Assembly: GCF_000300335.1 (NCBI RefSeq)
Contig: NZ_AMRM01000012.1
Span: 1 to 64,000 of the forward strand
From: Nitratireductor pacificus pht-3B
GTDB lineage: Bacteria; Pseudomonadota; Alphaproteobacteria; Rhizobiales; Rhizobiaceae
Length of the DNA stretch: 64,000 nucleotides
Direction: 5' to 3'
Shown one piece after another: positions 1 to 64,000 of this stretch. Within the stretch, counting starts at the first letter, position 1. Every line of letters starts with the position of its first letter. The notes beneath the pieces are model-generated. The model did no database searches. It was not told the origin of the DNA and saw nothing but the letters and a program-made list of their open reading frames with translations. A program made the translations under genes and the position numbers.

Positions 1-376
1 GGCCGATCTCGGCGCCCACCGCCGGAACGCCGGTCGCGTCGATCACGACGTCGATCAGGCCGTTCTCGAGCAGGAGGTCGGCATTGTCTGTGACGGCAAC
101 CTTGCCCGCTTCTATGGCGCTGGACATGGCCGACTGGCTGTCGACCTCGCGCGCATGGCCCTCTTCCTGATAGGCGATGTTCACCGCCCGGGCTGCGGCC
201 GGCAGGTTCAGCTCGGAGATGGCGCCGATCTCGATGCCCGGCATATGCGCGACGCGGGTGACGATATCGGTGCCCATTTCGCCGGAGCCGACAAGTCCGA
301 TGCGGATCGGCTTGCCGGACTTGGCCCGATCATCGAGATCCCGGGCAAGACCGGTGAGCGCAACATTGGCAGGCAT
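1..376 (-). CDS. DRL-like NAD(P)-dependent oxidoreductase (homoserine-dehydrogenase-like), N-terminal part
   Basis: About 125 codons of the N-terminus are present; the rest lies beyond the left edge. A Rossmann motif GLVGSGEMG begins near residue 28, after an N-terminal helix (ALTGLARDLDDRA), and is followed by DIVTRVAHMPG and, near residue 110, the segment DVVIDATGVPAVGAEIG. This arrangement matches the homoserine-dehydrogenase-like family that includes DRL (DXR-like), reported in Brucella as an alternative enzyme for the first committed step of the MEP isoprenoid pathway; other family members carry a C-terminal SAF domain and have different roles. The ATG at 376 has a GGGAGAG ribosome site. 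Family assignment is good; the DRL reaction itself cannot be decided from this fragment because the substrate-binding part is missing. Confidence 0.72.
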   Translation of the reverse strand, partial: MPANVALTGLARDLDDRAKSGKPIRIGLVGSGEMGTDIVTRVAHMPGIEIGAISELNLPAAARAVNIAYQEEGHAREVDSQSAMSSAIEAGKVAVTDNADLLLENGLIDVVIDATGVPAVGAEIG

Positions 377-709
377 TTTTGACCACTCTCCCAGATGGAC
401 GTTTCCTCATGGAGAGGCTTATTGAACATCTGTTTTGGTGTCAATACGAATGTCCAATTCACCGGGCTTCGCGACCATCGGGCGCATCGCCGCTGGTCAA
501 GCCAACCGATAGCTGACGCAGGGGAAGGAGATATTCTAACATTCCAGCATTTGTGAACGAACTGTTTCCAATCTCCGATCTGATAGTTCGGTGTCGGCGC
601 TCCTAAATGATGATCACGGCCAAGGAATAACCCAAGGTCGGCATAACATAGATGGCATCCCATGACGGGAATGCGACGGCCTTATTATAAGGCATCAGGA
701 GTATTAGAA
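377..709. other. Intergenic region between divergent genes
   Basis: 333 bases without a credible gene. It must hold the promoter of the DRL-like gene (leftward) and of the small secreted protein (rightward). The rightward gene has an AGGAG ribosome site at 697-701. An imperfect dyad, TTGG...CCAA, lies near 437-459 upstream of the leftward gene and could be an operator, but it is too loose to assign. Base composition is visibly more AT-rich than the neighbouring genes. Open frames crossing it lack ribosome sites and look like chance. Confidence 0.4.
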
Positions 710-955
710 ATGAAGACTGTTATTTCCGCTGCTGTACTTTCATCTTTCCTTGCAGTCCCTGCTTTTGCAGTAGAGCCAATTCCGGGCAGCATCACGTATG
801 ATGGACCCTCCCAGTCCACCTTCAGCAAGGCCCCGGTAGGCTCGGTGCTTCAGCACCAGTTCACGTCGCAGGGATACGATTACAAGGAACTTTACGTCGT
901 CGGTGCCGATGGCCGCGCCCAGCTGGTCAGCCGCACGACCGCGAACAACGGCTAA
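710..955 (+). CDS. Small secreted protein of unknown function (81 aa)
   Basis: The preferred start is the ATG at 710, with AGGAG eight bases upstream; an in-frame ATG at 662 has no ribosome site. The first 20 residues form a clear Sec signal peptide (MKTVISAAVLSSFLAVPAFA, cleavage after AFA). The mature part is about 61 residues, without cysteines, and ends in a segment KELYVVGADGRAQLVSR that looks like a beta hairpin. I do not recognise a characterised family; short periplasmic proteins of this look occur in rhizobia. It stands alone with its own terminator, so it is a single-gene transcript, and its codons are more AT-rich than those of its neighbours at the 5' end. Confidence 0.75.
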   Translation: MKTVISAAVLSSFLAVPAFAVEPIPGSITYDGPSQSTFSKAPVGSVLQHQFTSQGYDYKELYVVGADGRAQLVSRTTANNG

Positions 956-975
956 GTCCTGTACTGTACTTTGCA

Positions 976-1010
976 AAGGGCCCGAGACCTCCCCTCGGGC
1001 CCTTTCCTTT
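976..1010 (+). terminator. Strong intrinsic terminator after the small secreted protein
   Basis: A perfect 12-bp stem: AAAGGGCCCGAG (976-987) pairs with CTCGGGCCCTTT (994-1005) around a six-base loop, followed by a T-rich tail (CCTTT). The A run on the 5' side makes it usable in both directions, so it may also end the leftward lytic transglycosylase transcript that stops at 1032. Confidence 0.88.
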
Positions 1011-1031
1011 GCCTGTTCTTCTTCACGGCGG

Positions 1032-1895
1032 TCAGCGGTTGCGCAGCACGACGCAGGGCTGGCCGCCATTCTGCAGCCTGCCGCAGAGCCTTGCCGCTTC
1101 GGCCCGGCTTCCCGCCCCGATCCTGACGGCATAGATGCCGCGCCAGCCGCGCGGCGACCGCACCCGGCTGACGACCGGCTCATGTCCCACGAGCAATGCC
1201 CGATGGCGCCGCTGTGCCTGCTGCCACAGCCGGATCGCCACGTCGCGCCGGAAATGCCCCGCCACCTGGATCCCCCAGGGCTGCGTGGGAACGCTGGCCA
1301 TGGCCACCACCGCGCGGGCGTTGACCGGCAGGGCGCGGCAGGCCTCGCCGAACGGCTTGTCGCCGTCGAGCGGCGGCACGGTTGCGACATGCGACCTATC
1401 GGAAAAGCTGTCGACCGGCTCGCCGAGGATCGCATGCACGTAGTTTTCCGTCTCCAGCGGCAGGAACCCGCCTCGCGAAAGCCAGCGCGCGATCCGGTTC
1501 TCCCCGGCATTGTAGGCCGCGGCCGCCAGGCCGAGATTGCCGAACTTCGTCTTCAGCTCGGCCAGATAGGCGGCCGAGGCGGGAATGGCCTGGGCGATGT
1601 CGAACGCATCCTTCAGCCCCCGCAGCGCCGCCGTACCGGGCATGAACTGCGCCACGCCCTCCGCGCCCTTGGGGCTGACAGCGTTCGGGTCGAACCGGCT
1701 TTCCTTCCACAACAGGCGCGCGAGAAACGCCGCGTCGAGCCCGTTCTCGTCCGCATGCGTCTCGATCAGCGCGCAGACGCGCGCCACCAGATCGGCCTGT
1801 GACGGTTCATCCTCCGCGCCTTGGACCTGTCCCGCCGCAAGGAACGTCACGGACAGAAGCACCGTCAGGACAAGCCAACCATCGCGCCAGAACAT
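1032..1895 (-). CDS. Lytic transglycosylase (SLT domain) with C-terminal SPOR-like domain
   Basis: 287 residues from the ATG at 1895; the frame stays open upstream to 2057, but that part reads as non-coding. Residues 1-28 are a signal peptide or membrane anchor (WLVLTVLLSVTFLAAG). The SLT/lysozyme-like domain spans about 35-160: WKESRFDP carries the catalytic Glu65, followed by AEGVAQFMPGTA and AAAYNAGENRIARW, hallmarks of soluble lytic transglycosylases that cut the MurNAc-GlcNAc bond of peptidoglycan. The last 80 residues (QPWGIQVAGHF ... YAVRIGAGSRAEAARLCGRL) resemble a SPOR domain, which would bind denuded glycan at septa. It acts in the periplasm. It appears monocistronic and unrelated to the malonate genes beside it. 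Confidence 0.88.
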   Translation of the reverse strand: MFWRDGWLVLTVLLSVTFLAAGQVQGAEDEPSQADLVARVCALIETHADENGLDAAFLARLLWKESRFDPNAVSPKGAEGVAQFMPGTAALRGLKDAFDIAQAIPASAAYLAELKTKFGNLGLAAAAYNAGENRIARWLSRGGFLPLETENYVHAILGEPVDSFSDRSHVATVPPLDGDKPFGEACRALPVNARAVVAMASVPTQPWGIQVAGHFRRDVAIRLWQQAQRRHRALLVGHEPVVSRVRSPRGWRGIYAVRIGAGSRAEAARLCGRLQNGGQPCVVLRNR

Positions 1896-2007
1896 TCGCG
1901 GCTCCCGCACGGACCCAGCTCCAGTTGCCGGGGTCAGCGTAGAACCGGTTGCGGGAAGCACGCAAGCCGCGCCATCGCTTGATGGCTGCGCCTGCACCCG
2001 TTCCGCG

Positions 2008-3546
2008 TCAGCCGGAACCCGCCCGGGCGCTTTCCTGGGATGCGTAGAGGTCCGCATAGGTCTCGCGCAGCATGTTCTTCTGCACCTTGCCCATCGTGTT
2101 GCGCGGCAGCGCGTCGGCGAACATCACGCGTTTCGGCTGCTTGTAGCGGGCGAGCCGGTCCTTCAGGCCGTCGAGAATCGCCCGCTCGTCGATCTCCGCG
2201 CCCGGCGCGCGCACCACCACGGCCGTCACGCCTTCGCCGAAATCGGGGTGCGGAACGCCGATGACGGCGCTTTCAAAGACCCCGGCAAGCTGGTCGATCT
2301 CGGTTTCGACCTCCTTGGGGTAGATGTTGTAGCCGCCCGAAATCACGAGGTCCTTGCCGCGGCCGACGATATGCACATAGCCCTGCGCATCGACCAGCCC
2401 CAGATCCCCGGTGATGAAGAAGCCGTCGGCACGGAACTCGGCCGCGGTCTTCTCGGGCATCCGCCAGTATCCCTTGAAGACATTGGGACCCTTGACCTCG
2501 ATCATCCCCGTCTCGCCCCCGCCGAGCGGTCTGCCCGTCTCCGGATCGGTGACCCGCAGCGAGACGCCGGGCAGCGGGAAGCCGACCGTGCCGGCGATCC
2601 GCGCCCCGTCATATGGGTTCGAGGTGTTCATGTTGGTCTCGGTCATGCCGTAACGCTCGAGGATCGCCTGGCCGGTCATCTCCTCGAACCGCCGGTGCGT
2701 CTCGGCCAGCAGAGGCGCCGACCCGGAGACGAACAGACGCATGTTCGCGGTCGCCTCGCGCGTCAGCCCCGCCTGCTGGATCAGCCGCACATAGAATGTC
2801 GGCACCCCCATCATGACGGTCGAGACCGGCATCAGCCGCAGCGCCTCCTCCGCCGAGAAGCCCGGCAGGAAGAACATCGACGCGCCGGACAGGAGGACCA
2901 CGTTGGAGGCCACGAAAAGGCCGTGCGTGTGGAAGATCGGCAAGGCATGGATCAGCCGGTCGTCGGCCGAGAAGCGCCAGTACTCGCGCAGCGTCTCGGC
3001 GTTCGACAGGAGGTTGTCGTGGCTCAGCATCGCGCCCTTCGAGCGGCCGGTCGTGCCGGACGTGTAGAGGATCGCTGCCAGATCGTCGGGGCCGCGCGCC
3101 ACGTCGTCGAACGCATCGGCCTCTCCGGCTGCCAGCGTCAGCAACGATCCTTCCCCGTTCTGGTCCAGCGTCTCCACCAGGGCCTGCGCACCGGTGGCGA
3201 TCGACAGCACCCCCTCGCGCATGGCCGGCGTGCAGACCACCAGCCGCGGCTCGGCGTCGCCGATGAAATAGTCGAGTTCCGCGAGCGTATAGGCGGTGTT
3301 GAGCGGCAGGTAGATCGCGCCGGCCCGGACCGTCGCCAGATAGAGCATGAGCGCTTCGGGGCTTTTCTCCACCTGCACCGCCACCCGGTCGCCCGGCTGC
3401 ACTCCGAGCCGCGTCAGCGCACCGGCGAGGCGCGCGGACTGCGCGAGCATGTCGCCATAGGTCCAGCGGCGTCCATCCATCGTTTCGATGAAGGTCGCCT
3501 CGGGTCTGGCCGCAGCCCGGATGGCATCGAAAAGGTGATTGCTCAT
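2008..3546 (-). CDS. matB: Malonyl-CoA synthetase MatB
   Basis: 512 residues. An ANL-superfamily AMP-forming acyl-CoA ligase that activates malonate with ATP and CoA. Motifs: the P-loop-like A3 motif LYTSGTTGRSKGA near residue 160, GMTETNMNT in the middle, ITGDLGLVDAQGYVHIVGR around 380-400, and the C-terminal catalytic-lysine motif NTMGKVQKN. The N-terminus (MSNHLFDAIRAA) and the stretch VAVQVEKSPEALMLYL closely resemble rhizobial MatB as I remember it. Its ATG overlaps the matA stop by four bases (ATGA, 3543-3546), so the two are translationally coupled. The cytoplasmic product feeds malonyl-CoA to MatA. Confidence 0.93.
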   Translation of the reverse strand: MSNHLFDAIRAAARPEATFIETMDGRRWTYGDMLAQSARLAGALTRLGVQPGDRVAVQVEKSPEALMLYLATVRAGAIYLPLNTAYTLAELDYFIGDAEPRLVVCTPAMREGVLSIATGAQALVETLDQNGEGSLLTLAAGEADAFDDVARGPDDLAAILYTSGTTGRSKGAMLSHDNLLSNAETLREYWRFSADDRLIHALPIFHTHGLFVASNVVLLSGASMFFLPGFSAEEALRLMPVSTVMMGVPTFYVRLIQQAGLTREATANMRLFVSGSAPLLAETHRRFEEMTGQAILERYGMTETNMNTSNPYDGARIAGTVGFPLPGVSLRVTDPETGRPLGGGETGMIEVKGPNVFKGYWRMPEKTAAEFRADGFFITGDLGLVDAQGYVHIVGRGKDLVISGGYNIYPKEVETEIDQLAGVFESAVIGVPHPDFGEGVTAVVVRAPGAEIDERAILDGLKDRLARYKQPKRVMFADALPRNTMGKVQKNMLRETYADLYASQESARAGSG

Positions 3547-4943
3547 GAACTCGCTTCCTCGTCTGCTCTTGTCTTACCCGCCGCCTCGCGCCGCGCCGCG
3601 CCGGCGGTTGCGCGCTCGGCCGGCACCAGACGGCGGATCGCCGCCGCCGCCACGACCTCGCCCCGGCCGATGAAGGCTTCATGATTGGTCTCGATATCGT
3701 CGAGCTTGTAGAGATAGTTGACCATCAGCCCATGCGCCTGCCGCAACGCCCCGGGCGCATTGTCCCCGGGAAAATTGATCCGCTCGAGCCGGGCGCCATT
3801 GCCCAGGTGGAAGCGGGCGACCGGATCCACCACCCGCCCGTCCCCACCACGCGCCTTGAGGAAATACCAGGCGGCGGCGGCGGTGATCGCCGGCCTGATC
3901 TCGGCGACGGTGTCCGCCTGCGTCTCCCAGCCCGGCCGGTCGAGCAGCGCGAGCCTGTCGCGGTCGGCCTCGGTCAGGAGGGACGAAGCCTCCGCCCGCC
4001 GTTCCTCCGCCAGCCATTCCGCGAAACCGGGAACCGGCGACAGGGTCACGAAGTTCTGCAGGCCGGGCAGTTCGCGGCGCAGATCCTCCACCACCTGCTT
4101 AATCAGGAAGTTGCCGAAGGAAATCCCCCGCAGGCCCGCCTGGCAGTTCGAGATCGAGTAGAAGACGGCGGTCGTGGCAGCGGCGGGACGGATCGTCGCG
4201 CGGTCCTCGCGCAGGAGCTCGGAGATGCCGGCCGGCATCTCCCGCGTCAGCGCCACCTCGACGAAGACCAGCGGATCATCGACGAGCTGCGGGTGAAAGA
4301 ACGCGAAGCATCGGCGGTCTTCCGGCGCCAGCCGCCGCCGCAGCTCGTCCCAGCCGCCGATGTGATGCACCGCCTCGTAGCGGATGATCTTCTCCAGGAT
4401 ATCCGCCGGGGTCGACCAGTTGATCGGCTTCAGCATCAAAAAGCCCCGGTTGAACCACGAGCCGAACAGATGCGCGAAATCGGAATCGACCGGTTCGAGA
4501 TCCGGTTCGGCGCGCTTCAGCGCCAGCAGCGTCTCGCGCATGCGCACCAGCATCGCCGTGCCGTCGGGCGCGAGGTTGAGGCGGCGGATCAGCTCCTGGC
4601 GGCGCGGTTCGGCGGCCTTGTGCAGGTCGTGCAGGGCCTTCGGGCCGGGCATGCTCCGATACGCCTCGATTGCCTTCTCGACCAGCTTCGTCTGCGGACC
4701 GAAACGCTCCAGCAGCATCCGCATGAAGGTACGCCTTGCGGCGGCGTCATACCCCTGCCAGCGCTCCAGTATGTCCCGTGCCAGCGCCATGCCGGACGCC
4801 TCTCCCCGGCTGGAAAGAAGCGTGTCGCACAGCGCCTCCATATCGTCGCCATCGGCGTCCCTCGGGCCAAGCGCCAGGAGCCGCCGGCCGCGTTCGCTGA
4901 TGGTTTGCAGCATGTCGCCGAGGAACGACACGGTCGCATTCAT
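3543..4943 (-). CDS. matA: Malonyl-CoA decarboxylase MatA
   Basis: 466 residues from the ATG at 4943, which overlaps the stop of the TRAP permease gene by four bases (ATGA). It belongs to the MLYCD/MatA family, which decarboxylates malonyl-CoA to acetyl-CoA. Characteristic segments are the helical N-terminal domain (about 1-130), CFAFFHPQLVDDPLVFVEVALT near 235, and the catalytic GNAT-like domain with FYSISNCQAGLRGISFGNFLIKQVV and the conserved NPLYKLDD-like stretch NYLYKLDDIETNHEAF near the end. With MatB it converts malonate to acetyl-CoA. An upstream in-frame start at 5000 lies inside matM and has no good ribosome site. Confidence 0.93.
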   Translation of the reverse strand: MNATVSFLGDMLQTISERGRRLLALGPRDADGDDMEALCDTLLSSRGEASGMALARDILERWQGYDAAARRTFMRMLLERFGPQTKLVEKAIEAYRSMPGPKALHDLHKAAEPRRQELIRRLNLAPDGTAMLVRMRETLLALKRAEPDLEPVDSDFAHLFGSWFNRGFLMLKPINWSTPADILEKIIRYEAVHHIGGWDELRRRLAPEDRRCFAFFHPQLVDDPLVFVEVALTREMPAGISELLREDRATIRPAAATTAVFYSISNCQAGLRGISFGNFLIKQVVEDLRRELPGLQNFVTLSPVPGFAEWLAEERRAEASSLLTEADRDRLALLDRPGWETQADTVAEIRPAITAAAAWYFLKARGGDGRVVDPVARFHLGNGARLERINFPGDNAPGALRQAHGLMVNYLYKLDDIETNHEAFIGRGEVVAAAAIRRLVPAERATAGAARREAAGKTRADEEASS

Positions 4944-6259
4944 TGCGCCACCCCCATCATCTGGTTCGGGAGCCAGGTGGCGATGCCCGGGAAGAAGCAC
5001 AGGAGGACGATCGCCGCGAACATGACCAGGACATAGGGCAGCGATCCCCAGAGGATGTCCCGCGTCGGAATGGTCGGCGCGATCGCGTTGATGACGAACA
5101 GGTTCAGCCCGATCGGCGGCGTGATCAGCCCCACCTCCATGTTGATCGTCAGCACGATGGCGAACCAGTAGGGGTCGAAGCCCGCCTGGGTGACGATGGG
5201 AAACAGCATCGGCGCCGTCATCACGATCACCGCCACCGGCGGCAGGAACATGCCGCAGACGAGCAGGAAGACGTTGATGATCGCCATCAGCACCCAGCGG
5301 TTGACCTCCATGTCGGCGATGACCGCCGCCACGGTCTGCGTGATGAACAGGGAGGACAGCGCGAAGGCGAACAGCTCCGCGGCGGCCATGATCATCATGA
5401 TCATCACGCTTTCGCGCATGCCCGAGCCGAAGATGCCCGCGATAGGCCGCAGGCGGAACAGGCGGTAACCGAGGATGACGACCACCAGCGTCAGGAACGC
5501 GCCCGCACCGGCGGCCTCCGACGGCGTCGCCAGGCCGCCATAGAGAACGTAGAGCGTCCCGGCGATGATGAGAAGGAACGGCAGGACGCGCGGCAGGCTG
5601 GCGAGCTTCTGGCCGAGCGTATAGCGGATCGCCCGCGCACCGCCGAACTCATAGCCCTTGCGCCGGCAGTCGATGATCGCCCAGGTCATGAACATCGCGG
5701 TCAGCATGATGCCGGGAAAGACGCCGGCCATGAACAGGCGCCCGATCGAGGTTTCCGTGGCGATGCCGTAGACGATCAGGGTCACCGAGGGCGGGATCAG
5801 AATGCCCAGCGTCCCGCCCGCTGCGATCGAGCCGGCCGCCACCGAATTGGGATAGCCGCGACCGAGCATTTCGGGGATGCCCATCTTGCCGATCGCGGCG
5901 CATGTCGCGGGCGACGACCCGGTCATGCCCGAGAAGATGGCGCAGGCGCCGATGTTGGACAGCACCAGTCCGCCGGGAACCCGGTTCAGCCAACGGTCGA
6001 GGGCCGTGTACAGATCTCCGCCCGCCGGCGAGGAGGCGACCGCCGCCCCCATCAGCACGAACATCGGGATCGACACATAGGCCAGGTTGCCGATGCCGGA
6101 GAACATGGTGTCGCCGAGGACGTAGAAGATGTCGAACCCGTTCTGCACGAACAGCGCCGCGAAGGCGGCAAGGCCCAGCGCGAAGGCGATCGGCATGCCC
6201 GTTCCGAGCAGCGTGAACAGGACCGCGATGATCAGGAGGCCGGCAAGGGTGGAACTCAT
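4940..6259 (-). CDS. matM: Malonate TRAP transporter, large permease subunit (DctM type)
   Basis: 439 residues, about 12 hydrophobic segments, the usual length and layout of the DctM subunit. Family-typical stretches are GMTGSSPATCAAIGKMGIPEML near 130, GGTLGILIPPSVTLIVYG near 170, and EVGLITPPIGLNLFVINAI near the C-terminus. It forms the Na+-coupled channel in the inner membrane. It overlaps the small subunit by four bases (6256-6259) and matA by four bases. In Sinorhizobium meliloti a matPQMAB operon with the same order is known to take up and use malonate; that order is reproduced here. Confidence 0.92.
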   Translation of the reverse strand: MSSTLAGLLIIAVLFTLLGTGMPIAFALGLAAFAALFVQNGFDIFYVLGDTMFSGIGNLAYVSIPMFVLMGAAVASSPAGGDLYTALDRWLNRVPGGLVLSNIGACAIFSGMTGSSPATCAAIGKMGIPEMLGRGYPNSVAAGSIAAGGTLGILIPPSVTLIVYGIATETSIGRLFMAGVFPGIMLTAMFMTWAIIDCRRKGYEFGGARAIRYTLGQKLASLPRVLPFLLIIAGTLYVLYGGLATPSEAAGAGAFLTLVVVILGYRLFRLRPIAGIFGSGMRESVMIMMIMAAAELFAFALSSLFITQTVAAVIADMEVNRWVLMAIINVFLLVCGMFLPPVAVIVMTAPMLFPIVTQAGFDPYWFAIVLTINMEVGLITPPIGLNLFVINAIAPTIPTRDILWGSLPYVLVMFAAIVLLCFFPGIATWLPNQMMGVAQ

Positions 6260-6822
6260 CGCAGGGTCTCCCGCGTCTCGGTGGGATCGTCATTGACCGG
6301 AACGCCGTGCATTCCGACGAGCATTGCCGCCTCGCGGCTTTCCGGAAAGATCAGGCGCAGGATCTGCGCCACATATTGCAGGCAGAGCATGCCGAAGCCG
6401 ATCGGCAGGGACAGGAGCGGCACCCAGAGCGGCGGCGCCCAGACGCTGGAATGCTTCCAGTTCCCGGCCCAGGCCTCGTGGAACTGGATCCAGCAGGCGA
6501 CGAGCATGATCGCGCAGAACAGCAGCCCGAGGAGGCTGCCGATGACGCGCAGCCATCTGCGCGTCCGGTCGCCGACCATCAGTTCGACGACATCGACGCC
6601 CACATGCCCGCCCTTCAGCAGCACATAGGGCGCGCCGACGAACATCGCCGCCGTCGCCGAGAAGACGACGAAATCGGTCTGCCAGATGGTTGGCTGGCGG
6701 AAGACGTAGCGCATGAGGATCATCTGGCAGACGACCAGCATGGCCGCGACGAGAAGGGCCGTCGACACGACCGCCAGCAGGCGCGACAGATTGCCGACCG
6801 CCCGGACATAGGTGTTGATCAT
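6256..6822 (-). CDS. matQ: Malonate TRAP transporter, small permease subunit (DctQ type)
   Basis: 188 residues from the ATG at 6822 (MINTYVRAVGNLSRLL); upstream in-frame codons would run into the hairpin region and have no ribosome site. Four hydrophobic segments, with the DctQ signature around VVFSATAAMFVGAPYVLLKGGHVGVDVV (about residues 70-97). It pairs with MatM in the membrane. Confidence 0.88.
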   Translation of the reverse strand: MINTYVRAVGNLSRLLAVVSTALLVAAMLVVCQMILMRYVFRQPTIWQTDFVVFSATAAMFVGAPYVLLKGGHVGVDVVELMVGDRTRRWLRVIGSLLGLLFCAIMLVACWIQFHEAWAGNWKHSSVWAPPLWVPLLSLPIGFGMLCLQYVAQILRLIFPESREAAMLVGMHGVPVNDDPTETRETLR

Positions 6823-6850
6823 TCGGGAATCCCTGGCTTCTGGAACGGAA

Positions 6851-6876
6851 CCGGTGGCGCCCGCCGGCGCCACCGG
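6851..6876 (-). terminator. Hairpin between matP and matQ
   Basis: A perfect 11-bp GC stem, CCGGTGGCGCC (6851-6861) with GGCGCCACCGG (6866-6876), loop of four, no T tract. It lies just after the matP stop. Such hairpins after a binding-protein gene usually stabilise the upstream mRNA or attenuate read-through, giving more binding protein than permease. Role inferred. Confidence 0.65.
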
Positions 6877-6883
6877 AGCCGGA

Positions 6884-7888
6884 CTATTCTACGGCCAGGG
6901 CCTTCTCGATCAGCTTGTCCCCGCCGGGCACGTTCTCGGCGAAGTTCTTGTAGGACGATGTCTTGGCCACTTCGAGCCAGGCGTCATAGTCGGCCTTCGA
7001 CATCTCGACCACCTCGACGCCGGCCTTCTTGTAGGTGTCGATCATCAGGTCGTCGCCCTTGCGCACCTCCTCGTTGAAATAGGCCTCGGCCTTTTCGCCG
7101 GCGGCGATGAAGGCCGCCTGCTGCTCGGGCGTCAGCTTCTCGAAGGTCTTCTTCGACATCAGCACCGGCTCGTACATGAACCACAGCGCGTTCTCGCCCG
7201 GCGCGGTCAGGCACTTGGCCTGTTCGAACAGGCGATAGGAGACGAAGCTCGCCGACGACGTGTTCGCCGCGTCGAGCACGCCGGTCTGCATGCCCGTGTA
7301 GATCTCCGAGGACGGCATCGAGGCGATCGACCCGCCGGCCGCCACGAGCATCTCCTCGAAGGCCGGACCCGCCGCGCGGATGACCTGCCCCTTCATCGTC
7401 TCCGGCGACGTGATGCAGGTCTTCTTCGAGGCGAAGGCGCCCGAAAGCCAGGCGTCCGAGATGACCATCGCCCCGGCGTCGTCGATGATCTTCTTGATGT
7501 CCTGCATGAATTCCGAATCGTTCAGGCGCATCGCCCGGTCGAAATTGCCGACCAGGCCCGGCATCAGCGTCGCGGAAAACTCCGGATGCCGGCCCGCGGC
7601 GTAGTCGAGCGGGAACGACGTCAGGTCGAGCAGGCCGCGCGTGACCGCGTTCCACTGGTCGTTCGGCTTGTAGAGCGAGGCGCCGGGGAACACCTGGACC
7701 TCGATGCCGACATTCGCCGCCGCGACCTCGCGGGCGATGAGCTGAACCATCTCGTCGCGAATGTCCCCCTTGCCTCCCGGGAACTGATGCGACGCCTTCA
7801 GCACCGTTTGCGCGTCGGCGCCGGTTGCCGCGAGCACGGCGATCGCCGCGCAGCCCAGCATCCTCATTTTTGTTGCAAGTCTCTTCAT
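6884..7888 (-). CDS. matP: Malonate TRAP transporter, periplasmic binding protein (DctP type)
   Basis: 334 residues from the ATG at 7888, which has GGGAGGA five bases upstream. Residues 1-26 are a signal peptide (GCAAIAVLAATGADA). The mature protein shows the DctP fold: VLKASHQFPGGKG at the start, EVQVFPGASLYKPNDQWNAV near 68, and the helix-strand segment PSSEIYTGMQTGVLDAANTS near 200, where DctP proteins carry the substrate-clamping arginine just before (GQVIRAAG). It is the first gene of the matPQMAB transcript. Malonate specificity is inferred from gene order. Confidence 0.88.
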   Translation of the reverse strand: MKRLATKMRMLGCAAIAVLAATGADAQTVLKASHQFPGGKGDIRDEMVQLIAREVAAANVGIEVQVFPGASLYKPNDQWNAVTRGLLDLTSFPLDYAAGRHPEFSATLMPGLVGNFDRAMRLNDSEFMQDIKKIIDDAGAMVISDAWLSGAFASKKTCITSPETMKGQVIRAAGPAFEEMLVAAGGSIASMPSSEIYTGMQTGVLDAANTSSASFVSYRLFEQAKCLTAPGENALWFMYEPVLMSKKTFEKLTPEQQAAFIAAGEKAEAYFNEEVRKGDDLMIDTYKKAGVEVVEMSKADYDAWLEVAKTSSYKNFAENVPGGDKLIEKALAVE

Positions 7889-7961
7889 CTTGTCCTCCCT
7901 AGACACGCCACTCCACTGGCCTGCCCGAAGTGTGCGGTCGGGCTAGGCGGAATGTCAATAG

Positions 7962-7975
7962 TCTTGTATACAAGA
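7962..7975. promoter_or_regulatory. Operator in the matP-gntR divergent region
   Basis: A perfect 14-bp palindrome, TCTTGTATACAAGA, lies between the divergent matP and GntR genes. TTGTATACAA-type dyads are typical FCD-class GntR operators. It overlaps a plausible rightward -35 (TTGTAT, 7964-7969) paired with CATTAT at 7988-7993, so the regulator probably represses its own gene and the mat operon until malonate or a derivative is present. Confidence 0.8.
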
Positions 7976-8013
7976 TAAAGATTCTTGCATTATCAGAGCG
8001 TTGGGGGCGCGGC

Positions 8014-8661
8014 ATGGCGGAAAACACGTTTCAGAAGCTGAGGGACGAGATCGAGAACGACATCGTCACCGGCAGGTTCGCGCCGGGAGAGCGTCTGGAC
8101 GAGGTGCAGCTCGCGACGCGCTTCGGCGTCTCGCGCACGCCCATCCGCGAGGCGATCCTGCAGCTGAACGCCATCGGTCTCCTGGAGATCCGGCCGCGCC
8201 GCGGCGCGGTCGTCATCGACCCGGCGCCGCAGCGGATCTTCGAGATGTTCGAGGTGATGGCGGAGTTGGAAGGCATGGCCGGCGCCATGGCGGCCCGACG
8301 TCACACCGAGACGGACGGCGATGCTCTGAAGGCGGCGCATCAGAAATGCGAGCAGGCGGTGGCCGCCGGCGAGACCGATACCTACTACTACGAGAACGAG
8401 CTGTTTCACCGCGCGATCTACGCCGCCAGCCACAGCGGCTTCCTCGAGGAGCAATGCACCGCGATGCATCGGCGGCTGCGCCCCTACCGCCGCCTGCAGC
8501 TGCGCGTCCACAACCGGATGAAGGCCTCGTTCGGCGAACATGCCCGCATCGTCGATGCCGTTCTCGCCGGCGACGCCGAGCTTTCCCGCGCCCTGCTCCG
8601 CACGCATGTCGCGGTCCAGGGCGACCGGTTCAGCGACCTGATCGCCAATCTGTCGAAATAG
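8014..8661 (+). CDS. GntR-family regulator (FadR/FCD class) of malonate use
   Basis: 215 residues from the ATG at 8014 (GGGGG ribosome site); a longer open frame from 7930 runs through the operator and is unlikely. The N-terminal winged helix (about 1-70) has the GntR pattern LRDEIENDIVTGRFAPGERL and the recognition helix VSRTPIREAILQL. The C-terminal FCD all-helical ligand domain shows the metal-ligand layout with E...H...H: NELFHRAIYAAS and FGEHARIVDAVLAGD. Divergent from matP with a shared operator, it is the likely repressor; a GntR regulator (GtrA) plays this role for malonate TRAP genes in S. meliloti. Confidence 0.88.
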   Translation: MAENTFQKLRDEIENDIVTGRFAPGERLDEVQLATRFGVSRTPIREAILQLNAIGLLEIRPRRGAVVIDPAPQRIFEMFEVMAELEGMAGAMAARRHTETDGDALKAAHQKCEQAVAAGETDTYYYENELFHRAIYAASHSGFLEEQCTAMHRRLRPYRRLQLRVHNRMKASFGEHARIVDAVLAGDAELSRALLRTHVAVQGDRFSDLIANLSK

Positions 8662-8685
8662 GAACCCCTTCGCCGCGCGGCGGCC

Positions 8686-9567
8686 TCACCGACGCGGGTC
8701 GAGGCGGTCGCGCAGCCAGTCGCCCAGGATGTTGATGCTCATGATGAACGCCGTCATGGCGATACCCGGACCAAGCACCAGCCACCAGACGCCGGTGATC
8801 AGCCCGAACTGGCCGGTGGCGATCATCGCCCCGAGGCTTGGCGTCGGCGGCGGAACACCGAGCCCCAGATAACCCAGTGCGGATTCGGCGACGATCAGCG
8901 TCGCGAACTCCAGCGTGGCGATGACGATGAGCGGCCCCGCGATGTTGGGCACGATGTGCAGGAGCAGAACGCGCGGCGTCGACGCGCCAATGGCCCGCAT
9001 CGCCAGCACCAGGTCCGAGTCGCGCAGCGCCAGAACCTGGGCACGGGCGACGCGCGCGAAGACGACCCATATTGAAAGCGCCAGAACGATCACGATCGAC
9101 TGGAAGCTCGGCCCGATCGCCGTGACGAAGGTGACCACCAGCAGGATCGCCGGGAACGACATCTGGATGTCGACAATCCGCATCAGCACCTCATCGACGA
9201 TCCCCCGGAAGAAGCCGGCGATGACGCCGACACTCGTGCCGATCGCCGCTGCCAACAGCATGGAGAGGATCGAGATGGACATCGATGTGCGCAGGCCGAA
9301 CAGGATGCGGGAGAGCTGGTCGCGGCCGAGCTCATCCGTGCCGAGCAGGTGCTCGACGGTCGAGTTCTCCAGCGGATAGGGCGGCAGTTCCGCATCCATC
9401 AGTGACTGCCTGGCCGGGTCGTCGGCCCATAGCGGCGCCGAAAGCGCCAGGGCGAACAGCAGCAGTATGATGAACAGGGCTACCCAGACGCCAACTTTGC
9501 GCCGCGGGCGCGCCGGGCGGGTCGAGCCGGTTTCTGTCTGCGTGGCTGTGGCGGCTGACGATACCAT
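8686..9567 (-). CDS. Peptide-type ABC transporter permease (DppC/OppC family)
   Basis: 293 residues with an N-terminal membrane segment (VALFIILLLFALALSAPLWA) and five further segments. The extracytoplasmic loop motif LLGTDELGRDQLSRILFGLRTS and the cytoplasmic EAA-type motif RAIGASTPRVLLLHIVPNI are typical of OppC/DppC. It is the last gene of a seven-gene leftward operon that begins with the binding protein at 16072. Its stop is 24 bases from the end of the convergent GntR gene. Substrate class: oligopeptide, opine or similar; not determinable from the permease. Confidence 0.92.
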   Translation of the reverse strand: MVSSAATATQTETGSTRPARPRRKVGVWVALFIILLLFALALSAPLWADDPARQSLMDAELPPYPLENSTVEHLLGTDELGRDQLSRILFGLRTSMSISILSMLLAAAIGTSVGVIAGFFRGIVDEVLMRIVDIQMSFPAILLVVTFVTAIGPSFQSIVIVLALSIWVVFARVARAQVLALRDSDLVLAMRAIGASTPRVLLLHIVPNIAGPLIVIATLEFATLIVAESALGYLGLGVPPPTPSLGAMIATGQFGLITGVWWLVLGPGIAMTAFIMSINILGDWLRDRLDPRR

Positions 9568-9570
9568 GGG

Positions 9571-10491
9571 CTAGCTCAGTCTGATGCGGGGATCGACCAG
9601 CGAATAGATCAGGTCGGTCAGGACGTTGACGACGACCACCGCGACGGCGATCAGGATGACGGCGGTCTGCGCCAGCGGGAAATCGCTGTTGATCAGCGCA
9701 TCGCGCGTGAAACTGCCGATGCCGGGCCAGGCGAACACCGTTTCGACGATCACCGCGCCGCCCAGCAGATTGCCGAGCTGCAGGCCGAGAACCGTCAGGA
9801 CGGGCAGCAGCGCGTTGCGCAGGATATAGCGCAGCACGACGCGGATTTCCGAAGCGCCACGCGCCCGCGCCGTCAGCACATATTCGGAGTTTGCCACCTC
9901 GAGCATGCTTGCCCGGAGAAGGCGCGTGATGCGCGCCAGCGGATAGAGTGAAAGCGTCAGCGCCGGAAGGATCACGCTGCCCCTCCCCTCCGCCCCCGAT
10001 ACCGGCAAAATGCCCAGGTGAACGGAGAAGATCAGGATCAGGATCGGCCCGACCACGAAGATCGGCACGGACTGGCCGAAAGCGGCGAAGGTAACGATGG
10101 CGCGGTCTATCGGCCGGTCGCGGAACATGGCCGCCGCCACCCCGAGGGGAAACGCCACCACGATGGTGATCAGCATCGCCACCGAGGCGAGGAGGATCGT
10201 ATAGGGCAGCCGGTCGATGACCAGAGGCAAGGCTTCCTCGCCATAGTAGATCGAGCGGCCGAAATCGCCGGTCGCAGCACTGGCGATGAAATCGGCATAC
10301 TGGACGAGGATCGGCCGGTCGTAGCCGAGCTGCTGACGGACCTCGGCGATCTGCTCCTCGCTCGCCCCAGCGCTCGACAGCGCATTGGAGATCGGGTCGC
10401 CGCTCAGATTGAGGGCGAAGAAGGTCAGCGACGCCACGGCGAAGACCACGACGATGGCGAGGATGAGCCGCTGGATGAGGAACCGTGTCAT
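9571..10491 (-). CDS. Peptide-type ABC transporter permease (DppB/OppB family)
   Basis: 306 residues, six membrane segments. OppB/DppB hallmarks are the N-terminal TRFLIQRLILAIVVVFAVA, the periplasmic LGYDRPILVQYADFI, and the coupling-helix motif TARARGASEIRVVLRYILRNALLPVLT. Three bases separate it from the following OppC-type gene. With that permease it forms the membrane pore of the importer. Confidence 0.92.
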   Translation of the reverse strand: MTRFLIQRLILAIVVVFAVASLTFFALNLSGDPISNALSSAGASEEQIAEVRQQLGYDRPILVQYADFIASAATGDFGRSIYYGEEALPLVIDRLPYTILLASVAMLITIVVAFPLGVAAAMFRDRPIDRAIVTFAAFGQSVPIFVVGPILILIFSVHLGILPVSGAEGRGSVILPALTLSLYPLARITRLLRASMLEVANSEYVLTARARGASEIRVVLRYILRNALLPVLTVLGLQLGNLLGGAVIVETVFAWPGIGSFTRDALINSDFPLAQTAVILIAVAVVVVNVLTDLIYSLVDPRIRLS

Positions 10492-10524
10492 TGCCTGCCC
10501 TGCCGCTGCGCTGCGCGGTCTTCT

Positions 10525-10959
10525 TTACTGCTGCGGATCGAGGCCGCCAAGCTTGGCGATGCCGGTGAGGCAGGCGTCCGCGTCCTGGGCGCCGGTGCCG
10601 CCGCTGGCGCCGATCGCCCCGACCACGACGCCGTCCACCTTCAGGGGAAAGCCTCCCGGCAAGGGCACGAAATGCCCGTTGTTCAGAACGGTCGCGGCCG
10701 TGGTCAGGGCTGGAAAGTCCTTCCACCGCGTACCGAGGTCGGCGCTCGGCATGCGCATGGCGGCGGCAGCCGTCGCCTTGCCCTGGGCAAAGCCGAGCGT
10801 TGCCCAGCCGGCTCCATCCATCCGGTGAATGGCGACAGGGTGTCCCGCGGTATCGACGACCGAGAAGGACATGGCGACGCCGATCTCGCCGGCGCGTTCG
10901 GCGCACAGGCCGAGCAGGCGGATGGTGGTTTCAAGATCGATATTGGTGACGCTGTTCAT
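10525..10959 (-). CDS. GlcG/HbpS-family (DUF336) protein
   Basis: 144 residues from the ATG at 10959, which overlaps the M20 peptidase stop by four bases (ATGA). It matches the GlcG/HbpS (DUF336, Haem-degrading-type) family: an alpha-beta fold with SFSVVDTAGHPVAIHRMDGAGWA near 30-52 and the C-terminal GGFPLKVDGVVVGAIGASGGTGAQD. Members bind haem or corrinoids, or act as small accessory proteins beside catabolic enzymes; their role is often unknown. No signal peptide, so cytoplasmic. Being translationally coupled to a peptidase in a transporter operon suggests an auxiliary role in catabolism of the imported compound. Confidence 0.85.
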   Translation of the reverse strand: MNSVTNIDLETTIRLLGLCAERAGEIGVAMSFSVVDTAGHPVAIHRMDGAGWATLGFAQGKATAAAAMRMPSADLGTRWKDFPALTTAATVLNNGHFVPLPGGFPLKVDGVVVGAIGASGGTGAQDADACLTGIAKLGGLDPQQ

Positions 10960-12389
10960 GCGGATATCCGAGTTTTCTCTGTGGTGGTGGTGGATGCACC
11001 AGCGCTCTGCGCCAGTGCCGGCCAATAGGCCAGAAGAGCCTCGATGCCTTTGCGGAAATGCAGCAGCGCCAGCCATTCGTCGGGACCATGCTTGTTCTCG
11101 TCAGGGCAGCCGAAACCCATCAGCAGCGTATCCATGGCGAAATGATCCTTGAGATGCGCGACGGCGGGTATGGCGCCGCCGTCGCGCACAAGGAACACAT
11201 CCGTCCCGAACGCAGCGCGGAGGCTGTCGACAGCAAGCTGCACCGCCGGCATGCGATGATCGATCGCCGCCGGTGGCACGATGCTCAACTCCCGAACCTC
11301 GCAGAGCACATTGGCTGGTGCGAGCGAGACGATGTGCCGTGCGACCTTCTTCTGGATCGCTTCGGGGTTCTGGCCGGCGACCATGCGGCACGAGATCTTT
11401 GCCGTTGCCGTCGCCGGGACGATTGCCTTGGTGCCTTCCGCCGTATGGCCGGAAAACAGACCGTTGATCTCGAGCGTCGGGCGGATCCAGGTCCGCTCAA
11501 GCGTCGAGAAGCCGGCTTCACCCTCCGTGCCGGTGGCACCGATGGAGGCGAGCCAGGCTTTTTCCTCGAAAGGGAGTTTTTCATATCCTTCGCGTTCTTC
11601 GGCAGAAATGTCCGGAACGCCCTCGTAGAAGCCAGGCACGGCGACGCGCCCGTCCTCGTCGTGCAGGGACACCAGGATGCGTGCCAGCGACCGCGCTGCA
11701 TTCGGTATCGCACCGCCGAACTGGCCGGCATGCACGTCGCCGCCGGCGCTGCGCAGCCGCACCTCGAGATTGACGATGCCGCGCAGCGATGTGCCGATTG
11801 ACGGCACGTTGTAGTCGTACATCGGGGAATCGCTGACGATGGCGAAATCCGCCTGCACCAGTTCCGGATTGGCCTTCATCCAGCCCAGCAGGCTCGGCGA
11901 GCCGATCTCCTCCTCGGCGTCCACCACCAGCTTGACGTTGCACGGCAGTTTGCCGCCGCCGGTGCGCATCAGGGCGTCGAGTGCGATCAGGTGCATCAGG
12001 ACCTGGCCCTTGTCGTCGGTCGAGCCGCGGCCATAGAGGCGCTCGTCACGCATGGTGATGTCGAACGGTGCAACGGTCCAGTCGGCGACGGGCTCCACCG
12101 GCTGCACGTCCACATGACCGTAGATCAGTACGGTCGGCGCGCCCTGCTCCGCCTGCATCCAGTCCGCCGTGACGATCGGGTGACCATCGGTTTCGTGGAT
12201 CCGGATGTTGTTGAAGCCGATGCGCCCCAGCTCTTTCGCCAGCCATTGCGAAGCCTGCATCACCTGCGGCGCCTTGGCCGGGTCCATCGACACGGACTCG
12301 ATGCGGACGAAATCCCCTAGTCGCGCGATGTTCTGATCTTCCTCGGCGCGCGTGAGGGCGATCGCCTGTTCGACATTCCAGATTGTCAT
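10956..12389 (-). CDS. M20-family metallopeptidase (dipeptidase/ArgE/DapE-like)
   Basis: 477 residues from the ATG at 12389, which overlaps the ATPase stop by four bases; a start at 12413 would lengthen it by eight residues. The M20 metal site is complete: LIYGHVDVQP (first His, with Asp two later), GRGSTDDKGQ (bridging Asp), DAEEEIGSPS (catalytic Glu-Glu) and a late H in MGFGCPDENKHGPDEW. The lid domain is in the middle (LFSGHTAEGTKAIVP). Members hydrolyse dipeptides or N-acyl amino acids with two Zn ions. Its place between ATPase and permease genes implies it degrades the imported peptide-like substrate in the cytoplasm. Confidence 0.9.
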   Translation of the reverse strand: MTIWNVEQAIALTRAEEDQNIARLGDFVRIESVSMDPAKAPQVMQASQWLAKELGRIGFNNIRIHETDGHPIVTADWMQAEQGAPTVLIYGHVDVQPVEPVADWTVAPFDITMRDERLYGRGSTDDKGQVLMHLIALDALMRTGGGKLPCNVKLVVDAEEEIGSPSLLGWMKANPELVQADFAIVSDSPMYDYNVPSIGTSLRGIVNLEVRLRSAGGDVHAGQFGGAIPNAARSLARILVSLHDEDGRVAVPGFYEGVPDISAEEREGYEKLPFEEKAWLASIGATGTEGEAGFSTLERTWIRPTLEINGLFSGHTAEGTKAIVPATATAKISCRMVAGQNPEAIQKKVARHIVSLAPANVLCEVRELSIVPPAAIDHRMPAVQLAVDSLRAAFGTDVFLVRDGGAIPAVAHLKDHFAMDTLLMGFGCPDENKHGPDEWLALLHFRKGIEALLAYWPALAQSAGASTTTTEKTRISA

Positions 12390-13423
12390 AGGGCTGCTTC
12401 CGTTCTGTTGCATGCATTGGGAACCGGGTTCGCCTTTATCTCCTTCCAGAAATGGCAGGCGACGCCACGGTCGGTTCCGACGCTTTCCAGCGATGGATCA
12501 CGGGTCCGGCAGATATCCCTCGCGTAGGGACAGCGCGTATGGAAGTGGCAACCGCCGGGCGGATTGAGCGGGCTCGGGATCTCGCCCTGAATGACCGGAC
12601 GGTCGCTGTTGCGCTCGACCTTCGGATTGGCGCGCGGCACCGCGCCGAACAGCGCCTTCGTGTAGGGATGCAGCGGCTCGCCGCACAGGATCTCGCTCGG
12701 CCCGGTCTCGACGATGCGCCCGAGATACATCACCGCGATGCGGTGCGATATGTGGCGTACAACGGCAAGGTCGTGTGCGATGAACAGATAGGTGAGTTGC
12801 CGCCGCTCCTGCAGCTCGCCGAGAAGATTGACGATCTGCGCCTGGACGGAGACATCGAGCGCCGAGATGGGTTCGTCGCAGACGATCAGCTCCGGTTCCA
12901 GGGCGAGCGCGCGCGCGATGGCGATGCGCTGCCGCTGACCGCCCGAAAACTCGTGCGGATAGCGGTCGACCGCCGATGCCGGCAGGCCGACGGAATCGAG
13001 CAGTTCCAGCACCCGGAGCCGTGCGGCTTCGCCCCTGGCGATGCCATGGATCGTCAGCGGCTCACGAATGGCCGCGCCGATCCGCATGCGCGGATCGAGG
13101 CTCGAATAGGGATCCTGGAAGATGATCTGCAGGTCGCGGCGCAGGCTGCGCCGGCGCGTCCGGTCGAGACTGCCGAGGTCTTCGCCGCGGAACCGGATCG
13201 TGCCCGAACTGGGCTTCAGCAGATGGGCGACCGCGCGGCCGACCGTGCTTTTCCCGCAACCGGATTCGCCGACGAGACCAAGCGTTTCACCCCGCCGGAT
13301 CTCGAGGCTCACGCCGTCGACGGCGCGGACGGACCAGGCGCTGCGGGAGAACAGGCTCCTGCGTTGTCCGAAATGGACCCGCAGGTCACGCACCTGCAGG
13401 AGCGGCTCCCCGGCCCCGGTCAT
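12386..13423 (-). CDS. Peptide-type ABC transporter ATPase (DppF/OppF family)
   Basis: 345 residues. Walker [10 protein letters not shown] near 53, signature [15 protein letters not shown], Walker [13 protein letters not shown], switch His in [10 protein letters not shown]. The oligopeptide-specific C-terminal extension has [19 protein letters not shown], whose cysteines bind an iron-sulfur cluster in related proteins. It overlaps its partner ATPase (13420-13423) and the peptidase (12386-12389). Confidence 0.92.
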
Positions 13424-14442
13424 GGCACCTGTCCTTCCCCGCTAGCGCCGGCGACATGCCAACAGGCCGCGCCGTGAGCGCCATCCCAGGCAAGCTTCGG
13501 GAGCCTGGCCGAACACACTTCCATGCGCACGGCGCAGCGTGGCTCGAAGCTGCATGACGACGGCTGCTCCGTCAGCCGACCGGCTGCCCCGGGGATGGCG
13601 CAAAGCGCGGTGCCCCGATCGCTGTCGATCTCGGGACGGGCCGCGATCAGCGCTTTCGTATAGGGATGCTTCGGTTCCAGCAGGACCTGTTCGGCGGTTC
13701 CGTCTTCGACCACCGCTCCGCCATACATGACAAGCACCCGGTCGGCGAGATTGGCTACGACGCCCAGATCGTGGCTGACAAGGATGATCGACATGTCCAG
13801 CTCGTCGCGCAGACGGGAAAGAAGCTGCAGTATCTGCGCCTGGATCGTCACGTCGAGCGCGGTCGTGGGCTCATCGGCGATCAGGAGTTTCGGCTTGCCG
13901 CTGACGGCGAGGGCGATCATCACACGCTGCCGCATGCCGCCCGAGAGCTGGTGCGGATAGGCCGCAAGGCGGCTCTCGGGCGCGGCGATGCCGACCAGCT
14001 TCAGCAGCTCCACTGAACGGGCATGCGCCGCCTTGCCACTCAGCCCCTCATGCAGGCTGAGGGTCTCGCGCAGGTGCTGACCGATCGTCAGCACCGGGTT
14101 CAGCGCCGTCATGGGGTCCTGGAAAACCAGCGCGATATCGCGGCCGCGCACGTGCCGCATCTCGTTTGCGTTCAGGCTCAGCAGCTCACGCCCGCTGAGG
14201 GACACGCTGCCGCCGGAGATCTCCGCTGAACGGGTCAGCAGCTGCATCAGGGCCAGCGCGACGGTGGACTTGCCGCAACCCGATTCTCCTACAATGCCCA
14301 CCGCGCTGCCGCGCTGCAGATCGAAGGAAACGCCGTTCACCGCGTGAACGGTCTCCCCGTTCGAGTGAAAGCACACGCTCAGGTCACGGACCCGAAGCAG
14401 CGGCGCTTCGGGTTGCGATGGGGTCGGAACAGGCATTGCCAT
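13420..14442 (-). CDS. Peptide-type ABC transporter ATPase (DppD/OppD family)
   Basis: 340 residues from the ATG at 14442; an upstream start at 14511 would translate the hairpin region. Walker [10 protein letters not shown] near 52, signature [14 protein letters not shown], Walker [13 protein letters not shown], then the C-terminal cysteine region [14 protein letters not shown] found in OppD/DppD. It pairs with the following OppF-type subunit to power the importer. Confidence 0.91.
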
Positions 14443-14476
14443 TGCGTCTCGGCTCCGCAGGCGGGTAGGAAGTTTA

Positions 14477-14513
14477 CGATGCCGCAATGCCGGGAGGAAG
14501 CATCGCGGCATCG
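14477..14513 (-). terminator. Hairpin after the binding-protein gene
   Basis: CGATGCCGC (14477-14485) pairs with GCGGCATCG (14505-14513), with additional pairing inside. It sits eight bases after the binding-protein stop and before the first ATPase gene. There is no T run, so it more likely stabilises the 5' message or partly attenuates transcription than stops it. Confidence 0.6.
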
Positions 14514-14521
14514 TCCGTCGA

Positions 14522-16072
14522 TCAGTTGAACTTCGCCGAGGAGAAGTTCAACCGGTTCGACGCGGGAGGATTCCACTCGAAGCCTTCGACCATTCCATAA
14601 CCGAGCTCCCGCACATAAAGCGGAACCCAGACGGCCATCTCGCCGATCGCGCGGGCCTGCGCCTGCTCATAGAGGGCCTGGCGCTCCTCGGCTGTCTTCG
14701 CCGTCGCCGCCTTGGCGGTGATCGCGTTCAGCTCGTCGTCGGTACCGAACGCCTTGTAAACCGAGTTTGGACCGAAATAGGCGATGTTCATCAGGAAGTT
14801 GGAGTCAGAGTAGACCGGACTCATCTGATACAGATAGATGCCCTCCGAGGAGCCGGCCTTGCGCCACAGGGGCTGGAGCGACTGGTTGGGTCCGCCGTTC
14901 ATCGTCACCTCGAAGCCGACCTCCTGGAGTTGGGCCTGGACGACCTCGGCAAGCTGCTTGTCGATGTCGAATGTGCCGATCGGATAGTTCAGCGTGATCG
15001 GAACAGATCCCTCGAAGCCAGCCTCCTTCAGCAGGGAGCGCGCTTTCTCCGGATCGTAGGAATAGCCCGAGAAGTCAGGATCGTAACCGAGTTCGCCCGG
15101 CAGGAACAGGCCGTTGGCCTCCTGCGCATGGCCGCGCAGAAGGCGCGCGATGATTGACTTGCGATCGATCGCGTGGCTGATCGCCTGGCGCACGAGTACA
15201 TTGTCGGTGGGCGCCGTATTCAGGTTCAGCGCGACGAACACCCGGACGTCGCTGGGCGCGCCAACCATCTTCTTGCCGCTCATGCTGGCAACGCGCTCAT
15301 AGAGATTGATCGGAATGTCGCCGACCACATCCGCCGCGCCCGACTGGAGAAGGCTGACCCGCGTCGCCGCATCGGCAACGCTGCGGATCTCGATCTCCTT
15401 GATCGCCGGCTTCTCGCCCCAGTAGCCCGGGTTTTCCTTGAGCTTGATGACCACGCCCTTCGTCCATTCGTCGAGCATGTAGGGTCCGGTGCCGACCGGA
15501 TTGTTGCCGAAGGCGACCTCCGCGTCGGCCGGTTCGCCCAGCCCTTCGTAATAGCGCGGCGGGAAGACGACGAAGTAGCTCATCTGTGCCGGCAGGGACG
15601 AGAGATTCTCTTCCTTGGTCACCACGTCGAACGTCATCTCGTCGACGGCATTGATCTCGATATTGGCGAAGGTGGCCGCTGACTTGCCCCCCGGAAGCGC
15701 GCGCCAGAAGGCAAGGGTCTTCACGAAGGCTTCCGACGTCAGGGGTTCGCCATTGGAGAAGGTGATGCCTTCACGCACCTTGAAGCGCCATGTTTTGGGG
15801 TCGATTTGCGACCACGAGGATGCGAGCTTCGGCACGAACGTCGTCTTGCCGTCGACCATCTCCGTACCGACGGCCGCCTCGACAATCTCCTCGGCGATGC
15901 GGGCCGAGGTGCGCGTCGATTCGACATTCTGATTCAAGCTCTGCACCGCCGACTGCTGCACGAAACGCAGCTTGGTCTGTGCAGCAGTAACTCCGGACAT
16001 CGCCAGGCAGGTGGTCAGCCCCAGAACCGCCAGCGCGCCAGCGCGAAATCTCTTCCCAAAAACGCTACCCAT
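14522..16072 (-). CDS. Peptide-type ABC transporter substrate-binding protein (SBP family 5)
   Basis: 516 residues from the ATG at 16072 (GGGGAA four bases upstream); an ATG at 16084 has its AGGA abutting the codon, so it is less likely. Signal peptide about 1-31 (LGLTTCLAMSGVTAAQ). The family-5 fold is evident: RTSARIAEEIVEAAVGTEMV, the region FVKTLAFWRALPGGKSAATFANIEI, then NPVGTGPYMLDEW near 160 and VRQAISHAIDRKSIIARLLRGHA near 295. It is the first gene of the operon. Ligand unknown; the operon's M20 peptidase and the facing amidohydrolases suggest an amide-containing compound. Confidence 0.9.
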   Translation of the reverse strand: MGSVFGKRFRAGALAVLGLTTCLAMSGVTAAQTKLRFVQQSAVQSLNQNVESTRTSARIAEEIVEAAVGTEMVDGKTTFVPKLASSWSQIDPKTWRFKVREGITFSNGEPLTSEAFVKTLAFWRALPGGKSAATFANIEINAVDEMTFDVVTKEENLSSLPAQMSYFVVFPPRYYEGLGEPADAEVAFGNNPVGTGPYMLDEWTKGVVIKLKENPGYWGEKPAIKEIEIRSVADAATRVSLLQSGAADVVGDIPINLYERVASMSGKKMVGAPSDVRVFVALNLNTAPTDNVLVRQAISHAIDRKSIIARLLRGHAQEANGLFLPGELGYDPDFSGYSYDPEKARSLLKEAGFEGSVPITLNYPIGTFDIDKQLAEVVQAQLQEVGFEVTMNGGPNQSLQPLWRKAGSSEGIYLYQMSPVYSDSNFLMNIAYFGPNSVYKAFGTDDELNAITAKAATAKTAEERQALYEQAQARAIGEMAVWVPLYVRELGYGMVEGFEWNPPASNRLNFSSAKFN

Positions 16073-16094
16073 CCGATTCCCCATTCCTATTTTT

Positions 16095-16190
16095 TGGAAT
16101 TATTGATCCACATTGTGGAATTATTGAAGGCTACCTGCAACACCTTAGCCTGTCAATGGTCGACAGCATTTCTGACCGCCAATAATTCCA
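16095..16190. promoter_or_regulatory. Cluster of operator-like repeats between divergent operons
   Basis: TGGAATTATTGA occurs at 16095-16106 and again at 16116-16127, 21 bases (two helical turns) apart on the same face; a third copy, inverted, is CCAATAATTCCA at 16179-16190. Between the first two lies an odd palindrome TCCACA-T-TGTGGA (16107-16119). The region drives the leftward ABC operon and the rightward creatininase genes, so one regulator probably controls both. The ATTGTGGAA half-site is also present at the second ABC operon (27619-27627), hinting at IclR-type control. Confidence 0.72.
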
Positions 16191-16248
16191 CTTGATGAAA
16201 TTCTTATTTCATAATACGAATTTTGGATTCCATGAAAAGGGGGTTGAA

Positions 16249-17043
16249 TTGAAGTCGTTCCTGCCACTGATGACGTGGACCGAGGCAAGGGAAGCTGCGG
16301 AAGCTGGTGCGGTTGCACTGGTGCCGATCGGCAGTACGGACGCCAACGGCCCGCAGAACGCCACCGGTCTGGATTTTCTGGTGTCGTCGGCGCTCGCCGA
16401 ACGGGCCGCTGCGAAGACCGGTTCGATCTATCTGCCGCCGGTGACCTACGGGGTTTCGGATGGCCTCAAGGGGTTCCCCGGCACGCTCGGGATCACGCCT
16501 CAGATGCTCGGCGAGATGGTCGAATCGGTCATCAAGTCCCTGATCCGTGGCGGCTTCGAGCACATCCTGCTGATTACCAATCACGGGCCGAACCAGTATC
16601 CCGTGGAGCAGGCGAGCAGGCGTGTCTGCTACGACACTGGTGTCCATGTGGCCTCGATCAATCCGATGGCGCTGTTTGCCGACCTGCGCGGCGACCTCTT
16701 CGAGCCGGAGACCATCGGCCACGGCGCCGAACCGGGCACGTCGCTGCTGAAATACCTGCATCCGGAGGGGTCGCGCGACGACCTGGCGGAAGAACGGACG
16801 AAGGCCCGATGGCAGGGTCTGGAGCTGATCTCGCCGATGGAAGCCCGTTTCGGCGCCAGCCGCGTCAACTTCTATCTCGAGCTTGAGGAGCTCTCGCCCA
16901 CCTCCGGTTGGGGCAACCCGCACAAGGCCTCCGCCGAGCGCGGGGAAATCCTGTTCGGGCGCATGCTCGACCACGTCGTGGCCTTCATCGAGACCTTCCG
17001 CGCTCTCGACACCCGTCTGAAGTTTCCGGAGCCGCAACTCTAG
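16249..17043 (+). CDS. Creatininase-family amidohydrolase-like protein (first of tandem pair)
   Basis: 264 residues if started at the TTG at 16249, which has a GGGGG site in front and gives an N-terminus (MKSFLPLMTW) that aligns with its downstream paralogue; an upstream TTG/ATG at 16192-16195 has none. The creatininase/MftE fold is seen in VALVPIGSTDANGP, GVSDGLKGFPGTL, HILLITNHGPNQYP and GHGAEPGTSLLKYLHP. The canonical first metal motif E-x-H is D31-A-N33 here, so the usual Glu and His ligands are both changed, while the later GHGAEPGTS element is kept. Hydrolysis of a cyclic amide would be the default guess, but the altered site makes this uncertain. Probably co-transcribed with the next two genes. 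Confidence 0.82.
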   Translation: MKSFLPLMTWTEAREAAEAGAVALVPIGSTDANGPQNATGLDFLVSSALAERAAAKTGSIYLPPVTYGVSDGLKGFPGTLGITPQMLGEMVESVIKSLIRGGFEHILLITNHGPNQYPVEQASRRVCYDTGVHVASINPMALFADLRGDLFEPETIGHGAEPGTSLLKYLHPEGSRDDLAEERTKARWQGLELISPMEARFGASRVNFYLELEELSPTSGWGNPHKASAERGEILFGRMLDHVVAFIETFRALDTRLKFPEPQL

Positions 17044-17103
17044 CCGCGGCGAAACGCTCCGTTCGCGAGAGCGCTCAATCCATTGCCACAACAGTGAGGC
17101 GAC

Positions 17104-17901
17104 ATGAAAACCTATCTCCCGTTAATGAGCACGCGCGAAGTGCGCGAGGCCGCCGGGCGCGGCGCTGTTGCGCTGCTGCCGATCGGCACCGTCGAGGGCA
17201 ACGGTCCGCTGCCGCTCGGCTACGACTACCTGGTTCCCGAAGCGCTGGCGCGCACGGCGGCCGAAGCCAATGGCGACGTGTGGCTGCCGCCGCTCACCTA
17301 TGGCGTCTCGGACTCCATCCTAGCGTTTCCCGGCACGATCGCAGTGTCGCCCGATCTCGTCGAACAATATGTCGAGACGATCGCCACCGGCCTCATCGAC
17401 AGCGGCTTCAGCCATATCTGCCTGCTGACCTACCACATCCCCAACCACTACCCGGCCGCAGCCGCGATGCGCAACGTGCGTCGGAAGACCGGCGTGATCA
17501 TGGCCTCGCTGAATCCCGGCAGCATCCAGGCGGATCTGCGCGGAGACCTGTTCCCCGACGACGCCTCGATCTTCGGTCATGGCGGGGAACCGGGGGCATC
17601 GCTGCTCGAATATCTCCACCCCGGCTCCGTGCGCGTCGATCTCGCCCGGCCAAGCGGCAAGGGCGACTACCAGGGGCTGCCCCTGCTGTCGCCGATGGAA
17701 GCCAGGTTCGGTGACAGCCGCGTCGGCCTGCCCGTGGAGATGGAGGGTGTCTCGCCCTCGTCTGGCTGGGGAGACGCCAGCCAACCCTGCGCCGAGCGGG
17801 GCGGTGCCCTGTTCAGGCGCATGTCCGACTACGTCGCCGAGTTCACCCGGCATTTCCGCAGCATGGACACCCGCATAGCGCCGCCGGCGATCGCATTCTG
17901 A
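17104..17901 (+). CDS. Creatininase-family amidohydrolase-like protein (second of tandem pair)
   Basis: 265 residues, ATG at 17104 with GAGG five bases upstream. It is a clear paralogue of the preceding gene along its whole length (MKTYLPLMS, VALLPIGTVEGNGP, YGVSDSILAFPGT, FGHGGEPGASLLEYLHP, LLSPMEARFGDSRV). The first metal motif reads E31-G-N33: the Glu is restored but the His is again Asn. LLTYHIPNHYP replaces the usual NGHGGN-type loop. The two proteins may form a heteromer or act in sequence on related substrates. Cytoplasmic; no signal peptide. Confidence 0.82.
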   Translation: MKTYLPLMSTREVREAAGRGAVALLPIGTVEGNGPLPLGYDYLVPEALARTAAEANGDVWLPPLTYGVSDSILAFPGTIAVSPDLVEQYVETIATGLIDSGFSHICLLTYHIPNHYPAAAAMRNVRRKTGVIMASLNPGSIQADLRGDLFPDDASIFGHGGEPGASLLEYLHPGSVRVDLARPSGKGDYQGLPLLSPMEARFGDSRVGLPVEMEGVSPSSGWGDASQPCAERGGALFRRMSDYVAEFTRHFRSMDTRIAPPAIAF

Positions 17902-17950
17902 AGCGCGAAGCCCCGCTTCCGCGTCCGCAGCATATGGAGGAAAGAAACAA

Positions 17951-18736
17951 ATGAGGATCAATCGCTTACGTGAGCGGCTCAAGCAGCCGGAACCCATGTT
18001 CGGCGTCATGGCGGACATCGCCTCGCCCCGGCTGGTCGAACTCTATGGTCTGCTCGGCTTCGACTGGGTGATGATCGACGCCGAACATGACGGCCTCGGC
18101 GTCGAAAGCTGCTACGGCATGGTCATGGCCGCCGACGCCGTCGGCATGGCTTCGATCATCCGCGTCCCCGAGAACCGGCCTGAGGTCGTCCTCGCCTATG
18201 CCGATACCGGAGCCAGCGGCATCATCGCGCCCCACATCCGCGACCTCGAAGATGCAGAGCGTCTGGTCTCCTCGCTGCGCTTCCCGCCGCACGGACGCCG
18301 TGGCGTCGCCGGCTCGTCCCGCGCCGCCAACTATGGCGCGACCCAGACGCCGAAGGACTATTTTCACGCGGTCGAGACGCATCCCGTGATCTGCGTATTG
18401 ATGGAGGACGAGGAAGCCTACGACAACGCGGAAGCAATCATCGGGCTGGATGGCATTGACGTCATCTGTCTGGGCACGGGCGATCTCGCCTCATCGCTCG
18501 GCCATCCGGGTGAGAAGCAGATACCGCAGGTGACCGAATGCGTCACCAGGGCGGCAGAGATCGCCCGGCGTCATGGCAAACCGCTCAACGCCGCCGCCGG
18601 CGACGCGGAAAGCCTCTCCTATGTGGCCGATCTCGGCGTCCGCATGGTCATGGCAAGCAACAGCGGTTTCGTCACCGGCGCGGCCCGCGGCTTCCTCCAC
18701 CTCGCCCGCGAGACATACGCGACCGCCGGTCGATAG
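17951..18736 (+). CDS. HpcH/HpaI-family aldolase (class II, pyruvate-type)
   Basis: 261 residues, GGAGG ribosome site before the ATG at 17951. The TIM-barrel family is recognisable by FDWVMIDAEHDGLG (Glu45-His46), IIRVPENRP (Arg71, binds the carboxylate of the keto-acid), GASGIIAPHIRDLEDAERLV, VLMEDEEAYDNAEAIIGLDGIDVICLGTGDLASSLG (metal Glu and Asp). Members cleave 4-hydroxy-2-oxo acids to pyruvate and an aldehyde. It follows the two creatininase-like genes, so the trio could open a ring or amide and then cleave the product. Confidence 0.88.
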   Translation: MRINRLRERLKQPEPMFGVMADIASPRLVELYGLLGFDWVMIDAEHDGLGVESCYGMVMAADAVGMASIIRVPENRPEVVLAYADTGASGIIAPHIRDLEDAERLVSSLRFPPHGRRGVAGSSRAANYGATQTPKDYFHAVETHPVICVLMEDEEAYDNAEAIIGLDGIDVICLGTGDLASSLGHPGEKQIPQVTECVTRAAEIARRHGKPLNAAAGDAESLSYVADLGVRMVMASNSGFVTGAARGFLHLARETYATAGR

Positions 18737-18859
18737 TGGAGAACGGGAAAAAGCCTCCCACAGAACCAATGCGTCGCCGGGTCACGCCGGCGGCGCCTTC
18801 GACGCTCCCTCGATGGTCTGGATCCTCGTTCGTGCGTCCGGAGGGGACGCAAGGGTGGT

Positions 18860-19693
18860 CTAACCGCGCTTAGGGGTTTCCCCCTGCCGCAGCGCATCCT
18901 CGGAAATCCGCGCCGCCGTCTCCTTGAGCTGCGGCAGGATACGCGCGATGGCCTCGTCGGGCAGGCGCTGTTCGGGGCTCGATATCCCCAGCGCCGAAAG
19001 CGTCGGCATACCGGGAACCGGCACCGCCATACAGCGCATTCCCACTTCCTGCTCGCCATTGTCGATGGCGTAGCCGCGCGCGCGGACCTCCTCGATCTCC
19101 TTCTGCAGCACGTCGAACGAGGTGATCGACTTCGGCGTCTGTGCCGGCATCCCCTGCCGGTCAACCGCCTCGCGGATGCGCTGGTCGGTCATCTGCGCCA
19201 GCAATACCTTGCCGACGGCCGAAAGATGCAGGCGCACACGCCTGCCGACATCCGTGAAGATCCGCATATGGTGCTTCGACGGCACCTGCGCGACGTAGAG
19301 CGCGCCATCATAGTCGAGCACCGCCACATGGACCGTCTCGCCGGACAGATCGACGAGATCGGACAAGTGACGCTCGGCCCATGAACCGACCACCCGGCGG
19401 GCGGCGTCGCCCAGCCGCATGAAACGCGGCCCCAGCACATAGAGCCGGTTCGGTGTCTGGCGGATATAGCCGCGCCTGACCAGCGTGCGCACGAGCCGGT
19501 GGATCGTCGGAGGGGGCAGATGGGAAAGCTCGGCCAGCCGGCTGAGAGCAATCGGGCCGGGTGCGCTGGCGATCAGCTCCACCAGATCGAAGGCGCGCTC
19601 CAGCGATTGCACGCCGCCGCTTTGACCGCTCTTTCCGGCAGCGAGCGGAGAAGGTTCGTTCTGATGATCGCCGAGCAACGCTTTCCTCCTCAT
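18860..19693 (-). CDS. IclR-family transcriptional regulator
   Basis: 277 residues from the ATG at 19693; a TTG at 19678, six bases after AGGAGG, is an equally good start. N-terminal winged helix about residues 27-90 (VQSLERAFDLVELIASAPGPIALSRLAELSHLPPPTIHRLVRTLV). The C-terminal GAF-like effector domain carries GETVHVAVLDYDGALYVAQVPS, LHLSAVGKVLLAQM and GYAIDNGEQEVGMRCMAVPV. It lies beside, and convergent to, the creatininase/aldolase genes and is a candidate regulator of the 16.1-kb divergent promoter region. Confidence 0.88.
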   Translation of the reverse strand: MRRKALLGDHQNEPSPLAAGKSGQSGGVQSLERAFDLVELIASAPGPIALSRLAELSHLPPPTIHRLVRTLVRRGYIRQTPNRLYVLGPRFMRLGDAARRVVGSWAERHLSDLVDLSGETVHVAVLDYDGALYVAQVPSKHHMRIFTDVGRRVRLHLSAVGKVLLAQMTDQRIREAVDRQGMPAQTPKSITSFDVLQKEIEEVRARGYAIDNGEQEVGMRCMAVPVPGMPTLSALGISSPEQRLPDEAIARILPQLKETAARISEDALRQGETPKRG

Positions 19694-20012
19694 AGTTCCA
19701 CTCTGCAAGGGAGCTGCCGGACACTGCGGGGCCTCCGCAGGATCGCTCTTTCCCTGTGGCAGGGACGACGCGGTCCGCGCTCCGTCTTAGACGGGATGCC
19801 GCCAAAGGGGAAGCTCTGCAAACCTGGCGGTCGGCAAGTCGCGTCCGGCAGGACGGATTTGCACACACATCGCCGCAGCGCGCGGCTCCGCGTTCTCCGG
19901 CCCCATCCTAGCGCGATCTCACCATACCAAACCATGGTTCGAAAACGCCAGCTTGCGGGAGTGCCGGAACCGGCAGCGATCGATTGGAAAACGGTGGTAT
20001 GCCGCTGACGCC
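19694..20012. other. Intergenic region downstream of the second ABC operon
   Basis: About 320 bases with no credible gene. It separates the end of the leftward ABC operon (20013) from the IclR start and must contain the IclR promoter. TAGTTCCACTC near 19694-19704 resembles an IclR half-site (GTGGAAC on the other strand) and overlaps the IclR start, which suggests autoregulation. I see no clear intrinsic terminator after 20013. Confidence 0.4.
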
Positions 20013-21020
20013 TCAGGTGCCCGTCGCCTGCCCCTCGGGGAAATGGCAGGCGACGGAGCGTTCCTGTCCGATGGTCTCGAGCCTTGGCTTCTCCGACCTG
20101 CACCTGGCCTGCACCGAAGGACATCGCGTATGAAAGGGGCAACCCGCCGGGGGGTTGCCGGCGCTCGGGACGTCGCCGGTAAGCGCGATGCGCTTCCGCT
20201 CGCGCGCCAGATCCGGATCGGGGATCGGAGCGGCGGAAATCAGCGCGCGCGTATAGGGATGGGCGGGTGACGAGTAGAGCATTTCCGCCGGCGCCGTTTC
20301 CATGATCTGCCCGAGATACATCACGGCGATCCGCGCCGAGATGTGCTTCACCACGGCCAGATCGTGCGCGATGAATAGATAGGACAGGCCGAACTCGCCC
20401 TGCAGGTCCATCAGCAGGTTCACCACCTGCGCCTGCACGGAGACGTCAAGGGCGGAAACCGGCTCGTCGCAGATCACGAGCTTCGGCTTCAGCGCAAGGG
20501 CGCGGGCGATGCCGATGCGCTGGCGCTGGCCGCCGGAGAATTCTCGCGGATAGCGGCCGAAATGGTCGGGGTTGAGGCCGACGCGGCTCATCAGGTCGCG
20601 CACCGCGCGCTCCACCCCGCCCGCCGGCTCGACCTTCTGGATGGCGAACGGCGCGCCGATGATCTCGCCGATGGTCAGGCGCGGATTGAGCGAGGAATAG
20701 GGATCCTGGAAGATCATCTGGATGTCGCGCCTGAGCGCGCGCAGTTCGGCACCCTGCGTGTGCGTGACATCGCGGCCCGCAAAGGTGATCTCACCCTGCG
20801 AGGCATCCAGAAGGCGGGCGATCAGGCGCCCGGTGGTGGACTTCCCACAGCCGCTCTCGCCGACGAGGCTGAGCGTTTCCCCTGCGCGGACGTCCAGATC
20901 GACGCCGTTCACCGCCTTGATCGTCGGCAGCGTCTTGCGGAAAAGACCCCGCGAGGCGCCGAAATACTTGCCGAGGCCGCGAACGGACAGGAGAGGCTCG
21001 GTCAGGGTCGTCGATGTCAT
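20013..21020 (-). CDS. Peptide-type ABC transporter ATPase (DppF/OppF family), second operon
   Basis: 335 residues. Walker [14 protein letters not shown] near 56, signature [15 protein letters not shown], Walker B LVICDEPVSALD, C-terminal CPFHTRCPSVQARCRSEKP with the cluster-binding type cysteines. It overlaps the OppD-type gene by four bases (21017-21020) and is the last gene of the seven-gene operon that starts at 27533. Confidence 0.92.
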   Translation of the reverse strand: MTSTTLTEPLLSVRGLGKYFGASRGLFRKTLPTIKAVNGVDLDVRAGETLSLVGESGCGKSTTGRLIARLLDASQGEITFAGRDVTHTQGAELRALRRDIQMIFQDPYSSLNPRLTIGEIIGAPFAIQKVEPAGGVERAVRDLMSRVGLNPDHFGRYPREFSGGQRQRIGIARALALKPKLVICDEPVSALDVSVQAQVVNLLMDLQGEFGLSYLFIAHDLAVVKHISARIAVMYLGQIMETAPAEMLYSSPAHPYTRALISAAPIPDPDLARERKRIALTGDVPSAGNPPAGCPFHTRCPSVQARCRSEKPRLETIGQERSVACHFPEGQATGT

Positions 21021-22039
21021 GCCCGATCTCCTTCCGCGGACTGTGCCGACACGCGGGCGGCAGCCGCCTGCAGGTCACCGCCAAGGTGGCAGGAAACGAA
21101 ATGGCCGGCTTCCACCGATACGAGGGATGGCACGCTGAGCAGGCACCGGTCGTCCGGCACCGCCGCGGTGAACCGGCAGCGCGGGTTGAAGCGGCAGCCG
21201 GTCGGCATGTTCGACAGGGACGGCGGCGCGCCGGGGATCGCGTCCAGACGGTGGCGCGGCTGGTCGATCCGGGGAATCGATCCGAGAAGCCCGTGCGTAT
21301 AGGGATGGCCGGTGCGGTAGAAGATGTCCCGGACGCTTCCGGTCTCGGCCGCTTTCCCGCCATAGAGCACCACCACGTCATCCGCCAGGTCGGCAACCAC
21401 GCCGAGATCGTGCGTCACGAGAATCGTCGCCGAATTGAATTCCTTCTGCAGGTCGCCGAGCAGTTCCAGGATCTGCGCCTGGATGGTCACGTCCAGCGCC
21501 GTGGTCGGCTCGTCGGCGATCAGGAGGTCGGGACTGCACACCAGCGCCATCGCGATCATGGCGCGCTGCCGCATGCCGCCGGAAAGCTGGTGCGGATAGC
21601 TTTCGAAGCAGCGGGCGGGATCGGAAAGGCCGACCCGGTCGAGCAGTTCGAGGGCGCGCTTTCGCGCCTGGGCAGCGCCGGATTTGTGGTGCGCCCGATA
21701 GGCCTCCGTGATCTGCGCGCCGATCCGGTGATAGGGATGCATGGCCGTCAGCGGATCCTGGAAGATCATCGCCATGCGCTCGCCCCGCAGCCGGCGCAGG
21801 TTGCCGGCGGAAGCGCCCACCAGCTCTTCGCCGTCGAGCAGGATGCTGCCGCCGACGCGCGTATTGCCGTCATGCAGGCCCATGATCGCGAGGATGGTCG
21901 CCGTCTTGCCGGAACCGGATTCCCCGACGATCGCCAGCGTGCGCCCGCGCTCCAGCGAAAAGCTCAGCCCGTCGACGGCGTTGAGCACGCCATCCTCGGT
22001 GGAAAACGCGACCTTGAGGTCATTCACCTGCAGAAACAT
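21017..22039 (-). CDS. Peptide-type ABC transporter ATPase (DppD/OppD family), second operon
   Basis: 340 residues. Walker [18 protein letters not shown] near 38, signature [15 protein letters not shown], Walker [13 protein letters not shown], switch [12 protein letters not shown]-terminal [18 protein letters not shown]. It starts ten bases after the arylmalonate-decarboxylase-like gene, in the same transcript. Confidence 0.92.
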
Positions 22040-22049
22040 GCTTCCTCCG

Positions 22050-22820
22050 TCAGGTCACCGGAAAGTGTTGCTGGAAGAGTTTTCCTTCGCTTGCGACGCG
22101 GGGGTCGTGGCCGGCCCTGGCCACCGCTGCCCAGAGGCCCGCCAGCGGAGAGGTGATGACCGGCACCCCCGTCTCCTCCTCGAGCGCCCGGACGGCCGGC
22201 CGCGTCGAGAGGCCACCGCAGGAGATCAGGATCGCGTCCGGACGTTCGGCCCGGGCGAACGCCTCGCGCCCCAGCCCCGTCACCTCGTCGTCGGGAACCT
22301 TGTGCACCGCCTCGATGGACAGGATGTCGAGGGCCGCCAGCGAAACCACCTCCATGCCGTTCTGCGCGAGAAACGCCAGAAGGCGCTCGTTGACCACGCC
22401 CTGATAGGCGGTCGCGACTGCCAGGCGGCGCGCGCCCACCGCGCGGCACGCGGCGATGATCGCCGTGCTCATGGTCAGGCCGGGCAGCCCGGACCTGCGC
22501 TCGATCTCCCGCTCCAGCTCGCTGTTGAAGGAAAGCCCCCGGTAGAAGCTGAGCGAGGTGCCCATCAAAGCCACGACGGAGACACCCTGCCCGGCGAGAA
22601 GGCGAGCGCCGTGGCCGACCTCCTCCAGCACGGAATCGTAGCCTTCCGGCGTCATCTCCCGCAGGCCGAGGCCGTGCGCCCTGAACGACAGTCCGGGATA
22701 GACCACCGCCGCGTCCGCCGGGACCGCACCGTCCGCCGGCGGCACCAGCAGGCCGATCGGCGTCGTCACCGCCCCGCTCACCCCCTCGCGTCCACTGACG
22801 GGTTCTTCAATCATGCTCAT
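22050..22820 (-). CDS. Arylmalonate decarboxylase-like protein (Asp/Glu racemase superfamily)
   Basis: 256 residues, ATG at 22820 with a GGAG site. The sequence follows bacterial arylmalonate decarboxylase (AMDase, EC 4.1.1.76) as I remember it almost throughout: PPADGAVPADAAVVYPGL, HGLGLREMTPEGYDSV, ALMGTSLSFYRG, TMSTA, ATAYQGVVNERLLAFLA, ILISCGGLS. The AMDase active-site residues are kept with a constant offset of 13: Gly87, Thr88, Ser89 (dioxyanion hole), Tyr139 and the catalytic Cys201-Gly202. There is a single catalytic Cys, as in AMDase, not the pair of racemases. Alternatives are maleate isomerase or hydantoin racemase. No signal peptide; it sits between permease and ATPase genes of an ABC importer. 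Confidence 0.85.
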   Translation of the reverse strand: MSMIEEPVSGREGVSGAVTTPIGLLVPPADGAVPADAAVVYPGLSFRAHGLGLREMTPEGYDSVLEEVGHGARLLAGQGVSVVALMGTSLSFYRGLSFNSELEREIERRSGLPGLTMSTAIIAACRAVGARRLAVATAYQGVVNERLLAFLAQNGMEVVSLAALDILSIEAVHKVPDDEVTGLGREAFARAERPDAILISCGGLSTRPAVRALEEETGVPVITSPLAGLWAAVARAGHDPRVASEGKLFQQHFPVT

Positions 22821-22853
22821 GCCAGTCTCCGGTCTCGACCATAGTTCAGAATT

Positions 22854-23819
22854 TCAGCCAAGACGGACCCGCGGGTCGCGCAATGCCTGCACGATGTCGA
22901 CGCACAGATTGGCGACGACGATAAAAACGGCGGCGAACAGCACGGTGCCCATGATCATCGGCAGATCGCCGTTCTCCACCGCCTGGACGGCCAGGGATCC
23001 GACGCCGTTGATGCCCCAGATTCGTTCGGTGATGATCGTCCCGCCGAGCAGGCCGCCGAGATCCAGCCCGATCAGCGTCACCACCGGCGTCAGGGAGGGC
23101 GGCAAGGCGTGATGGTACATGACGCACCCCTCGGAAATGCCCTTGGCGCGCGCGCTGCGGACATAGTCCTGGTTGAGCGTCTCGAGCAGGCTGCCCCGGG
23201 CGATGCGCGTGTAGGTGCCCGTGCCGACCACGGCCAGCGTCATCCACGGCAGGATCATGTGCCTCAGCCATTCCAGGGCGTCCCGGCTGATCGGCTTGTA
23301 GCCGCCGGACGGAAAGATCGGATAGCCGGCATTGGTCAGCATGAAGAACAGCACGTAGAACAGCAGCGTGCCGACCACGAATGTCGGGAACGACATGCCG
23401 GCGAGCGCCGCCGTGGTCACCAGCCGGTCGGCCGCCGTGCCGGCGCGCCGGGCGGAGAACACCCCGGCCGGGATCGCCACCAGCAGCCAGATCAGGATCG
23501 AGCCGAAGGCGAGCGATGCGGTGGCTGGAAGGCGTCGCAGGATCGCCGACAGCACCTCCTCCTGGTTGACGAAGGACATGCCGAAATCGAACCGCAGCAG
23601 GCCTCCCAGATAGGTCAGGTACTGGACGTGCAGCGGCTGGTCGAGGCCGAGTCGCGCCCGCACCAGCGCCACCTGGTCGGCCGTGGCGTATTCGCCGGCG
23701 AACATCAGCGCCGGGTCGCCGGGCGTGGCCACGTAGAACAGGATGAACACGGCCAGGCTGATCAGCCAGAGCGTCAGCAGGCCGAAAGCCGCGCGGCGCA
23801 AAAGGAAATGGACCATCAT
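22854..23819 (-). CDS. Peptide-type ABC transporter permease (DppB/OppB family), second operon
   Basis: 321 residues with six membrane segments. N-terminal VHFLLRRAAFGLLTLWLISL, periplasmic LGLDQPLHVQYLTYLGGL, and coupling motif RSARAKGISEGCVMYHHALPPSLTPVVTL. It begins inside the end of the OppC-type gene (overlap 23816-23819). A 33-base gap separates it from the decarboxylase-like gene. Confidence 0.92.
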   Translation of the reverse strand: MMVHFLLRRAAFGLLTLWLISLAVFILFYVATPGDPALMFAGEYATADQVALVRARLGLDQPLHVQYLTYLGGLLRFDFGMSFVNQEEVLSAILRRLPATASLAFGSILIWLLVAIPAGVFSARRAGTAADRLVTTAALAGMSFPTFVVGTLLFYVLFFMLTNAGYPIFPSGGYKPISRDALEWLRHMILPWMTLAVVGTGTYTRIARGSLLETLNQDYVRSARAKGISEGCVMYHHALPPSLTPVVTLIGLDLGGLLGGTIITERIWGINGVGSLAVQAVENGDLPMIMGTVLFAAVFIVVANLCVDIVQALRDPRVRLG

Positions 23820-24727
23820 GCGCCTCCCCGGCTCCTGGCCGATGGGTCGAGTGCATCACGCAGGCCGTCGCCCACGATGTTGAAGGCGAGCGTCGCCATG
23901 AGCAGCGCCAGGCTCGGAAACAGGATCGACCACCAGGCCACCGCATAGTTGGTCTGGTTCTCGGCGATGATGCCGCCCCAGGTCGCCGTCGGCGGCGGCA
24001 CGCCGAGGCCGAGGAAGGAGAGCGAAGCCTCGAGGACGATGACCTGCGGAATGAGCAGGCTGCCATAGACGACGACCTGCCCGGCGATGTTGGGCAGGAT
24101 TTCGCGGAACATGATGTGCAGGTCGCCGGCGCCGAGCATGCGCGCGGCGTCGACGAACTCGTTCTCCTTGGCCGACACAACGAGATTGCGCACGATCCGG
24201 GCGATCGGCCCCCAGGTGAAGAAGACGATGGTGCCCATCATCACCGGAAAGCTCGCGCCGTAGACGGACACCAGCGCGATGGCCGTCACCAGGAAGGGCA
24301 GCCCCAGCACGACGTCGATGAAGCCCGAAAGCATCGCATCGACGATTCCGCCGCGATAGCCGGCAAAAAGGCCGACCACCACGCCAAGGCTGATCGACAG
24401 CATGGCGCAGCTCACCGCGACGAAGACGGTGACGCGCGTGCCGGCCACCAGCCGCGCCAGCAGGTCGCGGCCGACGACATCCGTTCCCAGCAGGAAGTCG
24501 CCGCCCGGCGGCAGCGGCACGCCGCCGGCGGTCAGCCCGGTCTCGCGGAAAGGCTCGTTGGGACCGTGGCCGATCAGGTGGATGATCAGCGGATTGAGGA
24601 CCGCTGTCAGCACCAGGATGAGGATCACCGCGAAGGCGATGATGAACGATCGGTCCCGCAGGAGCCGTCGGAGGACGCGGCGCCGGGCGGTGAGCCCTTG
24701 GGAAACCGAAGTCGATGACGTTTGCAT
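23816..24727 (-). CDS. Peptide-type ABC transporter permease (DppC/OppC family), second operon
   Basis: 303 residues. N-terminal RRLLRDRSFIIAFAVILILVL, then LLGTDVVGRDLLARLVAGTRVT, coupling motif ARMLGAGDLHIMFREILPNIAGQ and AFNIVGDGLRDALDP at the end, all typical of OppC/DppC. Here the C-type permease gene precedes the B-type, the reverse of the first operon. Confidence 0.92.
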   Translation of the reverse strand: MQTSSTSVSQGLTARRRVLRRLLRDRSFIIAFAVILILVLTAVLNPLIIHLIGHGPNEPFRETGLTAGGVPLPPGGDFLLGTDVVGRDLLARLVAGTRVTVFVAVSCAMLSISLGVVVGLFAGYRGGIVDAMLSGFIDVVLGLPFLVTAIALVSVYGASFPVMMGTIVFFTWGPIARIVRNLVVSAKENEFVDAARMLGAGDLHIMFREILPNIAGQVVVYGSLLIPQVIVLEASLSFLGLGVPPPTATWGGIIAENQTNYAVAWWSILFPSLALLMATLAFNIVGDGLRDALDPSARSRGGA

Positions 24728-24743
24728 CTGCGGGACCTGCTCG

Positions 24744-25703
24744 TCAGTCTTGCGTCAGCGGCGTGGCGTGGTTCGGCGGCAGGTCGAACTCGTGCTCCGC
24801 GACGCCCATGTCGGCCAGCGCCTCGCGGATCGCGGCGCCGTGCTTCTGCGCGACCTCGACGGCGCCGACATTGTCCTCGAGCTGGGATATGCGGCTCGCG
24901 CCGAACAGCAGCGACGCCGTCTGCGGATTGGCGATGCAATAGGCGATGGCGAGCTGCGCCATCGAGCAGCCGAAGCCGTCGGCGATCTCGCGCAGACGCG
25001 GCACCAGGGCGATGATCTTTTCGCGGATGTTGCCGGGATCGCGGCCGAGCTTGCGCTCGCGCACCAGATTGCCCGCCAGGATGCCGCCCTCGATGCTGTC
25101 GGATGCATGGATCGAGATGCCGGTCTCGGCGCGGAGCGCCGTGTAGTCCTCCGCCTCGACGATGTGGCGGCGGGCGATGTTGTACTTGAGCTGGACGATC
25201 TGCGGCAGCGGCAGGCCCTCGCGGCTGCAGGTCTCGTGGGCGATGCGCAGGTCCTTCGCCGACCAGTTGAGACCGCCCCAGGCCCGGGCCTTGCCGTCGG
25301 TGACGAAACCCGCGACGAGGCGGGCCGTTTCGGCCGGATCGTCACGGCCGGGCCGCATCCCGTAGCACATCAGGACGTCCACATAGTCCGTGTCCAGGCG
25401 GTACAGCAGGTCGTCGAGCTGCTGGCTGAGCGACGGGTCATCGTGGTCGTACCACCAGACCTTGTCCATGATCATCACCTCGGAGCGCTTCAGGCCTGCG
25501 TCGCGAAGCGCCCGGGCCAGAACCACCTCGGTGTGCGGTGCCGTGCGGTAATGCGCCACGTCGAACAGGTTGATGCCGAGTTCGGCCGCGCGGCGGATGA
25601 CGCCGACGACGTCGCGATACTCCATGCGCGAATAGGTCTGATAGGACCCCAGGGACAGTACGGACGTGTTGAGATCGGTCGTGCCGATGCGGCGATATTC
25701 CAT
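24744..25703 (-). CDS. Aldo/keto reductase-family protein with altered catalytic His
   Basis: 319 residues from the ATG at 25703 (GGAG seven bases upstream); an ATG at 25715 has no site. The (beta/alpha)8 family is evident: GINLFDVAHY, MIMDKVWW, YVDVLMCYGMRP, GGLNWSAKDL, the C-terminal IANPQTASLLFGASRISQLEDNVGA (NADPH loop). The catalytic Asp and Lys are present, but the usual His after 'YVD' is replaced by Cys-Tyr-Gly. Potassium-channel beta-subunit relatives also lack this His, so slow or different chemistry is possible. It follows the binding-protein gene in the operon and may reduce or oxidise the imported compound. Confidence 0.85.
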   Translation of the reverse strand: MEYRRIGTTDLNTSVLSLGSYQTYSRMEYRDVVGVIRRAAELGINLFDVAHYRTAPHTEVVLARALRDAGLKRSEVMIMDKVWWYDHDDPSLSQQLDDLLYRLDTDYVDVLMCYGMRPGRDDPAETARLVAGFVTDGKARAWGGLNWSAKDLRIAHETCSREGLPLPQIVQLKYNIARRHIVEAEDYTALRAETGISIHASDSIEGGILAGNLVRERKLGRDPGNIREKIIALVPRLREIADGFGCSMAQLAIAYCIANPQTASLLFGASRISQLEDNVGAVEVAQKHGAAIREALADMGVAEHEFDLPPNHATPLTQD

Positions 25704-25728
25704 CAAGGTCTCCATCGTGACTGAAAAG

Positions 25729-25751
25729 GGCCGGCGGAAGAGCCGCCGGCC
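25729..25751 (-). terminator. Attenuator-like hairpin after the binding-protein gene
   Basis: GGCCGGCGG (25729-25737) pairs with CCGCCGGCC (25743-25751), loop of five. Read leftward, the stem is followed by CTTTTC, a weak T tract. It sits between the binding-protein stop and the aldo/keto reductase gene and could give partial termination. Confidence 0.7.
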
Positions 25752-25775
25752 AGTAGAACCTGCTCTCTCGCTTTT

Positions 25776-27533
25776 CTATTCGTCGAGCCAGACCAGCGTC
25801 GGATCGACGTTGTTGAAGAGCAGGTTGATCGAGGTGTTGCGCAGCCGCGCCGAGGCGTAGAGCGAGATCTTGCCCGTGATCAGCGGGATGATCGGCGCGT
25901 CGGCCATGATCAACCGGTCCGCCTTGCGCCAGGCCTCCGCCGCTTCCTCGCCGCTGGTGGCGGTGAGCGCGGCATCGATCAGCGCGTTGACCTCGGGGTT
26001 GTTGTAGCAGATCCAGTTGGTGCTGCTGCTCTCGCAGGCTTCCCCGTGGAACATCGGCACGATCATGGTGCGGGCGGAATCGCCCACCCAGTCCGGCTTG
26101 ACGCTGGTCATGCCGAGGTCCCAGGCGCCGCCGCGGACGGCGTTCTTGTTCTGGTACATCTGCGTGTACACGGTGCGCGAGGGCGCCGGCTGCATGATCA
26201 GATTGACGCCGGCCTTGGCCAGGTCTGCCTGAAGGGCCGCCGCATAGAGCTCGTAGCGCCCGCCGGCGGCGTAGGAGAACTTCAGTTCGACGCCGTTCGG
26301 ATAGCCGGCCTCGGCGAGCATCGCCTTGGCCTTGGCCGCATCGCCTTCGCTGTCGGGCGTCGGATAGAGGTCGAACTCTTCATAGCCGTCCACATTCGAA
26401 GTCAGGATCTGCGCGGTGGGGCGCTTCACGGCTGGCCCGCCGCCAACCTGGACGACGGCGGCCTTGTTGACCGCGTGGCTGATCGCCTGCCGCACGAGCG
26501 GATTGGCCAGGGCGCCGTTGTTGTTGGGCGATTGGATGTTCAGCACGAGCGCCGGATTGACGGCGCCGTCGGCGAACTGCAGGAGCTGCGGATCCTCGGG
26601 ATTGGCCATGATCCGCGTCAGGTCTGCCGTGGCGATCGAGAGATCGAAATAGCCGTCGATGTCGCTGGCTTCGATCATGCGCTGGGTCTTGCCGGCGTCG
26701 GGCGTGCCGAAGGCAACCTCGATACGGTCGACATAGGCCTTGCGCAGCGGATCGCTGTCGGCGTTCCAGGCCGGGTTGCGCTCGAGGCTCACGCTCTCGT
26801 TCAGCACATAATCCTCGACCTGGTAGGGACCGGAGGACACGTAGTTCCGCCGGAAATCCGGGGAGTTCGGGAGGTGGTCGAGCATCTCCGCGGCGACCGG
26901 CGCGGAAGACATCAGCGCCAGGATGGAGAGGAAGTCCGGGGTCGGCTGCTCGAGGGTGATCTTCAGCGTGCGGTCGTCCTCGATCTCGAGGCCGGCGACG
27001 TCGTTGTTCTGGATGTAGTCGCGAATGGCGTCCACTTCCGGCGACACCGCAGCGAAACCTTGGCAGAATTCGGCGAAGCCCGAGATGATGCCGATGTAAT
27101 AGGTCGGCGCGTAGGTCGGCTGGACGGGATTACACAGGCGCTTGAAGCCCCGCACCGCGTCCTCGGCCGTGATCTGCCGGGCCGGGTCGCTGCCCCACTG
27201 CGCGCCCTCACGGATCGTGAAACGGTAGACCAGCCCGCCCTCTTCAGCCTCCGGCACGGCTTCCGCCAGATCAGCGACCGGCGCGCCGGCGACCGCGGCG
27301 TCGTCGCTCGTCGGGAACGCCAGCAGCGTCCGCGTCAGCCCGCGGTGCAGGAAAAGCGCCGCGGTGCGCGCCGAAGCCGGATCGAAGCTGTAGACGTCGC
27401 CGGCGCCGACGAGCTTGAACGTGCCGCCCGTCTTCGGCTCCTCGGCCCGGGTCGGCGCGACGGTGGCCAAACCGGCTGCCGCGATCGCGGCGACGCCGAG
27501 CCCCAATACGCCAGAACGCAAACGAATGTTCAT
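25776..27533 (-). CDS. ABC transporter substrate-binding protein (SBP family 5), second operon
   Basis: 585 residues from the ATG at 27533 with GGAGG seven bases upstream; the frame is open to 27620, across the operator. Signal peptide about 1-31 (GLGVAAIAAAGLATVAPTRA). At 585 aa it is long for the family, which usually runs 500-550. Family features: SFDPASARTAALFLHRGLTRTL, EDAVRGFKRL, SSGPYQVEDYVLNESVSLERNPAWN, LVRQAISHAVNKAAVVQVGG. Three cysteines (for example GEACESSSTNWICYNN) could form a disulfide. First gene of the operon and divergent from an IclR gene. Confidence 0.9.
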   Translation of the reverse strand: MNIRLRSGVLGLGVAAIAAAGLATVAPTRAEEPKTGGTFKLVGAGDVYSFDPASARTAALFLHRGLTRTLLAFPTSDDAAVAGAPVADLAEAVPEAEEGGLVYRFTIREGAQWGSDPARQITAEDAVRGFKRLCNPVQPTYAPTYYIGIISGFAEFCQGFAAVSPEVDAIRDYIQNNDVAGLEIEDDRTLKITLEQPTPDFLSILALMSSAPVAAEMLDHLPNSPDFRRNYVSSGPYQVEDYVLNESVSLERNPAWNADSDPLRKAYVDRIEVAFGTPDAGKTQRMIEASDIDGYFDLSIATADLTRIMANPEDPQLLQFADGAVNPALVLNIQSPNNNGALANPLVRQAISHAVNKAAVVQVGGGPAVKRPTAQILTSNVDGYEEFDLYPTPDSEGDAAKAKAMLAEAGYPNGVELKFSYAAGGRYELYAAALQADLAKAGVNLIMQPAPSRTVYTQMYQNKNAVRGGAWDLGMTSVKPDWVGDSARTMIVPMFHGEACESSSTNWICYNNPEVNALIDAALTATSGEEAAEAWRKADRLIMADAPIIPLITGKISLYASARLRNTSINLLFNNVDPTLVWLDE

Positions 27534-27590
27534 GACTGTCCTCCCATCATCATTGCCGCCCTCGGGCAACAATGCGCTTGATTTCATTTC

Positions 27591-27629
27591 TGTTCCACAA
27601 TACGGTACGTGATATTGCATTGTGGAACA
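27591..27629. promoter_or_regulatory. IclR-type operator between the ABC operon and the IclR gene
   Basis: Two perfect inverted 11-bp arms, TGTTCCACAAT (27591-27601) and ATTGTGGAACA (27619-27629), with centres 28 bases apart. The dyad lies midway between the divergent starts at 27533 and 27664. This is the expected geometry for an IclR dimer-of-dimers controlling both genes. Confidence 0.85.
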
Positions 27630-27663
27630 AAACCTATTTGAGACGAAACGAGGTTGTCAAGAC

Positions 27664-28401
27664 ATGAACAGCGTGAGGAAGGCCCTGCTCGTGCTCGAAG
27701 CCGTAGCGGACCATCAGCCGGTGGGGGTTTCGGAACTGGCGTCGCAGCTCGGGCAGCCCAAGAGTTCCGTGCAGCGCGCGCTCGAGACATTGCATGGCGC
27801 GGGCTGGATCAGGCCGTCGTCGGGAGAGCGCACGCGCTGGGAACTGACCTTCCGCGCCAGCCGGCTCGCGCGCAAGGCGGGCAGCCATTTCGGCCTTCGC
27901 GAGGCCGTCCTGCCGCATATGGAGGAGTTGCGCCGCCAGACCAGCGAGACGGTTCACCTGGCCGTGTTCGACGACAGCGAGATCGTCCTGATCGAGCGCC
28001 TGGAGAGCCCGCATGCCGTGCGCCATGTCGAGCCGCTGGGCGGCAGGGCCTCGATGCTCGTCACGGCAACCGGCAAGGCCATTCTGGCGAGGCTCTCAAC
28101 CGAGGAGGTGGACGCGATCCACGCGGCGACCGTGGAGCGGAACGACCCGGGAACCCCGGTGCCGCAGCGGGATGCCCTCGAACTGGAACTGGAGGAGGTC
28201 AGGCGTCTCGGCTACGCCACCACCTCATCCTGGCGCGACGGCGTTTTCGCCACCGGCGTCGCGATCATCGGCCCGTCCGGCGGCCCCATCGCCGCCCTGA
28301 GCATATCGACGCCGGAAACCCGTTCGGATGAGGAGAACCGCCGGACGCAGGCACAATTGCTTCTCGACCATGGACGGCAGATCAACGAAAGGCTGGGCTG
28401 A
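27664..28401 (+). CDS. IclR-family transcriptional regulator
   Basis: 245 residues from the ATG at 27664; the frame reaches back to a TTG at 27622 inside the operator. Winged helix about residues 1-65 (VRKALLVLEAVADHQPVGVSELASQLGQPKSSVQRALETLHGAGWI). Effector domain: HLAVFDDSEIVLIERLES, MLVTATGKAILARLS, GYATTSSWRDGVFATGVAIIGPSGGPIAALS. Divergent from the second peptide-type ABC operon, it is its likely regulator through the TTCCACAAT dyad. Confidence 0.9.
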   Translation: MNSVRKALLVLEAVADHQPVGVSELASQLGQPKSSVQRALETLHGAGWIRPSSGERTRWELTFRASRLARKAGSHFGLREAVLPHMEELRRQTSETVHLAVFDDSEIVLIERLESPHAVRHVEPLGGRASMLVTATGKAILARLSTEEVDAIHAATVERNDPGTPVPQRDALELELEEVRRLGYATTSSWRDGVFATGVAIIGPSGGPIAALSISTPETRSDEENRRTQAQLLLDHGRQINERLG

Positions 28402-28577
28402 CCGGGCAGGCCCTCTGCGAATGGCGCTGAGGCGCGCCTTCGCCCGCCCCGGTATCCGCAACGCGCCGCCGCGATGATTCCGCTGCGGCGGGATTCACGA
28501 TCGACGCGCACCCGTGTCGACACACCGGGCGCCCCGCGTTCTCGCGGCGCCGCGCGAGCGCCCGGCCGCGTGGGGTC

Positions 28578-28967
28578 TCAGCGCTTGAGCGCCGTGACCT
28601 CCAGCTCCACCTTCATCACCTCCTCGGCGAAACCGCAGATGATGGTGGTGTTGGTCGGACGGGGATCCGAGAAGGTCTCCCCCAGCACCTTGGACACGCT
28701 GACAACATCCGCCCGGTCGGCGAGATAGACGCGCACCCGCACGATGTCCGACATGCCTGCATCGGCCTTCTCCAGCGTCGTCCGGATGGTGCGCAGCGCC
28801 TGGCGCGCCTGCTCGGCGGCATCGTCCGAAATGCTTCCATCCTCGAAATTGAAGCCCGCCGTGCCCGAGACGAAGATCCATTCCCCGTCGATGACCGCGC
28901 GCGAGTAACCGGCCATCTCCTCGAACTTCGAACCCGAATTGATCGTCCAACGCTGGCTGTCGCCCAT
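28578..28967 (-). CDS. RidA-family imine/enamine deaminase
   Basis: 129 residues from the ATG at 28967; an earlier start at 28982 has no site, while GAGG lies nine bases before 28967. RidA/YjgF fold: SRAVIDGEWIFVSGTAGFNFEDGSI, QARQALRTIRTTLEKADAGMSDIVRVRVYLAD, PTNTTIICGFAEEVMKVELEVTALKR. The usual active-site Arg region is VRVRVYLADR; the C-terminal Glu (VELEVTA) is present. RidA proteins hydrolyse reactive imines released by amino-acid oxidases and PLP enzymes. It faces the liv operon that contains both an amino-acid oxidase and an aminotransferase, which fits. Confidence 0.88.
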   Translation of the reverse strand: MGDSQRWTINSGSKFEEMAGYSRAVIDGEWIFVSGTAGFNFEDGSISDDAAEQARQALRTIRTTLEKADAGMSDIVRVRVYLADRADVVSVSKVLGETFSDPRPTNTTIICGFAEEVMKVELEVTALKR

Positions 28968-28988
28968 AAACTTTAACCTCAAAATATC

Positions 28989-29018
28989 TTGACGTGATCA
29001 TATGATCACAGATAGGGT
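28989..29018. promoter_or_regulatory. Promoter with embedded operator between ridA and the liv operon
   Basis: A perfect 16-bp palindrome, GTGATCATATGATCAC, occupies 28994-29009. It fills the 18-base spacer between a rightward -35 (TTGACG, 28989-28994) and -10 (TAGGGT, 29013-29018). Binding there would block the operon directly. The likely ligand is the FCD-type GntR encoded at the end of the operon (36389-37099). Confidence 0.82.
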
Positions 29019-29051
29019 TCATGGTCAATAAGACGGACAAAGGGGAACGGC

Positions 29052-29915
29052 ATGAGCGGAGGAACACGCCCGCCGGAGCTTTCCGCACACGGCGGCAATG
29101 GCCGCCCGGCAACCAGCGGCGGCACCGGTCGCCCGGCCGGAGATGGCGGCGCGGGACGCCTGGAAGTCGCCGACGTGGTCAAGGCTTTCGGTGCGAACAG
29201 GGCGGTGGACGGCGTCAGCTTCGTGGCGGAGGCGGGCCGGATCACAGGCCTGATCGGCCCCAACGGGGCGGGCAAGACCACCCTGTTCAACGCGGTGGCC
29301 GGCGAGTACCCGCTCGACGCCGGCTCCGTGCGTCTCGACGGCGAGCAGATCGGCTCGCTCCCCCCTTATCGCGTCTTCTCCCACGGCCTCGCCCGCACGT
29401 TCCAGATCCCGCGCCCCTTCGGCGGCATGACGGTTCTGGAGAACGTCATGTGCGTTCCCGAGCGGCAGGCCGGCGAGCGCTTCTGGAACAGCTGGCTGCG
29501 GCCGGGGCTGGTGGCCCGCGAGGAACGCCGCAACATGGAGCGCGCCCGCGAGATCATCGAGTTTTGCGGCCTGACGAAGGTCGAGCGGCAACTGGCCGGC
29601 GCGATCTCGGGCGGCCAGCAGAAGCTGGTGGAACTGGCGCGCGCGCTGATGGCCGATCCGAAGATCGTGCTGCTGGACGAGCCCGGCGCCGGCGTGAACC
29701 CCGCGCTTCTCGACACCATCGTCGACCGCATCGTCGAGTTGAACAAGCGCGGTCTCTCCTTCCTCATCATCGAGCACAACATGGATTTCATCATGTCGCT
29801 CTGCGACCACATCGTCGTGATGGCGACCGGCAGGGTCATCGCCGAAGGGGAACCGGACACGGTGATCGCCGATCCGCAGGTGATCGACGCCTATCTGGGC
29901 GGGGCGATCCAATGA
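29052..29915 (+). CDS. Branched-chain-amino-acid-type ABC transporter ATPase (LivG family)
   Basis: 287 residues. A non-homologous N-terminal extension of about 35 residues, rich in Gly, Pro and Arg, precedes the ATPase domain; the real start could be further in, but no better ribosome site is visible. Walker A GPNGAGKTTLFNAVAGE near 73, LivG-specific LARTFQIPRPFGGMTVLENVM, signature ISGGQQKLVELARAL, Walker B IVLLDEPGAGVNP, switch IIEHNMDFIMSL. First gene of the operon; overlaps livF by four bases. Confidence 0.92.
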   Translation: MSGGTRPPELSAHGGNGRPATSGGTGRPAGDGGAGRLEVADVVKAFGANRAVDGVSFVAEAGRITGLIGPNGAGKTTLFNAVAGEYPLDAGSVRLDGEQIGSLPPYRVFSHGLARTFQIPRPFGGMTVLENVMCVPERQAGERFWNSWLRPGLVAREERRNMERAREIIEFCGLTKVERQLAGAISGGQQKLVELARALMADPKIVLLDEPGAGVNPALLDTIVDRIVELNKRGLSFLIIEHNMDFIMSLCDHIVVMATGRVIAEGEPDTVIADPQVIDAYLGGAIQ

Positions 29916-30643
29916 CGGCGCCGCTGCTCGCCGTCGACGGCGTGGTCGCCGGCTACCGCCCCGACCTGCCGATCATCCACGGCATCTCGCTGACCGTCGC
30001 GCCGGAGGAGATGGTCACCATCATCGGCCCCAACGGGGCGGGCAAGTCGACGCTCATCAAGGCCGTAGCCGGCATCCTGCCAATCTCGCGGGGAACCGTG
30101 CGCCTTGCAGGCAAGGAGATAACCAACCTGCCGACCCACCGCATGGCCAGCGTCTCGATGGCCTATGTGCCGCAGGTGGCGAACGTCTTCACGACGCTGA
30201 CGATCAACGAAAACCTGAAGGTCGGCGCGACCGCGCTTTCCAAGGAGGACGCGGCGCGCCGGATCGAACGCGGTTACGAAGCCTTTCCAGACCTCAAAAA
30301 GTTCCGCCACAAGAAGGCCGGCGTGCTTTCGGGCGGGCAGAGGCAGATGCTGGCGGTGGCGCGCGCGCTGCTCACCGAACCGCGCCTTCTGATGCTCGAC
30401 GAACCGAGTGCCGGCCTTTCGCCGCTGATGGTCAGCGACGTGTTCCAGCGGCTGAAAGCGCTCGTCGACACCGGCGTCGCCATCCTGATGGTCGAGCAGA
30501 ACGCCAAGGCGGCACTCGCCATATCGCACCGCACCTACGTCTTCGCCGAAGGCCGGAACCGCATCGACGGCCCATCGCAGGAAATGGCGAGCAACGAGGA
30601 AGTCACATCCATCTATCTGGGCGCAGGGGGGCGCAAACGCTGA
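29912..30643 (+). CDS. Branched-chain-amino-acid-type ABC transporter ATPase (LivF family)
   Basis: 243 residues, ATG at 29912 within the livG stop (ATGA). Walker A GPNGAGKSTLIKAVAG near 39, LivF-type YVPQVANVFTTLTINENL, signature LSGGQRQMLAVARAL, Walker B LLMLDEPSAGLSP, switch MVEQNAKAAL. Pairs with LivG. Its stop overlaps the next start (TGATG, 30641-30645). Confidence 0.92.
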   Translation: MTAPLLAVDGVVAGYRPDLPIIHGISLTVAPEEMVTIIGPNGAGKSTLIKAVAGILPISRGTVRLAGKEITNLPTHRMASVSMAYVPQVANVFTTLTINENLKVGATALSKEDAARRIERGYEAFPDLKKFRHKKAGVLSGGQRQMLAVARALLTEPRLLMLDEPSAGLSPLMVSDVFQRLKALVDTGVAILMVEQNAKAALAISHRTYVFAEGRNRIDGPSQEMASNEEVTSIYLGAGGRKR

Positions 30644-31548
30644 TGCTTCAAGCGATTGCCGACGGCATTCTGAGCGGTTCGATCATCGCGCTTGGCGCGA
30701 TCGGACTGACGCTGACCATGGGGATCCTGCGCTTCGCCAACTTCGCCCATGCGGAGCTGGTCACATGGGGCGCCTATATGGCGCTCGGTGTCCTGGCGCT
30801 GACCGGCGCGTTCATGGGGCCTCTGGAACCCTTCTCCTTCGGCGTGCCCCTGATCATGGCGACGCTCGTCGCGATGGTCCTGACCGCGGCCCTCGCGCTG
30901 GCCATCGACTGGCTGGTCTACCGGCCGCTGCGCGGCCGCGCCAATCACCTCACCCTCGTGTTCGGTTCCTTCGGCGTGTCGCTTCTCGTGCGGATGATCA
31001 TCCTTTTGATCTTCGGCGGCGGCGCGCAGTATTATTCGAACACGCTGCAGATCGCGATTCCGGTGGCGCCCGGCCTGCGCATCCTCCCGGACCAGGTGTT
31101 CACGCTCGGCCTGACGGCGGTGATCGTCGTCGCGCTTCACCTCTTCCTGCAGAAGACCCGGCTGGGGCTGGCCATGCGGGCGCTGGCGGAAAACCCGGAA
31201 CTCGCACGCGTCAACGGCATCGACACCAAGGTGGTCGTCCGCTGGACCTGGATCATCGGCGCCTCGCTCGCCGCCATCTCGGGCGTGCTCTACGGACTGA
31301 CCGTGCAGCTGCGGCCGGAGATCGGTTTCCACCTGCTGCTTCCGCTGTTCGCCGCAGCGATCCTCGGCGGCGTCGGGAACGTCTTCGGCGCGGTCATCGG
31401 CGGCCTGATCGTCGGACTTGCGGAATCCCTTTCCGTGCTCGTCATCCCCGCGGGCTACAAGCTCGCCGTCCCCTTCATGATCCTGCTGCTGGTGCTCTAC
31501 ATCCGCCCCACGGGCATCTTCGCCGGCACCGTCGGAGGCGCGAAATGA
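30643..31548 (+). CDS. Branched-chain-amino-acid-type ABC permease (LivH family)
   Basis: 301 residues with eight or more membrane segments. LivH features: N-terminal IADGILSGSIIALGAIGLTLTMGILRFANFAHAELVTWGAY, the cytoplasmic EAA-like loop GLAMRALAENPELARVNGIDT, and C-terminal GGVGNVFGAVIGGLIVG with LYIRPTGIF. Overlaps livF and livM, implying tight coupling. Confidence 0.92.
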   Translation: MLQAIADGILSGSIIALGAIGLTLTMGILRFANFAHAELVTWGAYMALGVLALTGAFMGPLEPFSFGVPLIMATLVAMVLTAALALAIDWLVYRPLRGRANHLTLVFGSFGVSLLVRMIILLIFGGGAQYYSNTLQIAIPVAPGLRILPDQVFTLGLTAVIVVALHLFLQKTRLGLAMRALAENPELARVNGIDTKVVVRWTWIIGASLAAISGVLYGLTVQLRPEIGFHLLLPLFAAAILGGVGNVFGAVIGGLIVGLAESLSVLVIPAGYKLAVPFMILLLVLYIRPTGIFAGTVGGAK

Positions 31549-32495
31549 CCGGTTTTGCCGCTTATCTGGTTTTCTTCCTCATCGTCGCGCTGACCTATTC
31601 CATCGTCGTGATGGGCCTCAATCTGCAATGGGGCTACACCGGGTTGTTCAATGCCGGCGTGGTCGGCTTCTTCGCCATCGGCGCCTACGGAACGGCGATC
31701 CTCATCGGCCCCGACCGCGCGCATCTGATCGGCGGCTTCGGCCTGCCCTTTCCTGTCGGCGTGCTCGGCGGCATGGCCCTCTGCGCCGTCGCGGCGCTGA
31801 TCGTCGGCATGGCGACCCTGCGGCTGCGCGAGGAATATCTCGCGATCGCCACGTTCGGCATCGCCATCTCGATCCAGCTCGTCGCGCTCAACTTCGAGAG
31901 CCTGACCGGCGGCGCGCAGGGCCTTGTCGGCCTGCCGCGTCCCCTGTTCGGCCTGTTCGACAGCCCGGCGAGCTACAATCTCTTCTATCTCGGCGTGGTG
32001 GCCGCCGTCGCCGGGCTGGTGTTCCTCGCGCTGGAAACGGCGGTGCGCTCCCCATGGGGGCGTGTCCTGAAGGCCGTGCGGGAGGACGAGACCGCGGCGC
32101 GCTCGCTCGGCAAGAATCCCGCCGCCATCCGCCTCGAGGTCTTCGTGCTGGGCTGCGTGCTGATGGGACTGGCCGGCGGGCTTTACGTCGGCTTCATCGG
32201 CTATGTCAGCCCGCTCGACTTCCTGCCGATCCTCACCTTCCAGATCTGGGCCATGCTCATCGTCGGCGGCAGCGGCAACAATCTGGGGGCCGTGACCGGC
32301 GCCATCGGCGTGTGGGCGCTGTGGGCCATGAGCGGGCTGGCGATCAGCCGTCTTCTGCCCGTCGCCTACCAGTCGCAGGGCGGTGCGATCCAGGTCATCC
32401 TGATCGGCCTCCTGATCGTCGTGACGCTGATCTTCCGCCCGCGTGGCCTGATCGGCGAATCCGATTCCGTATCGAAGCACACCGGCGCGCGATGA
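31545..32495 (+). CDS. Branched-chain-amino-acid-type ABC permease (LivM family)
   Basis: 316 residues from the ATG at 31545 within the livH stop. LivM signatures: NLQWGYTGLFNAGVVGFFAIGAYG near 27, LRLREEYLAIATFGIAISIQL near 92, GRVLKAVREDETAARSLGKNP near 180, LIFRPRGLIGE at the end. Forms the pore with LivH. Confidence 0.92.
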   Translation: MTGFAAYLVFFLIVALTYSIVVMGLNLQWGYTGLFNAGVVGFFAIGAYGTAILIGPDRAHLIGGFGLPFPVGVLGGMALCAVAALIVGMATLRLREEYLAIATFGIAISIQLVALNFESLTGGAQGLVGLPRPLFGLFDSPASYNLFYLGVVAAVAGLVFLALETAVRSPWGRVLKAVREDETAARSLGKNPAAIRLEVFVLGCVLMGLAGGLYVGFIGYVSPLDFLPILTFQIWAMLIVGGSGNNLGAVTGAIGVWALWAMSGLAISRLLPVAYQSQGGAIQVILIGLLIVVTLIFRPRGLIGESDSVSKHTGAR

Positions 32496-33823
32496 CGGCT
32501 CCCCTCCCCGACACGCTCTGGCGCACGACCGCCGGCGAAAAACCCTCCTTCACCGCCCCGGCAGGCGATGTGAAGGCTGAGGTCGCAGTGATCGGCGGCG
32601 GCATCGCCGGCCTCGGCACCGCCCTGGCGCTCGCGGAGCGTGGCGTGAAGGTCGTTCTTTTGGAGGCGTATGAGATCGGCTTCGGCGCCAGCGGGCGCAA
32701 TGCCGGCTTCGTCGTACCAAACTTCTCCAAGGCAAGCCCGAAGACCGTGCGGACGCGCCTCGGAAACGAGAGAGGCGACGCGCTGCTGCGTCTCGTCGGC
32801 GCCGGCGGAGACCGGGTCTTCCAACTGGCGGAGCGGGCGGGGCTTGGCCGGCAGGCCGAGCAGACCGGCTGGCTGCAGCCCGCGCACACGCCCGAAGCCG
32901 CGCGCGCGCTTCGGGAAACCGCCGCCGACTGGCAGGCGCTCGGCCGTCCCGTCGAATGGCTCGACGCCGACGAGACCGCGGCGCGGACCGGGATGCCTCT
33001 CTATCACGGCGCGCTCCGCGACCGGTCCGGCGGTATGATCAACCCGCTCGCCTATGTCCATGGCCTCGCCCGGCTCGCCATGCAGGCCGGCGCGACCATC
33101 ATCGAGAATGCCGGCGTCGATCGCGTGACCCGCGAGGGCGCTTCCTGGGTTCTGGTGTCGGGCGATCGCCGGATTTCCGCTTCGAAGGTGATCCTGTGCA
33201 CCAACGGGGAGACGCAGGGCGCGGCGTCGCGGCTCGGACTCTCGGCAATTCCGCTGACCGTGTTCCAGATCGCCACCGACCCGCTGCCGGCGGAGACCGT
33301 GCAGCGCATCGCTCCCCGACGCGAGTCGGTGTCCGACACCCGCGCCAACATCTTCACCTACCGCCTCGACGCCGACGACCGCCTGATTTCCGGCGGGATG
33401 GCTCTGAACCCGCTGAGCGGCGAGGCCTGCATGGGGCCGCGCATCCTGCAGCGCCTCGTCGATGAGCTGGACCTTCCGACGCGGCCGCGCCTTGCCCATG
33501 TGTGGCGCGGCACGGCGGCGATCACCACCGATTTCCTGCCGCATCTCTACATGTTCGCGCCGGGCTTTTTCGGCGCCATCGGCTGCAACGGCCGCGGCGT
33601 AGCCATGACCACGATGCTCGGCGAAGTGCTCGCCGATGCCGCGACCGGGACGCCCCTCGAGGCGCTGCCGGTGCCGATGGCCAGGGCGCAGCCCGTTCCG
33701 TTTCGAGCCATATCGAGCCTCGCACCGTCCGCCTACCTTGCGAAGGGCATGTGGGACGACCGGCGAGCAACAAGAAGACGGCCCCAACGCCGCGAAACCA
33801 CCTCCAGACAACAGAGGACATGA
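32492..33823 (+). CDS. DadA-like FAD-dependent amino-acid oxidoreductase (DAO family)
   Basis: 443 residues, ATG at 32492 overlapping the livM stop. FAD-binding Rossmann motif AVIGGGIAGLGTALALAERGVKVVLLEA near 32-60, then GASGRNAGFVVPNFSK, typical of the DAO superfamily; C-terminal FFGAIGCNGRGVAMTTMLGEVLAD binds FAD. Members oxidise D-amino acids, glycine, sarcosine or glutamyl-polyamines to imines. The imine product explains the linked RidA. Its last 20 codons are Arg-rich and may be a read-on tail. Confidence 0.88.
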   Translation: MTAPLPDTLWRTTAGEKPSFTAPAGDVKAEVAVIGGGIAGLGTALALAERGVKVVLLEAYEIGFGASGRNAGFVVPNFSKASPKTVRTRLGNERGDALLRLVGAGGDRVFQLAERAGLGRQAEQTGWLQPAHTPEAARALRETAADWQALGRPVEWLDADETAARTGMPLYHGALRDRSGGMINPLAYVHGLARLAMQAGATIIENAGVDRVTREGASWVLVSGDRRISASKVILCTNGETQGAASRLGLSAIPLTVFQIATDPLPAETVQRIAPRRESVSDTRANIFTYRLDADDRLISGGMALNPLSGEACMGPRILQRLVDELDLPTRPRLAHVWRGTAAITTDFLPHLYMFAPGFFGAIGCNGRGVAMTTMLGEVLADAATGTPLEALPVPMARAQPVPFRAISSLAPSAYLAKGMWDDRRATRRRPQRRETTSRQQRT

Positions 33824-33824
33824 C

Positions 33825-35087
33825 ATGAAGACACTTCTCACCTCATGCTTCATCGGTGCGGGCGTGCTGCTGGCCGCATCTTCAGGGGCTTCCGCGCAGG
33901 ACTGCAAGATCTCCGTCGGCTCGGTTCTGTCCATCACCGGGTCGATGGCGGCCATCGGCTCCGCCATCGGCGACGCTGGCAAGCTTGCCGTGGACCATTT
34001 CAACGCTGCCGGCGGCGTCGCCGGCTGCCAGGTAAACTACATCCTGCGCGACGACCAGGGATCGCCCAATGTCGGCGTCGACGCGGCCAAGACGCTCGTC
34101 GAGATCGAGAAGGTGCCGATCCTGCTGGGCGCGATCCAGTCCGGCGTTTCGCTGCCGATCCTGACCTCGGTCACGGTTCCGGCCAAGGTGACGCAGATTT
34201 CCTGCTGCTCCAGCGCGCCGAGCTTCACCGCGCTGGCCGAGGAGGGCGGCACCGGCGGCTACTGGTTCCGCACCCTGCCGACCGACCGCCCGCAGGCCGG
34301 CGTGCTCGCCACCATCGCGGCGGAGCGGGGCTACAAGAAGGTCGCCATCATCCACGTGAACTCCGACTACGGCGTCAGCCTGGCCGCGCGCTTCCGGGAC
34401 GACGTCCAGAAGCTGGGCGCCGAGGTGACCGACATGGTGGCCTACAATCAGGAGCAGGCCTCCTACCGCGCCGAGGTGAACGCCGCGCTGCAGGGCGAGC
34501 CGGATGCGCTCTTCCTCGTCGCCTTCCCCGCCGATGGCGCGACCGTCGCCCGCGAGTGGATCTCGTTCGGCGGCAGCCGCAACCTGATCCTGAGCAACGC
34601 GCTCAGGGCCGACGAGTTCGTCGAATCCGTCGGCGCGCAGTATCTGACCGAGGCCTACGGCATCGACAATGCCCAGGTGGAGGGCGAATCCGTCGAGGCT
34701 TTCAACGCAAGCTGGAAGGAAACGAAGGGCTCCGATCCGAACGGCCCGGGCCTCCACACCATGTATGACGCCGCGGCGGTCGCGCTGCTCGCGATGGAGC
34801 AGGCCGGCAAGCCCGACGGCACCGCCATCCGCGACAATGTCCGCAAGGTGACCGGCGGCGAAGGCGAGCCGGTCTATCCGGGCGTCGAGGGCTTCAAGAA
34901 GGCCAAGGCGCTGATCGCCGAGGGCAAGCCGATCCGCTATGTCGGCGCGACCGGACCGATCACCTTCGACGCCAATGGCGACGTAACCGGCCCCTACCTG
35001 ATCTACGGCGTGAAGGACGGCGAGCTCGCCACGCTCGACCGCTGGGACAAGGCGCGCGTCGGCGCCGCGCTCGAGAAGCTGCAATAG
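33825..35087 (+). CDS. Amino-acid-type ABC transporter binding protein (LivJ/LivK family)
   Basis: 420 residues, ATG at 33825 with GAGGA upstream, one base after the oxidase stop. Signal peptide about 1-25 (FIGAGVLLAASSGASAQ). Periplasmic-binding fold type I: ISVGSVLSITGSMAAIGSAIGDAGKLAVDHFNAAGG, VNYILRDDQGSPNVGVDAAKTLVE, VAIIHVNSDYGVSLAARFRDDV, TMYDAAAVALLAME. Two adjacent cysteines (ISCCSS) are unusual near the ligand cleft. Ligand unknown; the operon enzymes point to an amino acid. Confidence 0.9.
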   Translation: MKTLLTSCFIGAGVLLAASSGASAQDCKISVGSVLSITGSMAAIGSAIGDAGKLAVDHFNAAGGVAGCQVNYILRDDQGSPNVGVDAAKTLVEIEKVPILLGAIQSGVSLPILTSVTVPAKVTQISCCSSAPSFTALAEEGGTGGYWFRTLPTDRPQAGVLATIAAERGYKKVAIIHVNSDYGVSLAARFRDDVQKLGAEVTDMVAYNQEQASYRAEVNAALQGEPDALFLVAFPADGATVAREWISFGGSRNLILSNALRADEFVESVGAQYLTEAYGIDNAQVEGESVEAFNASWKETKGSDPNGPGLHTMYDAAAVALLAMEQAGKPDGTAIRDNVRKVTGGEGEPVYPGVEGFKKAKALIAEGKPIRYVGATGPITFDANGDVTGPYLIYGVKDGELATLDRWDKARVGAALEKLQ

Positions 35088-35093
35088 ACCCGA

Positions 35094-35126
35094 GGCGCCG
35101 GCCGCCGAAACCCGCCGGCCGGCGCC
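35094..35126 (+). terminator. Hairpin after the liv-type binding-protein gene
   Basis: GGCGCCGGCC (35094-35103) pairs with GGCCGGCGCC (35117-35126), a 10-bp perfect GC stem with only a short T stretch after it. As in the other transport operons here it separates a binding-protein gene from the next gene, probably stabilising mRNA or attenuating. Confidence 0.65.
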
Positions 35127-35158
35127 CGCTTTGAGACAACAACAGGACCGGACGAACC

Positions 35159-36328
35159 ATGCCGAGTTTCGCAAAACGCATCACACACACGTCGAAGAAG
35201 AGCTACGGCATGGTCGCCAGGGCGGCATCGGTTCCGACCGAGGGACGGGATCTGATCCATCTCGAGCTCGGACAGCCGATCCATGACACGCCGGCCCATA
35301 TCAAGCAGGCCGCCATCAAGGCGCTGCAGGACGGGCATGTGCATTACAGCGACCTGCAGGGCATCCTGCCGCTGCGCGAGGCGATGGCCGAGAAGGTCCG
35401 CGCCTATAACGGCATCGACGCGAAGGCGTCCGAGATCATCGTGACCAACGGCCTGACGCAGGCGTCGTTCGCCGCGTTCATGGCGCTTCTCGACCACGAT
35501 CAGGAATGCATCCTCCTCGAACCCTATTACCCGCAGCATGTGGGCAAGATCGAGATGGCCGGCGGACGGGTCGTGCTGGCACAGCTCGACAAGGAGGCGA
35601 GCTTCGCCATCCGGCGCGACCTGATCGAGAAGCACATCACGCCGAAGACCCGCATGATCGCCATCGTCAATCCGTGCAACCCGACGGGTCGGGTCTACAC
35701 GCGCGAGGAACTCCAGATCGTCGCCGATCTCGCCATCGAGCACGATCTCTGGGTGGTGGCCGACGAGGTCTACGAACAGATCCTGTTCGATGGCGCGAAG
35801 CACGTCAGCATCGCCTCGCTGCCGGGCATGAAGGAACGCACGATCACCATGTTCGCCTTCACCAAGGCCTATGCGATGGACGGCTGGCGTCTCGGTTATC
35901 TCGTCGCCGACGCGCACGCGATCCCGGCCCTGATGAAGGTCACGACGACCGAAGTCACCCATGTGAACACCTTCATCCAGCATGCCGCCATCGCCGCGCT
36001 GAAGGGGCCTCCTTCCGCCCTGGAAGAGATGGTCGAGGACGATTGCCGCAAGCGCGATCTGGTCGTCTCCCGCCTCAACCAGATGCCGGGCGTCACCTGC
36101 GCGCGGCCGGAGGGCACGATCTATGCGTTCCCCGATATCGGCGGCACGGGGCTGACGGCGCAGGCGGCGGCCGAGGCGATCCTCGACAGGGCCGACGTGG
36201 TGGTCGAGGCCGGCAGCTTCTACGGAGGCGCGGGCGAGCATCACCTGCGCGTCTGCTTCGGCTCGCAGACCTATGAACGGCTGGAAGAGGCGATGGACCG
36301 ACTGAGCCGCTTCTTCAACAGCTTGTAG
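35159..36328 (+). CDS. PLP-dependent aminotransferase, class I/II
   Basis: 389 residues. Fold-type I aminotransferase: LELGQPIHDTP near 35, HYSDLQGILPLREAMAEKV, IVNPCNPTGRVYTREEL (about 169-185, PLP-contacting Asn), VADEVYEQILFDG (PLP Asp), FAFTKAYAMDGWRLGY with the Schiff-base Lys236, and HLRVCFG with the carboxylate Arg. It resembles aspartate/aromatic aminotransferases of alphaproteobacteria. Following a liv importer and an amino-acid oxidase, it probably deaminates the imported amino acid. Its neighbour is the sulfolactate operon, so cysteate to sulfopyruvate is one possibility, not shown by sequence. Confidence 0.9.
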   Translation: MPSFAKRITHTSKKSYGMVARAASVPTEGRDLIHLELGQPIHDTPAHIKQAAIKALQDGHVHYSDLQGILPLREAMAEKVRAYNGIDAKASEIIVTNGLTQASFAAFMALLDHDQECILLEPYYPQHVGKIEMAGGRVVLAQLDKEASFAIRRDLIEKHITPKTRMIAIVNPCNPTGRVYTREELQIVADLAIEHDLWVVADEVYEQILFDGAKHVSIASLPGMKERTITMFAFTKAYAMDGWRLGYLVADAHAIPALMKVTTTEVTHVNTFIQHAAIAALKGPPSALEEMVEDDCRKRDLVVSRLNQMPGVTCARPEGTIYAFPDIGGTGLTAQAAAEAILDRADVVVEAGSFYGGAGEHHLRVCFGSQTYERLEEAMDRLSRFFNSL

Positions 36329-36388
36329 GCTCGCGTCACGGCGCATATAGATCCGCCACCGGTTCGCCGGCGACAATGGGGACAGGAC

Positions 36389-37099
36389 ATGCACGAGCGA
36401 CACATCGAGAACGGATTCGAGCCTGTCTCTTCCAGGGTCACCATCAGCGACGGCGTCTACCAGCAGCTGCGCGACGCCCTCACCGTGGGGCGCTTCGATC
36501 CCGGCCAGGTCCTCACCATCAGGTCGCTGGCCGACACGTTCGGCACCAGCCAGATGCCGGTGCGCGAGGCGCTGCGGCGGCTGGGCGCGGAGAACGCGCT
36601 GGAGATGGCCTCGAACGGGTCGGCCTGCGTGCCGAGCATTTCCGTCGAGCGGCTGGACGACATCCGCAACGCCCGCGTCGCGCTCGAAGGCCTCGCCACG
36701 GAGCAGGCGGCCGAGCGCATCAGGCCCTCCGAGCTTCCCGAGCTGGAACGGCTCATGCTGGCGCATGAATCGATCCGCGCGGCCGGCGACGTCTACGAGA
36801 TGCTGATGAAGAACCGGGATTTCCACTTCGCGATCTACCGGGCGTCGCGGTCGGAGGTACTCGTCCAGCTGATCGACACGCTTTGGCTGCGCTATGGCCC
36901 CTATATGCGGGCGCTGTCCTCATACATCGCGCCGCGGCTTGAAACGGGCCTGCACGAACCCTTCTCCGAACACCACCACGCGATCCTCGATGCGCTGAAG
37001 GCGGGCGACGCCGCCGCCGCGCGCAGGCACACCGTGGCCGATATCGACGGCACCCACGCGCTGCTGCGCCAGCTCTGCGTCAACGAAGCGGTCGCCTGA
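36389..37099 (+). CDS. GntR-family regulator (FCD class) of the liv operon
   Basis: 236 residues. Winged helix about 16-85: VYQQLRDALTVGRFDPGQVLTIRSLADTFGTSQMPVREALRRL. FCD domain with NRDFHFAIYRAS and FSEHHHAILDALKAGD, carrying the metal-binding His pattern. It is the last gene of the rightward liv cluster, so autoregulation through the GTGATCATATGATCAC operator at 28994-29009 is likely. Confidence 0.87.
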   Translation: MHERHIENGFEPVSSRVTISDGVYQQLRDALTVGRFDPGQVLTIRSLADTFGTSQMPVREALRRLGAENALEMASNGSACVPSISVERLDDIRNARVALEGLATEQAAERIRPSELPELERLMLAHESIRAAGDVYEMLMKNRDFHFAIYRASRSEVLVQLIDTLWLRYGPYMRALSSYIAPRLETGLHEPFSEHHHAILDALKAGDAAAARRHTVADIDGTHALLRQLCVNEAVA

Positions 37100-37116
37100 C
37101 CGCGGTCCGGGCCGCC

Positions 37117-37157
37117 TGGACCCATTCACCGTTTCGCAGAAACGCTGGACGGGTCCA
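37117..37157. terminator. Bipartite hairpin between convergent regulator genes
   Basis: TGGACCC (37117-37123) pairs with GGGTCCA (37151-37157), and inside it GTTTC (37131-37135) pairs with GAAAC (37139-37143). It lies between two convergent GntR genes and may end both transcripts. No T tract, so support is moderate. Confidence 0.45.
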
Positions 37158-37174
37158 TGAGAGGCTGAATGAGT

Positions 37175-37882
37175 CTAGCGCAGGTTCACCGAGTACTGGA
37201 TGTTCTGCGTCAGGCAGCGCGAGACGCGCAGCTCCACCGGCCGGCCCTCCAGGTCGCGCGCGACCCGGTGGATGCGCAGGAGCGGCGTGCCCGCGGCGCA
37301 CGCCAGATGGCCGGCGTCGGTCGCGCTCGCCGCGATCGCCTTGATGCTTTCCTCCGCCTGCGCGATCGTGATGCGCCAGCGGACCGAGAACATCTGGTAG
37401 ATGTTGTTGGGGATCTCGGCCATCTCCGGAAAATCCGGGAACCGCTCCGTCGGCAGCACGATGGTCTCCACGAGCACGCAGGCATCTGCCAGATGGCGGA
37501 GCCGCTCGATGCGCCACACGGGGTTTTTCTCCAGGATGTCCAGCGCCCGCGCCTCTTCGTAGCTGGCCGTGGACTCCGCGCGCGACAGCACCTGCGATTG
37601 CGGGAACACGGCCTGCCCGCCGTCAGGAACCAGTCGGAAGAACTGAAACAGGATGCGCGCGTCCTCGGGCTCGGCGACGAAGGTGCCCTTGCCCTGGCGC
37701 CGGATGAGGAGATTGTCGGCCGTCATCGTGTCCAGCGCTTTGCGCACGGTGCCCTGGCTGACTTCAAGCTGGCGCGCCAGCTCCATCTCGCTGGGGATCA
37801 GCATCCCCGGCGACCAGCTCCCGTCCACGAGGCGGCGCACCAGATGGTCGCGGATCTGCATGTAAAGCGGCTTGTATTCCAT
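37175..37882 (-). CDS. GntR-family regulator (HutC/UTRA class), probable regulator of suyAB
   Basis: 235 residues from the ATG at 37882 (MEYKPLYMQ); the frame runs on to 38014 through the operator. Winged helix 1-70 with recognition helix VSQGTVRKALD (about 41-51) and wing RRQGKGTFVAE. UTRA ligand domain: WRIERLRHLADACVLVETIVLP, FPEMAEIPNNIYQMFSVRW, LLRIHRVARDLEGRPVELRVSRC. It is a paralogue of the regulator at 49791-50582 over its full length, and the recognition helices are identical. Divergent from suyA, with TCTTATATAAGA between; probable repressor relieved by a sulfonate intermediate. Confidence 0.87.
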   Translation of the reverse strand: MEYKPLYMQIRDHLVRRLVDGSWSPGMLIPSEMELARQLEVSQGTVRKALDTMTADNLLIRRQGKGTFVAEPEDARILFQFFRLVPDGGQAVFPQSQVLSRAESTASYEEARALDILEKNPVWRIERLRHLADACVLVETIVLPTERFPDFPEMAEIPNNIYQMFSVRWRITIAQAEESIKAIAASATDAGHLACAAGTPLLRIHRVARDLEGRPVELRVSRCLTQNIQYSVNLR

Positions 37883-37925
37883 GGCGTCTCTCAACTGCGG
37901 TGCGGCCGGGCTGCCGCTTCCATAC

Positions 37926-37944
37926 CGGTAAATCCGGTTTACCG
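37926..37944. promoter_or_regulatory. Inverted repeat upstream of the UTRA regulator
   Basis: CGGTAAA (37926-37932) and TTTACCG (37938-37944) form a 7-bp dyad with a five-base spacer, 44 bases from the regulator start and just upstream of the suyA -35. It differs from the TCTTATATAAGA motif and may bind a second regulator. Confidence 0.5.
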
Positions 37945-37952
37945 CACCCTGC

Positions 37953-38002
37953 TTGACAAATCCATTCTCTTCTAGCTTATATCTTATATAAGACATAAGT
38001 CT
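37953..38002 (+). promoter_or_regulatory. suyA promoter with TCTTATATAAGA operator
   Basis: A consensus -35 TTGACA (37953-37958) is followed after 17-18 bases by CTTATA/TTATAT (37976-37982). The perfect 12-bp palindrome TCTTATATAAGA (37982-37993) lies immediately after, at the expected transcription start, and a further dyad AGACATAAGTCT (37991-38002) overlaps its right edge. Occupancy would block initiation. Variants of the same motif sit on the sugar-module promoters at 49.7, 50.6 and 51.7 kb. Confidence 0.82.
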
Positions 38003-38045
38003 TGCGCCAGACACCGGCCAGACACCGTTTGAGAGGAGATCATTC

Positions 38046-38333
38046 GTGACGGTTCCCCACCTGTTGGTTCATGAAAAGAAGGACAATGTCGGCGTCGTCG
38101 TCGTCGAAAACCTGAAAGCCGGCACGAAGATGCTCTGCGTGGTGACGCACGACAATTCGAGCTTCGAGCTGGAGGTGAACGACGACGTTCCGATCGGTCA
38201 CAAGGTGGCGCTGAGCGATATCGGCTCCGGCGACACGGCCATCAAGTACGGCGAGGACATCGGAAAGTTCGTCGCCGACGTGAAGAAGGGCGGCCATGTC
38301 CATGTCCATAATCTGAAGACCAAGCGCTGGTAG
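38046..38333 (+). CDS. suyA: (2R)-sulfolactate sulfo-lyase, small subunit SuyA
   Basis: 95 residues, GTG start at 38046 with AGGAG eight bases upstream. The whole protein is a SAF-type domain as found at the N-terminus of altronate/galactarate dehydratases ([60 protein letters not shown]). In altronate dehydratase this domain is fused; the separate small gene followed by a 393-residue partner is the SuyA/SuyB arrangement. The complex splits (R)-sulfolactate to pyruvate and sulfite. The downstream slc and comC genes support this over a sugar-acid dehydratase. Cytoplasmic. Confidence 0.85.
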
Positions 38334-38350
38334 GCCGGGGAGCAAGCACG

Positions 38351-39532
38351 ATGGCATCGAAATACGCAAACCTCACCTTCAAGGGCTACCGGCGCGACAA
38401 TGGCCGCGTGGGCGTCCGCAATCACGTCGTGATCCTGCCGGTGGACGACATCTCCAACGCCGCCTGCGAGGCGGTCGCCAACAACATCAAGGGCACGCTG
38501 GCGCTGCCGCATGCCTATGGACGCCTGCAGTTCGGCGCCGACCTCGACCTGCATTTCCGCACCATGATCGGAACCGGTGCCAATCCCAACGTCGCCGCCG
38601 TGATCGTCATCGGCATCGAACCGGGCTGGACCAAGCGGATCGCCGACGGCATCGCCGAGACCGGCAAGCCGGTGGCGGGCTTCTCGATCGAGCAGAACGG
38701 CGACCTGAAGACGATCATGGATGCCTCGCGCAAGGCGAAGGAATTCGTCCACTACGCATCCGAGCTGCAGCGCGAGGAATGCTCGATCTCTGAACTCTGG
38801 GTCTCCACCAAATGCGGCGAGAGCGACACGACCACGGGCCTCGGCTCCTGCCCGACCGTCGGCAACATGTATGACAAGCTCCTGCCCGAAGGCATCTACG
38901 GGTGCTTCGGCGAAACCTCGGAGATCACCGGCGCCGAGCACATCTGCAAGGCGCGGGCTGTCAACGACGAGGTCGGCGAGCGCTGGTACAAGATGTGGAA
39001 GGCCTATCAGGACGACGTCATCTTCGCCAACCAGACCGACGATCTTTCCGAATCCCAGCCCACCAAGGGCAATATCGAGGGCGGCCTGACCACCATCGAG
39101 GAAAAGGCGCTCGGCAATCTGGAAAAGATCGGCCGGACGTCGAAATACATCGACATTCTCGAGCCGGCGGAGGCGCCGCAGTCGGGCAAGGGTCTCTACT
39201 TCATGGACACGTCTTCGGCCGCCGCCGAATGCGTGACCCTGATGGCCGCGGGCGGCTATGTGGTGCACACCTTCCCGACCGGCCAGGGCAACGTGATCGG
39301 CAATCCGATCGTACCGGTCATCAAGATCACCGCGAACCCGCGCACCGTGCGCACCATGGGTGAGCATGTGGATGTCGACGTGTCGGGAATCCTGCGCCGC
39401 GAGATGACCATCGACGATGCCGGCGACGCGCTGATCGACATGATCGTGCGCACGTCCAACGGGCGGAACACCGCCGCCGAGGCGCTGGGTCACCGCGAAT
39501 TCGTGATGACCAAACTCTACCGAAGCGCCTGA
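38351..39532 (+). CDS. suyB: (2R)-sulfolactate sulfo-lyase, large subunit SuyB
   Basis: 393 residues, 17 bases after suyA. UxaA/GarD-type C-terminal domain: [107 protein letters not shown]. The Cys residues of KCGESD and GSCPTVGN are probable iron or iron-sulfur ligands. These stretches match SuyB of sulfolactate degraders as I remember them, more closely than altronate dehydratase. With SuyA it releases sulfite; a sulfite oxidation or export gene is not visible in the window. Confidence 0.85.
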
Positions 39533-39539
39533 TTCCACC

Positions 39540-39570
39540 GAGGCCCCGCGCGTTGCGGGGCCTCGCCGTT
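39540..39570 (+). terminator. Intrinsic terminator after suyB
   Basis: GAGGCCCCGC (39540-39549) pairs with GCGGGGCCTC (39555-39564), a perfect 10-bp stem, followed by GCCGTTTT. It separates suyAB from the transporter genes, so the latter may depend on read-through or on their own promoter. Confidence 0.85.
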
Positions 39571-39630
39571 TTCCATCGCCTGACGAGCAGGCGATGGCGA
39601 TACGCTTCAGGAAATCATGGGAGGATGACA

Positions 39631-40608
39631 ATGCTGAAGAAACTTGGGCTGAAGAAACTCGGGCAGAAAAAACTTGGCGTACTGGCGACCGTAGCCACGG
39701 TCCTCTGGGCAACGGGCGGCGCATTCGCGTTTCCGGACAAGCCCGTCAACTACATCATTCCGTTCAATGCCGGCGGCGAAAGCGATATTTCCGCCCGCCT
39801 GCAGCAACCCTATTTCAAGAAGATCACCGGAGACGACCTGATCATCCAGTATCAGGCGGGTGCCGGCGGCGCGCAGGCCTGGTCCGTGCTGAACGACCAG
39901 CCGGGCGACGGCTACACGATCATGGGCACCAACCTGCCCCACATCATCCTGCAGCCGCTCCTGCAGAAGCCGGGATACGAGACCGCCGACCTGACGAACA
40001 TCTACATGTTCCACTTCACGCCGGATGCGCTTCTCGTCCGCGCGGACAGCAAGTTCGAAACGATCCAGCAGGTGATCGACGCGGCGAAGGAGACCCCCGG
40101 GGCGCTGACGGTCGGCGGCACGGCGACCAACACGGCGAACCACATCGCCAACCAGCGCTTCTCGACCTTGACCGGCGCCGAGATGACATACATCCCCTAC
40201 ACCGGCACCGGCGCCACCATCCCCGCGCTGCTCGGCGGCGAGGTCGAACTGCTCTGGGGCTACACCACCGTGGCCGCCGGTCAGGGCGACAAGGTGCGCA
40301 TGCTGGCCGTCGCACAGGACAAGCGGCATCCCCTCTTCCCGGACGTTCCGACCTTCAAGGAACTGGGGATCGACATGGTGGGCGGCGCCTATCGCGGCAT
40401 CGCCGTGCCGAAATCCACGCCCGAGGAGGTGCGCCAGCAGCTCTCCGACATCATCGGCCAGATCAATGCCGACCCCGAATTCATCAAGGAGATGGAACAG
40501 GCGGGCTTCGCCATGCTGGATGTTCCCTATGACGGGATGGAAGCCTTCATGGGCGAGCGGCAGAAGATCTACGAGGACGTGGCCCGTCAGCTGGGCTCGC
40601 TGAAGTAA
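39631..40608 (+). CDS. slcH: TTT-family transporter binding protein (TctC type), probable SlcH
   Basis: 325 residues from the ATG at 39631, six bases after GGGAGG; the ATG at 39625 abuts the ribosome site. Signal peptide about 1-29 containing a threefold repeat of (L/Q)KKLG, encoded by near-identical 15-base units. TctC/Bug family: FPDKPVNYIIPFNAGGESDISAR, AGAGGAQAWSVLN, VGGTATNTANHIANQRF, YTGTGATIPALLGGEVELLWGY. Such proteins bind carboxylates. In sulfolactate degraders the TctCBA-like transporter is called SlcHFG; the context supports sulfolactate as ligand. Confidence 0.82.
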   Translation: MLKKLGLKKLGQKKLGVLATVATVLWATGGAFAFPDKPVNYIIPFNAGGESDISARLQQPYFKKITGDDLIIQYQAGAGGAQAWSVLNDQPGDGYTIMGTNLPHIILQPLLQKPGYETADLTNIYMFHFTPDALLVRADSKFETIQQVIDAAKETPGALTVGGTATNTANHIANQRFSTLTGAEMTYIPYTGTGATIPALLGGEVELLWGYTTVAAGQGDKVRMLAVAQDKRHPLFPDVPTFKELGIDMVGGAYRGIAVPKSTPEEVRQQLSDIIGQINADPEFIKEMEQAGFAMLDVPYDGMEAFMGERQKIYEDVARQLGSLK

Positions 40609-40619
40609 CAGCCATTAGC

Positions 40620-40644
40620 GCCGGCGGCATGGTACGCCGCCGGC
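40620..40644 (+). terminator. Hairpin after slcH
   Basis: GCCGGCGGC (40620-40628) pairs with GCCGCCGGC (40636-40644), loop of seven, no T tract. It follows the binding-protein gene and precedes the large permease gene, matching the pattern at the other transporters in this window. Confidence 0.65.
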
Positions 40645-40677
40645 TGCCCGTCCCCCGGTCATTGCAGGGAGCTGTCC

Positions 40678-42198
40678 TTGGCCTTCGATCTCGGTTCCGT
40701 TCTCGTCCAGGCTTTCAGCCCGTTCAATCTCTTGCTGGCTCTGCTCGGTGTTGTCCTCGGCACGATCATCGGCGCGCTGCCGGGGCTTTCCGCGACGATG
40801 GCCATCGCCGTCCTGGTACCGTTCACCTTCGCCATGGATCCGGCCTCCGGCCTGATCATGCTGGGCGCGATCTACACCGGCGCCATCTATGGCGGCGCCT
40901 ATGCCGCCATTCTCGTCAACACGCCGGGCACGCCCTCGGCCATCGCCACCACCTTCGACGGTTTCCCGATGGCCAAGCGCGGCGATGGCGATCTGGCGAT
41001 GACGCTCGCCACGCTCGCCAGCGTGGTCGGCGGCGTGATCGGCGCCATCGCGCTGATGACGCTTTCGCCGCTTCTCGCCAACATCGCGCTGGCCTTCCAG
41101 TCAAGCGAGTATTTCTGGCTCGCGATTCTCGGCCTGACCCTGATCGCCAGCCTTTCCACCGGCAACGTCATCAAGGGCCTGATCGGCGGCGCCTTCGGCC
41201 TGATCCTGTCCATGATCGGCGTGGCGGTCGTCGGCGGCGACGTGCGCTTCACCTTCGGCTCGTCGGCGCTGCTCGGCGGCATCGACATCGTTTCCGCCCT
41301 GATCGGACTCTACTGCATTCCCGTCCTGATCGATCTCGTCGCCCGGCCCGACCGGCATCTGGAGCCGGCGCCGCTCGGGCGCGGCTTCCGCTTTTTCGAG
41401 GCGCTGGGCCTCTGCGCGAAGAACACGGTCAATCTCGTCAGGTCCTCCGCCATCGGCACGCTTATCGGCATCCTGCCGGGGGCCGGCGGCTCGATCGCAT
41501 CGCTCGTCTCCTATTCGGAGGCGCGGCGCTCGAGCCGCCATCCCGAGCGTTTCGGCAAGGGAGAACCGGGCGGCCTTCTGGCCACCGAAAGCGCCAACAA
41601 CGCGACCGTCGGCGGCGGCTTCATCCCGACGCTGGTGCTCGGCATTCCCGGCACTCCGCCGGACGCGGTCATCCTCGGCGCGCTCCTCGTCCAGGGCATC
41701 CGCACCGGACCCGAACTGTTCACCCAGCAGAGCGGCATCGTCTACATCTTCATGTTCGGCCTGCTCATCGCCACGCTGATGATGCTGCCCGTCGGCCTGC
41801 TCATCGGCCGCTACGCCTATCGCTTCATCGTCAACACGCCGAAATCGCTGCTCGTGCCCCTGATCGCCTTCATGACGGTGGTGGGCAGTTTCGCCATCCA
41901 TTCCAACCCGCACGATGTCGTGGTCATGGTCCTGATGGGCGTTCTGGGGTGGCTGCTCAGCCTCGGCGGTTTCGGCCCCTCGCCCATCGTGCTCGGCCTG
42001 GTTCTCGGCCAGATCGCCGAGCAGGGCTTCATCCGCGCCTACATGATCGGCGGCGCACGCGACAATTTCGGCGGGCAGCTCCTGTTTGACCGCCCGATCA
42101 GCTGGGCCATCGTGGCGCTGATCGTCATCACGCTCGGCCTGCCGCTCCTGAGGCTGCTGCGCGCAAGGTCCGGCAACGGCAAGGAGGCACAACCATGA
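40678..42198 (+). CDS. slcG: TTT-family transporter large permease (TctA type), probable SlcG
   Basis: 506 residues from a TTG start at 40678, with AGGGAG eight bases upstream. About 11-12 membrane segments. TctA signatures: LLGVVLGTIIGALPGLSATMAIAVLVPFTF near 22, GAIYTGAIYGGAYAAILVNTPGTPSAIATTFDGFPMA near 63, and the inverted-repeat copy GTLIGILPGAGGSIASLVSYSEARR with GFIPTLVLGIPGTPPDAVILGAL. Inner membrane. The gene order C-A-B differs from the usual C-B-A. Confidence 0.87.
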   Translation: MAFDLGSVLVQAFSPFNLLLALLGVVLGTIIGALPGLSATMAIAVLVPFTFAMDPASGLIMLGAIYTGAIYGGAYAAILVNTPGTPSAIATTFDGFPMAKRGDGDLAMTLATLASVVGGVIGAIALMTLSPLLANIALAFQSSEYFWLAILGLTLIASLSTGNVIKGLIGGAFGLILSMIGVAVVGGDVRFTFGSSALLGGIDIVSALIGLYCIPVLIDLVARPDRHLEPAPLGRGFRFFEALGLCAKNTVNLVRSSAIGTLIGILPGAGGSIASLVSYSEARRSSRHPERFGKGEPGGLLATESANNATVGGGFIPTLVLGIPGTPPDAVILGALLVQGIRTGPELFTQQSGIVYIFMFGLLIATLMMLPVGLLIGRYAYRFIVNTPKSLLVPLIAFMTVVGSFAIHSNPHDVVVMVLMGVLGWLLSLGGFGPSPIVLGLVLGQIAEQGFIRAYMIGGARDNFGGQLLFDRPISWAIVALIVITLGLPLLRLLRARSGNGKEAQP

Positions 42199-42668
42199 AC
42201 GCGGGCAGGGATATCGCCGGGATCGTCGGCTCAGTCTTCTTCTTCCTCGTCGGGGCAGCGGTTTTCGCCATGAGCTTCGAGATGACGCCGCTGGCGGCCA
42301 TGTTCCCGCGCACGGTGGGCGCCGCGCTCGCGCTTCTTGCCGCATTCTATGTCTTCGCCGCCATGCGCGGATATCGCGGCGAGGCCGTCGAGAACGGCAG
42401 CACGGTCGGCGATCAGGCTGAGGGCCTCGGCCGCCGCATCGTCCTGCTGGCGACGATGATCGGCTGGGCGCTCCTCTTCCCGGTCATCGGCATGTTCGTC
42501 ACCAGTCTCGCCGCCTGCGCGATCCTGATGTTCACGGGCCTTTTCGAACGGCTGTCGCCCGGACGCCTCGCCATCCAGCTTGGCGCGGTGCTCGCGCTCG
42601 TGATCTGCTTCTATCTCCTGATGAACAGCGTTCTCAACATACCGATGCCACGCGGCATTCTCTTCTGA
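42195..42668 (+). CDS. slcF: TTT-family transporter small permease (TctB type), probable SlcF
   Basis: 157 residues with four membrane segments, ATG overlapping the slcG stop by four bases. TctB features: FFFLVGAAVFAMSFEMTPLAAMFPRTVGAALALLA and LLFPVIGMFVTSLAACAILM, with a C-terminal NSVLNIPMPRGI. Partner of the large subunit. Confidence 0.82.
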   Translation: MNAGRDIAGIVGSVFFFLVGAAVFAMSFEMTPLAAMFPRTVGAALALLAAFYVFAAMRGYRGEAVENGSTVGDQAEGLGRRIVLLATMIGWALLFPVIGMFVTSLAACAILMFTGLFERLSPGRLAIQLGAVLALVICFYLLMNSVLNIPMPRGILF

Positions 42669-42679
42669 ACTGGACGATC

Positions 42680-43609
42680 ATGACGGACATCATCATCACG
42701 GAATTCATGGACGAGGCGGCGGTCGACATGCTGCGCGCGGAATTCGACACGCATTACGATCCCGCATTGGTGGACGATCCCGGGGCGCTGCGCGACATGG
42801 TCGCCACGGCGCGGGCGCTGGTGGTGCGGAACCGCACCCAGCTGCGCGGCGCGCTCCTAGAGGCCGCCGGCCGGCTGGAATGCGTCGGGCGTCTCGGCGT
42901 CGGGCTGGACAACATCGACACCGATACCTGCGGCGCGCGCGGCGTGGCCGTCTATCCTGCGACGGGCGCCAACGATCTGGCTGTCGCCGAATATGTGATC
43001 TCCAATGCGTTCAACCTCCTGCGCGACGCCTATCTCTATAGCGACCGGGTGATCGCCGGCGAATGGCCCCGTTCGGCGCTCATCGGGCGCGAGCTTTCCG
43101 GCAAGGTGATGGGCCTCGTCGGCTTCGGCGCGATCGCCCGCGAGGTGGCGACGCGCGCGCAGGCGCTCGGCATGTCGGTCATCGCCCATGATCCGTTCCT
43201 GCCGGAGAATCATCCGGCCTGGCAATCGGCGGGCAGGCGCACGCTGGAGGCGCTCGTCCGCGAGGCGGACGTGGTGAGCCTGCATACGCCCCTGACGCCC
43301 GAGACGCGGCACATGATCGACGCATCGCTGCTCGCGGCCATGAAGCCGGGAGGCATCCTGATCAACGCGGCCCGTGGCGGCGTGGTGGACGAGGACGCCT
43401 TGTGCGCGGCCCTGCGGGCGGGCAAGCTCGCCGGCGCGGCGCTCGACGTCTTCGAGGAAGAGCCGCTTTCGACGGCGGCAGGCACGAAGTTCGAAGGCAT
43501 CCGCAATCTGGTTCTGACGCCGCACATCGCCGGCGTAACAGTGGAATCGAATGTTCGGGTCAGCCGCGTCACGGCCGAGACCATTCTCAAGCACCTGCGG
43601 GGTCAGTGA
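42680..43609 (+). CDS. slcC: (S)-sulfolactate dehydrogenase SlcC (D-2-hydroxyacid dehydrogenase family)
   Basis: 309 residues. N-terminal ITEFMDEAAVDML and VVRNRTQLR, RLGVGLDNIDTDTC, VYPATGANDLAVAEYV and GEWPRSALIGRE match the (S)-sulfolactate dehydrogenase of Chromohalobacter as I remember it. NAD-binding motif GLVGFGAIAREVA near 145; catalytic Arg232 (INAARGG), Glu in DVFEEEPL and His282 (TPHIAGV). It oxidises (S)-sulfolactate to sulfopyruvate. With ComC it converts the S enantiomer to the R form that SuyAB cleaves. Stop overlaps the comC start (TGATG). Confidence 0.86.
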   Translation: MTDIIITEFMDEAAVDMLRAEFDTHYDPALVDDPGALRDMVATARALVVRNRTQLRGALLEAAGRLECVGRLGVGLDNIDTDTCGARGVAVYPATGANDLAVAEYVISNAFNLLRDAYLYSDRVIAGEWPRSALIGRELSGKVMGLVGFGAIAREVATRAQALGMSVIAHDPFLPENHPAWQSAGRRTLEALVREADVVSLHTPLTPETRHMIDASLLAAMKPGGILINAARGGVVDEDALCAALRAGKLAGAALDVFEEEPLSTAAGTKFEGIRNLVLTPHIAGVTVESNVRVSRVTAETILKHLRGQ

Positions 43610-44607
43610 TGACGAGACTTCTCTCCGCCGATGAGATCACGGCGCTGGTCACCGAGACGCTGATTCGCTGCCGCACCAGCCGGGAGAACGCGCAGGCCGT
43701 GGCGCGCGCCCTGCTCGGCGCAGAGCTGGCGGGCCAGGCGGGCCACGGACTTCGCCGCATGCCCTCCTATTGCGCGCAGGCGCTGTCAGGCAAGGTGGAC
43801 GGCATGGCCGCCGCGCGTTCCAGGGAAACGCGGCCCGCCGCCCTCTCGGTCGACGCCGCGCACGGTTTCGCCTATCCCGCGCTGGAGCTGGCGCTCGCAT
43901 GGCTGCCCGCCGCCGCCCGGCGGAACGGCATCGCCATGGCCGGCATCCACCGCTCGCATCATTGCGGCGTGGCGGGTCTGGTGGTCGAGCAGCTCGCGGA
44001 GGACGGGCTGGTCGGCCTTCTGTTCGCCAACACGCCCGGCGCCATGGCGCCATGGGGCGGCCGGCACGCCCTGTTCGGCACGGACCCGATCGCCTTCGCC
44101 GCGCCGCTTGACGGCGCCGATCCCGTGGTCGTGGACATCTCCCTGTCGAAGGTCGCCCGCGGCAAGATCATGGCGGCCAGCCAGCAAGGCAGGGACATCC
44201 CCGAGGGCTGGGCGCTCGATGCGAACGGCAACCCGACCACCGACGCGAAGGAAGCGCTGAAGGGCACGATGGTGCCGATGGGCGACGCCAAGGGCACGGC
44301 GCTCGCGATCATGGTGGAGCTGCTCTGCGCCGGGCTGACCGGCGCCAATTACGGCTACGAGGCCAGCTCCTTCTTCGACGGCGAGGGCGCCGCGCCGGGC
44401 ACCGGCCAGCTCGTCATCGCCATCGATCCCACGGCGTTCGGCGATGGCGCGCTGGACCGTTTCGCGGTTCTGGCCGGGGCCATCGACGGAATGGACGGCG
44501 CACGCCTTCCCGGCCGACGCCGGCAGGCGCTCAAGGCGAGGCTGCTTGCCGAAGGCGTGCCCTGCGACGACGCCCTGCTGCGGGAGATCGAGGCGCTGGG
44601 CCGGTAG
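43609..44607 (+). CDS. comC: (R)-sulfolactate dehydrogenase ComC (malate/L-lactate dehydrogenase family)
   Basis: 332 residues from the ATG at 43609. Ldh_2/MDH family fold: AELAGQAGHGLRRMPSYCAQALSGK near 34, VDAAHGFAYPALELAL, IHRSHHCGVAGLVVEQLAEDGLVGLLFANTPGAMAPWGG (catalytic His region), FGTDPIAFAAPL and VVDISLSKVARGKI. Members reduce 2-oxo acids with NAD(P)H using a fold unlike ordinary lactate dehydrogenase. Next to slcC and suyAB it is best read as ComC, which reduces sulfopyruvate to (R)-sulfolactate. Last gene of the rightward sulfolactate cluster. Confidence 0.85.
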   Translation: MTRLLSADEITALVTETLIRCRTSRENAQAVARALLGAELAGQAGHGLRRMPSYCAQALSGKVDGMAAARSRETRPAALSVDAAHGFAYPALELALAWLPAAARRNGIAMAGIHRSHHCGVAGLVVEQLAEDGLVGLLFANTPGAMAPWGGRHALFGTDPIAFAAPLDGADPVVVDISLSKVARGKIMAASQQGRDIPEGWALDANGNPTTDAKEALKGTMVPMGDAKGTALAIMVELLCAGLTGANYGYEASSFFDGEGAAPGTGQLVIAIDPTAFGDGALDRFAVLAGAIDGMDGARLPGRRRQALKARLLAEGVPCDDALLREIEALGR

Positions 44608-44629
44608 TTCAGGATGCTGCTGCATTGAC

Positions 44630-44759
44630 GTTGTGCGTGGTTCGACAAGCTCACCATGAGGGATGCCGGGCATTGCAGTGAGTCCGGCTCCGTAGCGGCG
44701 CGGGTAAGTCATGCAGCCCCCACCCGTCCTCATGGTGAGCTTGTCGAACCACGCACAAC
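44630..44759. repeat. Inverted-repeat element with 32-bp perfect arms
   Basis: The arms are 44630-44661 and 44728-44759; each contains GTGGTTCGACAAGCTCACCA or its complement and they pair perfectly over 32 bases. The 66-base interior is GC-rich. GGTTCGACAAGCTCACCATGAGG-type units are dispersed repeats in many alphaproteobacterial genomes, so this is likely a miniature repeat pair, lodged between two gene clusters that run toward each other. It could fold into a long RNA hairpin. Confidence 0.85.
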
Positions 44760-44818
44760 ACCCTTGCCAGGCACAAGGCAGGAACCCGGCCCCCGACCCA
44801 CCCGATTGCTCTTCAAAC

Positions 44819-44848
44819 GAAAAAACCCCCGGCCAGGCAGGCCGGGGG
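44819..44848 (-). terminator. Intrinsic terminator of the TRAP/sugar operon
   Basis: Read leftward, a 9-bp stem CCCCCGGCC/GGCCGGGGG (arms 44826-44834 and 44840-44848) is followed by a run of T (the A run at 44819-44825). It lies 28 bases after the binding-protein stop at 44876. Confidence 0.9.
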
Positions 44849-44875
44849 CCATGTCATCGCATTGCTGGTTTCAGC

Positions 44876-45937
44876 TCACTGCGCGGCCGCACCAAGCCTC
44901 GCATCCACGGAGGCCGTGCACTGGTTGATGGCGGCATTGTAGCTGTCGAGGAAGGCCTGGTTCGCCGGGTCCTGGCCGGTGAACCACGTCTCCATCCCGC
45001 TGGCCGCCTGGCGGAAGGCCGCCTTCTCCTCGTTGCTCAGGCTATGGATCGTGCCGCCGGCATCGGTGAAGGCCTTGTAGGAACGCACCTCGTGGTATTT
45101 CGGATAGGCCCGCAGATACTGCTCGATCACGTCGAAGCCCTCGACGACGATCTTGCGCAGGTCCTCCGGCATCGACATGAACTTGTCGTTGTTGATAAAC
45201 CAGGTGCCGCCCATATAGGCATGCCCGTCGAGCGTGATGTGCTTCAGGTGTTCCTGGAAGTTCATCGCCACGATGTCGGTGATGCCGTTCTTGGTGCCTT
45301 CGACGACGCCGGTCGCAAGCGAGGTATAGACCTCCGGCCAGGAGATGCCCGTCGGCGCGCCGCCGAGCTGGCGCACGAGTTCCTGCTGGATCTCGGCGGG
45401 AATGGTGCGCAGCTTCATTCCCTTGACGTCTTCCGGCGTCTTGATCGGCTTGCCGGTCGTGGCGAAGTTCCGCCAGCCGCCGGAGTTGGACACCACCATC
45501 AGACGGATGTTGCCGGTCTCATCCAGCATGCCCTTGCGCAGCATGCTCATGAAGTCCTGATCATCGAACACGCATTCGGCGACCTCGTCATCGCGCAGCA
45601 TGTAGGGCAGGTCGAGGCCCGCGAAGGCCGGCCAGAGATTGCCCGGCTCGCCGAAGTTCGACTGATAGATGTCGACCAGGCCCGCCTGCATGCCTTCGAA
45701 GCACTCGCGGCCGGAAGCGCACAGCGTCCCGCCCGTGTAGATCTCCACGTCGATGCGTCCGTTCGACTTGGTATTGACCAGATGGCGGAACGCCTGGACC
45801 GCCTGGTAGTTGTAGTTGTCCTCGCCGGTCGCGAGCGGCGTGACCAGCTTGAATTCAGCTTCCTGGGCGGATGCCGGCAGGGCCGACAGGCTCAGGGCCA
45901 CGGCAGAAGCCGCAAGGGCGCGTTTCAGAACACTCAT
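44876..45937 (-). CDS. TRAP transporter binding protein (DctP type), sugar module
   Basis: 353 residues, ATG at 45937 with GGAGGT five bases upstream. Signal peptide about 1-24 (AASAVALSLSALPASAQ). DctP fold: FKLVTPLATGEDNYNYQAVQAFRHLVNTKSNGRIDVEIYTGGTL, then MKLRTIPAEIQQELVRQLGGAPTGISWPEVYTSLATGVVEGTKN. The position of the clamp Arg is occupied (KLRTI). Two Cys pairs (TLCASGRECF) are likely a disulfide. Unusually it is the last gene of the operon, after the permeases. Ligand unknown; inferred to be the sugar acid or sulfonate processed by the neighbouring enzymes. Confidence 0.88.
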   Translation of the reverse strand: MSVLKRALAASAVALSLSALPASAQEAEFKLVTPLATGEDNYNYQAVQAFRHLVNTKSNGRIDVEIYTGGTLCASGRECFEGMQAGLVDIYQSNFGEPGNLWPAFAGLDLPYMLRDDEVAECVFDDQDFMSMLRKGMLDETGNIRLMVVSNSGGWRNFATTGKPIKTPEDVKGMKLRTIPAEIQQELVRQLGGAPTGISWPEVYTSLATGVVEGTKNGITDIVAMNFQEHLKHITLDGHAYMGGTWFINNDKFMSMPEDLRKIVVEGFDVIEQYLRAYPKYHEVRSYKAFTDAGGTIHSLSNEEKAAFRQAASGMETWFTGQDPANQAFLDSYNAAINQCTASVDARLGAAAQ

Positions 45938-45994
45938 TCATACCTCCATTGATTTGCACGGCACTTTCCCAGTGCTCTTGTTGAGACTTGCCGG

Positions 45995-47362
45995 TCATCC
46001 TCCGATGCCGGAAACGATGGTGCCCCAGTTGTCCCACAGCCAGGGCAGGCCGAGCGTGAGGACCGGGATGTAGGCCACGAGCAGGATCACCACGATCTCG
46101 GCGATCAAGAAGGGGATGATGGCGCGGACGATCTCCGAGAAGCGCGCGCCGGAGATCGACGTGGCGACGAACAGCACGAGGCCCATCGGCGGCGTCGCCA
46201 GGCCGACCGTCACGTTGAGACACATCATCACGGCGAAATGCACCGGTTCAATGCCGTAGGCGGTGGCGGCGGGCGCCAGGATCGGCCCGAGAATAAGGAT
46301 GGCCGGCCCCGCGTCGAGCACCATGCCGACGATGAACAGGAAGATGTTCACCAGCAGCAGGAACACCAGCACGTTGTCGGACACCGACAGCATGGCATTG
46401 GTCAGCATGGCGGGAACGCCCGCGATGGCGACGATCTGGCTGAAACCGCTCGCGACGCCCACCAGGAGCAGGACGACGCCCGACTGGATGGAGGTGCGCT
46501 TCAGGATTCCGTAGAAGGCGCGCAGGCCGAAACCGTCCTCGTCGATCAGGCCAAACCGGTGGCCAAGCTTCACCCCGATATTGAGGAGAAGCGCATAGGC
46601 GACCGCGACGGCCGCGGCCTCGGTCGGGGTGAAATAGCCCGACAGGATGCCGCCGAGAAGGATGATGGGCGTGAGCAGCGGGAAGAAGGCGCGCAGGCCC
46701 GCCTGCCCCCGCTGCTTCCACGCCATCCGCTCGTTGGCGACGGGAAAATCGAACCGGTGCGCCATGAAGGCGGTGACCGCCATCAGCGCGCCGGCCAGCA
46801 TCAGGCCCGGAACGATGCCGCCGAGGAACATGCGGGCGACGTCCACATTCATCACGAAGGCATAGAGCACCATCAGCCCGGACGGCGGGATCACCGGCCC
46901 GATGACCGAACTGGCAGCGGTGATGGCGGCGGCGAACTTGCGCGAATAGCCGTTCTTCTCCATCGCCGGGATGAGCATCGAGCCGAGCGCCGACGTGTCG
47001 GCGACAGCGGAGCCGGACAGACCGGCGAACAGGACGCTGGCCGCGATGTTCACATGCGCCAGCCCCCCGCGGATATGGCCGAGCATGGCGCGGGAGAAAT
47101 CGACCAGCGCCCGCGTCACCATGCCCGAATTCATGATCTCGCCAGCGAGGATGAAGAACGGCACCGCCATGATCGGAAACGAGGATATGCCGGAATAGAC
47201 GCGGTTCACCTGCATGCCGAGAAACGCCATGCGCTCGATCTGCCAGAGCTGGAACACGCCGGCCCCGATCATCGCGAAGAAGACCGGCACGCCGAGCGCC
47301 AGCAGGATCAGGAAGCCCCAGAAGACAGTGAGGCCCTTGAAGGCAAATGCAAAGCCGCCCAT
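45995..47362 (-). CDS. TRAP transporter large permease (DctM type), sugar module
   Basis: 455 residues, about 12 membrane segments. DctM signatures: FFILAGEIMNSGMVTRALVDFSRAMLGHIRGGLAHVNIAASVLFAGLSGSAVADTSALGSMLIPAM, AAITAASSVIGPVIPPSGLMVLYAFVM, and CLNVTVGLATPPMGLVLFVATSISG near the end (quoted in parts by position: about 66-130, 142-168 and 385-410). Sits between the small subunit and binding-protein genes. Confidence 0.9.
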   Translation of the reverse strand: MGGFAFAFKGLTVFWGFLILLALGVPVFFAMIGAGVFQLWQIERMAFLGMQVNRVYSGISSFPIMAVPFFILAGEIMNSGMVTRALVDFSRAMLGHIRGGLAHVNIAASVLFAGLSGSAVADTSALGSMLIPAMEKNGYSRKFAAAITAASSVIGPVIPPSGLMVLYAFVMNVDVARMFLGGIVPGLMLAGALMAVTAFMAHRFDFPVANERMAWKQRGQAGLRAFFPLLTPIILLGGILSGYFTPTEAAAVAVAYALLLNIGVKLGHRFGLIDEDGFGLRAFYGILKRTSIQSGVVLLLVGVASGFSQIVAIAGVPAMLTNAMLSVSDNVLVFLLLVNIFLFIVGMVLDAGPAILILGPILAPAATAYGIEPVHFAVMMCLNVTVGLATPPMGLVLFVATSISGARFSEIVRAIIPFLIAEIVVILLVAYIPVLTLGLPWLWDNWGTIVSGIGG

Positions 47363-47365
47363 GTC

Positions 47366-48010
47366 TCAGCCCCTCCCCTCTGCGTCGTCCGCGTCCCTGG
47401 CGGCCGCCTCGCCCTCCGGCAGGCGCGCCATCCCGTCGAGGTCGAAATTGCGTATGTCCTCCTCGCCGCTGACGAAGGCGCGGACGGATTTCAGGATATG
47501 CTCGACCGAGATCATCAGGAGACCGGCAAAGCCGATCGGCAGGATGACGTAGACATACTTGTTCTTGACGACGATCGAGCCTGCGGCCTCCGCGCCGATG
47601 AGCGGTGCGGCAAGCGTGCGGATGAGCCGGGTCGTCTGCGGAAGCAGGCTGTTGCCGCCGGAAAAAAACAGCCAGCTGTAGTAGATCGCGCCGATCAGGA
47701 GGCCGGCCTCGAGCAGGTGGATCAGAACGTTGAAGAAGGTTCGCGGGCGCACCGGCATCGCCTCCACCAGAACGTCGATCCGCGTGAACTGGTGATGGCG
47801 ATAGGCCCAGGGCCCGATCAGGAACGAAACCCAGACCATCGAAGCGAGCGCGATCTCCTCGGTCCAGCCGATGGGCGCGCGCAGCTCGCGGCTGATCACC
47901 TGCAGGATGATGGCCGCCGTCATCGTCGTCAGGAAGATGCAGGCGATCATGACGCCGAGATTCGACATCACGCGGTTCAGCCGGCCCATGAGATCAATCA
48001 GGAGACGCAT
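47366..48010 (-). CDS. TRAP transporter small permease (DctQ type), sugar module
   Basis: 214 residues from the ATG at 48010, with AGGAGG seven bases upstream; it overlaps the deacetylase stop by 13 bases. Membrane segments include GVMIACIFLTTMTAAIILQ and VYVILPIGFAGLLMISVEHIL. The DctQ motif is WTEEIALASMVWVSFLIGPWAYRHHQFTRIDV. At 214 aa it is slightly long, with an Asp/Glu-rich cytoplasmic tail. Confidence 0.87.
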   Translation of the reverse strand: MRLLIDLMGRLNRVMSNLGVMIACIFLTTMTAAIILQVISRELRAPIGWTEEIALASMVWVSFLIGPWAYRHHQFTRIDVLVEAMPVRPRTFFNVLIHLLEAGLLIGAIYYSWLFFSGGNSLLPQTTRLIRTLAAPLIGAEAAGSIVVKNKYVYVILPIGFAGLLMISVEHILKSVRAFVSGEEDIRNFDLDGMARLPEGEAAARDADDAEGRG

Positions 48011-48852
48011 GCGCCGTCCTCCTGTCGCTTCGGAAGGTCGTGCCAGTTGATCACGCTGCTGCCCGCGAAGAGTTCGGCCCCGGCCACTCCGGAGAACAGC
48101 GCATGCTCCTGCGTGCGCGGCCAGACCATGTGCGGGGCGAAGGTCGCCGTATCGTCCGGCGCGTTGGCGTGCAGCGCCAGCCAGTGCCGGCCGGGACCGG
48201 CCGCCGCTATGCGACACGCGAAGAAGGCGCCGGCGGGTTCGCCCTCCGGCGTGAAGCCGATCATGAAATCGTCGAAGATCGGGTCTCCGCGCCGGCTGGC
48301 TTCGGCGAGATATTCCCGGTGAAGCCCGTCATCGGCGGGAAGCACCCGGACGGCGTCGAAAAGCTGGCCCGCATTGCGGAAGAAGGGGACGGGGATCCCG
48401 TGCCGTGAGGCCACCGCCCACAGGCGCTCCATGAAGCCCGGCAGATAGGCCGTCCCCATATGCGCGTCGAGATGGGTCGGGTTCAGACCGTCGGCGATGG
48501 CGCGCTCCACCTGCGCGGCGATCTCATCCTCCACCGCGTTCGGGTCGGCGCTCTTCAGCACCTCCTGCGGCCGCCGGTGGAAGAAGCCCTCGTCATCGAC
48601 CAGACCGCCCGCTTTCCCCGACAGCGGCCGCCAGCGATAGCGGTTCCATTCCGATGTCAGGGTAACGTGGACGCCCATGTCCTGGCCCGGATTTTCGCGA
48701 TGGTCCTCGACGGCCATCGGATAATAGGGACAGGGCACCATGGCGGACGCGCTGGTCACGGTGCCCGCGGCGCGGAGGGCCTTCCATGCGGTCACCGAGC
48801 CGGCGGTGGCCCCGACATCGTCGAGATGCGGCAGGAAGGTCCGGGCGGTCAT
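47998..48852 (-). CDS. YdjC/ChbG-family carbohydrate deacetylase
   Basis: 284 residues. The YdjC metal site is complete: HLDDVGATAGS (Asp11/Asp12), GVHVTLTSEWN (His62) and THLDAHMG (His127, His131). Family members such as ChbG remove an N-acetyl group from chitooligosaccharides or other acetylated sugars using one metal ion. No signal peptide, so it would act on the substrate after import. Directly followed upstream (two-base gap) by the NagB-like gene; a deacetylase next to an aminosugar-isomerase homologue suggests an N-acetylated amino sugar as substrate. Confidence 0.85.
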   Translation of the reverse strand: MTARTFLPHLDDVGATAGSVTAWKALRAAGTVTSASAMVPCPYYPMAVEDHRENPGQDMGVHVTLTSEWNRYRWRPLSGKAGGLVDDEGFFHRRPQEVLKSADPNAVEDEIAAQVERAIADGLNPTHLDAHMGTAYLPGFMERLWAVASRHGIPVPFFRNAGQLFDAVRVLPADDGLHREYLAEASRRGDPIFDDFMIGFTPEGEPAGAFFACRIAAAGPGRHWLALHANAPDDTATFAPHMVWPRTQEHALFSGVAGAELFAGSSVINWHDLPKRQEDGACVS

Positions 48853-48854
48853 CG

Positions 48855-49706
48855 CTACCTCAATCCCGGTTCGGGCATGGTCAGAACCTCCGTGGTGACA
48901 TCCACCGAGAAATCAGCGTGGCGGCGCACCAGCGACGCGGGAAACGCCGCAGTCTCCGGGGCGAGCAGCATCCGTCTGATCGCCGCCGACTGCCAGTGGC
49001 GGTTCATCCAGATGCGCAGCCTGCGCGCGCTCAGGATCTCCTTCATCCCGACCGTGACGGCCATGACGGGGATCCTCTGGATGTTACCGCGCGCCGCGGT
49101 GACGGCGTTGATCAGGCGCGTCTTCTCGCACAGATGCACGATGCGCGTCGGCAGCGCGGCAAACCAGTCCGCGTCGGTCACCCCTTCCACCGGGTCGTTG
49201 AACGCCAGATGTCCGGTGATGCCGACCCCCGCATAGGCGAAGTCGAGGCCATGCGCCTCGATCAGGCGCGGGATCGCATCCAGCTCGTGCGGGTCGGGCA
49301 CGATCAGGCGGGGCCGCATGGTCTCGGGCAGCCGTTCCACCAAGTTACGCCGCATATGGCCGCGAAAGCTCAGCGGATCGTCTTCGCCGATCCAGGTATT
49401 GTCGCCCTGGAGATATTCGTCCATCACAATGAAGGTGACGCCGGACAGGAAAAGGCGCTCTTTCACACAGCGCTCGGCCAGCAGTTGGTACTGCCCCACC
49501 GGGCCGACCGGCACGATCAGCGAACAGACGCCCTTCTCCCGAAGACAGTCGCGGATGTCGGCGAACAGCCGTTCTGCCATGGCAAGGCACAGGGCCTCCG
49601 CATCGTCGTGAACGGAAAGGGCCGGACGGTCGAAGGCGCGCAGGGCCTGCTCGTCCGCCCGCAGCGCGGCCTGGGTATCCGCGTCTATGCCCTGATACGC
49701 TCCCAA
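48855..49706 (-). CDS. NagB-like (glucosamine-6-phosphate deaminase family) protein with altered phosphate site
   Basis: 283 residues if begun at the TTG at 49706, five bases after GGGAGGAGG; the frame continues upstream to 49763, but that part is promoter and operator. NagB landmarks: TFIVMDEYLQGDN (Asp96, base equivalent to NagB Asp72) and YAGVGITGHLAFNDP, where His166 is kept but the NagB Asp141 is Thr164 and Glu148 is Asp171. The phosphate loop PTGGTP is PVGPVG here, and the GSQK phosphate lysine region reads NRHW. So the fold is NagB but the substrate probably lacks a 6-phosphate. First gene of the leftward operon with deacetylase and TRAP genes. Could be an isomerase or deaminase for an unphosphorylated or sulfonated amino sugar. 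Confidence 0.8.
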   Translation of the reverse strand: MGAYQGIDADTQAALRADEQALRAFDRPALSVHDDAEALCLAMAERLFADIRDCLREKGVCSLIVPVGPVGQYQLLAERCVKERLFLSGVTFIVMDEYLQGDNTWIGEDDPLSFRGHMRRNLVERLPETMRPRLIVPDPHELDAIPRLIEAHGLDFAYAGVGITGHLAFNDPVEGVTDADWFAALPTRIVHLCEKTRLINAVTAARGNIQRIPVMAVTVGMKEILSARRLRIWMNRHWQSAAIRRMLLAPETAAFPASLVRRHADFSVDVTTEVLTMPEPGLR

Positions 49707-49730
49707 GGCGTCCTCCTCCCACAGTGAACG

Positions 49731-49763
49731 ACTCTTATAACTCTTATATATGAATTCCGTCAA
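49731..49763 (-). promoter_or_regulatory. Promoter and operators of the NagB-like/TRAP operon
   Basis: Reading leftward, -35 TTGACG (49763-49758) and -10 TTATAA (49740-49735) are 17 bases apart. Two direct copies of ACTCTTATA (49731-49739 and 49740-49748 on the + strand) cover the -10 and the spacer. They are half-sites of the TCTTATATAAGA operator seen at suyA, so the same class of repressor should act here. Confidence 0.8.
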
Positions 49764-49790
49764 TCACGCCCGATTACCTCCTCGATCGGC

Positions 49791-50582
49791 CTATCGAAGA
49801 TCCGAGGCATAGTGGAACTGCTCGGTAAGGCACCTGCTGCGGCGCAGCTCGACCAGCGCCCCGTTGAGGGCGAATGCCTGGCGATCGATCTGCAGCACCG
49901 GCATGTGCTCGGAGCAGCCCAGCACGTCCGCATCCTCGGCGGAGGCGGCCACCGCCCGAAGCTGTTCGGCGGCGCGCGTGACGGTCGTCACGAAATGCCG
50001 CTCGTACAGCTCGTAGATGTTGTTCGGCAGCGGTACATGCACGTCGAGACCCGGGAACCGATCCGCCGAAAGCACGATCTGCTCGCTGAGCATGACCCGT
50101 CCCTTCAGCGCGCGGTGGCGGACAATGCGCCAGACGTCACCCTTCGGGCGCAGACCAAGCAGTCTGCTTTCCGAAGCGCTCGGCTCGGCCCGTTTCAGCT
50201 GGCTGTAGACGGTTTCCGGCAGAACCCGGTCACCCTTGTCGTCGGCGATCTTGAAGAACTGGAAGAGCGTGCGCCGCTGGTCGTGCTCCGCCACGAACGT
50301 GCCGCGACCCTGGTGGCGGACGACGATGCGGTCCGCCGACAGCGCGTCGAGCGCCTTGCGGACAGTGCCCTGCGACACGCCCATCTGCACCGAAAGCTGC
50401 TGTTCGGAAGGCAGCAGCGTGCCGGGCTGCCACTCCCCCGAGATCAGCTTGTCCAGAAGCTGCTGCCGGACCTGCATGTAAAGGGGAGTGTATCCGAGCT
50501 GCATGCCCGCGCGCCCGGACGAAGATGAAACGGAGGCGGTCGCGGCTCCGGTTCCGCCGTTGCCATCATTGCTGTCGGTCAC
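49791..50582 (-). CDS. GntR-family regulator (HutC/UTRA class) of the sugar module
   Basis: 263 residues if the GTG at 50582 is used; a TTG at 50594 and an ATG at 50504 (MQLGYTPLYMQ) are alternatives, and the latter aligns best with its paralogue. The extra N-terminus is a Ser/Gly/Ala-rich linker. Winged helix with recognition helix VSQGTVRKALD and wing RHQGRGTFVAE; UTRA domain with WRIVRHRALKGRVMLSEQIVL, PLPNNIYELYERHFV and LQIDRQAFALNGALVELRRSRC. Paralogue of the regulator at 37175-37882, identical in the recognition helix. Divergent from the mutarotase gene. Confidence 0.86.
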   Translation of the reverse strand: MTDSNDGNGGTGAATASVSSSSGRAGMQLGYTPLYMQVRQQLLDKLISGEWQPGTLLPSEQQLSVQMGVSQGTVRKALDALSADRIVVRHQGRGTFVAEHDQRRTLFQFFKIADDKGDRVLPETVYSQLKRAEPSASESRLLGLRPKGDVWRIVRHRALKGRVMLSEQIVLSADRFPGLDVHVPLPNNIYELYERHFVTTVTRAAEQLRAVAASAEDADVLGCSEHMPVLQIDRQAFALNGALVELRRSRCLTEQFHYASDLR

Positions 50583-50594
50583 GCCTATGTCCAA

Positions 50595-50610
50595 ACTCTT
50601 ATATAAAAGT
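50595..50610. promoter_or_regulatory. Operator between the UTRA regulator and the mutarotase gene
   Basis: ACTCTTATATAAAAGT is a 16-bp dyad with a single mismatch (ACTYTTATATAARAGT). It covers the regulator's 5' end and is the most symmetrical relative of the TCTTATATAAGA site at suyA. Autoregulation is likely. Confidence 0.8.
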
Positions 50611-50690
50611 TATAGGTATTGATACCGCGTCTGCCGGCTGGTGCCAACCATATTGTCTCCGAGGGGCAGGACGCAATCGGGAGGAAACGG

Positions 50691-51692
50691 ATGCAGCGTC
50701 GGGTGATTGGCTCGTTCGAGGGACGGGACGTGGAGGAAGTCGTTCTCTCCTCGCGGGAGGGGGTTCGGGTCGCCATCATGACCTATGGGGCGGCGATCCG
50801 CGACTGGCAAGTGCCGGTCGGCGGCACGTTGCGATCGGTCACGCTGGGTTTCGACGACTTCGATTCCTACCCGAAGCACAGCCCCTATTTCGGCGCCGTC
50901 GCCGGTCGGGTGGCGAACCGCACCGCCGGCGCCGCGTTCATGCTCGATGGGCGGCTGCATCGCCTTGTCGCCAATGAGGGAAGCAACCATCTGCATGGCG
51001 GGCCGCGCGGCGTCGGCAAGCAGGTCTGGCGCATCGAGGACCATGACGGCGCCTCCGTAAAGCTCTCCCTGGAAAGCCCCTATGGCGACATGGGATATCC
51101 CGGCGCGCTCGCCATCGCGGTCCGCTACCGCCTGACCGGGCACCGGCTCGAAATCACCTTCACCGCCGATCCGTCCTGCCGGACGCCGGTCAATCTGGTG
51201 CAGCACAACTACTTCAACCTGATGGGACGCGGCGATGTGCTCGATCACCGGCTAAAAATCGAGGCCGGCGCCTATACGCCGGTCGGCGAGGGCCAGGTCG
51301 CCACGGGCGCGATCCTCCCCGTCGACGGCACGAGCTACGACTTCCGGACGGAAAAGACCCTGCGCGACGGTGACGGGGAGCCGCTGTCCTTCGACCACAA
51401 TCTCGTGCTCGACACGCGCCGCGACCGCGCGCAGCCCGCCGCAATCCTCACCGCGCCGGATGGGTCGCTGTCGCTGCGCCTCTTCACCGACCAGCCGGGC
51501 ATCCAGGTCTACAATGGCTGGAAGCTCAACGTTCCCGCGCTAGGGCTGGCAGGAGCGCGCTACGAAGCGTTCGGCGGCGTGTGTCTCGAGGACCAGAATT
51601 TCCCCGGCTCACTCAACCATGCGCATTTCCCGAACCCCTTCGTGGAGCCGGGCGCGCCCTACCGGCATCGCTGCGCCATCGAGATCGGCTGA
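50691..51692 (+). CDS. Aldose 1-epimerase (GalM-family mutarotase)
   Basis: 333 residues from the ATG at 50691, seven bases after GGGAGGA. GalM fold: GAAIRDWQVPVGG, GAVAGRVANRTAGAAFMLDGRLHRLVANEGSNHLHGGPRG (in parts, about 65-105), catalytic His in VQHNYFNLMG and catalytic Glu in VCLEDQNFPGS. It equilibrates alpha and beta anomers of a free sugar. In the E. coli sulfoquinovose cluster YihR belongs to this family, so a mutarotase beside a YihV-like kinase and YihT-like aldolase is notable. Cytoplasmic. Confidence 0.88.
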   Translation: MQRRVIGSFEGRDVEEVVLSSREGVRVAIMTYGAAIRDWQVPVGGTLRSVTLGFDDFDSYPKHSPYFGAVAGRVANRTAGAAFMLDGRLHRLVANEGSNHLHGGPRGVGKQVWRIEDHDGASVKLSLESPYGDMGYPGALAIAVRYRLTGHRLEITFTADPSCRTPVNLVQHNYFNLMGRGDVLDHRLKIEAGAYTPVGEGQVATGAILPVDGTSYDFRTEKTLRDGDGEPLSFDHNLVLDTRRDRAQPAAILTAPDGSLSLRLFTDQPGIQVYNGWKLNVPALGLAGARYEAFGGVCLEDQNFPGSLNHAHFPNPFVEPGAPYRHRCAIEIG

Positions 51693-51711
51693 ATGCGGAT
51701 CGCGCCATCAG

Positions 51712-51784
51712 TCTTGTAAAAGACATATGAATATCCTATAGAAGAATTCTGACATATCAGAATGTCAGATTCCTATATAAGAGT
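51712..51784 (+). promoter_or_regulatory. Promoter with three operator variants before the PfkB kinase
   Basis: Three variants of the motif occur: TCTTGTAAAAGA (51712-51723), TCCTATAGAAGA (51734-51745) and TCCTATATAAGA (51771-51782). A promoter TTGTAA (51714-51719) / TATAGA (51737-51742), spacer 17, is covered by the first two; the third overlaps the ribosome site of the kinase (ATG 51790). A separate dyad CTGACAT...ATGTCAG (51749-51768) lies between. Confidence 0.8.
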
Positions 51785-51789
51785 TCTCG

Positions 51790-52695
51790 ATGGCTCGCAT
51801 CCTGACCCTCGGCATGGCCGTTCTCGACCATGTGTTCCAACTCCCTGCTTTTCCCGAAAGCGGCGAGAAATACCGCGCGGAGAGCTACCGCGCTCAGATC
51901 GGCGGGCCGGCGACCGTCGCGGCGCTGGCGATCCAGCGGCTGGGCGGCTCGGCGAGCCTGTGCGCCCGCCTCGGCGAAGACGCCAACTCGCGGACCATCA
52001 TGGCGGAACTCGACGCCGCGGGCGTGGACTGGTCGCCCTCGGTCGTTCTGCCGGGTGCTGTCGCCCCGGTTTCGGCGGTCTATATCGACGAGGACGGCGA
52101 ACGGCAGATCGTGAACTTTCGCGGCAAGGACCTCGCCGTTTCCGCCGACATGCTGAGCGAAAGCCTGCTGGATGGCGTGGACGCGGTCCTGCTCGATCCG
52201 CGCTGGCCCGAAGGGGCCGAGCGCCTCGCCGCCCTGGCCGCCAGGCGGGGCATCCCGTCCGTGCTCGACGCTGAAAGCGATCTGGAGGCGCTCGAGGGCG
52301 CCATGGCGCTCTGCACGCACATCGCCTTCTCCACCCAGGGGCTGCGCAGCTATTCGGGCGAGGAGGACGTGGTGCTCGGCCTCAAATACTGCGCCGAACG
52401 CTTCAAGGCCTGGCTCGGCGTGACCCATGGCGAGAAGGGCGTGATCTATCTGGACCAGGGCGGCGTCGCGCATGTCGCGGCCTTTGCCGTGCGCACGCTG
52501 GACACGCTGGGTGCCGGCGATGTCTGGCACGGCGCCTTCGCGCTGGGCCTCGGCGAGGGGCGTTCGGTCTTCCAGGCGGTGCGGTTCGCCAATGCGGCGG
52601 CCGGCCTCAAATGCATGAACGGCACCGGTCAGGAAGCCCTGCCGGGGCGCGAGGAAACGCTCGCGCTGATGACCGGCGGCGGCACGCTGCATTGA
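51790..52695 (+). CDS. PfkB-family sugar kinase, YihV-like (candidate sulfofructose kinase)
   Basis: 301 residues. Ribokinase/PfkB fold: QIGGPATVAALAIQRLGG near 36 and DTLGAGDVWHGAFALGLGEG near 238 with catalytic Asp244. It resembles E. coli YihV (6-deoxy-6-sulfofructose kinase) as I remember it: ESGEKYRAESY near 23, VNF near 108, DAVLLDPRWPEGAERL near 131. Lys27, Asn109 and Arg138, placed in the sulfonate pocket of YihV in my recollection, fall at the same positions; Lys27 and Arg138 are also used by Pfk-2 for phosphate, so they show only that an anionic C6 group is plausible. Start of the rightward kinase-aldolase-isomerase-dehydrogenase operon. Confidence 0.82.
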   Translation: MARILTLGMAVLDHVFQLPAFPESGEKYRAESYRAQIGGPATVAALAIQRLGGSASLCARLGEDANSRTIMAELDAAGVDWSPSVVLPGAVAPVSAVYIDEDGERQIVNFRGKDLAVSADMLSESLLDGVDAVLLDPRWPEGAERLAALAARRGIPSVLDAESDLEALEGAMALCTHIAFSTQGLRSYSGEEDVVLGLKYCAERFKAWLGVTHGEKGVIYLDQGGVAHVAAFAVRTLDTLGAGDVWHGAFALGLGEGRSVFQAVRFANAAAGLKCMNGTGQEALPGREETLALMTGGGTLH

Positions 52696-52725
52696 GCCGC
52701 CGATAGAATCACAAGGGGAGCGACA

Positions 52726-53760
52726 ATGAGCGTATCAGCCGGAAAATACTGGGGGCTTCGCCGCATGGCGGATGCCGCCGGGCGTTTCAAGATGACGGCG
52801 GTCGACCAGCGCCCCCCGATCAAGAACCCCATCGCCAAGGCGCGCGGAACCGCCGAGGCGCCCTATGACGACGTGGCGCAATTCAAGCGCCTTCTCGTAG
52901 AGACGCTGCAGGACCAGTCCACCGCCCTCCTGCTCGATCCGCATTTCGCCTATCCGCGCGCCGTCGATGTCCTGTCCCCGCAGAAGGGGCTGATCCTCAC
53001 CCTGGAGGATTCTCTGTTCGAGGAAACGCCGGGCGGGCGGATTTCCTCGGAAATCGACAACTGGTCCGTCGGCAAGATCAAGCGCGCCGGCGGCGACGCC
53101 GTGAAGGTTCTGGCCTGGTACCGGCCCGACGCCGCGGCCGAAATCCGCCAGGCCCAGCAGGCCTTCACGCGCCGGATCGGCGAAGCCTGTGCGCGCTACG
53201 ACATTCCCTTCCTGTTCGAGCTGCTCGTCTACCCGCTGGCCTCCGATGCGGAGCAGACGCGGGACTATGTGGAGATGAAGACCAAGCGCGCCGATCACGT
53301 CCTCGCCAGCGTCGAGGAATTCGCCCGACCGGAATACGGGGTGGACGTGTTCAAGCTGGAGAGCCCGGTCGCGGCAGGTGATCTCGAAAACGATACGATC
53401 GACGTGGCGGGCCTGTTCCGCGAGATGGGGCGGCTTGCCGGCAGGCCCTGGGTCATGCTTTCGGCGGGTGCGGGCAAGCCGGAATTCGAGACCATCCTGC
53501 GGCACGCCTATGCCGCCGGCGCCTCCGGCTATCTCGCCGGTCGCGCGATCTGGCTGGACGCCTTCGCGCATTTCCCGGACTGGCAGCGGATAGAGGAAGG
53601 CCTGCGCGGTGACGCCGTCGCCTATATGGAGCGCATCAACCGCCTGACCGACGACCATGCGCAGCCCTGGTTCGACCACCCGCGCTTTGCCGGCCAGAAG
53701 CTTTTCGCGCCGGACGATGCCGGGTTCCGCGCCGTTTACCCGGAATTCGACCATGGCTAG
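52726..53760 (+). CDS. LacD/YihT-family class I ketose-phosphate aldolase
   Basis: 344 residues, GGGGAG six bases before the ATG at 52726. TIM-barrel Schiff-base aldolase: AGRFKMTAVDQRPP near 19, ALLLDPHFAYPRAV, SVGKIKRAGGDAVKVLAWYRPDA, VDVFKLESPVAAG with probable Schiff-base Lys210, PWVMLSAGAG, ASGYLAGRAIW with anion-binding Arg273. This is the family of tagatose-1,6-bisphosphate aldolase (LacD) and of YihT, which splits 6-deoxy-6-sulfofructose 1-phosphate into DHAP and sulfolactaldehyde. It is longer than YihT (292 aa) by a 20-residue insert (about 35-55) and a C-terminal tail. Following the kinase, it should cleave the kinase product. Confidence 0.84.
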   Translation: MSVSAGKYWGLRRMADAAGRFKMTAVDQRPPIKNPIAKARGTAEAPYDDVAQFKRLLVETLQDQSTALLLDPHFAYPRAVDVLSPQKGLILTLEDSLFEETPGGRISSEIDNWSVGKIKRAGGDAVKVLAWYRPDAAAEIRQAQQAFTRRIGEACARYDIPFLFELLVYPLASDAEQTRDYVEMKTKRADHVLASVEEFARPEYGVDVFKLESPVAAGDLENDTIDVAGLFREMGRLAGRPWVMLSAGAGKPEFETILRHAYAAGASGYLAGRAIWLDAFAHFPDWQRIEEGLRGDAVAYMERINRLTDDHAQPWFDHPRFAGQKLFAPDDAGFRAVYPEFDHG

Positions 53761-55147
53761 AAAGTTGGGCCTGTTCGTCCTCGGGCGCGCCACCTTCGAC
53801 GTGGACTACGCGCGCGCCTGCGCCGCGCGTGCGGTCGAGGTCTTGCGCATGCAGGACTGCAGGCTTGCCGGAACCGGCGCGATCCTCTTCGACAATGCCG
53901 AGGTCACGGCGGCGCTGGACGATATCGCGGAGGAAAAACTGGACGGCATCGTCGTCGTGCAGAGCACCTTCACCGACGCGGAAGCCGTCTGCATGATCGC
54001 CGAGCGGACGGGACTGCCGCTCTACATCTGGGCGCTTCCGGAACCGCGCACCGGCGGACGCCTGAGGCTCAATGCCTTCTGCGGCCTCAATCTGGCGGCG
54101 CACGCGCTCGGGTTGAGGAACGTGCCCTGCATCAGCCTCTACGCGGCACCGGATGCGCCCGCCATCGAAACCGAAATCGCCGGCTGGCTCGCGGCGGAAC
54201 CCGCCGCGCCGCCCCGGACACGCGTGGCGGAGCCTGTTCCCTCCGAGGCGGGAGCGAGGGGGCTGGACGCCCTGCGGGGCGCCCGCATCGGACGCATCGG
54301 CGCCCATCCGGCGGGCTTCGATACCTGCGCCTATGAGCCGGCGCGCCTGTCAAGGCTTTGCGATGCCCATGTGGAGCCGGTGGCGCTCGAGGACCTGTTC
54401 GCCGCCGCCCGCGAAGTGCCGGACAGCGCCGTCGGCGCGCTTCTGGAGGAATGCTCCGCCGTCTCGGGGATCGGCGAACTCGACCCGGACCAGCTCCTTC
54501 GCTCGCTCCGGCTCAAGGGCGCCCTGGATGCGCTGAAGGAACGGGGACGGTTCGACGGCTTTGCCCTGCGCTGCTGGCCGGAGACCTTCACGGAATATGG
54601 CGGCGCCATCTGCGGTCCTGTCGGCATGATGGGAGAGAAGCGGACGCCCTGCGCCTGCGAGGCCGATGTCTACGGCGCCCTCACCTCGCTGATGCTGCAG
54701 GCGCTTTCGGACGCTCCGGCGTTTCTGGCCGACATCGTCGACATCGACGATGCCACGGATACGGGCGTCGTCTGGCACTGCGGTCAGGCCCCCGCCTCGA
54801 TGGCCGATCCGGCAGCGCCGCTGGAGGCGACGATACACTCCAACCGCCGCATGCCCCTGCTGTTCCAGTTTCCGCTGAAGCCGGGGCGCGTCACGCTGGC
54901 GCGCATCAGCCAGGCGCGCGGCGCGCAATCCATGGTGGTGGCAGGCGGCGAGATGATCGCCGCACCGCCCTCCTTTTCGGGAACGTCCGGTGTCGTGCGC
55001 TTCGACACCGCGGCGAAGACAGTCCGGCAGCGCCTCCTCGCTGCCGGACTGGAACATCATCTCGCCCTCGTCTACGGCGACCATCGCGATGCGCTCGAAC
55101 ACGTCGCGCATGGCCTCGGCCTGCCTGTTCTGGATCTCACGCAATGA
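53753..55147 (+). CDS. L-fucose/L-arabinose isomerase-like protein
   Basis: 464 residues, overlapping the aldolase stop by eight bases. Two domains: an N-terminal Rossmann-like part (LGLFVLGRATFDVDYA, DGIVVVQSTFTDAEAV) and a C-terminal FucI-type domain with the metal/catalytic pattern: ALRCWPETFTEYGG, CACEADVYGALTSLMLQALS (Glu and Asp), DIVDIDDATDTGVVWHCGQAP (Asp, His). Such proteins interconvert aldoses and ketoses with Mn2+, though many relatives have unknown substrates. Within this operon it is the natural candidate for making the ketose used by the kinase; as I recall, some described sulfoquinovose isomerases come from this superfamily. Coupled to the next gene by an ATGA overlap. Confidence 0.83.
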   Translation: MARKLGLFVLGRATFDVDYARACAARAVEVLRMQDCRLAGTGAILFDNAEVTAALDDIAEEKLDGIVVVQSTFTDAEAVCMIAERTGLPLYIWALPEPRTGGRLRLNAFCGLNLAAHALGLRNVPCISLYAAPDAPAIETEIAGWLAAEPAAPPRTRVAEPVPSEAGARGLDALRGARIGRIGAHPAGFDTCAYEPARLSRLCDAHVEPVALEDLFAAAREVPDSAVGALLEECSAVSGIGELDPDQLLRSLRLKGALDALKERGRFDGFALRCWPETFTEYGGAICGPVGMMGEKRTPCACEADVYGALTSLMLQALSDAPAFLADIVDIDDATDTGVVWHCGQAPASMADPAAPLEATIHSNRRMPLLFQFPLKPGRVTLARISQARGAQSMVVAGGEMIAAPPSFSGTSGVVRFDTAAKTVRQRLLAAGLEHHLALVYGDHRDALEHVAHGLGLPVLDLTQ

Positions 55148-56250
55148 CCATAAGATACGCCATCATCGGCTCCGGCATGATGGGCCAGGAACACATCCGC
55201 AATCTCGCGCTGGTGGAGGATGCGAAGATCGTCGCCATCGCCGAGCCCGATGCGGCGATGCGCGCCGCGGGTGCGGCGCTGGCCGGCCCGGGCGTCGCCC
55301 TCCACGCCGACATGCGCGATCTGCTCGGCAGCACCGATGCGGACGCGTTCCTGGTCGCCTCGCCCAACCACACCCATGCCGACATCCTCGACCGGCTGAT
55401 CGACGACGGGCGCCCTGTGCTGATCGAGAAGCCCGTGGTGAAGGACCTAGCGCAGGCCAGGCGCATTGCCGCCAAGGCACGCGAGGCCCGTGCGCCGATC
55501 TGGGTGGCGATGGAATACCGCTACATGCCCGGGGTCTCCCGGCTGCTGGAGGAACTGCGGGCCGGGCGCTCCGGAGAACTGAAGATGGTCTCGATCATCG
55601 AGCGCCGCTATCCCTTCCTCGAGAAGGTCGGTTCATGGAACCGGTTCAACGCCTCTTCCGGCGGGACGCTGGTGGAGAAATGCTGCCACTTCTTCGACCT
55701 GATGCGGCTGATGACCGGCAGCGAGCCGGTCCGCGTGCAGTCCATCGGCGGCCAGGCAGTCAACCATCTGGACGAGCGCTACGACGGCAGGGTGCCGGAC
55801 GTTCTCGACCATGCCTTCACCCTCGTCGAGTTCGCCAACGGCGTCAGCGCCATGCTCGAACTGTGCATGTTCGCGGAAGGCTCGCATTTTCAGGAGCGCG
55901 TCAGCGCCATCGGCACCAGCGCCCTGCTCGAGGCGCGCGTGCCCGGCCCCGGCCGGTTCGAACCCGACGGCCGGCACAAGAATGCCGAATTCGTCGTGGC
56001 GCGCCGGGACACGCGCGCCGAAACGGTCGAGACCATCGAGGTCGATCCCGAGCTTCTGAAGCGCGGGGACCATCACGGTTCGACCTTCATCCAGCACCAG
56101 CGCTTCAACAGGATGCTGCGCGAGGGCGGTGAGCCGGACGTCTCCCTGTCCGACGGCCTGAAGGCAGTCGTCATGGGACTGGCGGCGCAGGAGTCCATCC
56201 TGAGGCGCGGCAGCGTCGATATCGGAACCGGCGACTACCGCGTGGAATAG
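55144..56250 (+). CDS. Gfo/Idh/MocA-family dehydrogenase
   Basis: 368 residues. Rossmann motif AIIGSGMMGQEH near 6, EKPVVKD with catalytic Lys96, AMEYRYMPG, and GGTLVEKCCHFFDLM with His182 and Asp185. The family oxidises or reduces sugars and inositols with NAD(P). Last gene of the operon. It could oxidise a sugar intermediate or C1/C3 position; a role on sulfolactaldehyde is not supported by family precedent. Confidence 0.88.
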   Translation: MTIRYAIIGSGMMGQEHIRNLALVEDAKIVAIAEPDAAMRAAGAALAGPGVALHADMRDLLGSTDADAFLVASPNHTHADILDRLIDDGRPVLIEKPVVKDLAQARRIAAKAREARAPIWVAMEYRYMPGVSRLLEELRAGRSGELKMVSIIERRYPFLEKVGSWNRFNASSGGTLVEKCCHFFDLMRLMTGSEPVRVQSIGGQAVNHLDERYDGRVPDVLDHAFTLVEFANGVSAMLELCMFAEGSHFQERVSAIGTSALLEARVPGPGRFEPDGRHKNAEFVVARRDTRAETVETIEVDPELLKRGDHHGSTFIQHQRFNRMLREGGEPDVSLSDGLKAVVMGLAAQESILRRGSVDIGTGDYRVE

Positions 56251-56268
56251 GAGTGTCCCGCGCCGCGC

Positions 56269-57456
56269 TCAACCGGCATTCTCCGTCGCGCTGGCCGCGC
56301 CGCGCGGCCTGGCCAGCGCCATGACGGATATGGACAGAAGCACGAAGCCGAGCCCGGCGACCCAGAGGCTGCCGCGCAGATAGGCCTCTCCGGCCAGGGC
56401 GGCGGATAATGCGACGCCGAGATTCGCCGCGCTGGTGCTGAGGGCCAGCAGGACGCCGCGATGCGTCTGCGAAAGACCTGCGATATGCGCTTCCAGCCCC
56501 GGCGCGCCGATCCCTCCGGCAACCGCCCAGACGCCCAGCGCCAGCACGACAGCAAGGAGCGCTGGATCGGGAAGCGCGAACACAACCGCCAGGCAGACGA
56601 TGACGAGCGCCATGGCCAGCCGCATCGCGCGCCTGCCGCCGCCGATCCGCCTGATCGCGGCCGGCGCCAGCGCGTTTCCGGCGACGGAAAGAACGCCGAA
56701 CCCCACATAGACGAGGCCGACCTGCTGCGTGTCCAGATACAGGCCGTCGCGCAGCCGCTCGCCGACCAGCGAATAGATTCCAACTGCGCCGCCGAGGCCG
56801 AAGAACATTCCGCACAGCGATCCGACCGTGCCGGGCACCAGGAGCCTGCCGCCTCCCGGCCCGGTTCGACGCTGACGTTCCGGCCTCCTTCCATTCCGCA
56901 GGACGGCCGGCCCGATCGCACCCACGGCCAGTGCTGCAAGCCCAAGCGCAACGAAGGCTGCGCGCCACGACCACAGTTCGGTCAGATACGCGCCCAGTCC
57001 CGGCCCGGCCATCAGGCCGGTCGTCAGTCCGCTCATCACGAAGGCGATGCTCTTGGCCGCTTCCTCGCTCTCGTCCGCCGCGAGCGCGAAGGCGATGGGC
57101 AGCATGCCGGCGCTGGCGACGCCGGTGAGGGCGCGGGTCGCGATGCCCCATTCGAAGCTGGAGACGAAGCCCGTCAGGACGGATGCCAAGGCGAACACCG
57201 CCGTCGACGGCAGCAGCACGGCCAGGCGCCCGTGCCGGTCGGACAGGAAGCCGAACAGCGGCGCGAGCAGCGCCAGCGGCAGGGCGTAGGCCGTCACGAA
57301 CAGCGTCACCCTTTCCGGGACGACGCCCAGGTCGTTGCCTATCGGCGTGAGGATCGGTCCGAGCAGAAACTCATCGGCCCCCACGAGAAAGGCGACGAGG
57401 AAGAGAAACGGATGCTTGAAGGCGTTCATGAACAGGCTCACTCGCTTGGTTTTCAT
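56269..57456 (-). CDS. MFS transporter, probable drug-efflux type
   Basis: 395 residues from 57456 (an ATG at 57462 and MNAFKHP at 57429 are alternatives; none has a strong site). Twelve membrane segments. Motif A is GFLSDRHGRL near 72, and GLTTGLMAGPGLGAYLTELWSWRAAF is the antiporter motif C region. The 5' end overlaps the MerR gene by about 86 bases, so the two are co-transcribed. It has no operator of the sulfonate type and probably protects against a toxic compound. Confidence 0.87.
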   Translation of the reverse strand: MKTKRVSLFMNAFKHPFLFLVAFLVGADEFLLGPILTPIGNDLGVVPERVTLFVTAYALPLALLAPLFGFLSDRHGRLAVLLPSTAVFALASVLTGFVSSFEWGIATRALTGVASAGMLPIAFALAADESEEAAKSIAFVMSGLTTGLMAGPGLGAYLTELWSWRAAFVALGLAALAVGAIGPAVLRNGRRPERQRRTGPGGGRLLVPGTVGSLCGMFFGLGGAVGIYSLVGERLRDGLYLDTQQVGLVYVGFGVLSVAGNALAPAAIRRIGGGRRAMRLAMALVIVCLAVVFALPDPALLAVVLALGVWAVAGGIGAPGLEAHIAGLSQTHRGVLLALSTSAANLGVALSAALAGEAYLRGSLWVAGLGFVLLSISVMALARPRGAASATENAG

Positions 57457-57808
57457 CACCAAGGGAAGCCTTCAGCGAATCCAGCTGTTCGATCACCGCC
57501 TGCCGTGTCTTCGACAGCCCGGCCATCAGCCGGTCGATCTGCTGCAGCTTGTGCGCGAGGCCTGCCACCGCATCGTGACAGGCGCCGGCATTTGCGTCGT
57601 CGAGGCAGGGCGCGATCGCCATGATCTCCCGCGTCGAATAGCCGGTCGCGATCAGGTCGCGAATCCGCGCCGCCCGCCTGATGTCGGCCGGCGTGTAGCG
57701 CCTGTAGCCGTTGGCGTCGCGGCCCGGGTGGAGCAGCCCTTTGCCCTCGTAGTGCCGCAACGTTCGCGGGCTCACCTGAAGGGCTTTCGCGGCATCCTGG
57801 ATCAGCAT
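57371..57808 (-). CDS. MerR-family transcriptional regulator
   Basis: 145 residues. N-terminal MerR helix-turn-helix: IQDAAKALQVSPRTLRHYEGKGLLHPGRDANGYRRYTPADI. Two cysteines, Cys68 and Cys77 (APCLDDANAGACHD), lie between the DNA-binding part and the dimerisation coiled coil, as in many MerR proteins that control MFS pumps. Upstream is the palindrome TTGACACTAGTGTCAA, its likely site. Overlaps the MFS gene it probably controls. Confidence 0.88.
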   Translation of the reverse strand: MLIQDAAKALQVSPRTLRHYEGKGLLHPGRDANGYRRYTPADIRRAARIRDLIATGYSTREIMAIAPCLDDANAGACHDAVAGLAHKLQQIDRLMAGLSKTRQAVIEQLDSLKASLGDENQASEPVHERLQASVSLPRRLSRGGR

Positions 57809-57840
57809 CGTGCTTCCCTTTCGAGCGCTGTTCTAGCCCC

Positions 57841-57856
57841 TTGACACTAGTGTCAA
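57841..57856. promoter_or_regulatory. MerR operator
   Basis: TTGACACTAGTGTCAA is a perfect 16-bp palindrome 32 bases upstream of the MerR start; TTGACA within it can also serve as a leftward -35. Placement and symmetry fit MerR autoregulation together with the MFS gene. Confidence 0.8.
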
Positions 57857-58203
57857 TGTCAAGCCGCAATCCAGATAAAACGGAAGCGCTGCGCCAAGGG
57901 CCTGAGGTAAGCGCATGTGCGGATCGGCATTGGCGCGCCGTCATGTGCTCTGATATGGGGAAAACCGGATGCCTGCGCGTGGCATCGACGCCTGCTTGGC
58001 CGCCCCGTCACGCAAAAGGGTGTCGCGCGAAGGCATCGGGGCGCCGTGCCACCCGCGTCGCATGTCGACGCTGCGAGCCTCCCGCCGGAGCAGACGCTCG
58101 TCCGCTGCGGAGTGCGTCCACGACCTAGACCTTGAAACGAAAAGATGCCACTCTCTCGTCTTGGATCAAGGATCAATAAATTGCGCAACCCCAGCGTTCA
58201 GGC
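57857..58203. other. Intergenic region upstream of the third GntR (FCD) gene
   Basis: About 350 bases without a convincing gene; overlapping open frames on both strands are Arg/Pro/Ala-rich and lack ribosome sites. At 58161-58179, TTGGATCAAGGATCAATAA carries two direct GGATCAA half-sites, related to the palindrome at 63208-63226, so the GntR gene starting at 58204 is probably autoregulated. Confidence 0.5.
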
Positions 58204-58863
58204 ATGAAGATCACAGGCAAACGAGCATATTCGAGTGCGGCCGAGTACGCGACCTCGGAGATCCGGCGCATGATCCTGAACGGCGAACTGCCGGCGGGGG
58301 AGCGGCTCGAGCAGGAGCAGATCGCCGAACAGCTCGGCATGAGCAGGCTCCCGATACGCCAGGCGCTCGACCGGCTCAAGGAGCAGGGCTTCATCGACAT
58401 GCTGCCGCACAGGGGCGCAATCGTTTCGCCCCTCACGCTCGAGGACATGGTCGAGCTCTACGCGGCGCGCCAGCGTCTGGAAGCATGGGCGCTGACGGAT
58501 GCCTGGCCGCACTACACGCCCGATGTCGTCGGTACGCTCAGGGACAGCCTGAGATCGTGCGAGGCGGCGGCGGAGCGCGGAGACCTGGACGATTTCATGG
58601 TCGCCAACCGGAACTTCCACCTCCAGACCTACGCGCCGGCGGGCAACCGGCATCTGCAGAGCATCATCGTCAAGCTCTACGACCTCTCCGAGCGCTACCA
58701 GCGCACGTCCCTCCAGCAGCCCGGACGCATGCAGCTTTCCAACACCCATCATGCGGACATGCTGAAGGCCATCGAGGATGACAGCCTCGAAGGTCTTCTC
58801 GCCGCCGCCGCGCGGCACAACGGCGCGACCCAGCTCTCGGTGGAAAGCAGGATCGACGCCTGA
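58204..58863 (+). CDS. GntR-family regulator (FCD class) of the third TRAP operon
   Basis: 219 residues, ATG at 58204 with only a weak site. Winged helix: ATSEIRRMILNGELPAGERLEQEQIAEQLGMSRLPIRQALDRL (about 16-60). FCD domain with NRNFHLQTYAPAGN and NTHHADMLKAIEDD. It is convergent with the FAD oxidoreductase operon; the shared GGATCA motif at its own promoter and at 63208-63226 points to that operon as target. Confidence 0.87.
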   Translation: MKITGKRAYSSAAEYATSEIRRMILNGELPAGERLEQEQIAEQLGMSRLPIRQALDRLKEQGFIDMLPHRGAIVSPLTLEDMVELYAARQRLEAWALTDAWPHYTPDVVGTLRDSLRSCEAAAERGDLDDFMVANRNFHLQTYAPAGNRHLQSIIVKLYDLSERYQRTSLQQPGRMQLSNTHHADMLKAIEDDSLEGLLAAAARHNGATQLSVESRIDA

Positions 58864-58885
58864 ACATCCGGCGGCCGGACTGCCG

Positions 58886-60289
58886 TCAGTGGGTGCCTTC
58901 CAGGACCGCGCCAACTTCCGTCAACCGCCGGCGCAGCTCGACGACATCCGTGTCGCGGACGTCGAAATCCGCGTTCCGCTCGCCGGCCATGGCGGCGGCG
59001 ATGCCGCAGGCCTGCCCCATCGCCATGCAGCCCCCCATGACGCGCGCCGAGGCATGCGCCTCCCTTTCCGCCGAAAAGCAGCGGCCGGCGACCAGCACGT
59101 TCTTCAGCCCTAGCGGCACCAGGCAATCGAACGGAATGTCATAGGACCCGCCGTCCGCCACGGGAATGCGGACCTGGCCCGTTCCTTCCTGGTGGATGTC
59201 GATATGGTGGCAGCCCTTGGCGACGCCGTCCGCGCGCTTGCGGCCCGTTCTCACGTCCTGCGAGGTCAGCACATACTCTCCCGCCACGCGGCGCGTTTCG
59301 CGGATGCCCATCTTCGGCGCAAGACCGGACAGGGTCGCGCCCTCGAACCCGGGAACGCGCCTTTGCAGGAACGACATGCACTGGTGCACCTGCCCCATCA
59401 GGGCGCCCAGCGCGCCGGAAAGCTCGCGCGTGTGCATCGGGTTGTCGAGCGTCACCCGCGTGCTGTTGACGCACACCTCGCGTCGCGCCTCGGAGGTCGG
59501 CTGGATCATGATCAGCGCCGTCGGGTAGAGCTCGCCGCTGTCGATGGCCTGGCCCAGCAGGGGGCCGTCCCCCTTGAAGAACACGCAGGGTTGCCCCTGC
59601 CGATGGATCTCCTCGACCAGCTCGGCGTCGCTCCGGTTTCCCCGGATCGCCTCGCTCTCCCCGACCGCGACATACTCCGGATGGCTGCGGACGAATTCCA
59701 GCAGCGCGGCGGTATCGACGCCCGCCATGCGGAACATCATCGAGACCGGCTGCATGCGCTCCTTTTCGCCGGCGGCGAGGAACGTCCCGCCGCCCGCCGC
59801 GCAGATGTCGCCGTCGCCGGAGCAGTCGATGATCGTCCGTGCCGTCAGGAGGTTCCGCCCCGACTTGTTGCGCACCATGACGCCGTCGATCCTGCCGTCA
59901 TGCATGACGATGTCTTCCGCATAGCTGTGCAGATAGACATCGACGCCCGCCTCGTGGACCAGCTGCGGAACCGCGATCTTCATGATCTCCGGGTCATAGG
60001 CGAAATACTGGATGAGCCGCCAGTCGCTGAGCCGGCGCACGAACCCGCCCAGCGCCTCGCAGCGCTGCATCAGCTTGTCCAGCACGCCCCCGGAGATCTG
60101 TTCGCCGCGTGCATTGATCGCCCCGTCGATGGTCATGCCGGTCAGCAGCTCGCCGCCGAGCATGCCGCCTGCCTCGATGAGCGCCGTGCGCGCGCCGGCC
60201 TCGGCCGCGCTGATCGCAGCCGCCACGCCGGCGCTTCCCGCGCCGACGACGACGACGTCATAGGAGTGATGATCGATCGGACTGGACAT
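58886..60289 (-). CDS. FAD-dependent oxidoreductase (FAD_oxidored/succinate-dehydrogenase-like family)
   Basis: 467 residues from the ATG at 60289 (GAGG ten bases upstream). FAD-binding motif VVVVGAGSAGVAAAISAAEAGARTALIEAGGMLGGE near 12-45, IDCSGDGDICAAGGG near 155, and C-terminal VLVAGRCFSAEREAHASARVMGGCMAMGQACGIAAAM, typical of the FAD-dependent oxidoreductases found beside tricarboxylate/TRAP transporters. Probably dehydrogenates the imported compound. Last gene of the operon that begins with the TRAP binding protein. Confidence 0.86.
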   Translation of the reverse strand: MSSPIDHHSYDVVVVGAGSAGVAAAISAAEAGARTALIEAGGMLGGELLTGMTIDGAINARGEQISGGVLDKLMQRCEALGGFVRRLSDWRLIQYFAYDPEIMKIAVPQLVHEAGVDVYLHSYAEDIVMHDGRIDGVMVRNKSGRNLLTARTIIDCSGDGDICAAGGGTFLAAGEKERMQPVSMMFRMAGVDTAALLEFVRSHPEYVAVGESEAIRGNRSDAELVEEIHRQGQPCVFFKGDGPLLGQAIDSGELYPTALIMIQPTSEARREVCVNSTRVTLDNPMHTRELSGALGALMGQVHQCMSFLQRRVPGFEGATLSGLAPKMGIRETRRVAGEYVLTSQDVRTGRKRADGVAKGCHHIDIHQEGTGQVRIPVADGGSYDIPFDCLVPLGLKNVLVAGRCFSAEREAHASARVMGGCMAMGQACGIAAAMAGERNADFDVRDTDVVELRRRLTEVGAVLEGTH

Positions 60290-60329
60290 GATTGGCAAAC
60301 CTCGATGTGGATGATGTCTGGGAGCTGGA

Positions 60330-61616
60330 TCAGCCGGCATAGCCGTAGAGACGGGGCAGCAGCAGAACCAGGTCGGGAAGATAGGTCGTCAGCACGAGCG
60401 CCAGGATCAGCGCCAGCACATAGGGAAGCGTCGCCCGCGCGATGCGGCCCACCGGCAGCCCCGAGATGTCGGCGACGATGAACAGCGACATGCCGACCGG
60501 CGGCGTCACCACGCCGATGGTGAGCGCCAGCACGATGATGATGCCCAGATGGACCGGGTCGATCCCGAGCTGCATCGCTATGGGCAGGAGGATCGGCGTC
60601 ACGATCACCAGGTTCGCCGACGCGCTCTCGAACATGCCGAGAATGACCAGCACCACCAGGATGATGGCGAGCACCACGGTCGTGTCCTCGCTGATCGAGA
60701 GCAGGCCATGGGCGATCGCCTCGGGAACCTGTTCCACCGTCAGCCCCCAGGCGAACGCCTGGGCTGCGGCGAGGATCAACAGGACCACGGCCGAGGAATG
60801 CACCGACCGCACAACCGCCTCGGCCAGTTGCCGGACCCGCAGCTCGCGCAGGATGAACCCCAGCGCCGCCACGTACAGAACCGCCGTCACACCGGCTTCC
60901 GTTGGGGTGAAATACCCGCTCAATATGCCGCCGACGATGACCAGCGGAGCGGTGATCGGCAGGAGCGCGTTCCAGAAGGCGCGCGCGAGCGTGCGCATGC
61001 CCGCCCATTCCTGCACCGGACAGTCTTCCCGCTTGAACAGGACGAGCAGGTAGATGACCGACATCAGGCAGGCGCCCATGGCGAGGCCGGGCAGGATGCC
61101 GCCCAGGAACAGGTAGTCGACGCCCACCTCGGCGATGGCCGCATAAAGAACCAGATGGATGCTGGGCGGGATGATCGGGCCGATCGCGGAAGAAGCCGCC
61201 GTGATCGCGGCGGCGAACTCCGCCCGGTAGCCGGCCTTCCGCATCGCCTCGATCTCGACCCGGCCGAGCCCCGCCGCATCGGCGGAGGAGGAGCCGGAAA
61301 TCCCGGAAAAGATGATGCTGGCCACCACGTTCACATGGCCGAGCCCGCCACGGACATGCCCGGCCAGCGCCGAGGCGAAATCGAACAGCCGCCGGGTGAT
61401 GCCGCCGCTGTTCATCAGCTCGCCCGCCAGAATGTAGAGCGGAACGGCGAGCAGCGTGTAGTTGTAGATGCCGCCGATCAGGGATTGCCCGGCAACCGAC
61501 AGCGGAATGCCGGAGGACAGGAGATAGAGCACAGCCGCCACCAGGAAGGCGAGCGCCACGGGCGTGCCGAGCGTCATGAACAGCGCGAAACCGCCGAGCA
61601 GAAGGGTGAGGCTCAT
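60330..61616 (-). CDS. TRAP transporter large permease (DctM type), third system
   Basis: 428 residues from the ATG at 61616, overlapping the small-subunit stop by four bases (ATGA); the frame runs on to 62051 but that part is the DctQ gene in another frame. DctM signatures: YILAGELMNSGGITRRLFDFA, FSGISGSSSADAAGLGRVEIEAM, ITAASSAIGPIIPPSIHLVLY, TIGVVTPPVGMSLFIVADISG. Confidence 0.9.
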   Translation of the reverse strand: MSLTLLLGGFALFMTLGTPVALAFLVAAVLYLLSSGIPLSVAGQSLIGGIYNYTLLAVPLYILAGELMNSGGITRRLFDFASALAGHVRGGLGHVNVVASIIFSGISGSSSADAAGLGRVEIEAMRKAGYRAEFAAAITAASSAIGPIIPPSIHLVLYAAIAEVGVDYLFLGGILPGLAMGACLMSVIYLLVLFKREDCPVQEWAGMRTLARAFWNALLPITAPLVIVGGILSGYFTPTEAGVTAVLYVAALGFILRELRVRQLAEAVVRSVHSSAVVLLILAAAQAFAWGLTVEQVPEAIAHGLLSISEDTTVVLAIILVVLVILGMFESASANLVIVTPILLPIAMQLGIDPVHLGIIIVLALTIGVVTPPVGMSLFIVADISGLPVGRIARATLPYVLALILALVLTTYLPDLVLLLPRLYGYAG

Positions 61617-62107
61617 TTCGATACGGCCTCCGTGGAGACGGCACCCCGGCCGCCGATCACCGCCAGCAGCGCCGAGGCGGCGATGGAGAACATGGCCCAG
61701 ACCACCGGCAGCGAGGTCAGCGCACGCGGCAGGCCCAGGGTCGACAGCGTCTGCTCCCACTGCCTGCCCATCAGCTCGAACAGGGCAAGGCCGGCCAGGA
61801 CGAGCAGGACGGCCAGCGCCGCGTCGAGCGCCCGGCCGGCGATGTCGGCCAGAAGGGGCGGCATCGCCTCGAGCACGCCCGTTACCCCGACATGCCCGCG
61901 CTTCTTGTAGATGGCGCTGGCGCCGATGAAGGTGAGCCAGACCTGAGCCAGAAGGGACAGCTCGCTCGTCCAGATCACCGGAGAATCGAACACCGAGCGC
62001 GAGATGACCCCGATGGCGGTCGCAACGACGATGACGACCAGCGCCACGCATGCGACCGCGATTTCAACGCGCTGGATGGCGCGACCGACACTGTTGAAGC
62101 TTAGCAT
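61613..62107 (-). CDS. TRAP transporter small permease (DctQ type), third system
   Basis: 164 residues from the ATG at 62107. Four membrane segments, DctQ core WTSELSLLAQVWLTFIGASAIYKKRGHVGV near 48-77. Upstream in-frame codons to 62278 read through the binding-protein gene's end and are not coding. Confidence 0.87.
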   Translation of the reverse strand: MLSFNSVGRAIQRVEIAVACVALVVIVVATAIGVISRSVFDSPVIWTSELSLLAQVWLTFIGASAIYKKRGHVGVTGVLEAMPPLLADIAGRALDAALAVLLVLAGLALFELMGRQWEQTLSTLGLPRALTSLPVVWAMFSIAASALLAVIGGRGAVSTEAVSK

Positions 62108-62174
62108 TGCGATCCCGTTGCGCGTTCGGTTGCCTGCGTCCTGCCCAATGTCCGGTAAAGGCCCGGGCGGGCCT

Positions 62175-63161
62175 TCACTGGCGGAGTCCCTGGATCTCCT
62201 CGAACAGGCCGGCGCGCCACAGGCCGCGCGTCTCGAAATCCTGGGCGACGGCCCGGGCACGCTCGCCGAAGGGCTCAAGGTCGATGTCGGTCAGCGTCGC
62301 GCCCTCGGCAACCATCTTCTCGCGCTGTTCCGTGAACTGGTCCTGGATCAGGGAGGTGTAGAAGTCGCCGGCCTCGACGGCCGCCTGGACCAGCTGGTCC
62401 CGTTCTTCGGCCGAGAGCTTCTGGTATGCGCCCTCGTTCATCATGATGTTGAACGGGGCAAGGCCGTGGTTCGTCATCGTGATGTGCGGCGCGACCTGGT
62501 AGAATTTCTGCGCGTAGACGGAACTCAACGGCGCTTCCATACCATCGACAATGCCTGTCTTGAGCGCGAGGAAAGCTTCCGCGAAAGGGATGATCGTCGG
62601 CTTGGCGCCGAAGGCCGACCAGGTGCTGATGAAGGACTCGATGTCCGGCATCCGAAGCTTCTTGCCGTTGACGTCATCGATCGAGCCGACGGCGTCGCGT
62701 GTCAAAAGGACGCGCGGCAGGCGGTACCAGTTGTCGGCCAGGATACGCACATCCTTCTGGGCAAGCATCTCGTCGCGCATGGCCGCATAGGTGCCCGACG
62801 CCTGGAACGCCTTGAGGTGATCGAGGTTCTCGAACACGAAAGGCATGGAGAGGACGGCGAAGTCCTTCACCAGATGCTGGTTCCAGTCGGCCACATTGGC
62901 GAACATGTCGATGGCGCCGGTGTTGATCATGTCGATCATCGAGCGCTCGTCACCCAGCTGCCCGGCCGGGTACACGGTGACGGTGACGCTGCCCCCGGAC
63001 TTCTCGGATGCAAGCTCCGCGAAGCGTTCCAGCGCCTGGACCTCGAAGCTGTTCGGCGCATGAACACCGCCCAGCTTCAGCGCAGCGGCGTTGACTGCCG
63101 GGGCCATCATTGCGGAAGCGGCGAGAACCATCGCTCCCAGCCAGTTTGAATTGATCCTCAC
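62175..63161 (-). CDS. TRAP transporter binding protein (DctP type), third system
   Basis: 328 residues if the GTG at 63161 is used, six bases after GGGAGG; the in-frame ATG at 63167 abuts the ribosome site. Signal peptide about 1-25 (AMVLAASAMMAPAVNAA). DctP fold: LKLGGVHAPNSFEVQALERFAELASEKSGGSVTVTVYPAGQLGDERSMIDMINTGAIDM near the start and VNGKKLRMPDIESFISTWSAFGAKPTIIPFAEAFLALKTGIVDGMEAP with the clamp Arg (KLRMP), given here by position (about 27-85 and 160-205). First gene of the operon. A short hairpin (62158-62175) lies at its stop codon. Confidence 0.88.
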   Translation of the reverse strand: MRINSNWLGAMVLAASAMMAPAVNAAALKLGGVHAPNSFEVQALERFAELASEKSGGSVTVTVYPAGQLGDERSMIDMINTGAIDMFANVADWNQHLVKDFAVLSMPFVFENLDHLKAFQASGTYAAMRDEMLAQKDVRILADNWYRLPRVLLTRDAVGSIDDVNGKKLRMPDIESFISTWSAFGAKPTIIPFAEAFLALKTGIVDGMEAPLSSVYAQKFYQVAPHITMTNHGLAPFNIMMNEGAYQKLSAEERDQLVQAAVEAGDFYTSLIQDQFTEQREKMVAEGATLTDIDLEPFGERARAVAQDFETRGLWRAGLFEEIQGLRQ

Positions 63162-63207
63162 GTCCATCCTCCCAACAAGCTGAATCAAAATCTCTGCGAC
63201 AAAAGAT

Positions 63208-63226
63208 CATGGATCAATGATCCATG
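63208..63226. promoter_or_regulatory. GntR operator upstream of the third TRAP operon
   Basis: CATGGATCAATGATCCATG is a perfect 19-bp palindrome around a central A, 46 bases upstream of the binding-protein start. TGGATCA half-sites recur upstream of the GntR gene at 58161-58179. Confidence 0.85.
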
Positions 63227-63870
63227 TCAAGCGGAAGCAGTCGCCCCTTTGGGGCGGCCGGAAGTCGCCGCTCCTCGGCCTGGAGCGCCGAACCATGCTT
63301 TTGAGCCGGAAACGGCGCACGGTTCCCGGAGTTTCCCTATGGTCGCGAGCCGGACAGGAAACTCCGGCCGGGAGTGACCCGCCTCGTCAGATGATTGCCG
63401 ACCGCGCCCCTGTTCAGCACGGGTCCCAGCCCCGGTATCGAGCCGACCATCCGCAAGCGCCAGCGCGCCGCCGCCTGACGATCCCCCCGCCGCCGCTCCC
63501 TGTTGCCGCCTGGGCGCATGGTTGCAAGACCCTCGGGAACGAAGCCATGCTTCCTCTACCGTCACGGTCCCGCCCACCCAGCATGACGCGACCACGGACC
63601 GCATGCGCGACAAACATGATAATTCTAATCAGCTATTGCGCAGGGCAGGATCCGGTGCTAACCGATTGGTTGGTAACATACCAATATCTCGGAGATGACG
63701 ATGGGAGTTCGGAGCAGGCTGGCGTCTGAAGGCGGCCGGCAAAGACGGGTGGCGAACCCGTTCGGTATCCGCGGGATGACATGCGTCACCAGCTCGTCTC
63801 CGATGCGCGTGCCTCCCCCGGCGCAGACCTGCTGCGCCCGCCGTTTCGGCGAAACCCGGGTCCGCTTCTG
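63227..63870. other. Intergenic region with a TetR-like dyad
   Basis: About 640 bases without a gene I can support. Open frames on both strands lack ribosome sites and have random, Arg-rich composition. TTGGTAACATACCAA (63670-63684) is an inverted repeat of six bases around ACA, of the kind bound by TetR-family repressors, and lies about 190 bases before the MFS start. Confidence 0.5.
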
Positions 63871-64000
63871 ATGACCCGGGAAAAAAGCTTCCGCATCGAA
63901 GCGCTGCCGCTGCTGGGCGCGCTCGCCGCCAACGCAGCGGCGCAATCCTTCATTCTGGTCGTGCTGCCCCCGCTTGGCCGCGACCTCGGCTTCTCGCCGA
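63871..64000 (+). CDS. MFS transporter, N-terminal fragment (cut by window edge)
   Basis: 43 codons to the right edge. The ATG at 63871 gives MTREKSFRIEALPLLGALAA then NAAAQSFILVVLPPLGRDLG, the first membrane helix and following loop of an MFS permease. No strong ribosome site is visible, and an in-frame ATG at 63781 is possible but reads as non-coding. The substrate cannot be judged. Confidence 0.6.
   Translation, partial: MTREKSFRIEALPLLGALAANAAAQSFILVVLPPLGRDLGFSP

Follow-up and report, generated by a model that had tools for sequence, protein, structure and literature searches.

The window, a 64,000-nucleotide stretch of contig NZ_AMRM01000012.1 from Nitratireductor pacificus pht-3B, carries an island at 37175-56250 in which genes for sulfolactate breakdown lie next to genes for sugar breakdown, and every gene family named by the initial annotation was located within this range. 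In a second Nitratireductor genome (L049), whose contig stops within the GH188 gene, the order from UTRA regulator 1 through the isomerase is identical, with 78-98% protein identity.

The sulfolactate module, on the plus strand, opens with suyA (38046-38333, GTG start) and suyB (38351-39532), predicted small and large subunits of a sulfolactate sulfo-lyase. Together they make up a UxaA-type pair of two subunits, with homologues in a species whose SuyAB has been studied, Cupriavidus pinatubonensis (48% and 69% identity, respectively; the comparison strain was HN-2, the studied strain is JMP134), where the suyB homologue lies in an hpsN/hpsO cluster. SuyB has GD_AH domains and a sole NCBIfam match to galactarate dehydratase, at 137 of 731 bits, and suyA read from 38067 gave no Pfam match at 1e-5. 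The next three genes are indeed transporter genes, but the slcHGF set proposed for them is corrected by Pfam to a TctC-type, slcH-like binding protein (39553-40608), a TctA-type permease (40678-42198) and a TctB-type permease (42195-42668). A predicted slcC-like (S)-sulfolactate dehydrogenase (42680-43609; 2-hydroxyacid dehydrogenase domains) has homologues in the isomerase clusters of four relatives (57-59% identity) and of a fifth (37%), and in genome G444 (61%). The putative comC-like (R)-sulfolactate dehydrogenase (43609-44607) has the L-sulfolactate dehydrogenase model NF040650 as its top NCBIfam match, at 198 bits against a cut-off of 500, and is called ComC-like from its context. Among PDB entries 1wtj scores highest (201 bits), and L-sulfolactate dehydrogenase 2x06 reaches 127 bits.

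On the minus strand lies a TRAP transporter, comprising the binding protein DctP (44876-45937), the large permease DctM (45995-47362; Pfam DctM) and the small permease DctQ (47366-48001, listed ORF to 48217; Pfam DctQ). DctP best matches the isethionate-binding DctP 8t9t in the PDB (121 bits, runner-up 108) and is 42-46% identical to the DctP proteins adjoining the isomerase clusters of relatives. On the same strand are a ChbG/YdjC-family deacetylase (47998-48852; Pfam YdjC) and a NagB-like protein (48855-49706). The deacetylase motifs DDVG, G[VI]H and HLDAHMG, which we take to make up the Asp/His/His metal site of this family, are kept in 6/6 proteins compared. For the NagB-like gene, TTG 49706 is the most probable start rather than 49763, where the listed ORF begins, because the upstream part of that ORF overlies an operator. 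Although under the Pfam cut-off, its product has GlcN6P deaminases as best NCBIfam and PDB matches, and the D72 and H143 positions of NagB are kept, with D or E at E148. It differs from NagB in R172 (T), K208 (Q), D141 (T or N) and a GGT loop two residues shorter; the loop does not discriminate, since it is shorter in every NagB-like protein compared, that of V. nigripulchritudo and the second one of N. pacificus included. R172 and K208, presumably the phosphate-binding residues of NagB, are T and Q in 7/7 proteins (N. pacificus, G006, Marivivens, G544, G642, G459 and Zipacnadia), R and K in V. nigripulchritudo, and G and H in Haloarcula. Membership of the GlcN6P deaminases was rejected on the loss of these two residues.

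The remaining genes of the sugar module lie on the plus strand, beginning with an aldose-1-epimerase (mutarotase, galM; 50691-51692, listed ORF from 50619; Pfam Aldose_epim). The YihV-like identity proposed for the kinase (51790-52695) is borne out: in the PDB it scores highest against sulfofructose kinase 7ag6 (176 bits, versus 146 for the unnamed 'sugar kinase' 2rbc and 102 for the best ribokinase), it is 34% identical to YihV, and it falls within a 15-row YihV clade (98/99 support) apart from LacC, FruK, PfkB and RbsK, which are long branches in this tree. Inside the clade it sits beside the kinases of relatives rather than YihV itself, and the clade also holds Devosia and Shinella members that have no assigned function. 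The kinase keeps K27, N109 and R138, which we take to be the sulfonate contacts of YihV, whereas these positions are V/L/S in LacC, T/I/E in RbsK, V/N/S in FruK and K/V/S in PfkB. Assignment as LacC was rejected on an E-value of 0.14, the clade and this residue set.

The aldolase (52726-53760) belongs to the class I DeoC/LacD family, with PF01791 present and the catalytic lysine position (YihT K193) kept in 16/16 aligned sequences. It shares 26% identity with YihT, 29-31% with LacD and 52-68% with the aldolases encoded in the isomerase clusters of relatives from other genera. In the PDB it comes closest to 8tnf, named only as a DUF2090 protein (341 bits). Orthology to YihT was rejected on the 26% identity and separate placement in the tree, and identity with LacD on the TIGR01232 score (127.5 bits of 432) and a position outside the LacD pair (100/99). 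The protein had been described as LacD/YihT-like; the tree sets it apart from both, as a third lineage whose members in relatives adjoin YihV-, CsqR-, YihQ- or GH188-like genes. A grouping of both enzymes with tagatose enzymes, originally named as counting against the sulfosugar reading, does not hold for the kinase and holds in part for the aldolase, which passes the NCBIfam subfamily model PRK12858 (tagatose 1,6-diphosphate aldolase; 338 over 184) and is nearer LacD than YihT, yet stands apart in the tree.

The isomerase (53753-55147), first read as FucI-like, is better described as SftI/SqvD-like: the SftI model NF048012 is its sole NCBIfam match at 1e-5, although at 236.6 bits it misses the equivalog cut-off of 700, as do four comparator isomerases (258-343 bits), and we file it as a putative SftI-like sulfoquinovose isomerase rather than as SftI. 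The initial annotation had considered sulfoquinovosidase absent and the final gene (55144-56250) a dehydrogenase; this gene is instead predicted to encode a GH188-type NAD+-dependent sulfoquinovosidase. Its product scores 332-382 bits against its top three PDB structures, versus 84 for the next, and one of the three, 8qc2, is a GH188 structure according to excerpts of PMC11465081. In an HMMER alignment to 8qc2 (chain offset 13), 8/8 checked ArSqgA residues are identical, namely the contacts K107, Y136, E189, H193 and H321 and the sulfonate contacts R166, L170 and K172 given in excerpts of PMC10755693; a ninth from the same source, Glu163, was left out, as 8qc2 has Val there at this offset and Glu at 164, as does the window protein. 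YihS, YihQ, YihU and CsqR had no match within the window at 1e-5. Among 385 genomes sampled from the class, six besides N. pacificus carry the isomerase, and near it lie a YihV-like kinase (6/6), an aldolase (5/6), an SlcC-like gene (5/6), a GH188-like gene (4/6; the other two have a YihQ-like gene, 26-27% to YihQ), a CsqR-like regulator (4/6; 34-49%) and SSADH (3/6).

Two GntR/UTRA regulators are encoded on the minus strand. Regulator 1 (37175-37882; Pfam GntR and UTRA; likely start 37882, listed ORF to 38014) is 51% identical to the regulator adjoining suyAB in Sinorhizobium mexicanum, and regulator 2 (49791-50594; Pfam) is its paralogue, with 47% identity over 237 aa. Pattern searching located an operator, TCTTATATAAGA, upstream of suyA (37982-37993), with a core identical in L049; in S. 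mexicanum (L108) the motif recurs in the gap that separates suyA from the regulator gene. Further operators lie upstream of the NagB-like gene (49742-49753; one mismatch, identical letters in L049), between regulator 2 and galM (50597-50608), and upstream of pfkB, the kinase gene (51771-51782; weaker sites at 51734 and 51712). Allowing up to two mismatches, TCTTATATARRA matches the window 14 times against 0.58 expected, with 12 matches in the island (6 places, both strands) and 2 outside it, at about 7960. Across the 4.47 Mb genome, exact matches occur at 3 places, all within the island; the pattern was derived from these three sites, so that their presence is by construction whilst the absence elsewhere is not. 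One-mismatch matches add 2 island places and 6 elsewhere, and in a whole-genome control the pattern read backwards gave 7 matches versus 16 for the pattern itself. The claim of one operator family over both modules thus stands, with sites marking suyA, galM, pfkB and the NagB-like operon, and the paralogous regulators would act on this family at four promoters.

Taken together, we consider it probable (about 0.8) that the island encodes a sulfo-EMP/sulfo-EMP2 hybrid that leads on into the mineralisation of sulfolactate, all of its enzyme activities being predicted from sequence. The TRAP transporter may bring in sulfoquinovose and its glycosides, from which the GH188 enzyme would liberate sulfoquinovose. 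Mutarotase and SqvD-type isomerase would yield sulfofructose, the YihV-like kinase would convert it to sulfofructose 1-phosphate, and the class I aldolase would cleave this to DHAP and sulfolactaldehyde. A search of the rest of the genome for a sulfolactaldehyde dehydrogenase returned a GabD-type candidate on contig C6, which would be our first choice for the step to (S)-sulfolactate. In each of the 6 cluster genomes searched, it best matches a copy that belongs to the cluster or immediately adjoins it (64-67% identity); 4 of these genomes also have other copies among the matches listed at E<=1e-130, five in all, with 45-57% identity. The candidate may nevertheless be a housekeeping enzyme, since it scores above the cut-off of the SSADH model as well (663 over 646), matches 3jz4, presumably E. 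coli GabD, better than 8c54, presumably RlGabD, which acts on sulfolactaldehyde (629 versus 554 bits), and has no operator nearby in the whole-genome search. SlcC and ComC would then turn (S)-sulfolactate into its (R) counterpart by way of sulfopyruvate, from which SuyAB would release pyruvate and sulfite, with the (R) compound as its substrate; external sulfolactate could also be used through the Tct transporter. The original outline of a single marked island leading from sulfosugar through DHAP plus sulfolactaldehyde and sulfolactate to pyruvate and sulfite is supported, with refined details, and it is largely supported that one jointly controlled gene block holds nearly every step from plant sulfolipid sugar to these products.

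The substrate might instead be another 6-deoxy-6-sulfo hexose, such as sulfofucose degraded via sulfotagatose 1-phosphate, given that the aldolase is closer to tagatose-bisphosphate aldolases than to YihT. Paracoccus homologues with PF00294 and PF01791 share the SuyAB cluster, although they are not raised on sulfofucose (excerpts of PMC12421959), and the SftI-like isomerase, the GH188 residues, among them E189 as the contact to the C4-OH, and the YihQ-like genes of two relatives make such a substrate quite unlikely. It is also rather unlikely that the modules are independent neighbours, the one serving external sulfolactate and cysteate and the other releasing its C3 sulfonate from the cell. 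The sulfolactate module does own a Tct transporter, suyB and the sugar cluster are on different contigs in three relatives (G544, G642 and G394), and the S. mexicanum copy, with the same operator, has no isomerase, kinase or aldolase of the window type within about 20 kb; that module may serve a sulfosugar too, as the strain appears among the sulfofucolytic gene clusters in excerpts of PMC12421959. Independence is countered by the operator common to both modules, the paralogous regulators, the SlcC-like gene inside relatives' sugar clusters and the identical fused order in a second species. Ordinary tagatose- or fucose-type catabolism beside sulfolactate genes is suggested by family names (LacD-type aldolase above the NCBIfam cut-off, fucose isomerase C-terminal domain, PfkB kinase) and is highly improbable in view of the kinase residue set missing from LacC, RbsK, FruK and PfkB, the GH188 residues, and the CsqR- and YihQ-like genes of relatives.

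The pathway as first proposed gave the deacetylase and NagB-like genes no role. This pair is co-located with the sulfosugar module in two families, and we tentatively suggest, as less likely than not, that it constitutes the first pathway for amino sulfosugar catabolism. As a side entrance, ChbG might deacetylate N-acetyl-sulfoquinovosamine (2-acetamido-2,6-dideoxy-6-sulfo-glucose), and the NagB-like enzyme, its phosphate pocket rebuilt, might deaminate and isomerise the product straight to sulfofructose, which the sulfo-EMP and SuyAB genes would mineralise. N-acetyl-sulfoquinovosamine is an isostere of GlcNAc-6-phosphate, and the N-glycan of Haloarcula hispanica contains sulfoquinovosamine. 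The chance is, in our estimate, somewhat short of even that the pair processes an amino sugar of the ordinary or O-sulfated kind (GlcNAc, GlcNAc-6-O-sulfate or chitobiose) and has no more than transporter and regulon in common with the sulfosugar genes. Genome G459 points this way, having NagB-like, ChbG and TRAP genes and a partial sulfatase-family ORF about 570 bases from the NagB-like ORF, yet lacking both a SuyB orthologue (best 33%) and, at E<=1e-3, any member of this aldolase family. So do the 52% NagB-like homologue of Zipacnadia (L018), in a genome without the aldolase, the Haloarcula homologues (33-36%) in an ABC sugar cluster, and the lack of the NagB-like gene in 6/6 isomerase-cluster genomes of the class sample. 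Three points tell against an ordinary amino sugar: R172 and K208 are missing, which speaks against a GlcN6P route; the pair is contiguous with sulfosugar genes in N. pacificus, G006, G544 and G642 (in G444 both contigs break within dctP); and an operator of the sulfosugar genes lies upstream of the NagB-like gene. If the amino sulfosugar route is real, it would be new and would bring to light a class of natural sulfosugars that, to our knowledge, bacteria have not been known to consume, with a pointer to its sources; two small enzymes suffice to test this reading directly.

The breakdown of sulfolipid sugar is often described as a division of labour in which one organism carries out sulfoglycolysis and another degrades the sulfonate. 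If the pathway works as read, a single alphaproteobacterium takes this sugar to pyruvate and sulfite alone, and the island suggests how a sulfolactate regulator was duplicated, capturing a sugar module. With the sulfo-EMP pathway of E. coli (yih) it shares a YihV-type kinase, a class I aldolase and an aldose-1-epimerase family mutarotase, and with that of Arthrobacter AK01 a GH188 enzyme (both from excerpts of PMC10755693); it differs from sulfo-EMP in the FucI-type isomerase, the other aldolase lineage and in taking the sulfonate on to sulfite. The SqvD-type isomerase is a feature of sulfo-EMP2, and EMP/EMP2 hybrid sets are described in Proteobacteria (excerpts of PMC9594981 and PMC12890257). 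Pure sulfo-EMP2 was rejected: the island has no SqiK (PF00365) or SqiA (PF01116), its kinase being PF00294 and its aldolase PF01791, and only the isomerase matches. The nearest published gene set, judging from excerpts of PMC11465081, is that of the actinobacterial GH188-Y160 clusters, which hold genes for sulfolactaldehyde dehydrogenase, a phosphoglycerate-dehydrogenase-like protein, sulfolactate sulfo-lyase, SFP aldolase, SF kinase, fucose isomerase and GH188. By the same excerpts, the island differs in phylum, in Leu rather than Tyr at the L170 position, in TRAP and Tct rather than ABC transporters, and in its ChbG and NagB-like genes and UTRA regulators. Paracoccus wurundjeri, as described in excerpts of PMC12421959, likewise has an SlcC/ComC/SuyAB lower half in tandem with a sulfosugar module, and there too the sulfolactaldehyde dehydrogenase is unknown; its upper half is of the ED type, for sulfofucose, whereas that of the island is of the EMP type. 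Close precedents are thus already published, and the island is a probable hybrid sulfo-EMP/EMP2 set in tandem with SuyAB.

Pfam and NCBIfam searches confirmed the gene families that the initial annotation had named in the island at 37175-56250, which lies on contig C12; the genome measures 4.47 Mb, with an estimated completeness of 99.98%. The closest match to the window in the named collection was a contig of an uncultured Nitratireductor MAG (G006), which a genome search placed in the same genus as pht-3B. This MAG keeps the gene order between UTRA regulator 1 and the isomerase, its proteins being 78-98% identical, and its contig breaks off within the last gene of the island. Beside the island, the window carries ABC transporter genes, an FAD oxidoreductase, an aminotransferase and an FCD regulator (29000-37100; partly named from ORF reading), of which the aminotransferase could supply sulfopyruvate from cysteate; no homologue of the aminotransferase or the FCD regulator was seen next to UTRA regulator 1 at the MAG locus. 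A 31-base REP-like inverted repeat, present as one pair in the window (44631-44661 and 44728-44758, between comC and dctP), was likewise not seen in the corresponding stretch of the MAG.

At 1e-5, the only NCBIfam model that the isomerase (53753-55147) matches is that of the sulfoquinovose isomerase SftI, with a score of 236.6 bits where the cut-off is 700. Phylogenetic placement against YihV/YihT or LacC/LacD, proposed as a check in the initial annotation, favoured a sulfosugar enzyme for the kinase and set the aldolase apart from both YihT and LacD. The kinase (51790-52695) finds sulfofructose kinase 7ag6 as its top PDB match (176 bits), followed by the unnamed sugar kinase 2rbc (146 bits), with the best ribokinase at 102. 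In a 19-row tree, in which the rows outside the YihV clade form long branches, it falls in a 15-row clade with YihV that is separated from RbsK at 98/99 support, and LacC groups with FruK and PfkB; within the clade, it clusters with the kinases of relatives and is not adjacent to YihV itself. YihV residues K27, N109 and R138, which we take to be sulfonate contacts, are all kept in the window kinase and do not occur as a set in LacC, RbsK, FruK or PfkB. The aldolase belongs to a 13-row group (84/74) in a tree whose long branches leave the deep order unsure. Its identity is 26% with YihT, 29-31% with LacD and 52-68% with aldolases from the isomerase clusters of relatives in other genera. Two results count against a sulfosugar reading of this enzyme: it passes the cut-off of an NCBIfam subfamily model named tagatose 1,6-diphosphate aldolase (338 vs 184), and its top PDB match is a protein named for DUF2090 only.

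The dehydrogenase gene at 55144-56250 changes one element of the initial annotation, which had found no sulfoquinovosidase in the window. Its product matches PDB entries 8zn9, 8qc3 and 8qc2 at 332-382 bits (next structure, 84), of which 8qc2 is a GH188 structure according to the available text of PMC11465081, and all eight compared catalytic, sugar and sulfonate residues named in the available text of PMC10755693 are identical; the ninth, Glu163, was left out of this count, as at the shared offset 8qc2 has Val163 and Glu164 and the window protein also has Glu at 164. The window therefore has a gene of the NAD+-dependent sulfoquinovosidase type.

At E<=1e-30, the isomerase was found in 7 of 385 genomes of the class, pht-3B included, and all six other loci were examined over about 19 kb each. 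Each has a YihV-like kinase nearby, and five have the aldolase, which is absent from the sixth locus (L048); a GH188-like gene accompanies four of the isomerases and a YihQ-like gene the other two, with a CsqR-like regulator in 4/6, an SlcC-like gene in 5/6 (one at 37%) and an SSADH (succinate-semialdehyde dehydrogenase) in 3/6. This mixture of sulfoquinovose markers around the isomerases of relatives is the strongest evidence on the substrate.

Several plasmids carry related gene sets. A sulfo-EMP2-like cluster on the small Zymomonas mobilis plasmid pZZM402 (L021, 128-11361) comprises an SftI-like isomerase, a class II aldolase, a mutarotase, a GH188-like gene, SSADH, an MFS transporter and a TonB receptor. 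On a Candidatus Chlorohelix plasmid (L022, 5422-15592), an SftI-like isomerase, a phosphofructokinase and SSADH adjoin nitrite/sulfite-reductase-like and siroheme genes, a possible link of sulfosugar to sulfite. A Shinella sp. HZN7 plasmid (L101, 5075-11240) holds genes for a YihV-like kinase (44%), an aldolase (51%), SSADH, an SDR, a mandelate-racemase family protein and a TSUP transporter, perhaps another sulfosugar route; in another phylum, a Deinococcus peraridilitoris plasmid (L100, 3835-9217) has a FucI-like isomerase, a PfkB kinase, an aldolase of the same family (35%) and a YihQ-like gene (28%).

On the sulfolactate side, the gene pair adjoining hpsN and hpsO in Cupriavidus pinatubonensis HN-2 encodes homologues of SuyA (48% identity) and SuyB (69%); SlcC and ComC are putatively assigned from family and context, ComC scoring under the cut-off of its NCBIfam model. 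The whole pht-3B genome has exact copies of the operator TCTTATATARRA at three places only: in front of suyA, between the genes for regulator 2 and GalM, and in front of pfkB; one-mismatch sites occur upstream of the NagB-like gene, as a second site before pfkB, and at six places outside the island. The operator pattern gave 16 matches in this genome and a control, the same pattern read backwards, gave 7. Sites at suyA, regulator 2/galM, pfkB and the NagB-like gene thus bear out the proposal of one operator family across both modules. In Sinorhizobium mexicanum, the motif lies between suyA and a 51% homologue of regulator 1, with SSADH and no window-type isomerase, kinase or aldolase within about 20 kb; this strain is listed among sulfofucolytic clusters in the available text of PMC12421959. 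The window's two UTRA regulators are 47% identical to each other. The regulator and operator of the sulfolactate module are probably the older ones, later copied onto the sugar module.

As initially annotated, the window has no sulfolactaldehyde dehydrogenase, SSADH being missing from the island. Across the pht-3B genome, 19 stretches match the Zymomonas cluster SSADH; of 12 compared, C6:138748-140172 is 65-69% identical to the cluster SSADH of relatives and the other eleven at most 49%. In reverse searches of the six cluster genomes, the best match to the C6 protein was always a copy located within the cluster or immediately next to the stretch examined (64-67%), and five further SSADH copies among the matches listed at E<=1e-130, in four of these genomes, were 45-57% identical to it. 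Because the C6 protein also passes the cut-off of the general SSADH model, has a succinate-semialdehyde dehydrogenase as its best structure match, and has no operator nearby in the genome-wide pattern search, we regard it as a candidate only for the sulfolactaldehyde dehydrogenase. Two of the six outside one-mismatch sites were considered as pointers to the missing enzyme and seem unrelated to it. As judged by ORF reading, the neighbours are gyrA and a MarC-type gene at the C22 site and an amino-acid ABC system at the C28 site.

No role in the sulfoquinovose routes of the published pathways compared was found for the ChbG/YdjC-family deacetylase (47998-48852) and the NagB-like protein (48855-49706). 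The latter is related to GlcN6P deaminases; in alignment, D72, H143 and the acidic character of position 148 are kept, and D141 is replaced with T, R172 with T and K208 with Q, the last two presumably binders of the 6-phosphate. Its GGT loop is shorter, which says little because the same is found in relatives keeping R172 or K208. An AlphaFold model built on a 4-sequence alignment was set aside (best of five, mean pLDDT 61.2; residues 180-242 below 50).

NagB-like orthologues are rare: besides pht-3B, a close one was found only in the Nitratireductor MAG (87%) among 60 genomes, pht-3B included, others occur in 4 of 345 genomes of the Marivivens family (G444 among them), and the genome collection gave three loci, two being the MAG and G444 copies. 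The pair adjoins sulfosugar genes in pht-3B, the MAG, G544 and G642; in G444 the two sets lie on two contigs, each broken within dctP, and G459 has the pair next to TRAP genes of the same family, the aldolase being absent from that whole genome at E<=1e-3. Since the NagB-like gene is missing from 6/6 isomerase-cluster genomes of the class sample, the pair is an optional rather than an essential companion of the sulfosugar genes. TRAP binding proteins of clusters with and without the pair group together in a tree against the window's second TRAP protein; the island's own binding protein has an isethionate-binding DctP as its nearest PDB structure, only slightly ahead of the next (121 vs 108 bits). 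About 2 kb past the NagB-like gene in G642 lie genes for Xsc, a sulfoacetaldehyde acetyltransferase (949 bits vs cut-off 676), and an acetate kinase family protein (L062, 12646-15573), and a MauG-type peroxidase and a PhyH-family gene adjoin the NagB-like gene in two genomes (L017, 3054-5607, named by ORF reading; L063, 3720-6378, by Pfam). A Vibrio nigripulchritudo relative (32%) was ruled out as sulfosugar evidence, because its gene is part of a nucleoside operon and R172 and K208 are both retained, and GH188-like and CsqR-like matches in Haloarcula (L020) were set aside as weak (28-30%).

A sulfonate group at C6 is isosteric with a 6-phosphate. An N-acetyl amino sulfosugar that was first deacetylated by a ChbG-type enzyme and then deaminated by a NagB-type one would become sulfofructose, the substrate of the kinase. 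We put the chance that the pair channels such a sugar into sulfofructose at roughly one in three. This route would account for the genes found next to the pair, for its operator and for the remodelled pocket, and leaves G459 and the Zipacnadia and Haloarcula relatives unexplained; the loss of R172 and K208 would fit just as well with a substrate that has no acidic group at C6. Searches of the open-licence literature gave no match for a catabolic branch for an amino sulfosugar, a weak negative confined to such papers, and no mention of sulfoquinovosamine or of sulfoquinovose with GlcN6P deaminase. The term 'dideoxy-6-sulfo' denotes the sulfo-ED intermediate KDSG in the available text of PMC13372026, and is assumed to do so in PMC12890257.

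Compared with the isomerase clusters of relatives, the island has UTRA regulators, no CsqR match and no SSADH in the window. EMP/EMP2 hybrid pathways are already described (PMC9594981, PMC12890257), as are SuyAB-extended pathways for sulfo-TAL clusters (PMC9594981), for actinobacterial GH188 clusters whose gene list is almost that of the island (PMC11465081) and for sulfofucose in Paracoccus (PMC12421959), each as given in the available text of these papers. Because such hybrids and extensions are in print, the island is a variant of already described extended sulfosugar pathways.
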